64,000 bases of DNA from Allacma fusca. Lineage: Eukaryota; Arthropoda; Collembola; Symphypleona; Sminthuridae. Below, in pieces: positions 1-64,000 of this stretch. The translations under genes and the position numbers were made by a program. Position 1 is the first letter of the stretch. The number at the start of each line of letters is the position of its first letter. The stretch is from contig OX359245.1 in assembly GCA_947179485.1 (NCBI GenBank), positions 19,207,067-19,271,066 on the forward strand. The letters are read 5' to 3'. The notes under the pieces were generated by a model. That model was not told the DNA's origin, did not search any database, and saw nothing but the letters and a program-made list of their open reading frames with translations.

Positions 1-4
1 TTGT

Positions 5-605
5 ATGAAATCCAAGATTTTTCCAATAATTATCCACAGAGGGGGATTGTCTATAATTGGCGCCCTAGCTGGGGTAGGGGCTGGAGCTAATAATAGATGT
101 CCCATAAGACCCAATCCGTATTGTCCACCAGGTCCTCCTTTATGCGACGGTCGTGCTGCTAGGCAAGGTAAAGTCATTGAAATCCCCAAAAATAATTTTA
201 AGAATCTTTATTAAAGTTATATAAAAATTACTAATATCCAATAATGCTTTACGACACACAGCCGCGTATGCATCCGGCTGTGGTCCATGTAATGGTTGTC
301 GCTGTTGTCCCGTTGAATGTGGAGGTGGCGGAGGATGTGGTGGTGGTGGTGGTGGTGGCGGCTGCGGTCCAGGAAACGGATTCAATGGGCTTAATTTCAA
401 CGGAAGACCCGTCATTTTAGCAATTGAAAAGTCTGGTTCTTCAGGTGGTGGGGGTAGGTCATCTTCTTCAGAAAAAACAAAAAAATCCTCGAAAAGGAAC
501 AGCAGTAAATCGAAAAAAACCAGCAGCGCTGCTACGGATACCCGTTCCAGCTCAAGTCCAAGTGAAGCCGATGATGATACAGGAGGAAGTAGCGACGATG
601 CTTAA
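5..605 (+). CDS. small Cys/Gly-rich protein, unknown function (possibly 5' partial)
   Basis: Two exons, 5-167 and 262-605, joined in phase 1 (G|CC gives Ala); intron 168-261 has GTAAAG and CACACAG ends. The product would be 168 residues. It starts with a hydrophobic stretch rich in Ile, Leu and Ala (residues 6-27), which could be a signal or anchor segment. A Pro/Cys part follows, then a CxxCxxCxCC cluster and a glycine-cysteine run built on a GGT repeat near 335-360, and finally a Ser/Lys-rich and acidic tail. I do not recognise the family. The first ATG lies four bases from the window edge, so the gene may begin further left. The coding frame is supported by consistent third-position choice in the Cys codons and by the clean junction, not by a known homologue. 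Confidence 0.5.
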
Positions 606-1290
606 TTACCTCATAAAATCTGACATAACTGTAGTTGTAATTATATATATATAAGCAATTACATTTAAAAAAAATCTTATATTTAATTTAAAAAAATTAA
701 AACTGATTTTTTAAAATTCAAGCGTACTTATGTTCGATCAGGCTTAATTATTGCCCACAATTCCATCTCATTAGAGATCTCTTTTAAAACAGGTGAGACA
801 TGAGACTACGTAATGCATTTTGTGTACTGTATGTAGATATTTATTCCCTTTTTACTCAGGACTGAGATCATAAAAAAATCTATAGACATCCTTACTTTTA
901 AGCCATATGGTTTTGAGAGCCCCAAAATAATTGGGGGAAGTGTTTCGAAGGTTTGAAATCGACATTTGATTCGAGTTTCGAGTCTTGGATTGTCGGATTT
1001 AATTTTTGAGGCTTGGCTAATAATTTCAGTCCGAGCCTGAAGGTCAGTGTGGCAGTTTGTCAGTGACCTTCTGGAGTTCTGGTAAAAAAAACCGGATTAA
1101 AATTTTAATATTATATTTAGTTTTTAATTAAATTCTTTTACTACTGCGTTATTTTATGGATCACATTTAAAGTCATACTTGGAGACATCCAAAAGCCTGC
1201 AGCTTTCCGACCTAGTTTTTTAATTTTTTCAGGTCACTACCATAAGTGGATCAGCCTTTAAAAATTGAGATTATAAGAAAATAGTTAAAA
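606..1290. other. intergenic, no gene seen
   Basis: AT-rich spacer between the Cys/Gly-rich gene and zinc-finger gene A. It holds the presumed 3' UTR of the former and the promoter side of the latter. I see no coding exon or clear repeat. Confidence 0.6.
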
Positions 1291-3599
1291 ATGTCGTGCA
1301 TAATTTGCAATGAAAATTTATCTCCGGAATTGAACATCAGCTCTTGCCAATTACCAAGGATCAGACAAATGTCAAAAATTTTGCAAAGGTTCTGCTCACT
1401 TTTTGATGTGACTTTGCCACTGGGTACGATTCAATGGGATTTTTCCAAAGAAAGTCTTCCATTCTGTTCAAGATGTGGTCAAATGGTTAAAAAACTGGTG
1501 GACCCGATGCAGAAGCGTCAGTCAGACGGGACAGAGTTGACTAAAATAGCGGTCCGGGTCAAATCTCAAATTGCGAAAATAAATTCTAAGGACAGTAGCA
1601 GTAGTGTCAGTCATAAGAGATGGAAGAACAGCGATGTAAGAGTGGAGGCTCTGAGGGATTTAATTATGGGTCCTTGTTTAAGTAAGAGGATTTTTTTTAT
1701 AAAGTAGGAAGGAAGTACTTGATTGTTTCAGCTATTGATTTAATATTCACTCGATGTTTTTTTTGGTGATAGAACTGGAACGACTGCATTCGCCTTCAGA
1801 CTCTCGTCCACTTCAAATGATCAAGGAGGAAATAGTTGAACCTGTTGAGGGTGCCGAAGATGACGAGATCAATGAATTTCACTTTGCTCCTATTGAAACT
1901 CTGGACAATACAACGGCGGACCCTGTGCCTCTACCTGCAAATCTTGATTCGAAAACCTCAAATACACCAAAGCGCCGGAAAAAATTCATGCCTCCATTGA
2001 AATCTGATGACACTGTAGTTAAAACTCAAGATCTTAAGATGAAAAATGGTGTGAATGTTCCAAAAACCGAAAATACAAGTGATTGTTTAATGGCTGAGGA
2101 GATCGTTGAAGATATTAAAGCGATCCCAGCTACCTCTGAAATTAATATTGTTTCTGGAGATATTTCGACCGAAACAAATGGAAACAACAAGGGGGAGGGA
2201 AAGAAAAAATCTCAACTTTCGGTTAAAGATGAGACAGGACTTTTAGTTTATTGTGATGCAAAAATGACGGTGGACGTTGTTTTAAAAGATCCAAATGCAG
2301 CTTCGGATGATGACTCAAGTAGTGACGATAGTTCAGGGTTGTCTGAAGAAGAAGAGCCTTTAGATCCAGAGTTTACATTCCCGGTTGATGATAAGGAAAA
2401 ACCAAAAAGAAAGAGAAAACGAAAGGGTAAAAAGAAACGGTACCCACCCTCGAACAAGGGTGTTACGGAGTTGGGCAACGACCAATTCCTTTATTACAAG
2501 TTTAAGTACAGTGGAAACGATCAGGATGGTTACAAATGCGGCAAATGCAATACCGAAACAGTATACAAAAATAGAGAAAATATGTACAGGCACATAAAGA
2601 GATCGCATATTAGAGGTAGGTATAATTTAATCACGTTGGTATTTGATATACATTTTTTTAAATATTGGATTCAGACAATCAGAGCATACCTTAAGATGTT
2701 TTATTTCTTGATTGCTATTTTCAGAAGGGCTAAACGAAGATGGTGATTCAGACGCGCCAGGATATACATGTTCGAAATGTGGGAAATGCATGACAACGTC
2801 TCTGGGACTGAAGTATCATATGCAAACGCATGATGACAGTTTCATCTTTATTTGTGAGCACTGTGGAAAGGAGTGCAGGGGCATAAAGGCTTTGCAAGGC
2901 CATACGAGGCGAGTGCATCTGCACGTTACAAGAGTAGTAGATTGTGATGGATGTGACAAGAAATTTAAAGATCGGATGTCATTGAATCGGCACAAGAGAC
3001 AAGTACATATGAAACAGAAGAACGTATTTTGTGAATTTTGCGGAAGAGGTATTAATTACTCTAAAATTTCCAACCGTATAAAAATATTAAATTTTTTGTT
3101 GCTGTGCATTTATTTAGTTGTTTTACATAGACATGACCTAATTACGTGACATGTTTGGTTTATAGGATTTTTTAAGAGTAACCAGCTCAAAACCCACATA
3201 AATTCTGTCCACGCCAGGTTCAGACCATTTTGTTGTGATTATTGTGAAAACGCATTCACCCAAAAAGGTGCTTTGTCCAGACATTTGAAGATGATTCATC
3301 CCGATTTGACACGAAAAGTTCCAGAAGGCGAACAAACAGAGCCGGAAGAATGGAAGAAATTAAATCTGCCCTGCAAATACTGTTGTATGCGCTACAGTCG
3401 TCATAACGACTTGACCATGCATCTAAAACGAGTCCATGAAATTAATGTAAAAGGGTTAAATTGGAAAAGTAAAGCACCTCGGAAAATTCTGGAGCAAGTT
3501 ACTGCGGAGCCGGACCTGGTTGTACAAAATGTCACAGTCTGTAAAAAGGAATCACATGAAGTGCCAGAGCATGTAGCATCTGAGGTTGAAATCCAGTAA
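1291..3599 (+). CDS. ZAD-like C2H2 zinc-finger protein A
   Basis: Four exons: 1291-1681, 1773-2615, 2725-3048, 3166-3599; all junctions phase 1; 663 residues. Exon 1 carries the ZAD-like domain: CxxC at residues 3/6 and 59/62, a helix with FCSLF and a WDF motif between, then a basic helix ending in RDLIMGPCLS. Exon 2 is an acidic linker followed by a Lys/Arg stretch and a conserved module (FLYYKFKYSGN, then CxxC-x14-H-x4-H). Exons 3-4 encode six C2H2 fingers; the fourth is split by the intron just after CGRG. The tail EINVKGLNWK is shared with the other family members. ZAD proteins are nuclear DNA-binding regulators that dimerise through the N-terminal domain; target and role here are unknown. 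Assignment to ZAD rests on layout and Cys pattern, so it could be a related treble-clef domain. Confidence 0.85.
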
Positions 3600-4404
3600 A
3601 AACGTTTTTGCATCTCCAACGTATTTCTTCCCTACAACATGCCTCTCAGTTCAAGAAGTTCCTTATAGATTTTTGAATTTGATGTTTGGACAGCTAAGAT
3701 GAATTTAATAATTGTACACACTACTTCACAATTACAGAGTAAGTGCTTGATTTAAAGGTCACTTTTAAGAGGAAAGTAAGAATATATCTTTTTGACAGCA
3801 GTGAAACCAAAAAAATACTCTCTTCACTAATCTTGATTAGGATTGAATCGTTCGTGAATTGTGAACATGCCCATATGTAATCCTGATAATTAATTAATAA
3901 TAAGTATTGTTATTAAAGTTGGGTACACGTCTCCTTTTATAACCATACCTTTGTTAATATAATGTAAATAAAATAGAGAAGCTAGATTTTGTGTTCAAAA
4001 CAGCCGTTTTCCAATCTGGGAAGTTTTACAAAACGGATAAAAACGACAAAACTTGTATCATCCAATTCATTATTGTACCAAATTAATTACCTCATCCCCT
4101 TGTGCTGCATCCTTATTTCCATAATTTTAACTTAGCCCTGAATAAAATTAACTTATGTATACTTTTACTAAAGAAAAAATTTAGACGTCCTTGCCAGTGG
4201 TACCCAATTGGGGCATTGAATCCAAGACGGTTGGAAAATATTTTCATTTGAATTAAAGTGTCTAAATCATGGTTTTTAGGGTTGGAGAAAATTTTAAAGG
4301 AAGTTTTATTGCACAAAAGAATGGATACTTTAGGCATTCCTTTCTTTTATATTTCACAAATTTCAATTAACTAAATCTCAGAATTAAAGTTCGAAAAACC
4401 AAAT
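3600..4404. other. 3' UTR of gene A and spacer
   Basis: AT-rich. An AATAAA polyadenylation signal at 3967-3972 may end the gene A transcript. No coding exon is evident before gene B. Confidence 0.6.
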
Positions 4405-6308
4405 ATGTCCTGCATAATTTGCAATGCAATTTTGCCTAACCACTCAAATTTTGGCAGGTGTTCTCATAATAGCGTTTTTGTAGAAATGAGGGAATTACTT
4501 CTGGAAAGTTTTTGTAACTATTTTAGCATAACTTTGCCTATAGGTACAATTTCATGGGATTTTACTAGAGAGGGATCCCCGTTTTGTCCAAAATGTTTAG
4601 AAATGGCGGAAAAGCTTGTTATGCCAAACCGTAAATTTAATTCATGGGAAAAAGACGTGACTCGAACGGAATTATGGATCAAGTCTAAAATTAAGGGCAT
4701 AAATTCAAATACTAATTGTAAAAATACTAAGAGATGGAAGAGTACCGATCAAAGGATTGAGACTTTGAGAGACTTGATTGTTGGCCCTTATATAAGTAAA
4801 GACTTCATGAGCACGATTTTTGACTTTATTTCCATAAATTACATTTTATCAAAGGATAAACCTTAATTAATTATTTAAAAACGTGATCATAATAATCTTA
4901 TTTTATATAACAGAATTAAAAAGACTACCTCGGAACAACCAGACATCTGCCAATGAGAATCTTCCCCAATGCATCATTTACCAGGACACAATTGAACCCG
5001 GGAATAATGGCTTCTATAGGAATGAATTGCAAGGTTTATGTTCTGTCACGGGAAGTAACCCTGGAGACTTTCGTTTGAAAGATTTTGACAACAGTCAAGT
5101 TAGGGAGGACAAACTAGGTGGAAAAAATAACTCTGAAAATGATGACCCTTTAAACATTGAATTTACGGTAAATAATCGCTCCGAAGATAGCCTGTGCAAA
5201 AAGAGTAACACCAGGATAGAGGGAAGTAACGGCAGAATCAAAGTCATTTCGGATATTGCTGTGTCACTTTGTAATCCTTTGGGAAATGATTTTGTACCAT
5301 CAGCAAGGGATGAAACTATATCTGAATCAAAAGAAATGAAAATATCTGGAGAGTTAAAAAATATCGGGATAATTAAGAAATTGCGGAAACCGCCCGGGAC
5401 AGGCAGAATTGTTAGGAGATCGAAAAATGTAGGGGAGGGCAATTACATTTATGATAAGTTCAAGTTTACTGGAAGTGAGCTTGAAGGGTTCAAGTGCGAT
5501 GAATGCACTGACGGATACACTTTTCGCACAAAGAGAAACATTCGGAGACATATTCTCAAATGGCATTTACGAAGTGAGTATTACTAATAAAGTAGTTTAA
5601 ATATTTTTCAAGGAATGTATAAATGTGAATTTCATTTAATTGTTTTGAATTGCTAATAAGGCTTCAGCTTAACAATTTTATGCTGTTTTATTTACAGATG
5701 GAAAAAACGTAAATGAAGGTGTCGAATTTTTATGTCCTGTTTGCGGAAAAGGTCTTTCAACGTCTCTTTCATTGAATCGTCATTTGGAGTCTCACGATGA
5801 CAATTGTATTGCCGTTTGCGAAATTTGCAGGAAGGCGTGCAGGGGTCCAAGTGCCTTAAAAGCACATTTGAATACAGTCCACACCGTGGCGAACCAGTTC
5901 CCCTGCGATGAGTGTAAAAAAGCATTTAAACTGCAGAGGTCATTGACAGTACATAAAAAACAAGTCCATAAGAAACACAAGAGCGCATTTTGTGAGACGT
6001 GTGGGAAAGGTAAGGCTTTATTTTTTGAGCAAACAATTTTAAAAAATCAAGCGTATCATGACGTCCATGAATGACCAAAAGTTCTAGTTATTACTGTCGT
6101 ACAAGAAAATTAACTCAACTTTGAAAATATTCAATTCGTTAAATGCAAAACATTATTTTCTTGTTTTCCAGGATTTTATAAATTATACCAACTGAAAATT
6201 CATGTGAGTGCCGTCCACGCGGAATTAAAGCCATTTTGTTGCGATCACTGCGGTCTGACATTCAGTCATAGAAGTGCTCTGATGAGGCACATCAAAAGAA
6301 AGCACTGA
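4405..6308 (+). CDS. ZAD-like C2H2 zinc-finger protein B, short C-terminus
   Basis: Four exons: 4405-4795, 4914-5573, 5698-6009, 6172-6308; all introns phase 1; 499 residues. The ZAD-like domain has Cys 3/6 and 61/64 with a WDF motif. The linker is shorter and less acidic than in the paralogues and lacks the DEDFxLPDD motif. The exon-2 module is present (YIYDKFKFTGSELEGFKC, then H-x4-H). Five C2H2 fingers follow. The last exon stops with TGA directly after the fifth finger (RHIKRKH), so the final finger and the conserved HHINVKGLxWK tail found in A, C, D, F and G are missing. It looks like a family member that lost its C-terminus but keeps open frames and intact splice sites. An AATAAA at 6806-6811 could end the transcript. 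Confidence 0.82.
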
Positions 6309-7200
6309 GATAACTACTGATATCTTAATTTCCACTTGATTTGATACTAAAAAAAAGGATTCTAACAAGAATTTTTGGATCTAATCTATCTACATGTATA
6401 CTTCAAAATGCTTTATAAACGATCGGCGTCGCATTTATGCTTATATGTGTATTTATTTTAAACAAAATTTAGTATTTATTTTATAAAGCCTGTGATAATA
6501 TTACATATTTTCAAATGAAATTCAAGTAAATATTCAATCCTACAATGGATTTTTATAAAAAATCTAGTCAAAGGGGCTTGCAATTAACTTTAACATGTAA
6601 TTCCATTCCTGGTAACTTAGTGCAGAATTGAGCCATTTTTGTAAAAATTACAAAACTAATGTGGAGTTATATTCGCTAGTCAATTTTTATGATACACATC
6701 AAGACTTCGTATATCTGTTAATTCGTAATTCTTAGTTATTTATTATTTATGTATTTAGATAGCTATTAGAGATAATCAACCTTTCCAAAGCTTCCAGGAA
6801 AATGCAATAAAAATGGTTACCTTGTTTTATACAGAAGGACAATCCTAATGAATAAAATAAATAAAAAGCCTAATTTATAAACTATTAGGATTAAATTCAC
6901 ATCATCATAAAACATATATTATTTGATTATTGTTGGTATGCAATAATTCTGGTTTGTTTACATTTTAGCATTTTATTGAATCAAATTTTGAAGACATACT
7001 TGCATCCATCCAACATATCAAAATAGAGAGAATTAATGGCGCCAAATTCTGAGGATACTGTGAAAGTGTATTTTCTGAAAAGTTCACTTGTTCATTTGTT
7101 GATGTTTAAGTATATTTTTCTTATAAATATCAAACCCATAATTAATTTAATAACATCCCCAATAAATACGCAGCTACATGATTAAGACTGACTATAAAAA
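6309..7200. other. 3' UTR of gene B and spacer
   Basis: AT-rich. I looked here for a remnant of the missing gene B terminal finger and tail and did not see one by eye. AATAAA lies at 6806-6811. Confidence 0.5.
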
Positions 7201-9592
7201 ATGAATTGTATAATTTGCAATCATATTTTGCTTCCTGAAGATTCCATCAAAGAAAATGAATTTGAAAATAGGATTGGACAAAATCAGGATAAATTCCTTT
7301 TGCACAGTTTCTGTCGTTACTTTTATCTCAAATTACCACTAAATACAATTGAATGGGATTTTAATAAAGAAATCCTCCCTTTTTGTCGGACATGCAAACT
7401 CATAGCAGCAAAATTGGTGAGGTTGAATAGGAAGCTGGAATTACTCAAAAACGAAGTGTTGGAGACAGAGAATTTGGTGAGGACAAAAATTATTAAAATT
7501 CCCAACAATCGTTTAAATTCTGAGAGTGAACGTCTCAAAACTTGGAGAAGCCAAGACTTACGAATTCAGTCAATTCGGGATATAATTGTCGGTCCTTGTT
7601 TGAGTAAGCAAGTTTTAATTTTGTCTGAATAATAGATATTAATTAAAAATTCACTTGGACTTGTCTGACTATGAGTTATTGTTTTTATAGGGTTAGAAAG
7701 GATACCACTCAGTGAAGTCAACTGTTCCAAAATGACGATTAAAAAAGAAGAACCTGGGACGGTGGTTGATGAAGATTTCAGTTGCGATGCATTTCTAGAC
7801 GTAGACTTTGCTCCGGACAGTCCGTTTGAATATGAAAACCCTGATTGGACTAGTAGTTCTGGTTCTAGGAAGCGAACAAAAGATAGTAATTTCTGGAAAA
7901 ATTCCAAACGGAAAAAACTTTCGCCCGAAGGGAGTAAAAAGAAGGGGAAGACAAAATTTAAGCGGAAGAGAAGCTCTGCATCCCGATGTCTCAAGAACTC
8001 AAAAAAGTTTGTTAAAGCGGATGCTAATTCAACTGCTGATAGTGCTGGGGTGACAATTGAAGAAGATCAGACAGATGCTGGGGAGGAAACGAATGATTGT
8101 TCTATTTTGGGCGAGGAGGATACTGGTAGTGACTCAGATGAGTCCTTTGATGAAGATCCTTCGGACGAGGATTTTGTTCTCCCAGATGATACAATGGAAA
8201 CTATTAAACGAGATAAAAAATTAACCTCGAGGGTGAAAAGCAATATAAGATGTAAAAATTCAGAGAAGAATAAGGTTAATAGGGGAACAAAAGTCAAAAT
8301 TGAACGTCTGGGTGAGGACAAATACTCATATGCTGGCTTTGAGTACTGTGGTAATGAGAAGGATGGCTACAAATGCTGCCTCTGCACTGATGGACATGTC
8401 TACCCCAGAAGAAGGAACATCCACACACATTTACTTAAATTGCATTTAAAAGGCAAGTGGTTTAAGAAAACATTCGCTAGCATTTTGGATCGGATTTTTT
8501 TTTCAACTCGGAGCTGTTCTAAAACTTGGTTCTGAAAATGTTAATGGTGTTGTTTTAAACTTAGGTCACGAAAATTTCTTGTGCCCTATTTGTGGAAAAG
8601 AACTGAAGCGTGCATCATTGAAATACCATATGGAATCTCACGATGACAACTGTATCGCCATTTGTGAAATATGTGGGAAGGAATGCAGAGGTGCAGGACC
8701 TTTGAAACAGCATATCAAGTTGTCTCATGTGATGGAATCGAAAATGGTGTGCGAAGTTTGTGGGAAAAAGTTCAAAGCGAATTCGAATTTGAACCATCAT
8801 ATGAAGGCTGTTCACCTGAAAGAAAAGAATGTATTTTGTGAGATTTGCGGGAAAGGTAAAATCTTGACAACTCATCTGAAATTCAAATTGTTATCTAAAA
8901 AACCGTAAAAGTTTGTCTGATTTTGTGTAGCATTGGAATAATAGTCATTTCGATTATGCTGTACTCTTTTATAAATTCTCACAGGTTTTTACGGATCGTC
9001 ATACCTCACCCATCATATGAAGGGCAGGCACGCAACCGAGAAACTTTTTAGTTGCAACCTTTGTGGTCAGCGGTTTGTACAAAAAGGTAGTTATACCAGA
9101 CATTTGCAGCAATTTCATAGTCAGGCTCAGTCGTCAGCCACTGCACATGACAACCAGTCAGTATCGACTGCCTCGACAAGCTACCAACAACAGAATCATC
9201 AAGAAGAGGCAGCTCTGGGAGAGTCAAGTCTCCGCTGCAAGTATTGCGGATTGAAATACAATCGCCAGAACAATTTGACTCGACATCTTTTACAAATCCA
9301 TCACATCAATGTCAAAGGTCTCGCTTGGAAACATAAGGCTCCCAGAAAAATCCTCGAGAAAGTTTATCTGCAGCCTCAGCCTGATTTTGTAAACAAATCT
9401 GTATGCCCCAGCCAGCCTGAGCCAAGAAATCAGGGGAGTCCAGATCCAACAGTAAACGTCTTGCCTCTGACTGAGAGTTCTGAGCCTTCTTTCATGATGA
9501 ACTCTTCAGGAAGTTCAACCCACACGGACGAGTACTCCAGTGCTACAAACATTTGGGATCGAGGGTTTGATATACACACTAGCAATACTTAG
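7201..9592 (+). CDS. ZAD-like C2H2 zinc-finger protein C
   Basis: Four exons: 7201-7603, 7691-8452, 8565-8855, 8985-9592; all phase 1; 687 residues. ZAD-like domain with Cys 3/6 and 62/65, FCRYF and WDF. The linker has a Lys-rich part, then an acidic run containing DEDFVLPDD (8164-8190), then the module with SYAGFEYCGNEKDGYKC. Six C2H2 fingers follow, the last inside an especially conserved block (CKYCGLKYNRQNNLTRH, then HHINVKGLAWK). A Ser/Thr-rich tail of about 80 residues ends the protein. Intron 2 appears to use a GC donor (AAAAG|GCAAGT at 8453), which keeps the frame exactly as in the paralogues. AATAAA at 9783-9788 may terminate the transcript. Role inferred: sequence-specific nuclear DNA binding. 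Confidence 0.87.
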
Positions 9593-10631
9593 TTTAGTTA
9601 TACGGAATTGTAATTGTTATTTTTCCCCAAGCTTTAAGCTTTCAATTTTACAGAATATTGCAATGATTTGGAATTTATTTTTTACATTTTTACAAACCGT
9701 AGTACTAGAACATTTTACGAATGCGTTTTTTACAATACGTTTTTGTATGTCGAAAATGTTAGGTTGTGCAGATTAAAAAGATAATAAAGTTTTTAGTACT
9801 AAAACGCATAAGAATGGAAATATTTCCTGTCCATTAAAGATTGCACGATTTATTATAGAATACAATTTAAATGAAATAGTGAAAACTTAATGTAATATAA
9901 GCTACAGCTCTATCGGCACCGCATATAATACACATGACAAGATTCAAGTATTTATATATAACTAAATTGTAATTTGGACTGACTAAAATGTCTTACTTTT
10001 CGAATATCTTTCCAGCAAGCTCATTTTATTCCTTTCATTATGTGTCCCAGAAATTGTTTTAGTACCAGATACCAGAAATGCTTTTACCACCTTGCTATGA
10101 TCTGGTAAAGCATGCGAATATTTGATTAAATTGCTAGACTAAGAACTCTTCAATGATTATACTGTTGTGTAGAACTGTCCAAATACCTTTTAAATGAAAT
10201 TTTACAGTTCGAAAAAAGTGCAAATACAAGTAATCCACAAGTAATATAGCATTGATTAAAAACGTCTAGGAGTTACATTCAATAAATTCAACATTCAACT
10301 AATTTTATTTCATTTTCAGAATTTTCGCTAGTTGAAAACCCACATGTAATTTACACATGAACGAAATATGTTGCAGTGACTTCCAAACAACAAAATGTAA
10401 TCAACTTTTCGTGTAACATTAATTGTAAAATATTTTTTTACAACAGTTCAACATGAAGTATCATAAAAATTGACATGATGAATCAAGTATGGGTAAGATA
10501 AAAATAATAATACTAAGTATAATAAAATAGTAATACTAAAAAAATAAGCCTGGATCTAAGACTTGGTTATGAATCATGTATTTTTAAGTGTTCAAATAAT
10601 ACACTTTTAAGACTTGAGTGTCAAACACTGG
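9593..10631. other. convergent intergenic region
   Basis: Between gene C (+) and helicase copy 1 (-), so it contains two 3' ends. AATAAA at 9783-9788 serves gene C. It is otherwise AT-rich with no exon recognised. The last 100 bp weakly resemble the sequence just left of 14502, the matching end of the second helicase copy. Confidence 0.55.
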
Positions 10632-12890
10632 TCATTTCTCGAACTGAGCCACATGTTCCGCCAAATTAGGCAACATTTTTTTCCATGGCACAGCCTCATC
10701 TTTCTCTCCTGAGTTCCTCAAAGTAACTCGAATCCACTTTGGGAGCATTTCTCGTTTACTTATCTCATTCCACTTGCAGTCCAACATAAATATCGCACCC
10801 CAGTTGTACTTGTGCCCAATATTTCTTCCAATGGCTTGATTCAAGGCTTTCAAAGCGTTTATGGTCCACCATTGGTTACCATCCAACAAACCAGATTCCC
10901 TATTACTGTTAAATCTACGGTCCTGATATTTAATTTTGTTTTCAATGAATAAATCCTCTTTGGGGAGAAACGGAATTCCAATGGTAACCAAAGCTCTTGA
11001 ATGGACGTCCTTAAGATCAATGGTCTCAGAAAACTTGCCTCGCATATAAGCAAATAAGATAGCTCCTCCATTTAGAGCACTTTCTCGGTAGCCATCCAAC
11101 AATTCTTTTACCTCCGTCGATGTCATACCTTTCCTTTCCACTTTAATCTTCTTATTTTCTTTGATAGCTTTCCAGCATCCATTTTTCTTCCAGGTATCGA
11201 TCATTTTGGAAACATTTGTCTGGGGCGACACAAAAACAATAACTCCTTTCGGCACAGTGCGGCAGATGTCAGTAATAATTTTTCCAAGTTGGCGCTGGAT
11301 GGACATCCATTCCATACTATTTTCCTTGTAACTGAAGGTGAGCTCAAGAGGATGGTTGCTACGGCCATCATATTTGTTGATTAATTTGGCGAACAAACGA
11401 CTCGTTTCGACAATGTGGCATTCAGAGCGTTGACGATGGAATGGGATGCCCAACTGGGTGGAAAGCGACTTCATAGGAGATAAAGTTCCAGATGTGATGA
11501 TGACGGAGCGTGCAACATTCATTTGTTGAAATGCTACCCCAGGATTCATGCACAAAATCTGAAGGTTCACTTCTGGCAATGCGCTTGTCAAGAAAATTTT
11601 AAATTCAGATTCGTTACGGCTGTATGTGTCACCTTCCCACAGAAATTCAAGAACGCCCAGAAGATCTCCCACAAATCTCAGGACTTCTCGACTGACCTTG
11701 CCTCGACGTCCATTCGTTTCAATTGGATAGGGGCAGTTGTTCAAAATGTTGTAACTCTTGCGCAACTTTGAAAGATTACTTGGACCAAAACCAGTTGATG
11801 CAAACCAATTTAGAAAGTCTTGGAAAAATATTTCTACCGGTTCCGAAAAAATGCATGAAAGAGCCAGAAGAAAATTACGGAAATTTTTTAATGTTTCTAC
11901 TACTACTCTCAAAGGTTCTTTCTTTTCCAATGACACTGACACTGTCGAAGAATTCAAGTCTGATTCCAGGATGGAAGTGAAGTTGGTCAGATTTGTGTAC
12001 GTAAGGAAATCTTCAGGCGTGGAAGATATTTGGTAGCAAACATTCTCCACATTATGTCCCTCATCAAAAATAACGATGTTGTTGTTCAAATGTAGATCCA
12101 GAGCTTCTCGCATGTTGGCTTTTAGCAAGTATGAGTAGGTGCAAAATATGATTCTAGCATTTTTGACAGCGTCAAGAAGCTCAAAATATGGGCAAGTTTG
12201 AAAATGATTGTTTTTGTTGGATTTTTCACAAAAATCCTTCAAATCTGAGATTTTCCAGGTTTGGTCTTTCTGTCCTCTCAAATGCTGACACCATTTAAGA
12301 TTTTCGGGGTTGTATTGACAAAAGTGCTCGTCAGAATCAGCGTCCTCACACTGATAATCGTTGAATTCATTTTTGCAGGAGTTTACCATACTCGTCAAAA
12401 TTGCCATGGGGGTGTCTGTGTAACTTGAATGTTTCAGTTGATCGACGATTTGGTCAATATGCTTCAGAGTTCGGGTTGCGTAAAATATTAGGGGAACTTG
12501 AGAGGATTCCCCGTTCTGATTCACACTGGTCTTGCTTTTCTTCGGGGGAGAACATTCAAGCTCGAGATTGGCCTTTTCGTGTTGTTGCCACGCCAGTGCA
12601 GAACAGAGCAAAGTCGCCGTTTTACCCGTTCCTGCTGGTGACTCCAGAAGACAATTTTCACGTGCGATAAGAGCTTGGATAATTTCCTCCATTAAATGTT
12701 CTTGACAAGGATAGGCTTTCCCATACGGAAATTGGATTTCAACCCCTTGGTAGTTCAAGCTGGACGTCAGTTTTAAAGAGTCTTTAATTTCATCTATGTC
12801 CACAAGGAAGTCTTCCACTTCCTCAATGGGGTATGAAGTACCAAGATGGAGTGAATTATTGAGATCATCGTCGACGTTCTGTTGTTTCAT
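10632..12890 (-). CDS. FANCJ/BRIP1-like superfamily 2 helicase, copy 1 (degenerating motifs)
   Basis: Intronless coding region of 752 residues starting at ATG 12890; an open frame extends upstream but probably crosses a 5' UTR acceptor. FANCJ is a 5'-3' Fe-S DNA helicase of interstrand-crosslink repair. Seen: Q-motif FPYGKAYPCQ, Walker A SPAGTGKT, a cysteine-rich Fe-S region ending in TCPYF, Walker B DEGH instead of DEAH, motif III SGTLSPMKS, and a FANCJ-like C-terminal helicase lobe. FANCJ is favoured over RTEL1 or DDX11 by LLCSALAWQQ, by MNPGVAF and by the motif VI context. Motif V reads GKFSETIDL (copy 2: GKFSEGIDF) and motif VI reads QAIGRNIGHKYNWG, losing the second Arg and the Asp. Activity may be lost. 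A MITE sits about 110 bp upstream. Confidence 0.82.
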   Translation of the reverse strand: MKQQNVDDDLNNSLHLGTSYPIEEVEDFLVDIDEIKDSLKLTSSLNYQGVEIQFPYGKAYPCQEHLMEEIIQALIARENCLLESPAGTGKTATLLCSALAWQQHEKANLELECSPPKKSKTSVNQNGESSQVPLIFYATRTLKHIDQIVDQLKHSSYTDTPMAILTSMVNSCKNEFNDYQCEDADSDEHFCQYNPENLKWCQHLRGQKDQTWKISDLKDFCEKSNKNNHFQTCPYFELLDAVKNARIIFCTYSYLLKANMREALDLHLNNNIVIFDEGHNVENVCYQISSTPEDFLTYTNLTNFTSILESDLNSSTVSVSLEKKEPLRVVVETLKNFRNFLLALSCIFSEPVEIFFQDFLNWFASTGFGPSNLSKLRKSYNILNNCPYPIETNGRRGKVSREVLRFVGDLLGVLEFLWEGDTYSRNESEFKIFLTSALPEVNLQILCMNPGVAFQQMNVARSVIITSGTLSPMKSLSTQLGIPFHRQRSECHIVETSRLFAKLINKYDGRSNHPLELTFSYKENSMEWMSIQRQLGKIITDICRTVPKGVIVFVSPQTNVSKMIDTWKKNGCWKAIKENKKIKVERKGMTSTEVKELLDGYRESALNGGAILFAYMRGKFSETIDLKDVHSRALVTIGIPFLPKEDLFIENKIKYQDRRFNSNRESGLLDGNQWWTINALKALNQAIGRNIGHKYNWGAIFMLDCKWNEISKREMLPKWIRVTLRNSGEKDEAVPWKKMLPNLAEHVAQFEK

Positions 12891-13002
12891 TGTAATTGAA
12901 TTTTCAGGAACTCCGGAACAGAACCTGATATAAATAAAAAATAAAAACACGAGTTGTAATTGCCTGCAGTTAGTAAACTCTTTACACAGCAATAGATGAG
13001 AC

Positions 13003-13177
13003 CAGGGGTGGATTTACGGGGTGGCCCACCCTGGCCCGGCCAGGGTAAAAAATTTAGGGCCAGGGTAAAAAAAATGTTGACTAAGGCCCTCAGATTGCAG
13101 ATATCATGTTTAAAGGTCCACAAATCTATTTCGAGGGTTAGGGCTAGGGTAAAAAATATTTTATTAATCCATCCCTG
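13003..13177. mobile_element. hAT-type MITE, 175 bp, with 8-bp TSD
   Basis: Ends are CAGGGGTGGATTTA and TTAATCCATCCCTG, an inverted pair that fits the hAT end rule (YARNG). It is flanked by a perfect 8-bp target duplication GATGAGAC at 12995-13002 and 13178-13185. Too short to code for transposase. A second copy of the same length lies at 35619-35793. The paralogous site near 16920 lacks the element and reads GATGAGCCAATTT, giving the pre-insertion state. Confidence 0.9.
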
Positions 13178-13185
13178 GATGAGAC

Positions 13186-14501
13186 AATTTTGTAACACTT
13201 AGGCATTGAAAAAACTCACGATTATATATTCTTCAAAGTACACCGTAAGCCCAGGATTAAATTATAGCAATAAATTGGAATAATTCGAATCATCCAAAAA
13301 TTTTACTGTGAAACAGAACTTTTAAGTTAAGAGTTAAACACAATCTGGTCTCTACGATAAACAGTGTAGCCTCCGGAAAATCCAAGAATCGAATGTACCT
13401 AAACCTAAGAATGTTTTCTGCTTTATGCCCCCACAAAATTTATCGCTGGCATGATAAATGTTGGGTTCACAGAAGATAATCCAGTTAATCTACAACTAAA
13501 AATAGTCATGATAAAAAGGTGCAAACTGGTATTATCACCTTATAGAAAGCTCAAGGGATTACAAAAACTTCACAAAAATGCTCACTCTTTTTAACAAACC
13601 CAGCAAACTGCATACAAATTCATAAATACTCAAATTTCATAAGTAAAAATAACCACAGAAAGCCGGTTTTCAAAGTAAAACTCCAAGTTCCAAAGGTTAA
13701 TACGTGAGATCTCTGGAGATGTCTTGATTCGAAGAGGGAAGAATAATATTTTTTTTACTTCTTCCAAAACTGTAAAAATTAAATAAGCTGTACGACTAAA
13801 ATATACAAGGTCCTCAACTCTTGCTCAAAACAAGTTCAAACAGGAATAAAATTATACTTCCTCCCAGAGCTCTTCCAGTTTTTGCCAACGAGGCCTAATG
13901 GTTTATTTTCTACTCATAATCTGAAATCCTATTCCGGTCCCAATTAAGTAAGACCCCAGAACACCAAATAGAAATGCATAAACCCTTCATAGTCATTATT
14001 TGACTCTGAGTGAGTGATTCTCCTTAAGCATGACGTAAATGGGACTTGGGAGAGCCTAAACCTCCAGGTTGATAACCAGTAAACACTCAATTCACCGCAG
14101 TATAACGTTGTAAAAATTATTCTTAAGAATTTAAATTTAGACAGATGCATTTCAGTGTACTACATGTAAGCAATATGAAGTGAATCAAATACTGTAGGGA
14201 ATTCCAACAAAATGTTTTCAACTTTTTTTTATTATTATACCAGACAACAAAAACCATGTTAATACTGGATTAAATACAATAACAGTTCAGTTAAATATTC
14301 AAAAGACAAGTACTGAAGACACATTTAACTTACAAAGAAAATACCTGATATTATAATAGCATAAATAACTTAAAAGGTAGTTACATAGTAACATACAGTA
14401 AAGTAACACCAAAATTCATAGATTAGAAATAATAGTCTGGATCTAATTGTAAGATTGGATTAGGGTTAATATAGTTCCAGTAGTGTTCAAATTTTGTACT
14501 T
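13186..14501. other. intergenic between helicase copies
   Basis: 13186 to about 13680 is the duplicated 5' flank of copy 1 (compare 16935-17455). The rest is AT-rich and contains the 3' side of helicase copy 2. No independent gene seen. Confidence 0.6.
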
Positions 14502-16811
14502 TTAAGGCTTGGCTGAAGATGAAGCATCATTCTCAAACTGACCCACATATCTTGACAAATTAGGCAATACTTTGTCCCATGTCCCAGCCTCCTCTTTCTC
14601 TCCCGAGTTCTTCAAAGTTGCTCGAATCCAGTTTGGGAGCATTTCTCGTTTATTCATCTCATTCCACCTACGGTCCAGCATAAATATCGCACCCCAGTCG
14701 TTCTTATGCCTAACATTTCTCCCTAAGGCTTGATTCAAGGCTTTGAAGGCGTCATTGGCCCACCATTGGGTACCATCCAAGACATCGGATTTCTCAGTAC
14801 TTTTTAACTTACACTTTAGATTCTGATACTCCATTTTGTTTGTAACGAATAAATCCTGTTTGGGGCGGAATGGAATTCCAATAGTAATCAAGGCTCTTGA
14901 ATGGTCATCCTTAAAATCAATTCCCTCAGAAAATTTGCCCCGCATGTAAGCAAATAAGATAGCTCCTTTATTTGTTGTAGCACTTTGTCTGTATTCAACC
15001 AGCAATTCTTTTACCTCCTTTGATGTCATACCTTTCCTTTCGTGTTTAATTTCCTTTTCGGCGTGGATAGCTTTCCAGCTTCCATTTTTCTTCCAGGCAT
15101 CGAGCATTTTGGAAGCATAGGACTCTGACGGCACAAAAACAATCACTCCTTTCGGCACATTGTGGCAGATGTCAGCAACAATTTTTCCCAGTTGGCCCTG
15201 GATGGACATCCATTCCTTAGTATTTTCCTTGTAAATAGAGGTGAGCTCTAGTGGAGGAAAGCTGTTGTCGTCATATTTGTCGATTAATTTCGAGAATATG
15301 CGGTTCGTATCGACAATATGGTCTTCAGAAAGTTGATGTAGGAATGGGATGCCCAATTGGGTGGAAAACGATTTCATAGGAGACAAAGTTGCAGAGGTGA
15401 TGATGACGGAGCCGGCAACATTCATCTGCTGAAAGACAACTGCAGGGTTCATGCACATAACTCGAATGCCGAAATCAAGTGGCAAAACCGTTGATGAGGA
15501 TTTTGTCAAGAAAATTTTAAATTCAGATTCGTTACGGTTGTATGTGTCACCTTCCCACAGAAATTCAAGGACACCCAGAAGATCTCCAACAAATCTCGAG
15601 GTATGTCGGCCCATCTTGTATCGGTTTCCATTCACTTCAAATACATACGGACGATTGGTCAAAACATTGTAGCTCTTGCGCAAATTTGAAAGATTACTAG
15701 GACCAAAACCAGTTAATTCAAAATAATTCTGGAAATCCTGAAAAGATATTTCTACCGGGTTAGAAAATTTACGAAATGAAAGAGCCAGAAGAAAATTTCG
15801 GAAACTTTTTAATGTTTCTACTACTACTCTCAAAGGTTCTTTCTTTTCCAATGGCACTGACACTGTCGAAGAATTCAAGTCTGATTCCAGGATGGAAGTG
15901 AAGTTTGTCATATTAGTGTACGTAAGGAAATCTTCAGGCGTGGAAGATATTTGGTAGCAAACATTCTCCACATTATGTCCCTCATCAAAAATAATGATGT
16001 TGTTGTTCAAATGTAGATCCAGAGCTTCTCGCATGTTTGCTTTTAGCAAGTATGAGTAGGTGCAAAATATTATTCTGGCATTTTTGACAGCGTCAAGAAG
16101 CTCAAAATATGGGCAAGTTTGAAAATGATTGTTTTTGTTGGATTTTTCACAAAAATCCTTCAAATCTGAGATTTTCCAGGTCTGGTCTTTCTGTCCTCTC
16201 AAATGCTGACACCATTTAAGATTTTCGGGGTTGTATTGACAAAAGTGCTCGTCAGAATCAGCGTCCTCACACTGATAATCGTTGAATTCATTTTTGCAGG
16301 AGTTTACCATACTCGTCAAAATTGTCATGGGGGTGTCTGTGTAACTTGAATGTTTCAGTTGATCGACGATTTGGTCAATATGCTTCAGAGTTCGGGTTGC
16401 GTAAAATATTAGGGGAACTTGAGAGGATTCCCCGTTCTGATTCACACTGGTCTTGCTTTTCTTCGGGGGAGAACATTCAAGCTCGAGATTGGCCTTTTCG
16501 TGTTGTTGCCACGCCAGTGCAGAACAGAGCAAAGCCGCAGTTTTACCAGTTCCTGCTGGTGACTCCAGAAGACAATTTTCACGTGCGATAAGAGCTTTGA
16601 TAATTTCCTCCATTAAATGTTCTTGACAAGGATAGGCTTTCCCATACGGAAATTGGATTTCAATCCCTTCGTAGTTCAAGCTGGACGTCAGTTTTAAAGA
16701 GTCTTTAATTTCAGCTATGTCAACAAGGAAGTCTTCCACTTCCTCAATGGGGTATGAAGTACCAAGATGGAGTGAATTATTGAGATCATCATCGACGTTC
16801 TGTTGTTCCAT
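14502..16811 (-). CDS. FANCJ/BRIP1-like superfamily 2 helicase, copy 2
   Basis: Intronless coding region of 769 residues from ATG 16811. Motifs in order: Q-motif FPYGKAYPCQ (about residue 54), Walker A SPAGTGKT (84-91), Fe-S region with Cys 172, 181, 191, 201, 221 and 233, DEGH at 276-279, SATLSPMKSFS, GKFSEGIDF, and motif VI QALGRNVRHKNDWG (about 694-707). Motifs V and VI match FANCJ consensus closely, so this copy is the better candidate for an active 5'-3' DNA helicase in crosslink or G-quadruplex repair. Walker B is DEGH rather than DEAH, as in copy 1, so the change predates the duplication. It is shorter than vertebrate FANCJ and lacks its long C-terminal BRCA1-binding region. The absence of introns suggests descent from a retrocopy. 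Confidence 0.87.
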   Translation of the reverse strand: MEQQNVDDDLNNSLHLGTSYPIEEVEDFLVDIAEIKDSLKLTSSLNYEGIEIQFPYGKAYPCQEHLMEEIIKALIARENCLLESPAGTGKTAALLCSALAWQQHEKANLELECSPPKKSKTSVNQNGESSQVPLIFYATRTLKHIDQIVDQLKHSSYTDTPMTILTSMVNSCKNEFNDYQCEDADSDEHFCQYNPENLKWCQHLRGQKDQTWKISDLKDFCEKSNKNNHFQTCPYFELLDAVKNARIIFCTYSYLLKANMREALDLHLNNNIIIFDEGHNVENVCYQISSTPEDFLTYTNMTNFTSILESDLNSSTVSVPLEKKEPLRVVVETLKSFRNFLLALSFRKFSNPVEISFQDFQNYFELTGFGPSNLSNLRKSYNVLTNRPYVFEVNGNRYKMGRHTSRFVGDLLGVLEFLWEGDTYNRNESEFKIFLTKSSSTVLPLDFGIRVMCMNPAVVFQQMNVAGSVIITSATLSPMKSFSTQLGIPFLHQLSEDHIVDTNRIFSKLIDKYDDNSFPPLELTSIYKENTKEWMSIQGQLGKIVADICHNVPKGVIVFVPSESYASKMLDAWKKNGSWKAIHAEKEIKHERKGMTSKEVKELLVEYRQSATTNKGAILFAYMRGKFSEGIDFKDDHSRALITIGIPFRPKQDLFVTNKMEYQNLKCKLKSTEKSDVLDGTQWWANDAFKALNQALGRNVRHKNDWGAIFMLDRRWNEMNKREMLPNWIRATLKNSGEKEEAGTWDKVLPNLSRYVGQFENDASSSAKP

Positions 16812-17455
16812 TGTAATTGAATTTTCAGGAACTCCGGAACTCCGCAAGCTGATAAATAAAAAATCAAACACGAGTTGTAATTGCCTGCAGTTAGTAAACT
16901 GTTTACGCTTTACATCAATAGATGAGCCAATTTGTAACACTTAGGCATTCAAAAACTCACGATTATATATTCTCAAAGTAAACCGTAAGCCCAGGATTAA
17001 ATTATAGCAGTGAATTGGAATAATTCGAATAATCCACAATCGAAGTAATTTTTACGTAAAAGAGAACTTTTAAGTTACGAATTACGCGAAGCAATCCAAC
17101 TGTCTGACGTCGAATAAAAATATTCAGAGTTAAACAGAATCTGGTCTCTAAGATAAACAGTGTAGCCTCCGGAAAATCCAAGAATCGAATGAATTTAAAC
17201 CTTAGAATGTTTTCTATTTTATGCCCCAGAAAATTTATCGCTGGCATGATAAATGCTGGGTTCACAGAAGGTAATCCAGTTAATCCGCAACTAAAAATAG
17301 TCAGGATAAATAGGTGCAAACTGGTATTATCACCTTATAGAAAGCTCAAGGGATTACAAAAACTTTTTAACAAACCCAGAAAACTGCATACAAATTCATA
17401 AATACTCAAATTTCATAACTAAAAATAACCATAGAAGGCCGATTTTCAAAGTAAA
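14502..17455 (-). repeat. segmental duplication, unit 2
   Basis: Partner of the unit at 10632-13680. It shares the helicase coding region, the 5' UTR and the flanking sequence up to about 17455. It carries about 60 bp near 17040-17110 that unit 1 lacks, and it lacks the MITE at 13003. Confidence 0.85.
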
Positions 17456-18244
17456 ACTCACAGTTGGACTAATAATAGTTTTTACACAGGGTATATTCAA
17501 AGAAAATAAATATTCTATTAACCAAACTGTCTATTAATTTATTATTATGCGAGTTTTAACTTCCAACCTGGTTCTCATTATAACATCAATTTCGTTTCCT
17601 TATTGTGAATTGTGACAAGCTCGCAATTGAGCGCAAACAATTGTGCTAAAAAAAGATAATAATAATAATTTCAAAACCTATGAGCTGACAAATATTTGTA
17701 ATACACTTGCTTTTATCATCGGGTCCAGATTTGTATAAAAACTGAAAAAAAAGAAATATTTACTTACAATTAATAGGAGAAATGAATTCTCCCCATTACT
17801 TTGTTTCACTTTGCCCCCAACAAGGTCTCTTAGGGTTGGGATACTGGACGTCGACGCTCCCTTTTAATGTGTTGACCATTTTATTTTCGACAAGTTAATT
17901 TATTCCAATCGTGCATATTCGAAACTACGATAATTGTATAATATCGATTAATTTTATAATTGTTAATATCGATCTATCGAATCTAAGGGTAACAAAATTA
18001 TCAGCGAGTAGCTAAAATACAGGTGTACTTGTTCCGCCCCGGGAATTTTAAAATTGAGACAGCTTATTTTTATTTGAGTGTTTTTGCGTTTCTGTATTGC
18101 CATTATTATTAGCAATGCAACCACCTGCTACGCTTTTAAACACTTGACATTTTAATTATTTCAGTACAATTTCAATTAAATTATTTGCTGCGCTTTACAA
18201 TTTCCAGAAACGACGGACAAACACATTTTATTCATTTCAGCGAA
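16812..18244. other. divergent intergenic region
   Basis: Lies between helicase copy 2 (-) and the F-box gene (+). The left 640 bp is the duplicated 5' flank. The remainder is AT-rich and should hold both promoters. No exon recognised. Confidence 0.6.
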
Positions 18245-20373
18245 ATGGAGATACCTGAAGGATCCTTTGATAATAATGGAGCTCAAACTGCACTTGACAG
18301 CGTTGAAATGACTCCTTGTGGGCAGCTCCATTCTTTGGTAAATAATAATAATAATTATAAAATTTGGTAGTAGATTTAATATATGAAGATGTCGGGGAGT
18401 TGTTGGAAGTTTATATTATAATTTATAAATTTCATTAATTTGATGATTGCTTGACACTTACATTAAACTGATTGCGAGACTTTAAATGTAAACATATTTT
18501 TCTGTTTGTTGAATTAGGCTCACCAAATCTTCCTTGAGTCGCTGAGGAACTTTAAGCTGATTAAAGTATGTCGACTAGTCTGCCGATCTTGGAATACAAC
18601 TGTCAGCAAAGTTATGCAAGGCAGGGCATCAGTGACTATTATAGAAGATTCCGTGAATCGGTTGAAAGCATTTAAAAAATTAATTTTAAAGAGGGAGGAG
18701 TTGAATCCCTTGTGGCCATTGCCATTTAAGCACATTAACATCATTGCCTCAAATTTTGCAGACGACTGTTTCAACGAGCTTATTAATGATTATTTGTCGG
18801 ACACAACTATTACACTGACTTGCTCTTTGGTGTCGAAAGTCCGGAAGAATCAATTCAAAGCCATTTACGACTTTCTTGTTGCCCATGCCAGCAGGATGGT
18901 TGAATTAAATATTGAAAAAGCTGTTTGTGAATGGACTAGTGACCTGGCTCAAATTAATATGCCGGGCCTTAAGCGAGTGAGCTTGGAAAGTACTAGTGAT
19001 GAAAGCGTCTTGAGGTTCATCCAGAGTGTAATACTTACATCAAAATCTCTGGAGGTGATCGAGCTAGTGGGAGACGAGCCGGTAATACCGATTCGAATGT
19101 TAGCTGAGAATAAGTTGGAGACTCTGAGGATACTGAACGTCTCGTCGGATATGCCTACAGCGGATGAATGGAGTATTCTGGGAAGAGCCAGTAAACTGCC
19201 GCCCTTAAAAGAACTGAGGTGGCATATCTGGGAGTGTGACATCAATGAGAACTTTGAGAAGAGTGCGAAACATTTTGCAATGCTCATTCAAGCTGTTTCA
19301 GAGAGTATAGAAATTCTGAATTTAAATGTTATCCGGGTTGGACTTCTCCCAGTTCTGCCAAAACTAAGGGAAATTACTTTGTCATGTTGCGAATGTACCA
19401 TGAAGGAGTTTTGTCGAAGTAAATTCCCATCACTTGAGAGGATCACCCTGCTCAAGTGGTTATCGTCGTGGAGAGATCCTGAGGAGGACTTTGACACCCA
19501 TCCAGGAGTTACAAGCATCACCGTATCATTGATGAACTATGACTTCTGCTGCTGGGCTATGGATGATGTACAAAATTTTGCGGATGAGTACCTACCTCAA
19601 TTTCTGAGAAATCTGAGAGGTCAGTTCCCCCAGATTGTGGAACTATCTATTCTGGACGTCCCACGCTATAAGTCAAACTTTTTTCGGGACGTTCATCAAT
19701 TTTTTCCTGAGCTGAAAAGGCTTGAAGTAAATGGCTCCACTGACTTCCCTTCTACTTATGACGAGGAATCCGATGAATCTAGTGAAAAAGAGAAAGAAAA
19801 GTCAAGCAATACCGAACATTTTTCCTCCTTTCTTGATTTCAGAGGTAGTTATTTATGCTAGATGTATTGGCGTAATACACATATTTTGGGGGTAAAGTTG
19901 TTTTTATATCCCACCAGTCTTACTAGTGGTGGCATTTTGGTACATTTAAAACCTAACGTAAAAAGTCTTGATTTTTTTACAGCATTGGAGTCTATTTCGC
20001 TCGGGGATAAAGTTGAGCTGACGAATCATGTAATTAGGAATTGCTTAGCTATGATTCCCAAATTGAAATTTATGGAATTTTATTGGGTAAGTGAAAAGTG
20101 AACTGCTTCAAGTTAAAGAATGTAGCATCAACTATAATGACATAATAATATATAATGGCTAATCTATAATAATATATAATCTATAATGGCTTTGGATGTA
20201 ATATTTAATTGTGTTCAAATGATTGTATGAAATTCCAGAATGACTGCCTTAGCGCTCAGGAAGTTTGGGATTTTCTTGTGGACGTTAACCACATTGTCAT
20301 TAAATCTCCGCCTGGATCTAGAAAAGACTACACACTTTTAAAGAAGTTACCGAATGTTTATTTTGCACAATAA
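18245..20373 (+). CDS. F-box protein with leucine-rich C-terminal region
   Basis: Four exons: 18245-18337, 18518-19844, 19983-20086, 20239-20373, with phases 0, 1 and 0; 552 residues. An F-box-like segment spans the first junction (residues about 28-68): LAHQIFLESL, then LIKVCRLVCRSWN, matching the L..IL..L and VCR.W pattern that binds Skp1 in SCF ubiquitin ligases. The remainder is long, with repeated leucine- and isoleucine-rich strands such as LKRVSL, LETLRILNV, LREITLSC and VVELSI-like segments, suggesting divergent leucine-rich repeats that would bind the substrate. A Ser/Glu/Lys patch lies near residue 460. The start was taken at the ATG of MEIPEG; upstream in-frame codons have no ATG. 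The partner substrate is unknown. AATAAA follows near 20661. Confidence 0.72.
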
Positions 20374-21971
20374 TCGAATTTGTATCGGCAATTTTACAAA
20401 AATATTTTTATACTTTTGTAAAAATATTTTCATATTAATTATACCACACTACTGTGATTTATTTGTAGGTATAGTTAACTCTATATCCCTATCCTTTAGG
20501 ACCTACATATGTACCTAAATCATTATATCTGTATTCACAAATGTAAAATTTACAAATTTTAATATGTAGAAAGTAGCTTCCAACACAGTGCAAATTGATT
20601 TCTATCAAATTATCTCCCCCATGACTGCTTGCCATCGATATTTGTGTAATTTTATTGTAAAAATAAAGGATTTCCGTCCGTTGTTCAAAATTAATGCATG
20701 CAGTTTTTTCATGTCCGTCTTTTATCTGTGAACATACTATGTGTACGCGGTGCCAATGCAATTTACTACCTTCAACGAAATAAACAGCCATTTTTATAAA
20801 TAATTTTAATTCCTATGAGTAACATTCACCCTTATTGCTAACTCCCGTTCCCCAAAATAACATTCTAAATCACTCATTCATGACCATGACAGTTCTTTGA
20901 TCGATAAGACAACGTTTAGAAATCGATCTAATATCTAATATGTATTAAAATAAATATTGGCATTTTAATTAAGGCACCAGTACAGTGTCGGTAAAAGAAA
21001 TAGTTAAGTAATTGCCATATCGAATGATTCACAGTATAGTAAATAGGGTCTTAGGTCTTAGGTCAAATTGGGAGGTTACTTGAGGGAGAATTACTCTTAA
21101 GTACTTATGTACATCTGTACAATTGTTAGGGATCAAAGGTGAGTTGATAGGGGTAATCTCAGACATTCATTTTTGTAGTAACTAATATAACTCGTAAGGA
21201 AATGTTTAAACATAAATAATAGACCTCCTCATATACTGTACAAAAAAAAATGAGTGGACAAGTTTAGGCATAGTGTATAGATTTCTATACACTATGGTTT
21301 AGGTAATAATTGCTCTCATCAGAAAAAACTCCTCCGTCAGCAGGTAAACAGACCCTTATAAAAACAAACTGATGTAAGTACTCTCACGCCCATAAGAACA
21401 TTTTTATTCCAGCAGAATATTGACTTCATTGCAAGAAAAAAATTATTATTATTGTCTAAAATTTCCGTCAGAAATTTATGGTACATTTTGTGGTAAATAT
21501 TTATTATTTTCAGCATCAAAATACTCCCTGGAAAACTTTATGCCGGCTGTGAATCAAAGAGCGGGAAATATTTTTATTTAAAAATAATATTCCTCTGCAG
21601 TCTGTAAACTATAGGTTAATAAAGTACATTCCTTTCTCTTTACCTTGTCTTCTTGTTTTTGAATGAATTTTTTATTACGAAATTTTATTGAAAATAAAAG
21701 TAATTATTACTAATAATAAGTTGACTTGCTTCTATAAATTCCCAGATTTACAAGTAATTTTATTATTTAGTTTGCCCGCAATTAGAAATTAAAATGTTCC
21801 ATTCAGCTCGCTTTCAGCTTGTTGTTGCCCTATTTTGGGAAATATTGGTTATCAAGGAGTAAGTAATTCTGTTTAAATTAAAAATACGACAACTGAAGAC
21901 GATCTAACAACACGTGGAGGGATTTTCAGGAACATATTTTTCTAAAAATTAAAATTGTGAACGAAGCAAGA
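20374..21971. other. intergenic, 3' UTR of F-box gene plus spacer
   Basis: AT-rich, with a strong hairpin at 21269-21296. No coding exon accepted; a 100-codon minus-strand open frame at 20489-20791 is discussed under rejected items. Confidence 0.55.
21269..21296. repeat. perfect hairpin, 12-bp stem and 4-nt loop
   Basis: CATAGTGTATAG at 21269-21280 is exactly complementary to CTATACACTATG at 21285-21296, with ATTT between. It is intergenic. It could be a chance palindrome, an element remnant or a processing signal. Confidence 0.7.
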
Positions 21972-23985
21972 ATGTTGTATTATCATTGCATAATTTGTAG
22001 TGATAAAATTTCGCCCAGTAAAGATAATGCAGAGACAAAAATATTAATTGTCGAAAATTCTCAGGAAAACAAATTGAAGCAAAATAGGAATAAATTTGTA
22101 CTGCAAGGGTTTTGTCGCTACTTTCACATCACACTGCCTCTCCCTTCGGGTGAATGGGATTTGACCAGGGAAGAAATGCCCTTTTGCCAAAGATGTGTCA
22201 TCAAAGCTGAAAAAATTGTGAAGCTGACCCGGAAACTAAAATTGCTGCAAGAGGAGTTGACTGAGATTGATCTCTGGGTCAAATCACAAATTATTAAAAT
22301 TTCTGGGGACTCGTCCAAAAGTATGCGGAAGAAGTGGGCATGTGAGGACCCAAGAGTTCAAACTATTAGAGATCTCATTGTAGGCCCTTCTATAAGTAAG
22401 GATTCTTGATTTCAAGACTTATGTCTGGAATAGAGTTTGGACATGAATAATTTATTGTTTTGTTTGCAATTTTCAAAAGTATTGTGAGTAATTTATTTTA
22501 GAAATGTCAAGGGCTGTTTTTGAACGGAACTAATTCTCTATTGCAGATCTAACGAGGCATACTTCAGTCCGTTTGCCGGAAGTTAGGACTTTGGAGCCTC
22601 ATTTCTTGGACGATTATGGCTACGACCACGAGGTTAAATATACGGATGTGATTGATGTGAAGGAAGAGAAGACTTGGGATGGTATTCCTTCGTTGAAGGA
22701 AGAATCAGCGGATGATTTAGATGATTATTCCGGAGGTAGCGATTTTGAGCTTCCGGATGTCTCGAGTACTTCTGATGAAGAGAAAGAACCGAGGGTGAGA
22801 CAGTCTAGAAAAAAGAAAAAGGTAGAGACTGGAGATAAATCGGAGCCAGATCGAGTCGTTTTTAAAACAGTTCGTATCGGAGAAGACAAATACCTGTATG
22901 GAGAGAAACTTGAGTATACTGGGAATGTCAAGGATGGATTTAAATGCTCGCAGTGCACGGATGGGCATGTGTATCCTAAGAAAAGACATATTGCTTCTCA
23001 TTTGAGAATTCATATGAGGGGTAAGTAGGTGATTTTAATTTATAATCAAAGTTACTAAGTATGGGCTAAACAACAATTCCTTATAGTAAATAAAGAAAAG
23101 AAAGATTCAATCACAGTTTAAAGATAAATCTCTTCTGATTAATACAATGTAATCGATATCGAGTAACTGTCGTAATAAGAAGTAATAATATGCCGTAAAT
23201 AAGTGGTTTCAACTTTGATTATTTCTTTTTCTGTGGGTTACATATAATTTATTGGCTTGTTGCAGTTCCTGGAGTTTACAAATGCCATATCTGCGCCAAA
23301 GACTTGTCAACTGCTTGGGCATTGAAGTACCATATGGAGTCTCATGATGACAGTTGTGTTGTTATTTGTGAAGTCTGTGGGAAGGCCTGCAAGGGTGTTC
23401 AGGCTTTAAAATACCACCATAGTGCCGTTCACAAGCAAGACGCTATCATGTACGAGTGTGAAGTCTGTGGGAAAGCATTTAAAACCAAAGCTCTTTCACG
23501 TTCTCACAAGAAGCAAGTCCATCTAAAAATAAAAAACTACTTTTGTGAGTTATGTGGTAGAGGTACGAATGTTTTAGACTATCTTTATGCTAAAGTCGTA
23601 CTGTTCAAAAGCAAATCTGTTAAAATTGAATATCGTTTGGACAGGGTTTTACGGTTTGAACGCCTTGAAAAGACATCATGGTACAAATGCTCATTCATCT
23701 GAAAAGCCATTTAGTTGTGATGAATGTGGACAGAGATTTAACACGGAAGCTCATCGCGGTCGGCACATTAAGCAGTTTCATACTCCATCGATCGGATCTC
23801 CAATTAACGAAGAGGAGGCTGTGGGGGATCCGAACCTTCGGTGCACATACTGTGGACTTCAATATAATCGTCAGAATAACTTAACCCGTCATCTCCTACA
23901 AATCCATCACATCAATGTCAAGGGTCTTGCTTGGAAAACAAAGGCACCGACAAAAATACTGGAGAAAGTTACAAAGTTCGATTGA
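21972..23985 (+). CDS. ZAD-like C2H2 zinc-finger protein D
   Basis: Four exons: 21972-22395, 22547-23020, 23266-23562, 23645-23985; all phase 1; 511 residues. The N-terminus is MLYYHCIIC, so the first CxxC falls at residues 6/9 instead of 3/6; the second is at 72/75, with FCRYF and WDL between. The linker is the shortest of the family apart from B's simplified version and contains GSDFELPD, a variant of the acidic motif, then a Lys-rich patch and the module YLYGEKLEYTGNVKDGFKC. Six C2H2 fingers follow. The protein ends just after HHINVKGLAWK and KILEKV, without the Ser/Thr-rich extension of C and G. It stands alone, separated from A-C by the helicase duplication and the F-box gene. Confidence 0.86.
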
Positions 23986-26023
23986 CTAGATGTTTGACTA
24001 TAAAAAGTATTATTTATGTATTTAATGTTTTTATGAAGGTGTATATGCTAAAATTTAAGACTTGGATTTTTCGTTAGCTTTGTAGCGTGCAATTACTCGA
24101 TTATGTTAGACTTAATATGCAATTCATTTTGGTTTTGCCATTTGTAATGGAGGTTTTAAAATATGAGTATCAATATCACTGGGGTTCTGTTTCATTCATT
24201 GAATATTTGTTGTAACTCAACCCATGGGCTGTGAGAGAGATTAATTATTGTAAGTGGGCTAAGCTAAAAATTGAAAAGAAAATCACACGTTGATACATCC
24301 TGGAAGTGGTATCGATAGTTACCAAAAGCGAAAGAATGCCTTGTTTCAAAAATTAAATATATTTACATATTTAATTGCACGTACAATTGTAGCACCAGTG
24401 TGCATTAAGAAAAATTCCCACAGCATTTGCGTTATGCAGCTATACAATACATTAGCATTAAAATATTTATAATGTCGCAATTTATCTCTTATTATATTTT
24501 ATTTTTAATAATTTATAGTATCCATTTTTGCACTTCACTTGACTTTACTGCCGTCTAGAATTAATTAAACATTGTTGTAATCAAAATTAGTTTTTCAAGT
24601 TCACGGGTTTATTTTACGACTTCAAATGTTTCTGTACGTGTGTAAATAGCGTATTGATTGTTGATGTTCCAAATGTAGTACAAGTTAAGAAATTATATTG
24701 TAGTTAACGGTTAAATGTGGATCTGTATGGGGAATTTATTATGTGCATATTGATCCGTTAGGCTTAAGTATTCCTCTTATAATTAAGAGCACCCGTCACT
24801 GTGAACATAGTTTTAAACTTTTTCTAGCAACTTTTATTAATGATTAGAAAAATATTTGTTATGTCCCCTGGATTGCCTACCCACGGAAAGGCTAAAACAT
24901 TCTAATGCTCTCGTGTGAAAATGGAAGTGGTGGGAACATGTGTTTACAGGGAGAAAGCTTATATCCTATAAGATGAGTACACAAAGATAAGAGTGATAGT
25001 TAGATCTATATTTAGTTAGTCTGAAAACAAACTATATTTAGAGTAGTCGGTAACTTAAGGTGGTACATATTTGAAATTCACAACTAGTATAGTACACAAT
25101 CGTATAACGCATTTTAAGGCTCAGATTGCGACATTGAAATTCTTCTTTCAAATAACGTTTGTCTGCAGTGACGACTCTTGACAAATCCCCGTCAATAGTA
25201 TTTGCTGGTTGCTGAAATTAATGACACCAAAGTAAATACTCGGTGTATCTATAGATATCTGTAGAACTTTTGTGGTAAAATGATTGCCGCCCATTACCCC
25301 AAGCCTTCCACTAATTGTGGGCATATCTATAGTACTCCAGCTCCAAGGCTCAAGTCAACATATTCATTTTAATTATTTGTCCCAGCATTACAAACGCTAT
25401 TAACAACATCATAGGTGCTGAACAAAGGGACTCTGCAGGTTCCCGAAATTGTTGTTTTTATACATAATACATGTGTATAAAATGTCTTATTGTTAGTATA
25501 AAGTAGAAACAGACGTGAGGACAATAACCTCAAAACATTCTTTCAGGCACGTCAGTATCGGGACATGCTCAAATTACCTACCTATACACATTATAATACT
25601 CATGTATTACTGAAGAACAAATGAAGCTCGACTTGATCACAAATAGGGTTCTTTAAGCTTGTAAAAACCTAGTTCCCAATCCCACTTGAGAGAATAAGGC
25701 TCCACAGATGAGCTAGTATTATTGTCTTGAAACATGAAATCGGTTTTTTCGGGTGTAAATTTAACGTTACAGAAGACCGTTGCCAACACGTCGGCAGTAG
25801 AAACCCATGAGTCTGCATTTTTCACATAGATGCTGCGGGTGAACCTTGATTTAGTTTTAACCATCAATTATATAAATACATAACACACGCTATGTATTAC
25901 CTCACTATAGAACTCATACAATGTAAGGAAAGTATGCGTGATTAGCATCCAAAGTACACACAAATGGGGCAACGTGAGATAAATACCAAAAAATAAAAAC
26001 AGGGCCAAACTTAATTTATTTAC
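23986..26023. other. long intergenic region
   Basis: AT-rich and convergent between gene D (+) and the ZCCHC24-like gene (-). Apart from a small minus-strand open frame (25637-25864), I see no exon. I searched it for the expected last ZCCHC24 exon (a CxxC followed by GYYC) and did not find it. Confidence 0.5.
25637..25864 (-). CDS. hypothetical small open frame
   Basis: 75 codons from ATG 25864 on the minus strand. The product is rich in aromatic and charged residues, with no cysteine pair, transmembrane segment or motif I can name. It lies just downstream of the last visible ZCCHC24-like exon on the same strand, so it could be an unrelated small gene, a 3' exon joined by a splice I cannot find, or chance. 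Kept only because it is longer than most random frames here. Confidence 0.22.
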   Translation of the reverse strand: MVKTKSRFTRSIYVKNADSWVSTADVLATVFCNVKFTPEKTDFMFQDNNTSSSVEPYSLKWDWELGFYKLKEPYL

Positions 26024-26999
<976 letters not shown>

Positions 27000-29073
27000 G
27001 TTGAACTACAATAATGCAAAAATATTTGTTACATAGAAAAATTCCCTGTAGATACAGGAAATCAGTAATTACCTATAAAAAAATCTATAAATATCTCTGA
27101 ATCTGTAAATATGAAATGTTAGAACTGATTAATAAAAATAAAGTTACATGCAAAATATATATACGGTGGCTATAAATATAAGACTACGACATTCCTCTAT
27201 GTGAGGGTATAATATAATTATAATAATTGTAGACATACATAATTGTATGAAGAAGAACAAAAATACAGACCTAATCTTGCAGAAGAGTTAGAAAAAGTCA
27301 CAGTATCCTCGAAATGTTGTGTTCCATTTTTCCACATGTCTTCTGATCGGGAGAATCAAATCGTGTCAAGATTGTCGTCTATACTGTATACCGACAAACT
27401 ATTTTGTTAATGTTTGTTATTGTCTGAGTAATTGTATGTCTTTCACTCGTTGAATGTATATGAGTCGGAATTGAAAGAAAAACTCTCAAGTTCCCCTGAA
27501 AATTTCAGGAGAAAGAAGAAAACAGAATTTTAAGAAGCGGATTTGATTGAGTAAGGAATTTGAAAAGATATAAAAAAAATTAGCTGAAGTCTATAATAAA
27601 AAGGGATGAAAATCCCGTGAAAAAGACGGAGACCGACAGATGAGGGTTCACCTTTACCTCCTGTGAGACACTGACAATGAGAGAATGCCAGATGCTCCGA
27701 GATTTTTTCAGTTGGATGCTAATATTCTATCTTTAGACACGATCGGAATCTGTATATACTGCTCCTGCTCAACAAACCAGAACGACTTTTTCCTACTTCT
27801 ACCATATTATCCCTAGATATAAAAAAAGTACAAAATGCGTACTCAATCCGTTTAATTCAATTCAGGATTATATTGACCTGTTATTTCTAATCCTTTCCAA
27901 TAGGTCTAGTGTCCCAATAGGAACACCGTCTTACAAGACAATCATGCAAATGTTTGACAATTTTGAGACAAAAATCTTTACAATGCGCTAAGTCAAAGGT
28001 AGCAGGAGTAAGTACCTGCGGGAATAGAATCAAAGTAACAATTTCGTCAATTGATACTAACTTTATCAGACAGTGGTGTACACATTTTTAAGTACAATCT
28101 GCTCTGATATATAATTACACACATTTAAAATTCAATTTTATCAAAAAATGTGAAGTCCTTGGACGCTGTATCCAGAATTTGAGCTACTCGGATGGAACAA
28201 ATTTTGAAGAGTCTAGAAAAATATTTTCTACAAAATCGGGGAACCGGATGTTTTTCACCATTGCCCCTTCTAAGAACTAAAGGTTGGAGAAAGGGGTTTG
28301 TGGCACCCTTTACTTGTTGATTCGTCGCATAAAAATTCGCTACAAAATTTTAATGGAAAAATAAAATTTGTCAGGTTTTCACAAAAAAAAATTCCTCCAT
28401 GAAAAATTCTAAGCTTTAGCCCTCAACGACATACATTATATAGGACATCTGCATAATTACTCCTCTGGAAAACATTACTTGCTTAAATATGTACACAAAG
28501 TAATTTTTTTACTCAAGAATTTGTACAGAATTATAGCGTAATTCAGATCTGATTTGAAATTACTATTCCGGACACTAATTTCAATATTAGCGTCGTACTA
28601 TTTCTCGTAATAGAATGCATACATTAAATTTATTTTTGTCCAAATATTGCTTGCGAGCTTGTTGCAAGTTGTATTGTTTGCCGTCTATTAATCTGAAATT
28701 TTGTAAGTAATTCTACACGGAAAAAAATAAATACTTGAAGGGATTCAATATGTACTTAAAATTAGCATTCCAAAACCTTTTTACTTTTCTATTGATGCAA
28801 ATATGTATGGGCTCTGTAATGAAATGAATATAACTGAACATAAACATTCCGTTAATTTCCCTGATAACTTCTCATTTCCATATGAAAAGAAATGAAAGAA
28901 CTTTTATACCTGAACCATTTTCAATCTATAACAACCTTCAATACGGACTTAAGGAAAACTTATTTTTTTTTTACTTTGCTTCAGGCATAAATTCCATTTA
29001 AACCTATACTCTCCAAATGCATTGCCTCTTGAGCTTTAAGAAGGGGAATAAGTCTTACTTCCGTTACAAGATC
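27000..29073. other. intergenic, divergent promoters
   Basis: Between the ZCCHC24-like gene (-) and the receptor gene (+). Possible 5' exons of the former may lie here, but none could be supported. A diverged repeat fragment lies at about 28170-28317. The rest is AT-rich. Confidence 0.5.
28170..28317. repeat. diverged fragment related to the element at 48181-48666
   Basis: Shares the order TTTGAGCTA, GGATG-AACAAATTT, a GAAAAATATTT-like stretch and GATGTTTTT with 48530-48610 in the same orientation. It ends in GGCACCCT, like the right terminus of that element. No matching left end is visible, so it seems truncated. Confidence 0.45.
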
Positions 29074-31261
29074 ATGTCCCTGAACACTTCTGGATCCTCA
29101 GATGATGGAAATCCCGTGCCGGAGCCGAGACCAGAAGTTAGTGATGGGAAAGATCCGGGTGACTCATCAGCGGGTAGTAGTAATAATTCTGCTGAGCAAA
29201 GAATTGCAGAGGTGAGCATCACAACTGCAGAGATGATCACTGTTTCCGCTAATGAGGTATCCAATAAATTACTAAATAAATAAACTTTTTGAAATAGTCT
29301 GTACAATATGGGCCATGATGGTACATACAGGCGTTCAAATGTAATTTTTACGGGAAATATTTTTTTTTAAATACAATTCTGTCAGAAAATATTTTTGTTG
29401 TAGCTAAATCAGATGCGGGAATTTGCAATGGATGAACCGACAGGTGTTAGTGGGGCTCTGCGATACTGCAAACGCCGGATCCTTTTCCCTTACCTGAGAC
29501 TCTTGGGTGTGATGGGCTTGAAGCCAACTTTGAACCCTGAATCAACGGAGAATGGACTTTGTTTAATTATCTTGAACAGGGTTTATTTCCTCCTAGTGGT
29601 CCTACTACTATTGGCGGGTTATGTTCTGCAGTACCTGAGTTGTTTCAGGTGTGACACATATGTACATATTATGTAATTACTATGCGTAACGTTACGGATC
29701 CCATTATTTTTGTAATTTTAGAGTCAGTATTTTAGTCATGATGATTGTAGGATGAAATACACTGTGAAAGATGTGAAACTCTAGACGAGACCGTGGGTTT
29801 CTCTACAAAAATGAGAATTTGGAGAGAGTCCCGAATGACAATCAGTTTCGGTCAATTTGCTCCGGGAATCCGATCCTGATCCACGTCCTCCCGAGCGTCT
29901 TCCACATCACGTCCTTCCTGTATATGGTGTACCTCTACAGATTTAATGATGATGAGCAATTACAGAATTTAATGGAGCGGGTGAGGGCAAGGATAAAAAT
30001 GATCGAAGGCTGATTTTTCTTGCTGTTTTGCTACTTCGAATATTTTGATGAATTTCCGAGAAATAACTCTGTTGGATTTTAGGTTTTTATTCAAGCCACC
30101 CATTCCCACAGCCAGTTTTATTCTCAGAAGAAATTATTGCGGACATTGCAGCATCTGGTGATGTCCAGCCTGGTCTGGATAATTACTTCAACGACTTGTC
30201 AGCTAGTGCAGATCTGGTCCGCTCCACACATTTCTTTTAGTAATCTTCCATTCAGGTATAAGCCGATCTGATGTTGATGAAGAATTGATGATTTGTTAAA
30301 CGCATGAATTTTATGTACACACAAAATTTTGAACAATAATTTTTAAAAAATAGTGAGGACATTCAGGGAGTGCTAATTGGAACCCTGGCATTGTCCACTA
30401 CCTGGCAGGACTCCATCCAAGTTACTGTCATCATTAGTTACTGTATTCACTGTATTTTGCTCTCCACATACCTGGAACTCTTGAATGCTCGGGTTCAGCA
30501 AAATACCATTTCTTTGAGTGAGTGCATTAAGGTAAGGCAGATTAAATGATCCCTTAAGGTTATGTTTTTTTTGCAATTTTAAAGGAATATTTGTATACAT
30601 ATGTGCAAAGGATTGATTGGATTACGATTGTATTTCTTTTTTCAAGGAAATCGGGGAGCTTAAAAAGCTCATAAGTTACCTCAGCGATGACTTGTCACCT
30701 TGTCTTGGGCCATTGTTGATCTTGGATGCGGCAACGGCGGTCTCCAGTATCACTTTTCTAGCCCTTAAAGGATCGCATTTGCATATGTATGACTTCATAT
30801 CCCTTGTGATTGTTGCTACCCTCTGGCTGCTCCTTTTTATCTTCCCCATAACACAGGTTTTTACAGATTGAAAATTTTATCTATGTCACATATGATGGTG
30901 TCAGTTTAATTTATTATGGTCTGAAATCTGATCGTACCATAATAACTGTGCTATAATGCAATGAATAATTTCGTAGTAATTGAAATTAATTATGTAATAG
31001 GCAGCCACATTGTCAGCCTCATGTAAGCAAGTACTTGAGATAGGACATCTGGTAAGGTTGCGACCTTTCGGTTATCAAGACATCCCTCAGACTGACCTAG
31101 ACTCATTTCTCCTGTTTGTCTCAACACTTCGGATGGATGTCCGGATTCTCAAAATGCCTATCTCCACCCCCATCATAGCTTGCTCATTTAGCTTGATCAT
31201 GTTCACCACACTAATGTGGGGATTTTTTATGTCATCTTTCCTGGCTACTAAATCGGTCTAA
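29074..31261 (+). CDS. gustatory-receptor-like seven-transmembrane protein
   Basis: Seven exons: 29074-29256, 29404-29648, 29785-29980, 30083-30255, 30354-30531, 30647-30856, 31001-31261; phases 0, 2, 0, 2, 0, 0; 481 residues. The N-terminus is Ser/Pro/acidic and should be cytoplasmic. About seven hydrophobic segments follow: one in exon 2 (VYFLLVVLLLLAGYVL), one each in exons 3 and 4, one or two in exon 5, two in exon 6 and one in exon 7. The last exon has an FxxxL helix, then MPISTPII and a TLMWGFF membrane segment near the C-terminus. This is the position where insect gustatory receptors carry TYxxxxxQF, but that exact motif is absent. An intracellular N-terminus, length near 450-480 and multi-exon build fit the Gr family. 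Ligand unknown. It could be another polytopic family. Confidence 0.6.
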
Positions 31262-32590
31262 GGATTTCAAAATTAAGAACAGCTCCGGGGAAAGTGTCCG
31301 TGTTCTAACTTCCTTCAATAGATACTGCTACAAACTATTCGTCAACCCTGTAGATCAAGTAGATACAATCTGTCATATATTTTGTTGTTGTCTATAATTA
31401 ATACAGGGTACTTCAAAACATTTTTTTCTCTCTCCCCCGTAGCTCTTATCATGTTCCCATAGTTAATTCTTATAAAAATATGTTGAGTCATCCATATCAT
31501 CGAGAGTTAAGTATTGGAATGTCGATTATGCAAAAATTCAGTTGTTATTCTCCTACAGCTCAACCAATATTGTTAGAGGGGTCAAATGAACACTATCAAG
31601 AAGTTTTGGGAAACCTATTACAAATGTGTTGTTGAGCCTCGAGACAAAGGTCCCTTTTCTGTGTCCTTACTCGTCTACCTGGGTCAATGCCTGTAGTTTT
31701 ACATAATCCACAAAAAACTCTCATCAATTTTCTGTAGAAAAATAAGTTAAAATTAGTAAGGCTCCTTAAAGCTATTTCTATGCCTGAGGGAAATATTTTG
31801 AAATATTCTGTAAATTATGTATATACTTAAAATTACAAAATAATTTGCAAGTGCAGTAGTGAATTCCCATTATAAGGGGCTCCTTTATAAGAGCATATTA
31901 TTTATTAAAGTTACAATACTCAGACAATCTCATTTCATACATTATTAATTATCTGATTACAATAGCATTCCGTGATAACAGTCTTTAGCTTTTGTGAATG
32001 CTGCTTGAATAGCGTGAGAGTATTAATTAATTGTTACTAGATTTAATTTAATTAAAATATTCAAGTAAGTTCTTACGTAGTTACAATACTTTTGTTATAG
32101 AAATTTAGAATCATCAGTCATTACTACGAGTTATTGCCTATGAACGGGCAATCTTGTTGTTTTTCCTATTACTTGTTTTTTTATTTAGAAATTATTGAAA
32201 TACCTGTAATTATTACTAGTTGTTAAAAGTGTTGATACATGTGTAAATATATCGATTTGCATCTAATACATCACTGGCAGTGAATCCAACAAAACTGCTT
32301 CAGGAAAGTTACGAATGTGTAGAAAGATATCCTTGAAATTACGGTTGAGTCCGGATGTTGAGCTTGAGCTTGATTCAAACAAATTTTGTTTTGTAACAAC
32401 ACAAAATTTGTATGTTGGGAGTCTATGAATGCAGTGGGAATTGTGAACGTTCACTTCTGTGATTCAGAGAAAAATTCAAAATTTTGATAGTTTTTTTGTT
32501 ATTGTTATAAATGCAATGTGTTAGGATCCAAGTTGTTAATTTTTCTTGTATTGAATTATATAGGAGATAATAACAAAATAAATTCCCAAG
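31262..32590. other. intergenic, no gene seen
   Basis: AT-rich spacer between the receptor gene and zinc-finger gene E. No exon or clear repeat. Confidence 0.6.
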
Positions 32591-35239
32591 ATGTCTTGCA
32601 TAATTTGTAACCAATGTTTACAAATAAATAATAATGCATCTGACGAGGTGTGGATAAAAAGTGACCCTGAGAAGTCCAATCATGAAACAATTTTGACACA
32701 TTTTTTCAACTACTTTCACATACATTTACCACTTGCTTCCGAATACTGGACCTTGACCGCAGATGACCTCCCATTCTGTCCCACCTGTGAGTACATGGCA
32801 GGGAAACTTGTTGACCTGAAGGAGAAGCTAGAAATTGTGAAAAATGACTTGGCTGTGACGGAACGTTGGATGAAATCACAAATTAAAAAAATTTCACGTT
32901 CCACCGGATGCAGTGACCTTTCAGACAAACAGTCGAGGGAAGATGCAAGAGTTCAAACGATTCGGGATTTAATTGTGGGACCTGTTATAAGTAAATGGAC
33001 ATGAATATAGATTACTTATCTGGAATATGTTTTATGGTGTTGATTTTTTAAAGTCTAATTAATTTCTTTAGGATTGACAAGGTTACCTAAGACGGAGACC
33101 CGAGTCAGAAATTATAATAACCAGCCGAAAGCTCCTTCAGAAACTGGAGGGAAGAAATATCGAAGATTATCAAGGAAGAAAATAAAGTCTGAGGTTGATA
33201 CAGAGACCTTCTCTAAGCCTGATGTTTTAAATGGTAGTCAGACAGAGCTATGCACAACGGCTGTGGGAATTAAAAAATTAGGGAAAAACAGTCCCAAAAA
33301 GAAAACTGTCACTTCAAGTGAAGGTATCGAAGAAACAAAACCACTGGAGCTGCTGGAGGGGGTTTCAGAAGTTGTAAACTCCAATGAACAAATATTACTT
33401 GATTCGCAAAATGACCCCGACAATTTTACTGATTTGATAGTATTAAAAGGCGAGACTGTGACATTTGAGTTAGCATTTGCCAAAACTGTGGATTCCTCAG
33501 ATTTTAGGGATGAAAATTCAGTAGTTCCAGAACTGGAAATTGTTGAAGAAGTGCCGAGGTTTTGTCATGAAGAGATTGTTGAAGAAGTCCCGAAGTTTTG
33601 TCATGAAGAAATTGTTGGAGGTGATGATATCCTTGATTTGGAAACTGACCCATTGCAAAGTGCTGGTGATTCTGTGGACGAAGATTTTGTGGTGTCCGAA
33701 GGAGAAGAAACCGCAGAAGCTGAAGAAGAGGAACGATCAGATACGGAAACCAAAAAGTATGTTGGTTTAAAACAACAGGGTTCATGTAATCCGTTCTCAA
33801 AACCGGCAAGGGCAATTAAAAAGTTAGAGGGAGAGGACAGATACCTGTATCATGACAAGCTGGAGTTTACAGGGAATCCTACTGTTGGTTACCAATGTAT
33901 TAAGTGCTCAAATGGACATAATTACGCGAATAGGCATGGAATCTATTTACACCTTCGGAATCATTTACGTTGTAAGGACGGAAATCGATATTTACATTTT
34001 TATTTCAAGTTTGTATAATTACTTTTGAAATTTTTAAATACTAGTTTAATATTTTCACAGATCCGGACCGCTCGAAAAAATCACGGACATCGAAAGAGAA
34101 AGTAAAACGAATCGACGGAGAAGATGATAGATACATATTTGATGGTAAATTAGAATTTATGGGAAATGACCAAAGCGGTTACAATTGTTCCTTGTGCCCG
34201 GAATGGACGTTTCCAAACCAGGAACGCGTTTTGCGACACTTTTTAATTCATTTACGAGGTATTTTTTAAACAACAACAAGCAGAGCATTAAAGGATGAAC
34301 GCAAAAATATAATGCAATCCACTTTTGTAAAGCAGCTGTCTGATAAACACACTTTTGTTTTTACAGATACAACTTTGGGCAATACAAATACAAAATGTCC
34401 GATTTGTGGGAAAGTGCTCGTGAGTCCCGGTGGATTAAAAAACCATATAAAAGCTCATGACGACAGTTCCAAGCTAATTTGCGAAGTCTGTGGTAAATAT
34501 TGCAAAACTGTTAAGGCTCTGGGATGTCATATGAGGTTTAATCACGGGAAAGTGGAATTCCATGAGTGTGACATTTGTGGAAAGAAAATCCGGGGAGATG
34601 ATTCCCACCTACGGAGTCATAAGAATAGTGTGCATTTGAAGTTGAAGAAATGGTGTTGTGAATTTTGTGGAAAAGGTAAGTAATCAATCTTGGCACGAAA
34701 ATATGTTCAAATAAACAAAATATAATAAAATGCTGTAGCCTATACTATACTTATATATAAAATAACAGAATTCCGTTGGTTTAAGTCATTATTGATTAGC
34801 CTTTTTATAATTTATGAGCTAAGATAGTTTAACATTTTAATTAATAAATCGAATGAAACACATTTTTACAGGATTTTCGTATGGTCCTAGTCTTCAAAGA
34901 CATCTCTTGTCTGCAGCTCATTCCTCTGAAAAGCAATACAGTTGTGATGTTTGTGGGGAGCAGTTTAGACATTTATTATCCAAGATCAAACATATGCGTA
35001 GGTTCCATAGTCAGCCCTCAGATAATGCATCAGCAACTCAGCAGCCGGATTCTGAGGTTCAAGACTCTGATGAGGACGTAGGGCTGAAATCCCTACGCTG
35101 CAAGCTTTGCGGGTTAAAATATCAACGAAATTGTCATCTCACTCGGCATCTAGCTCAGATTCATGGAGTTGTTAGTGAGAAAAAACAACCCAAACTTGGA
35201 AAGCGGCAAGCGAAAGCAGTAACTGTGACGGATACCTAA
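32591..35239 (+). CDS. ZAD-like C2H2 zinc-finger protein E, with duplicated exon
   Basis: Five exons: 32591-32990, 33072-33971, 34061-34258, 34367-34675, 34872-35239; all phase 1; 724 residues. ZAD-like domain with Cys 3/6 and 63/66. The acidic linker contains two copies of a 12-residue repeat (EIVEEVPxFCHE) and a partial third, then DEDFVVSEGEE. The module that normally ends exon 2 (YLYHDKLEFTGN, then CxxC) occurs there and again in the extra exon 34061-34258 (YIFDGKLEFMGN, then CxxC). The second copy's Cys/His set looks complete. Exons 4-5 encode six C2H2 fingers; the final finger is present, but the HHINVKGLxWK tail is replaced by a Lys-rich end. The duplicated exon is symmetric (phase 1-1), so it adds a domain without a frame change. 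Confidence 0.85.
33536..33619 (+). repeat. coding tandem repeat, 36-bp unit
   Basis: Units 33536-33571 and 33572-33607 plus a partial third, encoding EIVEEVPxFCHE each time. Unique to gene E in this family, so probably a recent slippage or unequal-exchange event in the linker. Confidence 0.85.
34061..34258 (+). repeat. duplicated module exon within gene E
   Basis: 198 bp, flanked by CACAG and GTATTT splice sites. Its product repeats the end of exon 2: GEDxRY, a KLEFxGN core, GYxCxxC and a terminal HLR before the splice. The two copies have diverged in most other positions. Confidence 0.8.
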
Positions 35240-36248
35240 GCAGTTGCCTCTTCTTTTTTGTATTTTAAATAGTTTATAGTTATGTCGTGTAGATCATGGA
35301 AACATATCGTGTCATATATTCCGTAATAAGAACCGTTAAATATACTCTACTTTACTTCACGTTATTTACCATTCATGCTGGTACCGCAACTATTGACGTC
35401 GGTCAAATAAAATACATGAAACGCGAATGAAAATATTGAAATACATTTTAGAAAAACTGGATGCACTTTTTTACGAATAGGGGTCTTAAAGTTTCATTGG
35501 GCACTCCCTTTTGCGGACTTTGGAGAGGTCAAATGATTTGACCTGGTGGAACTGAATCTGCTAAATAAACTGTTAATTAATTAATTCATCCATTGGTTCA
35601 AGTGGCAAATATTACAACCAGGGGCGGATTTACGGGATGGCCCACCCTGGCCCGGCCAGGGTAAAAAATTTAGGGCCAGGTTAAACAAAACATTGACTAA
35701 GGCCCTCAGATTGCAGATATCATGTGTAAAGGCCCACAAATCAATTTTGAGGGTTAGGGCCAGGGTAAAAACTATTTTATTAATCCACCCCTGATTACAA
35801 CACTTTGTATATAATTAGATATCTATTCGTTTAGTTATTATTTATTATGTACTAACTGTAGGGCCTAATAGATAGTAATGACTATATGATGGCTATATAT
35901 TTTCTAATGGTGTATTTTCTCCGCAGATAATTAATTAAACGTCATCATCAGTTGTTAGTTTTTGTAATTTTAAAATCGTAACTCAAGGAGATACATAATA
36001 ACTAATGTTACTATCACGGACAAAATGTTTTTGCATTTCTGCATGTTCAGTAATGTTTTTAAAACAACTTTCAATAAGTTTACCTTACTATTATTTCTGC
36101 CGCTGTAAAAATTTGATTCGCGTTTCCGACTTTTATCATGACTTAAAATCAGCAAAAAGTTATGAGCTGTAAATGCAACACGAAGTACTCTTTTAATGCA
36201 GCAAAAACAAAACTAGTTTTATAAAAGTGCGGAACCTACCAATACAAA
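35240..36248. other. intergenic with a MITE
   Basis: 3' UTR of gene E, then the hAT-type MITE at 35619-35793, then AT-rich sequence up to the coiled-coil gene. Confidence 0.6.
35619..35793. mobile_element. hAT-type MITE, 175 bp, with 8-bp TSD
   Basis: Same family, orientation and length as 13003-13177. Ends are CAGGGGCGGATTTA and TTAATCCACCCCTG. Perfect 8-bp target duplication ATTACAAC at 35611-35618 and 35794-35801. The two copies differ by scattered substitutions but no obvious large indel. Confidence 0.9.
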
Positions 36249-37364
36249 ATGTCAGCAGCAACGTCACCTGCCATAAATATCAATGAGAATTCATTCTGGT
36301 CATCAGCTATAAAACATCAAAAATTGCTAGAGAACTGGCAAAAGGAACTCGCTTTTCAAACGACCAGATTTTTTCAAAACGTTGACGAGTTCCAAATTTT
36401 TGTGCAACAAGCTGAAGTACATTTACAAAAACAACAGCGTCACCTGCAGCAAGAATCTCAAGCATTAGCAAATGTTCAAGGTTGCTTTCATTTAATCCTG
36501 TGTAGAATTGAAAATATTCTAGAAATTAAGGTAATTTGACAACCTTAAAATATGATGACAAAATGAAAGCTAATTAATTAATGCATACAAAAATTAGAAA
36601 AATAGAATTGAAATCCGAAAAATCCAATGTATTTTAACCAGAAGATCCAAAATGCTGAGCTTGATTCCCCTTTTATTGACCGACTGACCGAAATTTTAAG
36701 AAAAATACATGAAAATCAGAGTACAATGGAGGAATCAATGGAAGAAAAAAATAATTTAAAAGCTGCATTGAAATACTTCTGGACTCGAGATGAAAAATTG
36801 CATTCATTGTCCAACAAGCTGAAGTGGCTATCAACGGAACTGGAATCTGTCATAAATCAGTCAGATGAAGTGTGTCCTTCAAACTTGGAATTTGAAGATG
36901 TAGAAAGCACAACTACCCCAATTGAAAACATCAAGGGTTTATTACAGGAAGCTCATGAAGATTTAGAATCTTACTGTACTCATCGACGGAATAGGGACAA
37001 CGAACTTTTTAAAAGAAATTATATTCGATTTAAACGAAGTAACTGTGAAGCCCTAAACCAGTTCTTAAATCTAGTGGAGAAAGAACTTTTTCATTTATGG
37101 ATCCAGGAAGATAGAAATAAATTAAGCTACAATTCAAAGTATAAATCCACACTGGTTCAAACTGAGCCTGAAAATCCTGGAATGATAAATAAACCACAAG
37201 GAAATGTTTTCAATACACAAGAAAACGATATACATTGGAATGAATTTGAAAAGAACGCAGAGAGCAAGGAATCAAAATCGGTTCAATCGAATTCATGGTC
37301 TCCCATTTCAAGACCCAACGCAAATGTGATCAAATTTACTAACCCTTTTAAACATATTCTTTAA
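36249..37364 (+). CDS. coiled-coil protein, possibly Nup62/Nsp1-like
   Basis: Two exons, 36249-36530 and 36642-37364, phase 0; 334 residues. The protein is rich in Gln, Glu, Lys and Leu with long heptad-like helices (about residues 20-95 and 100-180) and a polar tail. The segment LLENWQKELAFQ, with FF about five residues on, resembles the start of the Nup62/Nsp1 C-terminal coiled coil (a Trp, then EL and Q, then an aromatic), which assembles the central nuclear-pore channel. There is no FG-repeat region, so this is only a tentative link. It could be any coiled-coil protein. In-frame TAA at 37362-37364 was taken as the end; open exons further right (37449-37806) might belong to another isoform. 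Confidence 0.6.
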
Positions 37365-37448
37365 AGGTTACTGCTGGTATAGCGAGTCTACTCTGTAAAA
37401 AGCTATTAAATAAAAAAATAATGCATTTATTTCTATTGTATTTCCCAG

Positions 37449-37806
37449 ACGCCCGAATCTGAGTGTGAGGAATCTTTTCTCACTTGTCCAAATTCGTCTA
37501 ACACCACGGACCTCCATCTTTGCAGAGGAAGTTGTCATAACCAATGCAATAATACAAGTAAGCCCAATTTTTAAAGGGAAAAAATTCGTAAATAATTTCT
37601 GTTACATTATATTGAAAATTGTGAACTGAGTCTTAAAATTTGCCATCCATTTATGATCACATTAATTATTTTTAGCTCCAAAAATGGGCAGGGAAGAAAT
37701 GCAGAAGCTTGTAAGTCAGAAATTACGTGGAAATGAAGATCTCTTGCATCCGCTCCTAAACCCTCCTGTTACTGATTTGTTAGGTTGGGGAGACTGGAGA
37801 CAATAA
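37449..37806 (+). CDS. two orphan exons, possible alternative 3' end of the coiled-coil gene
   Basis: Exons 37449-37557 and 37676-37806 join in phase 1 (A|CT) and remain open to TAA at 37804-37806. The first is Cys-rich (CEESFLTC, then CRGSCHNQC); the second is Lys/Leu-rich and ends in GWGDWRQ. An upstream partner needs a phase-0 donor; exon 36642-37364 has only weak phase-0 donors before its stop, and the better GT at 37367 comes after the TAA. They could be an alternative end or a separate small gene. Confidence 0.35.
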
Positions 37807-38616
37807 TTTCCCCTACAGTACTTAGATAGTGCGGCTGGAGATATATAATTGCAATTAATAATCATTTTGTTTCATAAATTCTTAGTTAAAATGATCTTTT
37901 CATAGAAATAAAAGTGCTAAATAAAGAGATTAATTTTTTTAAGACATGTACCTCGAATAATTATAATAACATGGTGGCAGACAGGCACACATCCAGAATA
38001 CGAACTTTCAGCCACTTCGCCCCTAATCACTCCAAAATGGTATAAGTGCACAGCGTATGACGTCCTTGAATCTGGACTGCCAATGAAGGAATGAAATAAT
38101 TGTTGGAGGGAATGTCTCCTGTACAAAAATCAAGTATCGGAAATTGCACACAGAAAGCCATTGACTATCATTCCCAGTTCCCAGGGCACAGGGGTGAGTA
38201 CTTCGGAAATTAGTTATAATTCCGAACGCTGACTCCCTTTAAGGTTCAAAAACTGTCTTTATTTTAGTAAACATTGAACTACAAAAATAATTAACATTAG
38301 TGAATTTAGCATTATTAAATTAGTTTTGCCTCATTGGTTTTTTATGTCGAGCTCATTCATGAAAGTACTTAAGAGAATAATATTATTTCAGTGATTCTTT
38401 TGCAAGTGTGGTAAGTTAATTGTGTCCTTGTAATGTTCTAATTTCCTCTTGTTTAAGCTGCAGTTTAGTCATACAAGTTTTGGAAGAAATGAAGGAGAGA
38501 ATAAATGTGTGAAGGCATTTCATTAAATTAACAAGTGATTTATAGAAACAATAATGGTTTAATGTAGGTTTTGTGTGTCCTTTAATTTTATTTTGCTATA
38601 GAGGCCGTCAGTCAGT
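37807..38616. other. intergenic, no gene seen
   Basis: Spacer before gene F. Around 37985-38030 it shares CACTTCGCCCCTAA and some flanking sequence with 52060-52110, which may mark an old repeat. Confidence 0.5.
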
Positions 38617-40894
38617 ATGCCTTGCATAATTTGTGATCAAAATGTGACCCTTGGGGATGCTAAGGACCATTTCGATGAGATCGAAACGGGTGAAAGCAGC
38701 AGGAAATATATTTTACTCAATTTCTGTCGTCATTTCCAAATCAACTTCAGCGTTCCATCTGAGCAGTGGGATTTGATCCCGGAAGACCTCAAGTTCTGTG
38801 GGGAATGTCAGACAATGGCGGAAAAACTGGTGGAATTGACTGTTAACCTGGAAATATTGAAAAGAGAATTGTCAGATGTGGAAGGTTGGGTGAAGGCTCG
38901 AATCAAAAACATTTCAGCACTTCAGCTAAATCGGAGTACCTTGAAAGCTTGGAAAAGTGAGAACTCCGGGGTCGAGGCTATTAGGGACATCATTGTTGGA
39001 CCTGTTTTGAGTAATTAAGAATGTTATTGTGTCTATTTAATTTAGTGTTTATTCATTTATGGGTTTGAAATAGTTACTGGACGTACATTATTGTTTTGGT
39101 ATTTACTTTGACAGGACTCCCGAGGGTGCCCATTACCACTACTGTCACAAATTTCCTGGCTCCGATTTCTGTCAAAACGGAAAGTGCTGGTGCTGATGAG
39201 GGACTTTTAAATAACTACTCTCCGGGCAGTAATTACAGTAGCCCTGGTTATGAAATAGTTGAAATCAAGGAAGAAGGGCTTAATTCGCAGAAAAAAACTA
39301 GAAAGAAACGAGGGAAATATTTGAAAAAGTCCAAGCGAGCAGCTCAACCAGAATTTAAAATAAGGACGAAGATATCAGCTATGAAAAACCAGCCAAAAAC
39401 TTCTTCTTGCGAAGAGCTTACTGAGGATGTTCAAATGGACCATGTCTCAAACGAAGTTTTGAAGCAAGAGGCTGTCGAAAACGCTACTTTTGATTCTGGC
39501 TTGAATGATGAATTCTTAAGACCACGGCGAGCCAGGAAGTCTAAATTACTAAAGTCGGAATCTTTCAGTGAAGATGATATTGACGATAGTAAGGGGGAGG
39601 AAGGTGGAAACGCTTCAACAATTCATGACGATGACAGCTGCAACGAAGATGGTCTCTTACAGGATGGCGACTATTTTGAAGACGATGACGATGAAGACTT
39701 TATTCCACCGGATGAAGCTGATGCTGATGGAAATGTTTCCGAAGATAAGAAATTGGAATCAAAAATTAAAAGCTCGCTTCGAGCGAAAAATTCTCAAATA
39801 GACAGGAAGTCAGTTGTATTAACGAAAGTTACCAATTTGGGAAATGACAGGTATCTTTATGGGGATCATTTGGAGTTTACTGGAAATTTGAAAGAGGGCT
39901 TTAAATGTTCCCTGTGCACAAAAGATCATGTTTTTCGATTGAGACGGCACATTTGTACGCATTTGAGGGAGAAGCATTTGAGGGGTAAGGTTGATTATTC
40001 CGGTATATATATATGTATTGTTACGTTCGGATGATTCAAGTACATACTAATATAAATCATTGTCACAAACAGAACGCAAAAGCTTTGTCTGCCAGTTCTG
40101 TGGTAAAAGCCTTGGATCTGATGCTAGCTTAAAGTATCACCTGCAATCTCACAATGACAGCAGCGACGCTGTTTGTGAAGTATGCGGTAAAGTCTGCAAA
40201 GGTGCAATGGCGTTGGTAAACCACGTGAAAGTGACGCACGGGAAAGATTGTTCCGGGGTTTGCGAAATTTGCGGTGCAAGATTTAAGTACAAGAACCGTC
40301 TAAATGATCACGTAAAAACTGTGCACCTTAAGGAAAAACGATATTTTTGTGAAATATGTGGAAGAGGTATTTTATAAGAAGATATTTATAATATACACAT
40401 ATTTAACTCAAAACTGTATTGTCCTTTTGAACCGAGCTAAATTACTATAAACAATTATCAATTCTGTAGGATTTTACGGAAAATATCAGATGAAAATCCA
40501 TATTGAAGAGACTCACTCAACTGTGAAACAATTTACTTGCAAACTTTGCGGCGAAAAATTTCGTCAGAGGAGTAGCTGGTGGCGACACATGGCAGTATTC
40601 CATAATAGCCGGCCGTCAGGCTTAAATGCAGTTGATGTTCAATCGAAATATGGGAAAGATGAATCTGCAGAACAGAAATCTGGGGATCCAGATCTGCGTT
40701 GTAAATTCTGTGGATTGCAGTACAATCGCCATAACAATTTGACCCGTCATCTTAAGCAAATTCATCACATAAATGTGAAAGGTTTGTCATGGAAGAATCG
40801 CCCGCCCAAAAGGCTTCTTGAGCAAATAACGCTGTTGCCTGAGGCGTTGGGCGAATTATCTTACTCCGACGAAGGAAATTTCACGAACTCGTGA
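38617..40894 (+). CDS. ZAD-like C2H2 zinc-finger protein F
   Basis: Four exons: 38617-39010, 39115-39984, 40073-40366, 40470-40894; all phase 1; 660 residues. ZAD-like domain with Cys 3/6 and 61/64 and a WDL motif. The linker has a basic part, then a long acidic run with DEDFIPPDE, then a KLESKIKSSLRAKN block that closely matches genes C and G, then the module YLYGDHLEFTGNLKEGFKC. Three fingers in exon 3 and three in exon 4 (one split by the intron). The last finger block reads CKFCGLQYNRHNNLTRH and continues to HHINVKGLSWK. A short acidic tail ends the protein. It is closest in layout to G, its right-hand neighbour in the same orientation, suggesting a recent tandem pair. Confidence 0.87.
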
Positions 40895-42445
40895 AATTTC
40901 AGTCTGACAAATTTTGAAAGAAATCGATTTAACTGTAGTTAGACCCTCTCGAATTATATTATGTGTTTATTTTATGTAACAAGTGTATACGTAGTAATTA
41001 TATTTAGTAGTTGAATGTAATACTAGAAGCTTCTTGTTAACTTACAGTATTATTGTAGTACGTGTCATAGCTAAATATGAGAGATCGTAAACTTAAGGTT
41101 GTAATGGCCGACGCCACATTATTGACCTGAATATGCATATATACTTATATATATATAATTATTGTAGTAATTAAAATATAAAAGTACGAGACCTGGAACC
41201 TGTGACAACCCAAAACCATCCACCCCTTTTGAAGACTTGTTGTCCCAGCTATATCCAATCCCTAAAAGCATTTTTTTTTCAGAAGAGACCGTAACATTTT
41301 TTCATTGATCAACATTATTTGACCTTTGTTTATACAAAAATTCAAAAGGCCAGGGTCTCACCACTTTGAACCGGTGATAAAGTAAAAAACATGAAGAATA
41401 TGGTATTTTGAAAATATATTTTAAATACATCCTTCGATTCTCTTTTAAACTGTAGCAACGCTGATAAAGTAGTTTTAGAAATAGGGGTTTCGCAGGCTAC
41501 AGAGATTTATGATTTTGTACAAAATGTCTTGGCATTTTTAAATTGCCACGCGACACAATATTGCATGTACGTTAATATTATAGAAAGCAACAGTAACCTT
41601 TGCTATCACAAAACCAAGAGTTTGGAAATAATTTTTTTTCTTGTCACCGTCCCCCCAAAGTCAATATTTCTAAAGTAATATTATGTACAAATATATTTAA
41701 AGCTATCACAGCTTGAAGTAAAAGAAACTATGGCAGTAAGTATCTGCTTGTACTGTGTATTTCCACAATGATGTAACTTGTAAAAACACAAATGCTTTCA
41801 ATACTGCAACAAGTTTAGGTTGTGATTGGGAAACACTTTTGTAATTATTAGAATAAAAACTAGCTCAAAAATTAATTGCTTTAACGTTCAGGAATACATT
41901 CTACAATCCTACAACCATACCATGTCGAATATACTAAACCATTGCAGTTTTTGTAACATTTGTTCTAATATTTTCCGCAAGCCTCAAAGTACTTACTTAA
42001 ATCAAATTGACAATTCCAGTGTAGTGATTGAGATTGCAATGGACTGAATGATTTATTTATTCCATTTTGCTAATATCATTTGAATTGTATTTACTTCATT
42101 TGGCTAATATTAATTTAATTGCAATTAGTCCATTTTGCTAATAATTTTTATTGCATTGAGTCCATGAGTTATTAGTTCTAATTTTAAAAACAAATAAATT
42201 GTCCATAATAATTTCTACAGTTATACTTGAATTACTCAAATCCAATCCCAAGGTCAAGAAAAAGTTGGCGGGAGGGTAAAAAAGATCATTGAGCTTTGAG
42301 ATCAAGAATTTTGGACAAAAACAACAAACCCTGAACGCGTGAACGAACAGAGCTAGAGCTAATCCTTGTTTTATTTCAATTAACGTTGACTTAAATACTA
42401 AATTACAACAAATTCCAATGAAACGGACCAAACGGAAATAGCAAA
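40895..42445. other. 3' UTR of gene F and spacer
   Basis: AT-rich, with short open frames that show no coding features. Several TTTGCTAATAT-like repeats occur near 42060-42140. No gene recognised. Confidence 0.55.
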
Positions 42446-44904
42446 ATGGCTTGTATACTTTGCAACAGAGAATTATTTCAAACTGAAGGCTTCGAAATGA
42501 AATTTGACCCAGCCAAGAAAAACATTTCAAATAGGCACAAATTTATTTTGCAGAGTTTTTGTCGTTATTTCCAAATGAAATTGCCCCTGGCCTTCGTCAA
42601 ATGGGACTTGACCCAGGAGCACTTCCCGTTTTGCGAACCATGTCAAAAAATCGCAGAGAGGCTTGTCAAGCTAAATAGACAGCTAGAAATTTTGAAGGGG
42701 GAGCTAAAGCTTGTGGAAAGTTTGGTCCGTTCAAAAATAAACAAAATTTCTACAAAATATCAGAATGTTCCGAAGACATGGGCAAGCCCTGACTCCAGAA
42801 TTCAAACTGTGAGGGATGTTATTATGGGTCCTCGAATTGGTAAACACAAATTTAAACAAATATTTATGCCCAAGAACAATTTAATATTATTATTCGAAAA
42901 GTTGGAACTCACATATTTGTGGTAATTTATTTGTGTTGCATAGAATTAACGAGAGCCTCTTTTGCACCTGTCACTGATTCTGTTGTGATTAAAGTGGAGC
43001 CCCTAATTTTCCAAGATGATGCTTATGAAGATTTTGATTGTTTTGAGGAGAACGTCATTCCTGAGGGAGCTTGTGACGGTATGGAAGAAACATCTCCAGG
43101 GAAAATAATTCAAAAAAAGCAGACGAAAGTGATTCGTAAAAGGACCGCCAGGAAAAGAGCCAAGGTTTCTAAGGTTTCCACGAAAAACTCGAAGAGAGGT
43201 CGGAAGATAGTAGGAGGTCAACAGTCAGGAACGTCTGATTGTCATAGCGATGGAAATGAATTACTTATGAACGTTGACATGGTTCAAGTAGATCCGGGAA
43301 TTCAAATTGAGGAACAATCTGATGTCATTCCAGAAAAACAGTCGAGGCGATGCGCCCAGCGAAGTTCAAAAATCAAAACAAAATTTGTAACTAACTTCAG
43401 AGATCTTGGGGCCTTTGATGAACCCACTGATGATTGTAATTATGAAGACGAAAGCGATTTACATGATGAGGGTGAGTTCGAGGATGATCCCAGAGACGAA
43501 GATTTTGTTTTGCCAGATGATGCGGAGGATACTTTAGCGGTTGATAGTAAGCTCAATTCGAGAATCGAAGGGAGTCTTCGAGCAAACGTTCGCCGTAAGG
43601 AGGAAATTCCAGTTCCGAAATCGTATTATGTACCAAAGGTGGTGACTCGTTTAGAAGGGGACAAGTACTTATATAAAGAGCATAAGTTCCGTGGAAATAA
43701 AACCTACGGTTTTAAATGTTGTGAGTGCAGTTCTGGGCATGTTTTTCGAAAGCGCAAGCAGGTTTTGTTACACATTAGGGAAGTTCATACGGCAGGTATG
43801 TAACTCGAATATAGTTTGACTTTCATACTACTTAGAATTTTTAGGAATAATTGTTTATAGCAGCTGTTGCTTGTTTAATTAAAGACTAAACGGAAGGGAA
43901 TACAAATCTCAATTAATTTTGTTTTTGTTGTAGTCCCGGGCAGCTCAATTTGCCCAACTTGTGGGAAGTCGTTTTCTTCAGTAATGAGGATGCGTTCACA
44001 TAAGAGAGTTCACGACGTCTCGGATGCTGTCGCCAGTATATGTGAATTATGTGGGAAAGATTTCAAAGGAGAGCAAGCCTTAAAGCATCACATTGCATTT
44101 GTTCACGAGAAGGAATCTACAGAAATGTGTGAAATATGTGGGAAGAAATTTAAAACTAAAACTATGTTGAAAGCCCATGTGACGTCAGTACATTTTCAAG
44201 AGAAAATATGTTTTTGTGAGATTTGTGGGAAAGGTACGACTTTTTGCTATTTATTCCGATGACACTCCAGAGTTGAGGTTATTTTACTAAACGTACTTAC
44301 TGGAGTGATTTAATTGTAACCTTGTATAGGTTTCAGAAGTAAGAGCTCCTTAAAGATGCATCTACAGTCAACACACGATACCGAGTCCCGTTTCGCCTGT
44401 GACTACTGTGGCCAGCGGTTTCGACGGAAACCTCACTGGAAGAGACATGTTCAGCAGTTTCATAGTGAACCTCCTCAAATAAAAGCAGCTCGAGAATCTG
44501 TACCTGCAGACGAAGAAATTTCTGTAGACAACGAAGAGGAAGCTGTCGGAGATGTCAGTTTGCGATGCAAATACTGTGGAAAACAGTACAATCGGCACAA
44601 CAATCTGACTCGACATCTTTTGCAAATCCATCATATTAATGTAAAAGGTTTGTCTTGGAAACAAGGTGCACCGCGTAAGCTTCTGGCGAAAGTCACACCT
44701 CAACCTGATGCTGTAGTGAAAAACTCATTGCTTACTCTGAGTCAATCCTCAATACTTGTTACTACTACTGAGAACCCAAATAACGAAGAAAGGAAAGAGT
44801 CTATTGAAATAAGTTCCTCTACAACATTTAATGCTCCTGAACAATTAAGTGAAATGTCTGTGCCGACTGTAGACGAGCCCGGTAGAGTCGAACCGTGGTA
44901 TTAA
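42446..44904 (+). CDS. ZAD-like C2H2 zinc-finger protein G
   Basis: Four exons: 42446-42839, 42944-43795, 43934-44233, 44330-44904; all phase 1; 706 residues. ZAD-like domain with Cys 3/6 and 63/66, FCRYF and WDL; the exon ends in MGPRIG instead of the usual GPxLS. The linker has a Lys/Arg-rich region, then DEDFVLPDD at 43495-43521, then KLNSRIEGSLRAN and the module YLYKEHKFRGNKTYGFKC. Six C2H2 fingers, the last in the conserved block (CKYCGKQYNRHNNLTRH, HHINVKGLSWK). A Ser/Thr/Glu tail of about 85 residues resembles that of gene C. An AATAAA signal lies 15 bases after the stop (44919-44924), implying a very short 3' UTR. Confidence 0.88.
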
Positions 44905-45743
44905 TGCTTTTTTGGTGAAATAAATCAAATTTTATACCTGGTTTAATTATTCGTCATTTGCTTTACATCCGAATTTTTAGCCGTAACTACTGCATCAGCT
45001 TTATTTTTTGTTTACTATGAAAACACAGCTTTGAAGTAGTATCCAGGAAATTTTCCTACACATGTTATTACATATCTCAATACTGTGGTCGCTGTTCGCA
45101 ACACCCAATAAGTTCGACTATTCACACATTCGCATAAACCCACCTCCAAAAATCCTAAAACCTGAGCTGTCAACATTTATAGTCAATAAGGTCAATTTAT
45201 AAGAATTTGTAACTCAGTTATCGAGGATCTTGGATGTGTATCCAAAAAGATGTCCCTACAGGAATTTCTTATTTGAAATTATTTAGTGACCGAAATGTTC
45301 GGAATGCAAAATCCTGCAGTTGAAGTTGAGATTATATTTCTTTGTACTGCAATTAAGCAACCGTTGTAAATTATTTAACAATATTTGTATTCAATTTCTG
45401 CAATACTGTGCATAAATGAGCCAAGATGAATATATAGTTTGTAAATCATAAATTATTGTAACTGCAGTTTTGATGAGTGATTTACTTTCCAATAGGACAA
45501 TCTCACTTGATGTAGTACTTATTTATATGCATATGTGTTGTTGAAAGGTAGTTACGTCACAATTTGCAATCCCCGTTATCTTTTATCTGGAATTCGCAAA
45601 TGCAAGTACAAATATGAAGGCTTTGATTTCATTTTTAATTTATCTGTAGTTTATTATCTCTCTACCCACCAAAAGATATTAGGTTCTCACAATGGACTTA
45701 CACATATGCAGGTTCCATTAAATTGTTTAGAAATTAGGCCGAC
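44905..45743. other. 3' UTR of gene G and spacer
   Basis: AATAAA at 44919-44924. The remainder is AT-rich, with the promoter side of FAXC copy 1. No other gene seen. Confidence 0.6.
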
Positions 45744-47105
45744 ATGGCTCTGGGTCACTGGTACTGGTGTGGTATAGGAGTAGCTCTATTTATTGTGGTT
45801 ATTGTAGTTGGCTATTTACTTATTGGAATAATTCAGAGAGTTTGGAATTATCGGAAACTGTAAATAATAAGTTAATAGTGTAGTCAGTATTCTTTCAAAT
45901 AACATTAAATCCGCAGTAGTTGGTGTAATGGGAGATCATTTTTAATCATTAACAATTACATACATACTTTCCCTGCTAATTTTTAATTCTCAAATAAATT
46001 CTATTTTGCAGGAGAAAATGGAAACAACGGACTCAAGATTCCGAAACTTTGATTGTTCACGTGCCACCCGAGGCGTCAACAATTCCGAATATTTCTCCAT
46101 TTGCTATGAAAGTACTCACGTTTCTGAGAATGGCCAAGATTCCTTATGAGGTGAATAAATATAAATATTAAATTTAAACGCAGTATAATAAGGATTCAAA
46201 ACTTTTTTATTTTATTTCAGATCGACACGGGAGATCCTTTTGGTGGAAAAGGAAAAACTCCGTGGATATCTCATCGGGGGAACAACATCGCTGACTCTGA
46301 ATTTATAATTCAGTATTTGATAAAGTAATGATATTTTGAAATTAAATCTAACAACAACCATGTACAAACATTTGTTTATAATTTATGCAACAACTGACAA
46401 TGCTTGATTCTCCAGAACTTTCGACATTGATTTAACATCTCATTGTGCCCCAGAAGACCTTGCGATTGCAACCGCAGTAAGAATTATGGTGGATGAGCAC
46501 TTACTTTGGTACTTTATGAAAGACATGTTGCGTAACTGAAATGCTTAATTAATTACTGAATAATAACCTAATTGAAGTCAAACCCAATCGTAGGGGAATG
46601 GCCATGGAGCGAGTTGTATTTGGAAGCAGTGATAACTTCGTGCGAGTCTTCAAAATACCAAAATGTATAGTTTGGATTCTCCGGAGGATAGCTAAAGGCC
46701 GAGCGAAGGACCAAGGAATCGGACATCACAGTCAAGATGAGATTATCGAAATTATTTCTAAAGATATTAAGACAATTTCTCTAATACTGGCTAAAAAGCA
46801 GTTTATTTGCGGTACTGAACCATGCCCAGAGGACGCTGGCATCTTCGGAATGTTGTCTCAGTTTTATTGGGGTTTGCCGAACAACCCTTATGAGAAGCTT
46901 TTAAACGGTTGGTCTGGCTATAGCTGGCTTAAAAAATTTAGTATAAACATTTAGTGGTCATATATAAGGAACTGAATATACAATTTATGAACTTGGCTTA
47001 CATAATAGATGATTCTCTGATATTTCAGCTTCCTGTATCAATCTAAAATCTTATTGCAATCGCATAAGAGCAACTTACTGGCCAGACTGGGAAGATCAGT
47101 TTTAA
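45744..47105 (+). CDS. fax-like: Failed axon connections (FAXC)-like, copy 1
   Basis: Six exons: 45744-45859, 46012-46150, 46221-46324, 46416-46508, 46594-46907, 47029-47105; phases 2, 0, 2, 2, 1; 280 residues. An N-terminal transmembrane segment (about residues 9-30) is followed by a basic stretch, then the metaxin/GST-type domain: thioredoxin-like N-lobe with MKVLTFLRMAKIPYE and GKTPWI, an ADSEFII helix, then the all-helical C-lobe with EDAGIFGMLSQF and the end motif RATYWPDW. The Drosophila member acts with Abl kinase in axon development. The intron in GTT at 46908 matches copy 2 exactly in phase and place. It differs from copy 2 in the N-terminus and in the last exon, which ends DWEDQF. 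Confidence 0.88.
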
Positions 47106-49313
47106 TTCTGTCACTCAAGAACAAGAGTTAATTTATCTATTGAGCCGCGTGAACTCACCCCAGTCAAACAGTAGCTCCTTCCTATTCCTGTGATTTAATT
47201 ATTGTAGAGGTATTATCTTGAACAATAACTTTATCTGATTGAAAATGCATATGATGTAATAAATAATTATATGGAATACTTTACACGGGCCAATCTCAAA
47301 TCTCATCCACATTCCCTATATCATTTACGCACTACGGGGCACTATGCAACAGTTGAGCGCTACCAAGGCTAATGCATAGCTACTCAAAACTCAAAACTAA
47401 ACAATTTATAACGTTCGTTCTAGCTTCATACCAATTATTTCATGCTACATATTTCATAATATGTGTAAAAAAATAACTGGTTGTATTTTACATAATTCTC
47501 CGTGAGAAATGCTGGAGATTTCTGTAAGGTAATATTAATCATCCTCAGATCCCTACAATTATGATGCCCCTAATGTGTCCAAAAACGAAAGCAGGCAAAG
47601 ATATAGCACTTTTTCTTTAACGAACGTTGGGCACACTAATCTTCAATCTTGATAAACCCGACATGTATTCATTATTCGACGATGTGAGGAAACATTACAC
47701 ACTCAAGTTTTCGCATAATGACTCCTGTAGACACAATTGTGCGCACAACAAAAAAATGTGAGGACAGATAGAAGTACTAGAGACAAAAAAAATCCTATTC
47801 ATAGACTTAATTTTAGAAAGAGTGCTTTCAAGTTGATGACCATCCCTCTATGAATAGATATTTATTGCCACCTGTAATTGCGAATGATGACATAAGAGTA
47901 ATACATAAATCAACACATGTATGTACTTATTGTGTGGGCTTATACTTACAATATTGCAACTCATTTGCGCCCCTCAAAAGGGACTTCTGGTCTATACGAC
48001 GAATGGGATAAAAAGTCAAGCGTATATTATTTACAGTGCGAAATTCGGCTAGGTATCTATGAATACTTAATATACAGTATGTTTTCTTATAACACATTGC
48101 ACACCTAGAGAGAGATAGTTTATTTATGAGCTCTTGGAATCTAGCACTAATAAATCCAAAAAGTCTCACCTAATAATATCCAAGATGCCAAGAAAGGCTT
48201 TATCCCCCCCCCCCACCCCAGCCCATATAATGGATGGTAAAAATATTAAATTCTTCCGTAATTTAGCAAATCTTGCTGCAGATTTTACCTTTTTTTTCGC
48301 GGGAAAGAAGAGTTCCTGACCTTCCTATTTTTTCATGAACCATCCATAGTTCATGAAAATATTTCGAGACATTATATTTGTAGGAAATTCAAAGGGATTT
48401 ATTTGAGACTGAAATCATAGTCAATCTTGGAAACAAGTTTTGGATGTGAATAATCAATTTTAAACAGAAATTTCAGTTTTCTCAGGAACATCCTAACTTT
48501 GCTCCACTCCTATGACCTTTATATCAAGAATTTTTGAGCTAACAGGATGAAACAAATTTGGAAAAATCTGGAAAAAGATTTGCTAACTTATTGGAGAATT
48601 CAATGTTTTTACTACAGGTAATTATATGGGCTAGGGGGGGGGGCTACAACCCTTCTTGGCACCCTGCACGTAAAAATAATATAGTGCTAATACGTTGGAC
48701 TTGACTTGCAGAAATGTAAAATAAGCAATGATGACATTCCTCATTGAATTTGCGCAGCTATAATAGTTTTAAGCCCCAATGCACAAATATTACAGATTTG
48801 TTCTGATTAGATGGAGCACAAATTAATGTAATACAGTATTGACCGAATGTCCTAAACTTTTCGTCTTTGCGGTATATGCACGTGTGTTGTTAGTTATCTG
48901 CTAGAACACGCCTGATAAAACTCCTGTAAAAGGATATCGTAATTGGGTATAATATACTATCAGTATTAAAGCGTGAGTGCATATTATGCAATCGTTGGAT
49001 ACAATATTTAAGTTACAACAGTCTCATAACATTCGCACCCAAACTGTCTACATTGCATCAAATCCTATTCGGTTCGCCATAATAATTAGCGTCCCCACTT
49101 CAGAGCAAAAACTGACGAATTCAAGGACAAGGGAGAGAAGAAGTTGAAGGCTGTTTTACATTATGTATCATACAATTGTACAGGAAGAAATGTATAATAC
49201 TTCATCTCAGTTGCGTACAGATATTCAGCCTGTCCACTATACATTTACAGGTCTCATTTAGAATTTATTGTTGTGCCGAATAAATAAAATTATTTTGAGG
49301 GAGCTACTCAAAA
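47106..49313. other. intergenic between the FAXC copies
   Basis: AT-rich. An AATAAA occurs in TGTAATAAATAA near 47255. It contains the probable MITE at 48181-48666. No FAXC exon remnants seen. Confidence 0.55.
48181..48666. mobile_element. probable palindromic MITE with C/G homopolymers in its ends
   Basis: The left arm (48181-48234, CAAGATGCCAAGAA, a C-run, AGCCCATATAAT) is an imperfect inverted copy of the right arm (48621-48666, ATTATATGGGCT, a G-run, TTCTTGGCACCCTG). The ends fit the hAT YARNG pattern loosely. No convincing 8-bp target duplication was found. A diverged relative lies at 28170-28317. Confidence 0.55.
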
Positions 49314-50798
49314 ATGACAGAAATTAGTCATTGGGTTTGGTGCGCCGTGGGAGTTGTGGGATTTATTGTTTTAGTAATTCTCGTAAAATTCTTGTTCGGG
49401 GCAATCCAAAAACTGAGGAGCAAGCAGAGATTGTAAGTTTAATTTTAGAGCTGATATTTTCTAAAATAATAATTTATGAAGTATGTGAATAATTACTCAC
49501 CTGAATAAATCTTACTTCATTTCTCAGACGAAAATGGGAAACCAAAACAAGTGGCTCGGAAACTTTAATTGTTCACTGTCCCCCTTGGGCTAAAACCCTT
49601 CCAAGTCCTTCTCCTTTTGTAATGAAAGTTCTAACGTACCTAAGAATAGCTGGGATTCCATATGAGGTATAATTAATATGTAACAATTATTTGTACAAGG
49701 TACTTTAATACAGTGGCTCTGGTAATTCAGCATTTTAATAATTTGTAAAAATTATTTAGCTCGACCATACAGATGTTTTCGGTGGGAAGGGAAAAACTCC
49801 ATGGATTTCCGTCAATGGAGAAAATATAGCGGACTCAGAATTCATTATAGCATTTCTTACGAAGTAAGCCAATGTTAACTCATTGTTAGTTGAAGAGTGT
49901 AAAAATTAAATAATCCTCAAACTTGTATCCTCTTGATTGTGAGGAGAGAATTGATCTAAAAAGAAATAATTTATTGCAGAAAGTTCGGGAAAAATCTCAA
50001 AGGGAATTACAGCGACGAACAACTTGCAGTTGCTACGGCTGTGAGGATTATGCTAGATGAACATCTTTTCTGGTAAGTCAGTTAATATAAAAGTTCCGCT
50101 GTAAATTAGTAGTATTAATTATATATGAATAAATTACAATTCTAATTATTATTGTGTGGTTATTACATTTAGCTAATATTGATAATTAGCATTCAGCAAA
50201 TTACAGCGTTCAGTTAATTTTGGTGAGGGATAATAATATGATTTGTGATTACCTGGCCTGCCATTAATCTTGTAAAGATATATTTAGTAATTGCTTCTAA
50301 AATCATTGAACAGGGGAATGGCACTGGAAAGATTTGTCTTTGGAAGCCCTGATAAGATGGCAAGAGTTTTTCACCTCCCTAGACTTGTAGTAATGATTTT
50401 AAAGCGAATGATCCGTGGTCGTGCTGAAGGTCAAGGAATCGGAGTTCATACTGAAAGTGATATAATCGAAATCATGAGCAAAGATATACGCACAGTTTCA
50501 AAAATTTTGGGCAATAAGAAGTTCATTTTGGGAGATGAGCCTTGCTCCGAAGACGCTGGGATTTTTGGTCAACTTTCTCAGTTTTTTTGGGGCCTGCCGA
50601 ATAACCCATATGAAGTACTGTTGAATGGTATGTAGCAATTATGCAATTTCTAAAACAATCTAAATTGTGTTTGCTGTACTCATTACTCAAAAGCCAAACT
50701 GATTGCAAATTTACAAAAAACCTTTTACAGGTGAATGCAAAAACTTAGGGGATTATTGTCTTCGCGTACGTGAAACCTATTGGCCAGACTGGAAATAA
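49314..50798 (+). CDS. fax-like: Failed axon connections (FAXC)-like, copy 2
   Basis: Six exons: 49314-49432, 49528-49666, 49760-49863, 49980-50072, 50314-50627, 50731-50798; phases as in copy 1; 278 residues. Exons 2 to 5 have the same lengths as in copy 1 (139, 104, 93 and 314 bp), so this is a tandem gene duplication that kept the introns. N-terminal transmembrane segment (about residues 9-28), then the metaxin/GST-type fold with MKVLTYLRIAGIPYE, GKTPWI, ADSEFII, EDAGIFGQLSQF and RETYWPDWK at the end. The exon-6 products differ most. The two copies may divide roles, but nothing in the sequence says how. Confidence 0.88.
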
Positions 50799-52670
50799 AT
50801 ATTAGAGAACGTTCAACCGCGAATCTCAAAATGAGATATAAGTGTATATTTGCATTGCTACGTATGTATGTCTGCACAAACTTGCACTTTTAATGTTTTG
50901 TGAGAAAATAATGAAATTTTACATGACAGCAGGTTGACATCACTTAATATAGAGACATTAAATTTCGGGATCCTTGTAAAATCCTCTGATTAACATAGTG
51001 CGGGCTCTAATTTGAATAAACATACTTTGAACCGTTGTGACAATTAAATGATCTTCAATCCCTGATCTCGAATCTGGATATTATATCCACGCTGTAAAGG
51101 CTTAGCATTTTTCAAAGGCAATAATAAATTGCATGTGAAGGCATCTGCGGAAGATAATGTTAGATCATGCTGTCCCATTTTAATCACAATAATACAATTC
51201 TCTTTTATTCTCATGCCTATTGTTTTTGGAAGAGAAAGGACAATCTCTCTGACCTCAGAAAATTAAAAGAGGTCAAATAATTATAACCTCACGTGAGTCC
51301 ATAGAAACCAAAATTAGAAGATGGTTCATACGCCACCTATCGTGAGACTGTTATTACATTTAATTTTCTTTAGCAAAAGTTAGTACAGCTTCATCAGCCA
51401 CTAAACCAGTTGTTTCAGTGATAATTTTTAACGTCGGCGTAGATTAGATAACGGGTCATCCGTTATACCTCAGAAAATAAAATGAGGTCACGTATAAACA
51501 TGCAAAAATACATTTGTAAGTATAGAAACCGTGAACTAAAGTTTGCACCATCTGTAGTCGGATTTGTTCCTTACATTAATTTGTCTTTTGCATGAATCCG
51601 TTGAATGCCCCATAAACTCACGGAAGCTTGAATTAAATAAACTTCGTCCGTTAATGACAGCCCGTAGTGCGGATCAACGGGCTGAGCGGATTACATGAAA
51701 CAAATGTTATACTATGGATTACAGATTATTCTCACATAAAATGATTTTACGGATTACAAGATGTAGATTACATGCCAAAAATTAAAATTTTGGGTTGTGA
51801 TTACCTCATTACATTTTAAACATCTGGGGCTGTGACTACGGATTACAGATTACTTCCCTAGAATTTTCGACAAAGGATTACGGAAATCATAATATTTTTC
51901 AAATATCCCAGCAGTGGGATGAGTTAATAATTATTATTATTGCTTGCTTTAATTAATTAATATTATTAATTAATTTTACTTCCTTTAATTAATTTTATTT
52001 AATCTTTTAAATAAAGTACTTACTTTGTTAAGAATTACTTGACAGTCAGCCCAACATCCATAATGCATAATTCGTGTCACTTCGCCCCTAAAATACTTCC
52101 TCACTTCGTCCCTGAAAATAGCTCCCAGATTGGACTATAACGTCAATTTCCCAAAAACGGCCGCTTTTTAACACACGTTGCGTCCACCTGAGCCCTATGC
52201 TATAATATAAGTACACTACTCCTCCTAAAAATGCTTATTATTATACGACCCTTACCCCTATACAAAAATGTTTAGAGGAAGCTTTTATTAGGAGAAGCTT
52301 CACGTTCAAATGGAAGGAATTGGCGCGAAGTCCGATGTTGACGTGCCATTGAGTGGGGAGTACTCAATGGGAAGGGGGTTTAAAGCCCGTTGGCCTCCGG
52401 CTGAAGTCAACGCCTTTCCTTTCACAATACTCCTCACCGTCAATAAACCCACCCCATAAGATCACATCCTGAGGAGTCAACTCTGATCCTCCCAAAATTG
52501 TGCCCATGTTACCTGACGATCCCTGTGGAATTCAACTCACACCCTGGAAGCAATAAGAAACGAGCATAGGAAACCTCGATCCCTCGAGCATTCAAGTTTC
52601 AGTGTTGGCATTGAGTGAATCATTTTGTAGTACACTGAGCATTATACACTTAAAACTTGTAATATGTAGG

Positions 52671-52696
52671 GGAGAGAGAGAGAGAGAGAAAGAGAG
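52671..52696. repeat. (GA)n microsatellite
   Basis: Uninterrupted GA dinucleotides followed by a short AAAGAGAG tail. Confidence 0.9.
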
Positions 52697-53100
52697 TCAC
52701 ATAACCAAAAAAATGTGAAAATATTTTTAAGATCTGTCAATTTTTTCCAGACCAACAAAATAGTTTTTTAAAAATCCTGGAAGTGCCTCTGGATCAATAG
52801 TGAACTAAAAGCCTTACACGAAGTGCTCTCAAGTGTAATCTACACCGTCCTTTTTTTACATATACAAAATAATTATTGCCAATAGTGAAAAATAATTTTT
52901 ACTTTATTACTCTACACACTGTATGTATACATACACACTTGTATCATCCTCGTATATATTCCTGGTGGTTATTGTGCCTATGTACCTTTTTTGTGGTCTT
53001 CATTTAATCTACATAACTACATCTATAACCAAGAGAGAAAAAAAAACATCAAGGATTTTTTACTCCCCTGTAACTTTTATATATATGTGTGTATTATTAT

Positions 53101-53120
53101 TACTACTACTACTACTACTA
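53101..53120. repeat. (TAC)n microsatellite
   Basis: About seven TAC units directly after an ATT-repeat stretch. Confidence 0.9.
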
Positions 53121-54500
53121 GTACACATTTAACCTCTACAATATTACAATACGTGTAGTTTTTAATTTTAAAGTTCTGCTGGCCTTATACTTTAAAAAAC
53201 AAACGTAAGTCTTAATATATGTGTGAGAGAGGAATTCATTGAATAATTATTTTGTTCCTTATATGTATAATAAATGACAGGGACACAATTGAATAAACAT
53301 CCATAATCAATAAGTAGTGGAGAGTTACATGTATGAGAGGGGATGTTTTCCCGACCTTTATGAATCTTCGATTTAATATTGCTATTGTTTCCAAACTTGT
53401 AATTTTGCTCATTGATGCCTGGCTCTCTGCTGTATGGGGAACAATGGGGATATTACTTTGACTGAATGACATTTAAAAAAAAACGATTGTGTTCTATTAT
53501 TATAGTTATGCTGATGTGTATTGGAATTACTATTATGGAGAAATTATTCCGCTATTATATAGATTATGAAACAAGAACGGTCTCGGTGGCTTACTCATAT
53601 GTGATGACACATTTGTGTGTGGATGCTATACCGTAGTTGGGAGAGTATGATTATCTCGTGTTATTTATTTATTTGTCGAGTTCATGTATTTATTGTTGTT
53701 TATCTCCTCATGTGTGTCATACGAGGGTTTTTGGAGAAGCATCCGTTAAGTTGTAACTCTCTGTGCTCAGAGTTTGTATGGAGTTGCAATTAACGGTTGC
53801 GAGGAGCGTGAAATTGAGAGGAATCCATGCGAAACTCGAGGGATTGAAAATTGTCGGAAAGGATTATGATCATTTCCTCTTTTTTCTGCAATAATTTCGC
53901 AGGGTGTAGGGATACAGGACAAAACTACAGGGAAGAAGCACCTATCCTTTTTAAATGGTTAATCAACAAGTGTTTTGACAACAATAACAACTGGTGGAAT
54001 GAAATTGGAGAATGAGGATTATTATTGTGTAGTGTAGGAGTATAGTGTGTCAAACTGTTTCTTGTTTTGCCTTTCTGCGGATTGTCATAAATTAGATGCT
54101 ATCTGAGATAATACGTTGCACAAGAGTTAGCAGTTTGAGAAGCTTGAGTTGAGGAACATTGATTTCAGAAAGATTTTAAGTTTAATCATGGTCGGGATAA
54201 GTCATTTTAAAATTGAAATGAAAATGATTTAGAGTGTGCGCCCGGTTTATTTTGTATGTTTAAATGGGAATTTCATTTGGAGTATTTCTTTTGTCAATTT
54301 TAGGTTCCTGACTGCAGTGTGTTCAATATTCTGAATCTGTCCGGAAATAGTGGAAATATCTTTTGGAATTGTCAAGAAACTCTTTCAAACATTCAGTTTT
54401 GTGATGTTTTGTGAAACTAATAGTATATTTCGTGGATGCAAAAGTTTAAATTAGCATTAGACTTTGAGACGAATGGGAGACGAGACTTTTTGAGGAGAAA

Positions 54501-57500
54501 ATGGGAGCGGATGCATTAGAATCGCCAAAAATGTCACGAGAGAATTTAATGCAATTGATCGCCCAGTGGAATGCAAATCGATTGGATTTGTTCGAAATCT
54601 CCGAGCCCAACGAGGTATGACCGGCCGTTTTTTGCTTCGTTTGGTTAATCCCATGCAAGTTCAGCATTTGCGAAAAAAATGATGTTGCTTGCACTGGCAA
54701 TGGTACATGCATACCATGAAAAAATACTGTGTGTACTTGCTTCATTTGTATATGAGACCTGTCAAAGGGATTATTGCTACCTAACATGAAAAGCTATCAT
54801 GAATTGTTAATCATGTGAAACCATCAAGGTTCATCAGGTATATCTATAGTAGCTCCAGCTATTTTTTTCACACATTGCGGGACTACAAGCGATGTCTATT
54901 TACGACTAAAGAATTTATCAAACTGTCGGTTTAATGAGAGAAGGTCATGTTTTAGGTTTCCAGGCTACGTAAAATGATGTTTTTAATTTTTGGTATGCAT
55001 GTGCCTGCGAAGTATGTACGATCAAAATATTTATTCCGCAATATTTAGGTACTGCGGTAGTGCGAGTTATAAAATTTTGTATTCATAGTCGGTTTTTATA
55101 ATTATTTTTACAGGATGGAGAGTTCCATGGCGTGATGAGATTCTATTTTCAAGAAGCCGGTGCCAAAGTAGCCACAAAATGCATACGGGTTGCTTCTTCT
55201 GCTACTGCCAAAGCAGTTATAGAGACTCTGGTGGAGAAGTTTCGTCCGGATATGCGGATGCTGTCGATTCCACAGTATGCTTTATATGAAATACATGAAA
55301 ATGGAGAAGAGCGTCGATTGGAGGATCCTGAAAGGCCACTTTTAGTTCAACTAAATTGGCACTCTGATGATCGCGAAGGGAGATTCTTGCTCCGAAGGAT
55401 TGATGACAAGGTTGGTTTTTCCATCAAATGCATTAAATTTATTTCCTCCTGTACCAGACGAGATAAAATTGGGGAAATTATTGCGTTTGCAGATCAGTAA
55501 AGTTCCCGAAATCCCTATGAGTGAATTGTCTTTCAAGCGAAAGCTAAGCAAGCGTGAGAAGAAACAACTGAAGAAATTACAAGAGAAAACAAAATCGGAC
55601 GCCGAGAGGCAAAGTGTCGCGGAGAAGCTCTATACAGGTACGAGCTCAATGGAATTTAATCTTCCTTCTTATGCTACCCGTGTCACCTCAGCTTCTTCTA
55701 CGTCTAATTTAATTAAAATTGGAACAACAAGTGTATCTTGGTGGTATCACGTTTTGATCCCAGCTTAGTGGAAACCTTACAAGAATTTTTTCTGAATTTA
55801 TATGTCCACTGTGTCAGTCGGTTTTATAACAGGCAATCTTTTCTTCCAATGTAGTTTATAGAGGCTTGATTAGGGAGGTCAATTTCGTCTTCACAGCCAG
55901 ATACTTTACATGTTCACTGATAAGGTTATTTTTGTGGTAGTGGTACTGATTTGCCGAATCACTGTACTATATTGTAGCTATGAAAATAGTTGCACTGAGT
56001 CGCAATTGATTAGCACTAGTATTACATATGGACCTATTTAGCAATATGTATATTCACTGTATACCAGGCGTTCATCGTAGCACTTGCACTATTGTACCAA
56101 ATATTCTGTCTTGCTTAATACAAACAGCACAAGATATGGAACCAGTTTGGATTTTTTTGCTCGCTTTGAAATCTTAAACTGGCAACATTTTTGTTTGAAT
56201 TAGTATCATTAATCATGGTATTAAATTCTTGTAGCTTAAAAACAGACAGCTTTGCAACCATTTCTTGTACTCCTATAACTCTTTATATCAGATTCTCCAA
56301 AATGCTACGCCAGCATCGCATTTTTACAATAAAATCTAAGTCATTAGTTTTATTTACGGTCGTAAAAATATCGAATGAATTAACTCTTCTGATTTTAATT
56401 ATCTTTGCGGCCGGGATGTTTCACTAATTAATAGCTATTTATCAGTATCTATTGATCTGATGCTGCTGAATAATTCCTTTTACGAAGCTAGGGTAGCCGA
56501 ATCTTTCAAAGCCAAACTTCCCATTACTTTAATCTCATAATACTTCCAATTTTTCCCTTCCACGCTCAATAAAATATTCCTTCAATGATACATCAGAACA
56601 TCATTTTAGGAAAAAAGCTAGAAGTAAAGGAATGTAATTTATATTTAATTACAACCATGAAATTAGTTTCAATTGTAAAGTACAATTTCCTGAAATTTTT
56701 CTCGGCTTCAAATATTTCGAGTGATAAATAGTGTTGCTGACATTTTCTGGTATAGTCTTGACAGTAAAGTATTATAGTAATGTTTGTTCGAAGGCATGAC
56801 ATCCACAGATTGTAGTGACAGAACAAGTACGTCGTTGAATGTATTCTGTGGGATGTACGCTTGCGAAATTCCCTTCCTAGATTCAACCGGTATTGAAACC
56901 AGTCAGGCCTGCTGTATCAGTATTTACTATTATGCTGTATTCACTTGAAAATTCAATAAGCTTGTTTCCCTTGCAATGGGACTGCATAACTGCATGTCAG
57001 GCTTTTTCCTTTAAGACTCCCATCCCCATTTCTTCACACATAGCCAAGTTTTATCAGAAGCTGAAGAGACCCCAGCATGTAATGTAATTTAATGCGTATT
57101 TTGTGTCCAAAGGATTTACGATAGAATTTTGAGTTTTTTTCCCATACTTTTATTATTTGCCATAAGAAAAAAAACTAACACACTGAACATGCACAAAAGC
57201 ATTGGTTTCCACTGTTATCAGGCTTCATGTAACTGGTTTGAGGGGAAAAAATTCATTGGACCGGTACTATAAACAAACTTTTTCTGCTGTGATTTGATTA
57301 TTTAGGATACAAAAAATAACAAATACACAGTGATGTAGAAACACTTGTTTCAATCCGTTTCGGGTATCATTCTTATCAGAAATGCTGCTCTGCAGTGTAA
57401 GGTTACGTGTTGGTTTTGGATTAGCGTTATGCTACTACATCACATCTAAAACATTAATTACACAAACTTACTGGATGATGCATTGATATGTTTCAATATC

Positions 57501-60500
57501 AACATGCAAAAGGAATATGTCAGCGTTCTTTTCAACCCGAGTTATGTGTGTGAATTATTTAACCATAAAAGTTTCTTTTACAGCACGATGCATAATGTAT
57601 TTACATAGATATTAACAATAAGTACTTACAGTCTACGTAGGCTTACTACGCCAGTTTTAATTTCACTCTGCATTATATGCAGCAACATATAATGTTTTAC
57701 TACTTAATAGTTGATACATTTTGGATTGAGCACATTCCACTCTACTTAAGTCATGCCTATTCATATTGAACACTATAAATTCCGATGCATTTATCATTTA
57801 ACCTAGTTCGATCGTGATGTTTTTCAACTTGTACTTTTTAGTATGCATTTTAACTGACTCTGCATTTTAAATTCAAGAGGCGTCTTCGCTTCAGATTGAA
57901 TACACCCAGTCTCAAATTAAATAAGCAAGATTGCGGCATCGCACTGGGAACTTCTAAGATGCCAAAATAAAACTGTGGCATTGTAACTATAGAACTGACA
58001 CGCTGCGGCATACATAGAATCCGTCAATGCTGCTTGCATAAATAATTAAAGAGCGTGAACGTTCGTTAGCTCTACTGCAGTTATTCGATATAACCAATTG
58101 TACGGACGTCATGATGAATTATTTATAATTAGCTGTGAGTCAGAGGATTGGGTTGTCGGAAGTAAAAATAAAATACAGTAATCCCTCGGCTACCTAGTAG
58201 TTGAATCCTCCCCGTGGAAATGTTTAAGAATTGATACAGTTTACAGATTATGTATATATCTGTATGTAGTTAGGACGTTGAAGGTGATGAGGGATGGAAA
58301 TGTTCCTAGTTGTGGCACAGTAGTGTAAAAGAGCGAAAGTTTTTCTCACCGTGATTTGTATTAGTAAACTGTTTTCGTATCCTGGCCTTTCGCCAAAATT
58401 CGTGGTGGAATAAATTACTGGAATTTGTATTCCCATCCCATGTTCTGTCTTCATACAGGATACACAAGTTCCAATGAGTGACGAATGTTAAAATTAGGAG
58501 TAGAAATAAAACATCAAAATTGATACCCTGGATGCAAAAACTTTCATGTAGGGTTTCCTCAGGATATTTACATTCATACTTACTTATAATGCAACATAAA
58601 AGTCCATGAATGTAGTATTCTTCCCCCCGCCGTTGCATTAGTTAGCACAGTAGTTTTGCATTTGTTACTGTAGTCACTAATGACTATGAATTAATTATTA
58701 CTGAAGTATTAATCTCACTATTAGTGGGAGAGTTAGTTTAAGCAATAATTAATAGTGATGCCAATGGTCTGGTCTGATCCAGATTTTATGAAACTGGTCT
58801 GGTCCAAAGCGCAGACCAGACCATTGGTCTGGTCCAGTTTTTCGGACCAGACCAGTGGTCTGATCCAGTCATTCGGACCAGACCAGACCAAAGACCATGG
58901 TCCGGACCATGGTCCAGAAAACCATTCAGAGCAATTGAATAATCACATTTTATCCAGTCAAATTTTTTTTTATCCTCAGAAATGACATTTTTAATTTGTT
59001 CCACAGGATTTCGTTAACTCATAAATTTTTATTTTGCGTACTTTTGGGACCATGGTCCTGTGGTCTGGTCTGGTCTGGTCCTGAAGCTGGACCAATTGTA
59101 TCTGGTCTGGTCCAAGTGTTAGACCAGACCGGACCAGACCATACAAGTCTAGGACCAGACCGGACCAGACCAATAACGGACCATTATTAATGGTCCGGAC
59201 CAGACCATTGGCATCCCTAATAATTAATTATAGTAATTAGTCCACGCTTTTAAGGAGAGCTAGAGTTCAAGTTCACTATTCTACAATATTTATACTTTTT
59301 AATTGTGGCTCTACCTATAAAAACTTGTTTTTGCATCTCTGTGCATACCACAAATATCTACACATATACATAAGTACAAGTAAATAGGGTGCAGGACATA
59401 TCCCATGATTAATTTTGGTAATGATTAATTTGAGTACAGTACACTGTCAACTGTCAGCCTCGTGCGTCGTCAGTAAAACTAATAGTATTTCCCTGGACAA
59501 GTATCTTGGAGGAAATAATGCTATCATTGTGTATATATGTACATATCCCGTTTGTTGGGAAAACATACATATTATGAATTTGTTTCCTGGGACATTCTCT
59601 GGAAGTCCCTATTCTTCTGGCGTTCTGAATGATGAAACGATAAAACAAAATTAGATCCAACATCTCCCTCCTCAAGTCATGTATTCCTCCATTCCGACTA
59701 CGACCACTAGGACTGAAGGAAAGATGGAAAGAGAAATAAGGTTGTCATGGAGATTTAATTCAGGATTCGTTAGTATCATTGTTCTCGTTGTGCTTGATGC
59801 TTGGAGGTAGAAAAAAAACGATCTAGGGAGTAGTGGTGAAAGGCTTCCTGGAAAAGTAGCTCCGTGGGTTGTACCATTTTCAGGTAGTTACTTTGTATAT
59901 AGCTCTTGGAGAAGATTGCGATGCAAAAGATAGTTGTTTCAGCTAGTACTGCAGTGTTAATGGATGATGATTTGAAACGTGCGGAGAAAGAGAGCAAAAG
60001 AGAGAGAGATGAGAGAGAGAGACAGAGCGCGAGGCACTAGAATAGCAGTGCACTGACACTGGAATGATTTGATTATTTATGAAAATTCAGAGGGGAGATT
60101 GGTATTACACCATTCGCTATATCTATATCTGCTCATAGAATTACAACACTATGATATTACGGGATGATATTGAAATGCAGCAATGTTAGTATACAATCTG
60201 ATGTACTTATATATTGAGGGTTACTACAACTATGTGCACCATTATATGGACCTCCCTGAGTGTCTTGTGGCTAATGAGCCATTCCACACTCTCTCAACAA
60301 CCTCAAGGTTTTAATGAATTTTCAATGGATCTCTCTGAGGCTTCAGATACTCTCCAGTACAATTAGTACATGGACCAGATCCAAACCACATGTAGAGATG
60401 TAGAGCTTTGATTCTCTGGATAATGAATCCCTCGGAGTTAAAAGTGTGTATCTATAGATATCTATATGTCATATAACTATGTATGTAGGTGGAAGTGTTG

Positions 60501-62773
60501 AAAAAGTAATAATAATGGTATTAATGTATTCACTCCAGGTCACTGGAATTATCAGTCGGCAAGCTCACTGCGGTATTATTATCCAAGAGTTAAGGGGGGA
60601 AATCTATGTCTGTATGTGCGCGGAAAAGTCATAATTATTTTAAAACTCGGAAAGAAAGTCATTAAGTTTGAATTCAGAGCGGAGTGGGGTTTGCGGAGTT
60701 TGCTTACAATTCCTCTGGGACTGTGAGTGAGCCTAATTACAAAAAGCATTTGGTATTTAGCTATATTATCCCCTATATGTATATTTACATACATGTATCT
60801 CCATGAAATTTTGAACATTTAGTAGGGTATGTCGAGGGATCGGTACGTATTTTGGTTTCTGGCTTACCATTTCAGTATATATAATTATAGAAACAGAAAT
60901 TTTGGCATGCTGGTTAGGATATTGTGTATAATCAAACGTACTATGGTATCTATACTTACTTGGTCGGTTTTGCATCAAGTACTAGTTCTGTACATAAAAT
61001 TGTGGGATATTATGTATTTTCTACTGTAGTGGCTCCAGATATGTGTGTACATACACAACTTGTGTTATGGTAAACATTTTGGGACGGAATTCCGAATTGT
61101 ATCAGACTCTCCTTCCTCTGTACTACCATTCCTTTCACTCAAGAAGAGAGCTTGTTTACATAGAGAGAGGATTGCTCTTTCACTGTATCATAGGGTTCTT
61201 CAACTTTTCCATTGTCGTACAATGCACAATATCATACCACGAGGCAGAAAAGGATTTATTCATCCTGAAATCAGCCTTGCCTGTGTTTCGGTATTTTTTT
61301 TTTGTCTGGAGGTGTATCTGGTTTTTCTCTTCCTACCATTCCCCTGAACGTTCTGTTACTAATCCCATACGGACTTATCTACTTATACTTTTGTATATCT
61401 GAAGTAGATAAGTACAGGGCACAAGGGATCCCTCAAGTCTGGTGTAAAGTTTCTTTGGGCCCTTTTCCGTCTCCTGCTACTCTATAAACTATTACTTACA
61501 CATACATTTTTGATGTAAGCTCTGGGTTGTTCTCTGTGTGTGTGTGTGAAAGGTAGGGGAAGGAATTTTGAACTGTACAGTATTTTAACTTTTAACTTCC
61601 AACTTTTTTTTTTTACTATCAAGTGAGGGGGAAGAGTTCCTGGGATTTTCCAGCAGTTGTTTTTTTAAACTATTCTATCCCAATTGAGTAGTAAGTACAC
61701 ATGAAAACTTGTGTATCTACTTTAAGTAGATATTTGATGGAGCATTACATCATGGTATGGTAGAATCTAATTTTTTTTTTGAGGATTTTTCTTACATATG
61801 GAACATGTTGACATAGATCAAAGTATAGGAGTTTGTACTGAATTTTTGAGTGTAGTAAGAGGAGTCTATATATGTATGTACACTAAAACTAACGACGATA
61901 CTCTGTAGGATCTATCTAGACATTGTGACTACTTAAATATAAAAAAAATTTGCGAAACCCTCGATTCGCATACAAGTTAGATGTGAGTAAAGGATGTGGT
62001 GAAAGAGACCGTGAAATTATTTGAGATGAAAATTCCAGGGAACATATTCATGATTCCATGTAAAATTCTAAGTCTGTTAAGGGAAAGCCCTGGGAAAAGT
62101 TGAGGGAAAATCGCTAGGGAATTTTTTATGGATATTAGATTTACTTACTGTGAGCCTCTTTCACGTCATAGTCTATAAACATAGTATTTATGTGTAAGGT
62201 CTAAATGTACTTATATTATACAGTATAAATGGTTCGGATGAAAAGCGAATGTAAAAGCAAACGTTTCTACGGTCTAGGAAAAGCAGTAAGGTCTATAAAT
62301 ATGGAGAGACTGATTGTCTCTATATATACTTACTACTACAGATATATGCAGTCCCATAACATACAGTTACTACATACATATATGACTTTGTGCTTGTGCC
62401 TGTGCATACGTTAAGTTTGGATTCGTGGTAATAAAAAAAAAGAAGCAAGTTTGTAATTTCATGCATATTTTTTGGATTGTCTAATACAGAATTACCGGAA
62501 ACCAGCTTTACAAGATCGATTTCAAATCCGGAGGCTGTAATGAGACGAAGACGTCAGCAGAAACTAGAGAAGAAATTGGCACAGTTTCGTTCCAGGGATG
62601 GCGGACCTGATACAGGGGGAACACTCAAGATCTATGGAGAATCCCTCTGCCGAGATGTACCGTACAAAACGCTCCTGCTCTCTGTCAATGATACGGCAGT
62701 GTATGTAGTGAAAGAGATGCTTGCAAAGTATTCTCTTACTAATTATGATCCTCTCCAGTATTGCTTGGTTCAG
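54501..62773 (+). CDS. cno: canoe/afadin, 5' part (continues beyond window)
   Basis: Four exons visible: 54501-54614, 55114-55410, 55493-55637, 62490-62773; phases 0, 0, 1, and 0 at the edge exon; 280 codons. Afadin is the actin- and nectin-binding scaffold of adherens junctions that binds Ras/Rap GTPases. Exon 1 has WNANRLDLFEIS, the conserved N-terminus. Exon 2 encodes the first Ras-association domain (GVMRFYFQE, KCIRVASSAT, EKFRPDMRML, LVQLNW, DDREGRF). Exon 3 is the basic linker (FKRKLSKREKKQLKK). Exon 4 carries PETSFTRSISNPE, the KRRQQ-like basic helix (MRRRRQQKLEKKL) and the start of the second Ras-association domain. The FHA, dilute and PDZ domains must lie to the right. The start was taken at MGADALES; a second Met (MSRENL) lies 10 codons on. 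Confidence 0.92.
58753..59219. mobile_element. hAT-type fold-back MITE, 467 bp, with 8-bp TSD
   Basis: Starts TAGTGATGCCAATGGTCTGG and ends with the inverse, GACCATTGGCATCCCTA. Perfect 8-bp target duplication ATAATTAA at 58745-58752 and 59220-59227. The arms (about 58753-58925 and 59047-59219) consist largely of repeats of the decamer GGTCTGGTCC and its complement; the centre is about 120 bp of AT-rich unique sequence. Open frames on both strands are by-products of the decamer repeats. Confidence 0.92.
60001..60026. repeat. (GA)n microsatellite, interrupted
   Basis: GA-rich run in canoe intron 3. Confidence 0.85.
61535..61548. repeat. (TG)n microsatellite
   Basis: Seven TG units in canoe intron 3. 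Confidence 0.85.
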
Positions 62774-64000
62774 GTGAGTTTTTATTGACTGTATTTTGAA
62801 ATGTAAGGTCTGGTACGTGTAATTATACATATTATCCTTCAACGAAGTCAACTTTGACCAAGCACACTGCTGCACTGTGAGAATAAGCTTGCTTATCAGA
62901 TATTAAATTCTTCCTAAGAACCATCTTGTATTATTTCTTGGAATTATGTTTTATTGATATTTTATTTTTATTTGCAGCCCTTAAAATAATGCAATCATCT
63001 AATACTTGGCTTGTAATCGTTAGTGCTTTCACGGAATTTGACGTCCTATGTAATTTTTTTTGGGGGAGAAACCTGCACACACGTGCAGGCAGACTACTCC
63101 GAGCAGTAAATATTGTTAGCAGCGATGTTCTGGGTTCAGGGTTCTGGAGAATTGCGGGGGGACGAGTTGAGGCGTTGTTGGTTCAGGACGATACAATCAT
63201 CCGAACACTTAAGTTATTAACGGTGTTTTACTTGCTTTACTTCACACTGTTTGATCTTCCCCTGAATCCTCCTCTGTTGTCCCTTTCTCCGGGAGTATAG
63301 ATATATAAAAGGCAGGGATTGTGAAAAATCCAATGCCAGTTCGAGGAAGTACTTAAGCTATTTAGTGGCTCTCCTTTGATGTACATGTACTGTACTCTTC
63401 CTACATACGGAAGCCTTCACACATTTCTTATATTGCGTTTTACCGTGCGGTAGTTTCAAGAAATTCGTTTTAAGCTTCGGAATTCAACGTTTTTTCTGTT
63501 TCCAGAATTTCTCTAGAACGATTTCTCTATGAGAGTGTGTGAAGAGACACGTTATTATTGCCTTAAACCAAATTTTGAGTCATTGTATATACGCACATAC
63601 ATGTATACATATGACATACTAGTCCTATACACTGAGTTATGGAGTGAGTGGTACAAATCGAGCTGATCTGGGTACTTTTACTTGCTATCAGAGCAAACTG
63701 CTGTCACAGTTGAAGAAAAGCTGAAGGTGCACGCACACGTCAGAACATGATTATTATACAATAAGTTACTTTATGATACAAATAGATATTTTTGCTTGTA
63801 TATTTTGGTATAAGTATAGAACTTGAAGGCAAGTATCGATTTGGGTATGTATTGATTTTTGTTGTGTGTATCATTTCATGAGTTTTAGGATGTATGGGAC
63901 TAGGAGTGTGGAGAGCTCGGGAAACTGGTCCGAATATTTAGGCGATGAAAATTGAATTTAGTACTAAAGTAAAAGTATCTACGCCGAAACGAGACTCTAT
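62774..64000. other. cno: canoe intron 4, partial
   Basis: Begins with the donor GTGAGT at 62774. No continuation of the second Ras-association domain is seen before the window ends. A 124-codon frame at 62926-63300 does not resemble afadin. Confidence 0.65.

Follow-up and report, generated by a model that had tools for sequence, protein, structure and literature searches.

Seven zinc-finger genes on chromosome 1 of Allacma fusca raise the question of whether the four-cysteine domain encoded by their first exons is a ZAD, and of what their divergence says about the DNA that they may bind. The genes (A to G) lie on the forward strand of the window, a stretch of 64,000 nt of OX359245.1 (19.207-19.271 Mb), and in silico splicing yielded four exons for each, the first starting with ATG at the position given in Table 1. 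The resulting uninterrupted proteins contain 663, 499, 687, 511, 658, 660, and 706 residues (A to G, respectively), with a C2H2 array downstream of the exon-1 domain in all seven. All 21 introns are in phase 1 at equivalent places, and the ends are GT-AG in 20 and GC-AG in one (gene C, intron 2); the frozen architecture claimed in a preliminary description, with the same domain order throughout, was thus confirmed at the level of in silico splicing. Gene B lacks finger 7, its array stopping after finger 6 with a stop codon that ends at 6308. The atypical finger 1 encoded by exon 2 gave a zf-BED match (E 0.025) below the cut-off of that model.

Table 1. Predicted exons of genes A to G, in window coordinates.
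Feature	Position	Strand	Evidence
Gene A exon 1, ZAD-like domain with RDLIMGP	1291..1681	+	in silico splicing, exon-1 alignment
Gene A exon 2, linker and atypical finger 1	1773..2615	+	in silico splicing
Gene A exon 3, fingers 2-4 and start of finger 5	2725..3048	+	in silico splicing
Gene A exon 4, remainder of finger 5, fingers 6-7, tail, stop	3166..3599	+	in silico splicing
Gene B exon 1	4405..4795	+	in silico splicing, exon-1 alignment
Gene B exon 2	4914..5573	+	in silico splicing
Gene B exon 3	5698..6009	+	in silico splicing
Gene B exon 4, finger 6 last, without finger 7	6172..6308	+	in silico splicing
Gene C exon 1	7201..7603	+	in silico splicing, exon-1 alignment
Gene C exon 2, GC-AG intron next	7691..8452	+	in silico splicing
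Gene C exon 3	8565..8855	+	in silico splicing
Gene C exon 4	8985..9592	+	in silico splicing
Gene D exon 1, sole window zf-AD match	21972..22395	+	E 0.037, 14.7 bits, cut-off 28
Gene D exon 2	22547..23020	+	in silico splicing
Gene D exon 3	23266..23562	+	in silico splicing
Gene D exon 4	23645..23985	+	in silico splicing
Gene E exon 1	32591..32990	+	in silico splicing, exon-1 alignment
Gene E exon 2	33072..33971	+	in silico splicing
Gene E exon 3	34367..34675	+	in silico splicing
Gene E exon 4	34872..35239	+	in silico splicing
Gene F exon 1	38617..39010	+	in silico splicing, exon-1 alignment
Gene F exon 2	39115..39984	+	in silico splicing
Gene F exon 3	40073..40366	+	in silico splicing
Gene F exon 4	40470..40894	+	in silico splicing
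Gene G exon 1, genome-search query, first row of first structure model	42446..42839	+	in silico splicing
Gene G exon 2	42944..43795	+	in silico splicing
Gene G exon 3	43934..44233	+	in silico splicing
Gene G exon 4; cluster-specific last finger and tail at 44551-44703	44330..44904	+	in silico splicing

A genome search with exon 1 of gene G as the query returned 61 related places in A. fusca, 43 of them on chromosome 3, and a similar exon-1 module was present at 54 places besides the seven window genes. This result rules out a family limited to the window, so that the term "seven-member" applies to the local cluster but not to the genome. Near-copies occur in tandem, in close clusters on chromosomes 2 and 3. 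Frames with C2H2 fingers on the same strand as exon 1 were seen in 12/12 further regions, as judged from reading frames only; one region (L052) shows three fingers up to its end, and another (L050) has an unusual frame with five, while exon 1 of L051 was not found among the frames listed for its region. The linker exon of L046 is frameshifted, and relaxed constraint may therefore account for part of the change in this copy.

The exon-1 products of A to G can all be aligned with one another, and identity to gene G ranges from 34 to 47% among the window genes. The signature reported for this domain held for the CxxC pairs, the tryptophan of WDF/WDL, and RDxIxGP (each 7/7), but FCxYF is strictly present in four genes (variants: FCSLF in A, FCRHF in F, FFNYF in E) and gene E has WTL instead of WDL. 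Cysteines C3, C6, C63, and C66 (gene G numbering) are invariant in all 31 members that we scanned against Pfam. In that scan zf-AD (PF07776; 75 profile positions, gathering cut-off 28 bits) was the sole model recurring across relatives, matching 14 of the 31 members at E ≤ 1 (best E 5.7e-5) and 11 of the 28 whose selection was independent of zf-AD; the matches spanned profile positions 1-2 to 73-74 in five of ten rescanned proteins. Likeness to the profile was therefore supported in the relatives, with 0/31 matches among cysteine-preserving shuffles, but no member reached the cut-off (best 23.7 bits), and in the window gene D alone gave a match, a weak one, with none in the other six. Because 0/31 passed the cut-off, the domain is termed ZAD-like and is not classed as a Pfam zf-AD member. 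An exon-by-exon genome search likewise gave no candidate above the cut-off among the best 13 scored, and its control genomes yielded no hits. Profile-profile alignment (hhalign) joined the window profile to the main chromosome-3 clade (97.9%, pairwise E 3.9e-13), that clade to the most zf-AD-like clade (95.6%, pairwise E 1.1e-8), and the window profile directly to the latter (82.3%, pairwise E 1e-5), compared with 1.3% (pairwise E 0.042) for the window profile against shuffles. The matches in relatives, the shuffle control, and these links uphold the earlier view of a ZAD-like domain bearing its own signature.

The end of exon 1 provided a further comparison. A hydrophobic-Arg motif, defined and then widened post hoc after inspection of exon-1 tails, lies upstream of a possible phase-1 donor, at a distance of 9 codons in 7/7 window genes and of 6 codons in 18/24 relatives; a control motif with Lys for Arg reached at most 5/31 at any single distance from 1 to 20. 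Two of the three members of the zf-AD-like clade have a similar exon end. Structure prediction for two exon-1 domains gave middling confidence (pLDDT 74.6 and 73.5, pTM 0.58 and 0.57), with a predicted order of knuckle, helix, loop, and long helix from the second CxxC. ZADs have a similar order of knuckle, helix, loop, and long helix. The comparison of structures did not bear out a ZAD fold: a Foldseek search with the two middling-confidence models, run without a known-ZAD control, returned nothing useful and no ZAD among its matches. Profile searches against solved structures (the seven genes, the 31 members, and the most zf-AD-like clade), also without a known-ZAD control, gave chance-level matches and no ZAD.

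An unrelated four-cysteine zinc domain that came to resemble a ZAD by convergence would account for the scores below the Pfam cut-off and for the sequence and fold comparisons with PDB that brought up no ZAD. We consider this explanation improbable, since it leaves unexplained the matches of relatives over nearly the full zf-AD profile that cysteine-preserving shuffles never reproduced, the profile links between the zf-AD-like and window clades, the similar exon end in both, and the position of the domain upstream of C2H2 fingers. A divergent ZAD is the best reading of the exon-1 domain, because zf-AD was the sole recurrent model across relatives and was absent from the shuffles; this reading draws on sequence comparison.

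Within A to G the linker is least alike (mean pairwise identity 0.23), followed by the N-terminal core (0.39) and fingers 2-6 (0.44), and the last finger plus tail agree best (0.59). The statement that the fingers differ greatly therefore does not hold for them as a whole. The cluster-specific last finger and tail occur in six of the seven genes, and their best match elsewhere in the genome has E 0.07. In fingers 4 and 5, the four predicted contact residues are the most divergent part; for these, 3 of 1365 position sets were as low or lower, the two fingers having been picked post hoc. Unusual variability of the contacts over all fingers was rejected (359/1365 as low or lower), and conservation of the contacts in fingers 6-7 was not significant (1168/1365). 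Young paralogues were represented by two trios outside the window, each offering the small number of 24 predicted contact positions. Contacts varied at 13/24 positions compared to 23/139 other array positions in the first trio (Fisher p 1.8e-4) and at 13/24 compared to 20/137 in the second (p 6.6e-5). Rapid change at contacts is thus supported in young copies elsewhere in the genome and, within A to G, for fingers 4-5 only, picked post hoc. Last-finger contacts are invariant in both trios, and those of the third finger vary at 0/4 and 1/4 positions, so that constancy is not confined to the last finger. The contact excess was not significant in the L053-L054 pair alone (p 0.12). These patterns, in small numbers, fit diversifying selection on DNA specificity.

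Ordinary transcription factors could give a similar picture if the contact differences arose by subfunctionalization and relaxed constraint with no race against DNA, and we hold this to be a serious contender of somewhat less than even probability. The window genes are intact yet diverged in exon 1, contact pN/pS in the second trio is only 1.0-1.1, and L046 carries a frameshift, all of which suit that explanation; the focus of change on the contacts, in arrays with pN/pS of 0.16-0.57 elsewhere, and the tandem near-copies on chromosomes 2 and 3 argue against it. Gene conversion that homogenized all but a few variable codons, and so mimicked selection, is favored by the close clustering of near-copies. 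It would be expected to leave tracts over whole fingers, not to skip single contact codons in several of them, and the last-finger contact codons are invariant; we judge it most unlikely. Since the young paralogues change most at predicted DNA contacts, diversification of the family probably serves to keep up with changing DNA.

We regard it as highly probable that A to G arose by tandem duplication as a subfamily within a divergent ZAD-C2H2 family and act through paralogue-specific DNA binding. In the proposed mechanism, the four exon-1 cysteines would jointly bind one zinc, and this site with the long second helix would constitute a protein-protein module, probably for homodimerization. A variable linker would lead to the C2H2 array, which would bind DNA, with the conserved last finger as a putative shared anchor and the middle fingers determining the targets specific to each paralogue. 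The DNA being followed may plausibly, if tentatively, be repeats or heterochromatin; the satellite or transposon tracking suggested in the preliminary description stays hypothetical. A. fusca undergoes paternal genome elimination, and X chromosomes are eliminated in males. A more speculative and rather unlikely extension is that springtails have their own large ZAD radiation, missed by domain annotation, mostly on one autosome and almost off the X, in which a fixed C-terminal anchor and diversifying reader fingers would follow heterochromatic or repeat DNA that changes fast, perhaps as part of paternal or X-chromosome handling. The near-fixed last finger combined with contact change elsewhere would offer a direct test of which DNA is followed in a chromosome-eliminating animal.

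Our verdict is that the Allacma set is a large and divergent ZAD-C2H2 variant and no new kind of system. It shares with the ZAD-C2H2 (ZAD-ZNF) proteins of insects two N-terminal CxxC pairs, a variable linker, a C-terminal C2H2 array, and many paralogues, and differs from them in that all 31 members score under the Pfam cut-off and in the conserved hydrophobic-Arg motif, which falls outside the 75-position model. Tetrapod KRAB zinc-finger proteins, as portrayed in part of PMC7655104, are also large families with a fast-changing DNA-binding part, but have another N-terminal module; KRAB was not found among the Pfam families listed for the scanned stretches. The FiNZ family of cyprinid fish, in the portion of PMC10547256 that describes it, similarly joins a lineage-specific N-terminal sequence to a large C2H2 family, but that sequence is a glutamate-rich stretch of 28 residues rather than a four-cysteine domain. 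ZAD zinc-finger expansion is placed within insect lineages in passages of PMC7655104; a large divergent springtail set would imply an older or parallel origin of the expansion, and would mean that surveys based on the Pfam zf-AD cut-off undercount ZADs. The young Allacma copies change mainly at finger contacts, whereas for Drosophila ZAD-ZNF proteins the same passages of PMC7655104 point to the linker in several genes, to the fingers in three, and to the ZAD in a single gene.

All seven genes (A to G) of the family claimed for the window in the preliminary description are present on one strand. In-silico splicing of these genes yielded open proteins with a common exon plan, and 21/21 introns were in phase 1, as had also been claimed. 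This common plan is the expected product of tandem duplication and is ordinary on its own. Nineteen residues are invariant among the seven exon-1 products, and gene B terminates past finger 6.

Features of the zinc-finger genes and their surroundings (window positions unless a chromosome is given)
Feature	Position	Content
Genes A to G	1291-44904	starts 1291, 4405, 7201, 21972, 32591, 38617, 42446
Exon 1 (genes A to G)		ZAD-like domain and RDxIxGP
Exon 2 (genes A to G)		linker and atypical finger
Exon 3 (genes A to G)		fingers 2-4, beginning of finger 5
Exon 4 (genes A to G)		remainder of finger 5, fingers 6-7, tail
Gene C intron 2	8453-8564	GC donor; GT at that place in the six other genes
Gene E linker exon	33536-33617	tandem repeat with a 36-base unit, present about 2.3 times and encoding 12 residues per unit
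Helicase frames, adjacent, minus strand	10632-13013 and 14502-16940	long open frames with DEAD_2 and Helicase_C_2, presumably XPD/DDX11 type
Frame between genes C and D	18518-19861	447-residue open frame, weak F-box-like match (E 0.21)
Ras-association frame	55102-55500	clear domain match (E 4.9e-20)
GST frame	46553-46954	clear GST C-terminal domain match (E 3.3e-9)
Dense region on chromosome 3, close to one end	about 1.42-2.54 Mb	24/61 ZAD-like places within about 1.2 Mb

The exon-1 product, with its two CxxC pairs, had been described as ZAD-like, and we conclude that it very probably is, by homology to the ZAD, but at a similarity below the curated threshold. In the window, the Pfam zf-AD model (PF07776) matched gene D alone (E 0.037). 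We also scanned a wider set of 31 members (the seven genes plus 24 relatives, drawn from 61 places in the genome, with the near-copies L020 and L021 left out), in which 14 matched zf-AD at E ≤ 1, the best at 5.7e-5, or 11/28 when the three relatives originally picked by zf-AD itself (L033, L036, and L037) are excluded. The runner-up Pfam family was matched by 3/31 members, no cysteine-preserving shuffle matched zf-AD (0/31), and none of the 31 members passed the curated zf-AD cut-off of 28 bits. When profiles were compared, the window profile matched that of a chromosome-3 clade (n = 16, of which one lies on chromosome 1 and one on chromosome 2), which matched the most zf-AD-like clade; the window profile matched the latter directly, but more weakly, and a shuffle profile used as control gave no match to the window. 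In the structural comparison that had been proposed, two predicted exon-1 structures displayed a knuckle followed by a helix, then a loop and, beginning at the second CxxC, a long helix, which is the order of elements in a ZAD, but Foldseek searches with the two models, run with no known ZAD alongside as control, returned no ZAD among their matches. The genome also contains at least one exon that resembles the latter half of a ZAD of more conventional type: L032, a place on X2, scored 25.7 bits over zf-AD profile positions 36-73, and its exon carries C2H2 fingers in the same frame.

The end of exon 1 provided a further character. Inspection of exon-1 tails led to a post hoc motif, [YFILVC]R[DNSRKGE], and a putative phase-1 donor was taken as GT followed by A or G. 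The motif Arg stands exactly 6 codons ahead of a codon with such a donor in 18/24 relatives, where donors are candidates read from unspliced sequence, and exactly 9 codons ahead in 7/7 window genes and in the relatives L019 and L029. Each remaining distance between 1 and 20 occurred in at most 4/31 members, and a control motif with Lys replacing Arg reached at most 5/31 at any distance. For any Arg regardless of neighbors, distance 6 was again on top (19/31), with other distances reaching up to 12/31. The zf-AD-closest clade has the motif in two of three members (L033 and L036). The pattern suggests that exon 1 is a single inherited module reaching past the 75-position zf-AD model. In the gene G model, the motif lies within the third helix (117-127).

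The search covered 392,743,791 bases in 91 contigs, with the window at 19,207,067-19,271,066 of contig C1 (81,893,619 bases); chromosome names were assigned by inference from the published Allacma fusca assembly qeAllFusc8.1 (C1 = 1, C8 = 2, C10 = 3, C12 = 4, and C9 = X2), as far as the available portion of PMC10427803 describes it. Gene G as query recovered the seven window genes and then weaker places, and four relatives as further queries enlarged the set. Counting matches at E ≤ 0.01 and merging neighbors within 400 bases, we found at least 61 ZAD-like places (43 on chromosome 3, 8 on chromosome 1, 5 on chromosome 4, 4 on chromosome 2, and 1 on X2), all counts being lower bounds for the regions searched. 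Two remaining relative-query match lists, checked by eye, held nothing extra at E ≤ 0.01. Query L033 was the sole source of 14/61 places, and its clade is joined to the other members only through the profile comparison and the exon end. One place, near 2.28 Mb on chromosome 3, is interrupted by a stop. In the tree of the 31 members, the window genes group together at an unresolved fork, where a very long branch (L023) also joins. They need two label changes, a value as low as which was reached by 0/500 shuffles. A single origin of the window cluster is likely, but no firmer than that, because the seven form one side of a branch in just 8% of bootstrap trees.

The preliminary description had also claimed large differences among the fingers, which held for the predicted DNA contacts of two fingers but not for those of the whole array. 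Using the four positions per finger that we take to be the canonical C2H2 contacts, mean contact identity among the seven genes was 0.06 in finger 4 (versus 0.36 in the rest of the finger) and 0.15 in finger 5 (versus 0.43), a pair chosen post hoc from the table for which 3/1365 position sets gave values no higher; taken across all six fingers, the difference was unremarkable (359/1365). In finger 7, contact identity was 0.68 versus 0.55 elsewhere in the finger, with RNNR contacts in 4/6 genes, and contact conservation in fingers 6-7 was not significant (1168/1365 as low or lower). The last finger and tail are present in 6/7 window genes, and their best genome-wide match outside these genes had E 0.07.

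A dN/dS comparison at finger contacts had been proposed as well. Twelve further regions were read, and two trios of paralogues were young enough to be compared by counting codon changes: L044, L045, and L046 on chromosome 2 (trio 1) and L053, L054, and L055 on chromosome 3 (trio 2). Predicted contacts were variable at 13/24 positions in each trio, versus 23/139 and 20/137 other array positions in trios 1 and 2, respectively. Contact non-synonymous over array synonymous change was 1.7-2.2 in trio 1 but just 1.0-1.1 in trio 2, as plain codon counts on small numbers with non-independent pairs; the non-synonymous/synonymous ratio was 0.16-0.57 at non-contact array positions and 0.14-0.63 in exon 1 (eight pairs). 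The pairwise contact excess was significant for L044-L045 (p 0.018), L044-L046 (p 0.001), and L053-L055 (p 3.7e-6), and not for L053-L054 (p 0.12). By finger, 3, 4, 0, 2, 4, and 0 of four contacts varied in trio 1 and 4, 3, 1, 2, 3, and 0 in trio 2, so that last-finger contacts were constant in both and third-finger contacts nearly so. When arrays were read by eye, last-finger contacts were QYSR in L044-L047, L049, and L053-L055, QYNR in L048, and different in L050 and L051; this last-finger anchor is common, not universal. The linker exon of L046 carries a frameshift. Stretches with linker-finger exons repeated inside one locus occur in L046 and L047 (chromosomes 2 and 3), and arrays may therefore grow through exon duplication too.

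These proteins would combine a predicted ZAD-like zinc-binding module, maintained by purifying selection, with a finger array whose last member stays nearly constant within a subfamily while the other fingers change at positions expected to read bases. We regard the ZAD-like, DNA-binding reading as probable; that the family tracks changing DNA is a tentative proposal, a little short of an even chance. The logic of KRAB zinc fingers is close to this pairing of a conserved module with changing base-reading fingers. According to the portions available, ZADs mainly homodimerize (PMC10983669), and selection in Drosophila ZAD-ZNF genes falls on the linker in several genes, the fingers in three, and the ZAD in one (PMC7655104). 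Open-access literature with the whole words Collembola and ZAD together comprised one nematode taxonomy paper, and among the matches listed for springtail and zinc finger, no open-access title or abstract start concerned this springtail family; the word Collembola is absent from the main text of PMC10547256 and PMC7655104, as is springtail from that of PMC10547256. The X chromosomes carry 1/61 places although X1 and X2 make up 26% of the genome, a scarcity of little weight because clustered duplication leaves few independent events. Paternal genome elimination occurs in A. fusca (available portions of PMC9630974 and PMC10427803), and a connection of the ZAD-like family to it is speculation.

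Among the other frames in the window, those with Ras-association and GST domains are neighbors unrelated to the zinc-finger genes. The two helicase frames are 91-99% alike in alignment columns 100-400 versus 60-74% in columns 400-800, as if conversion or selection had acted on one half of their length only.
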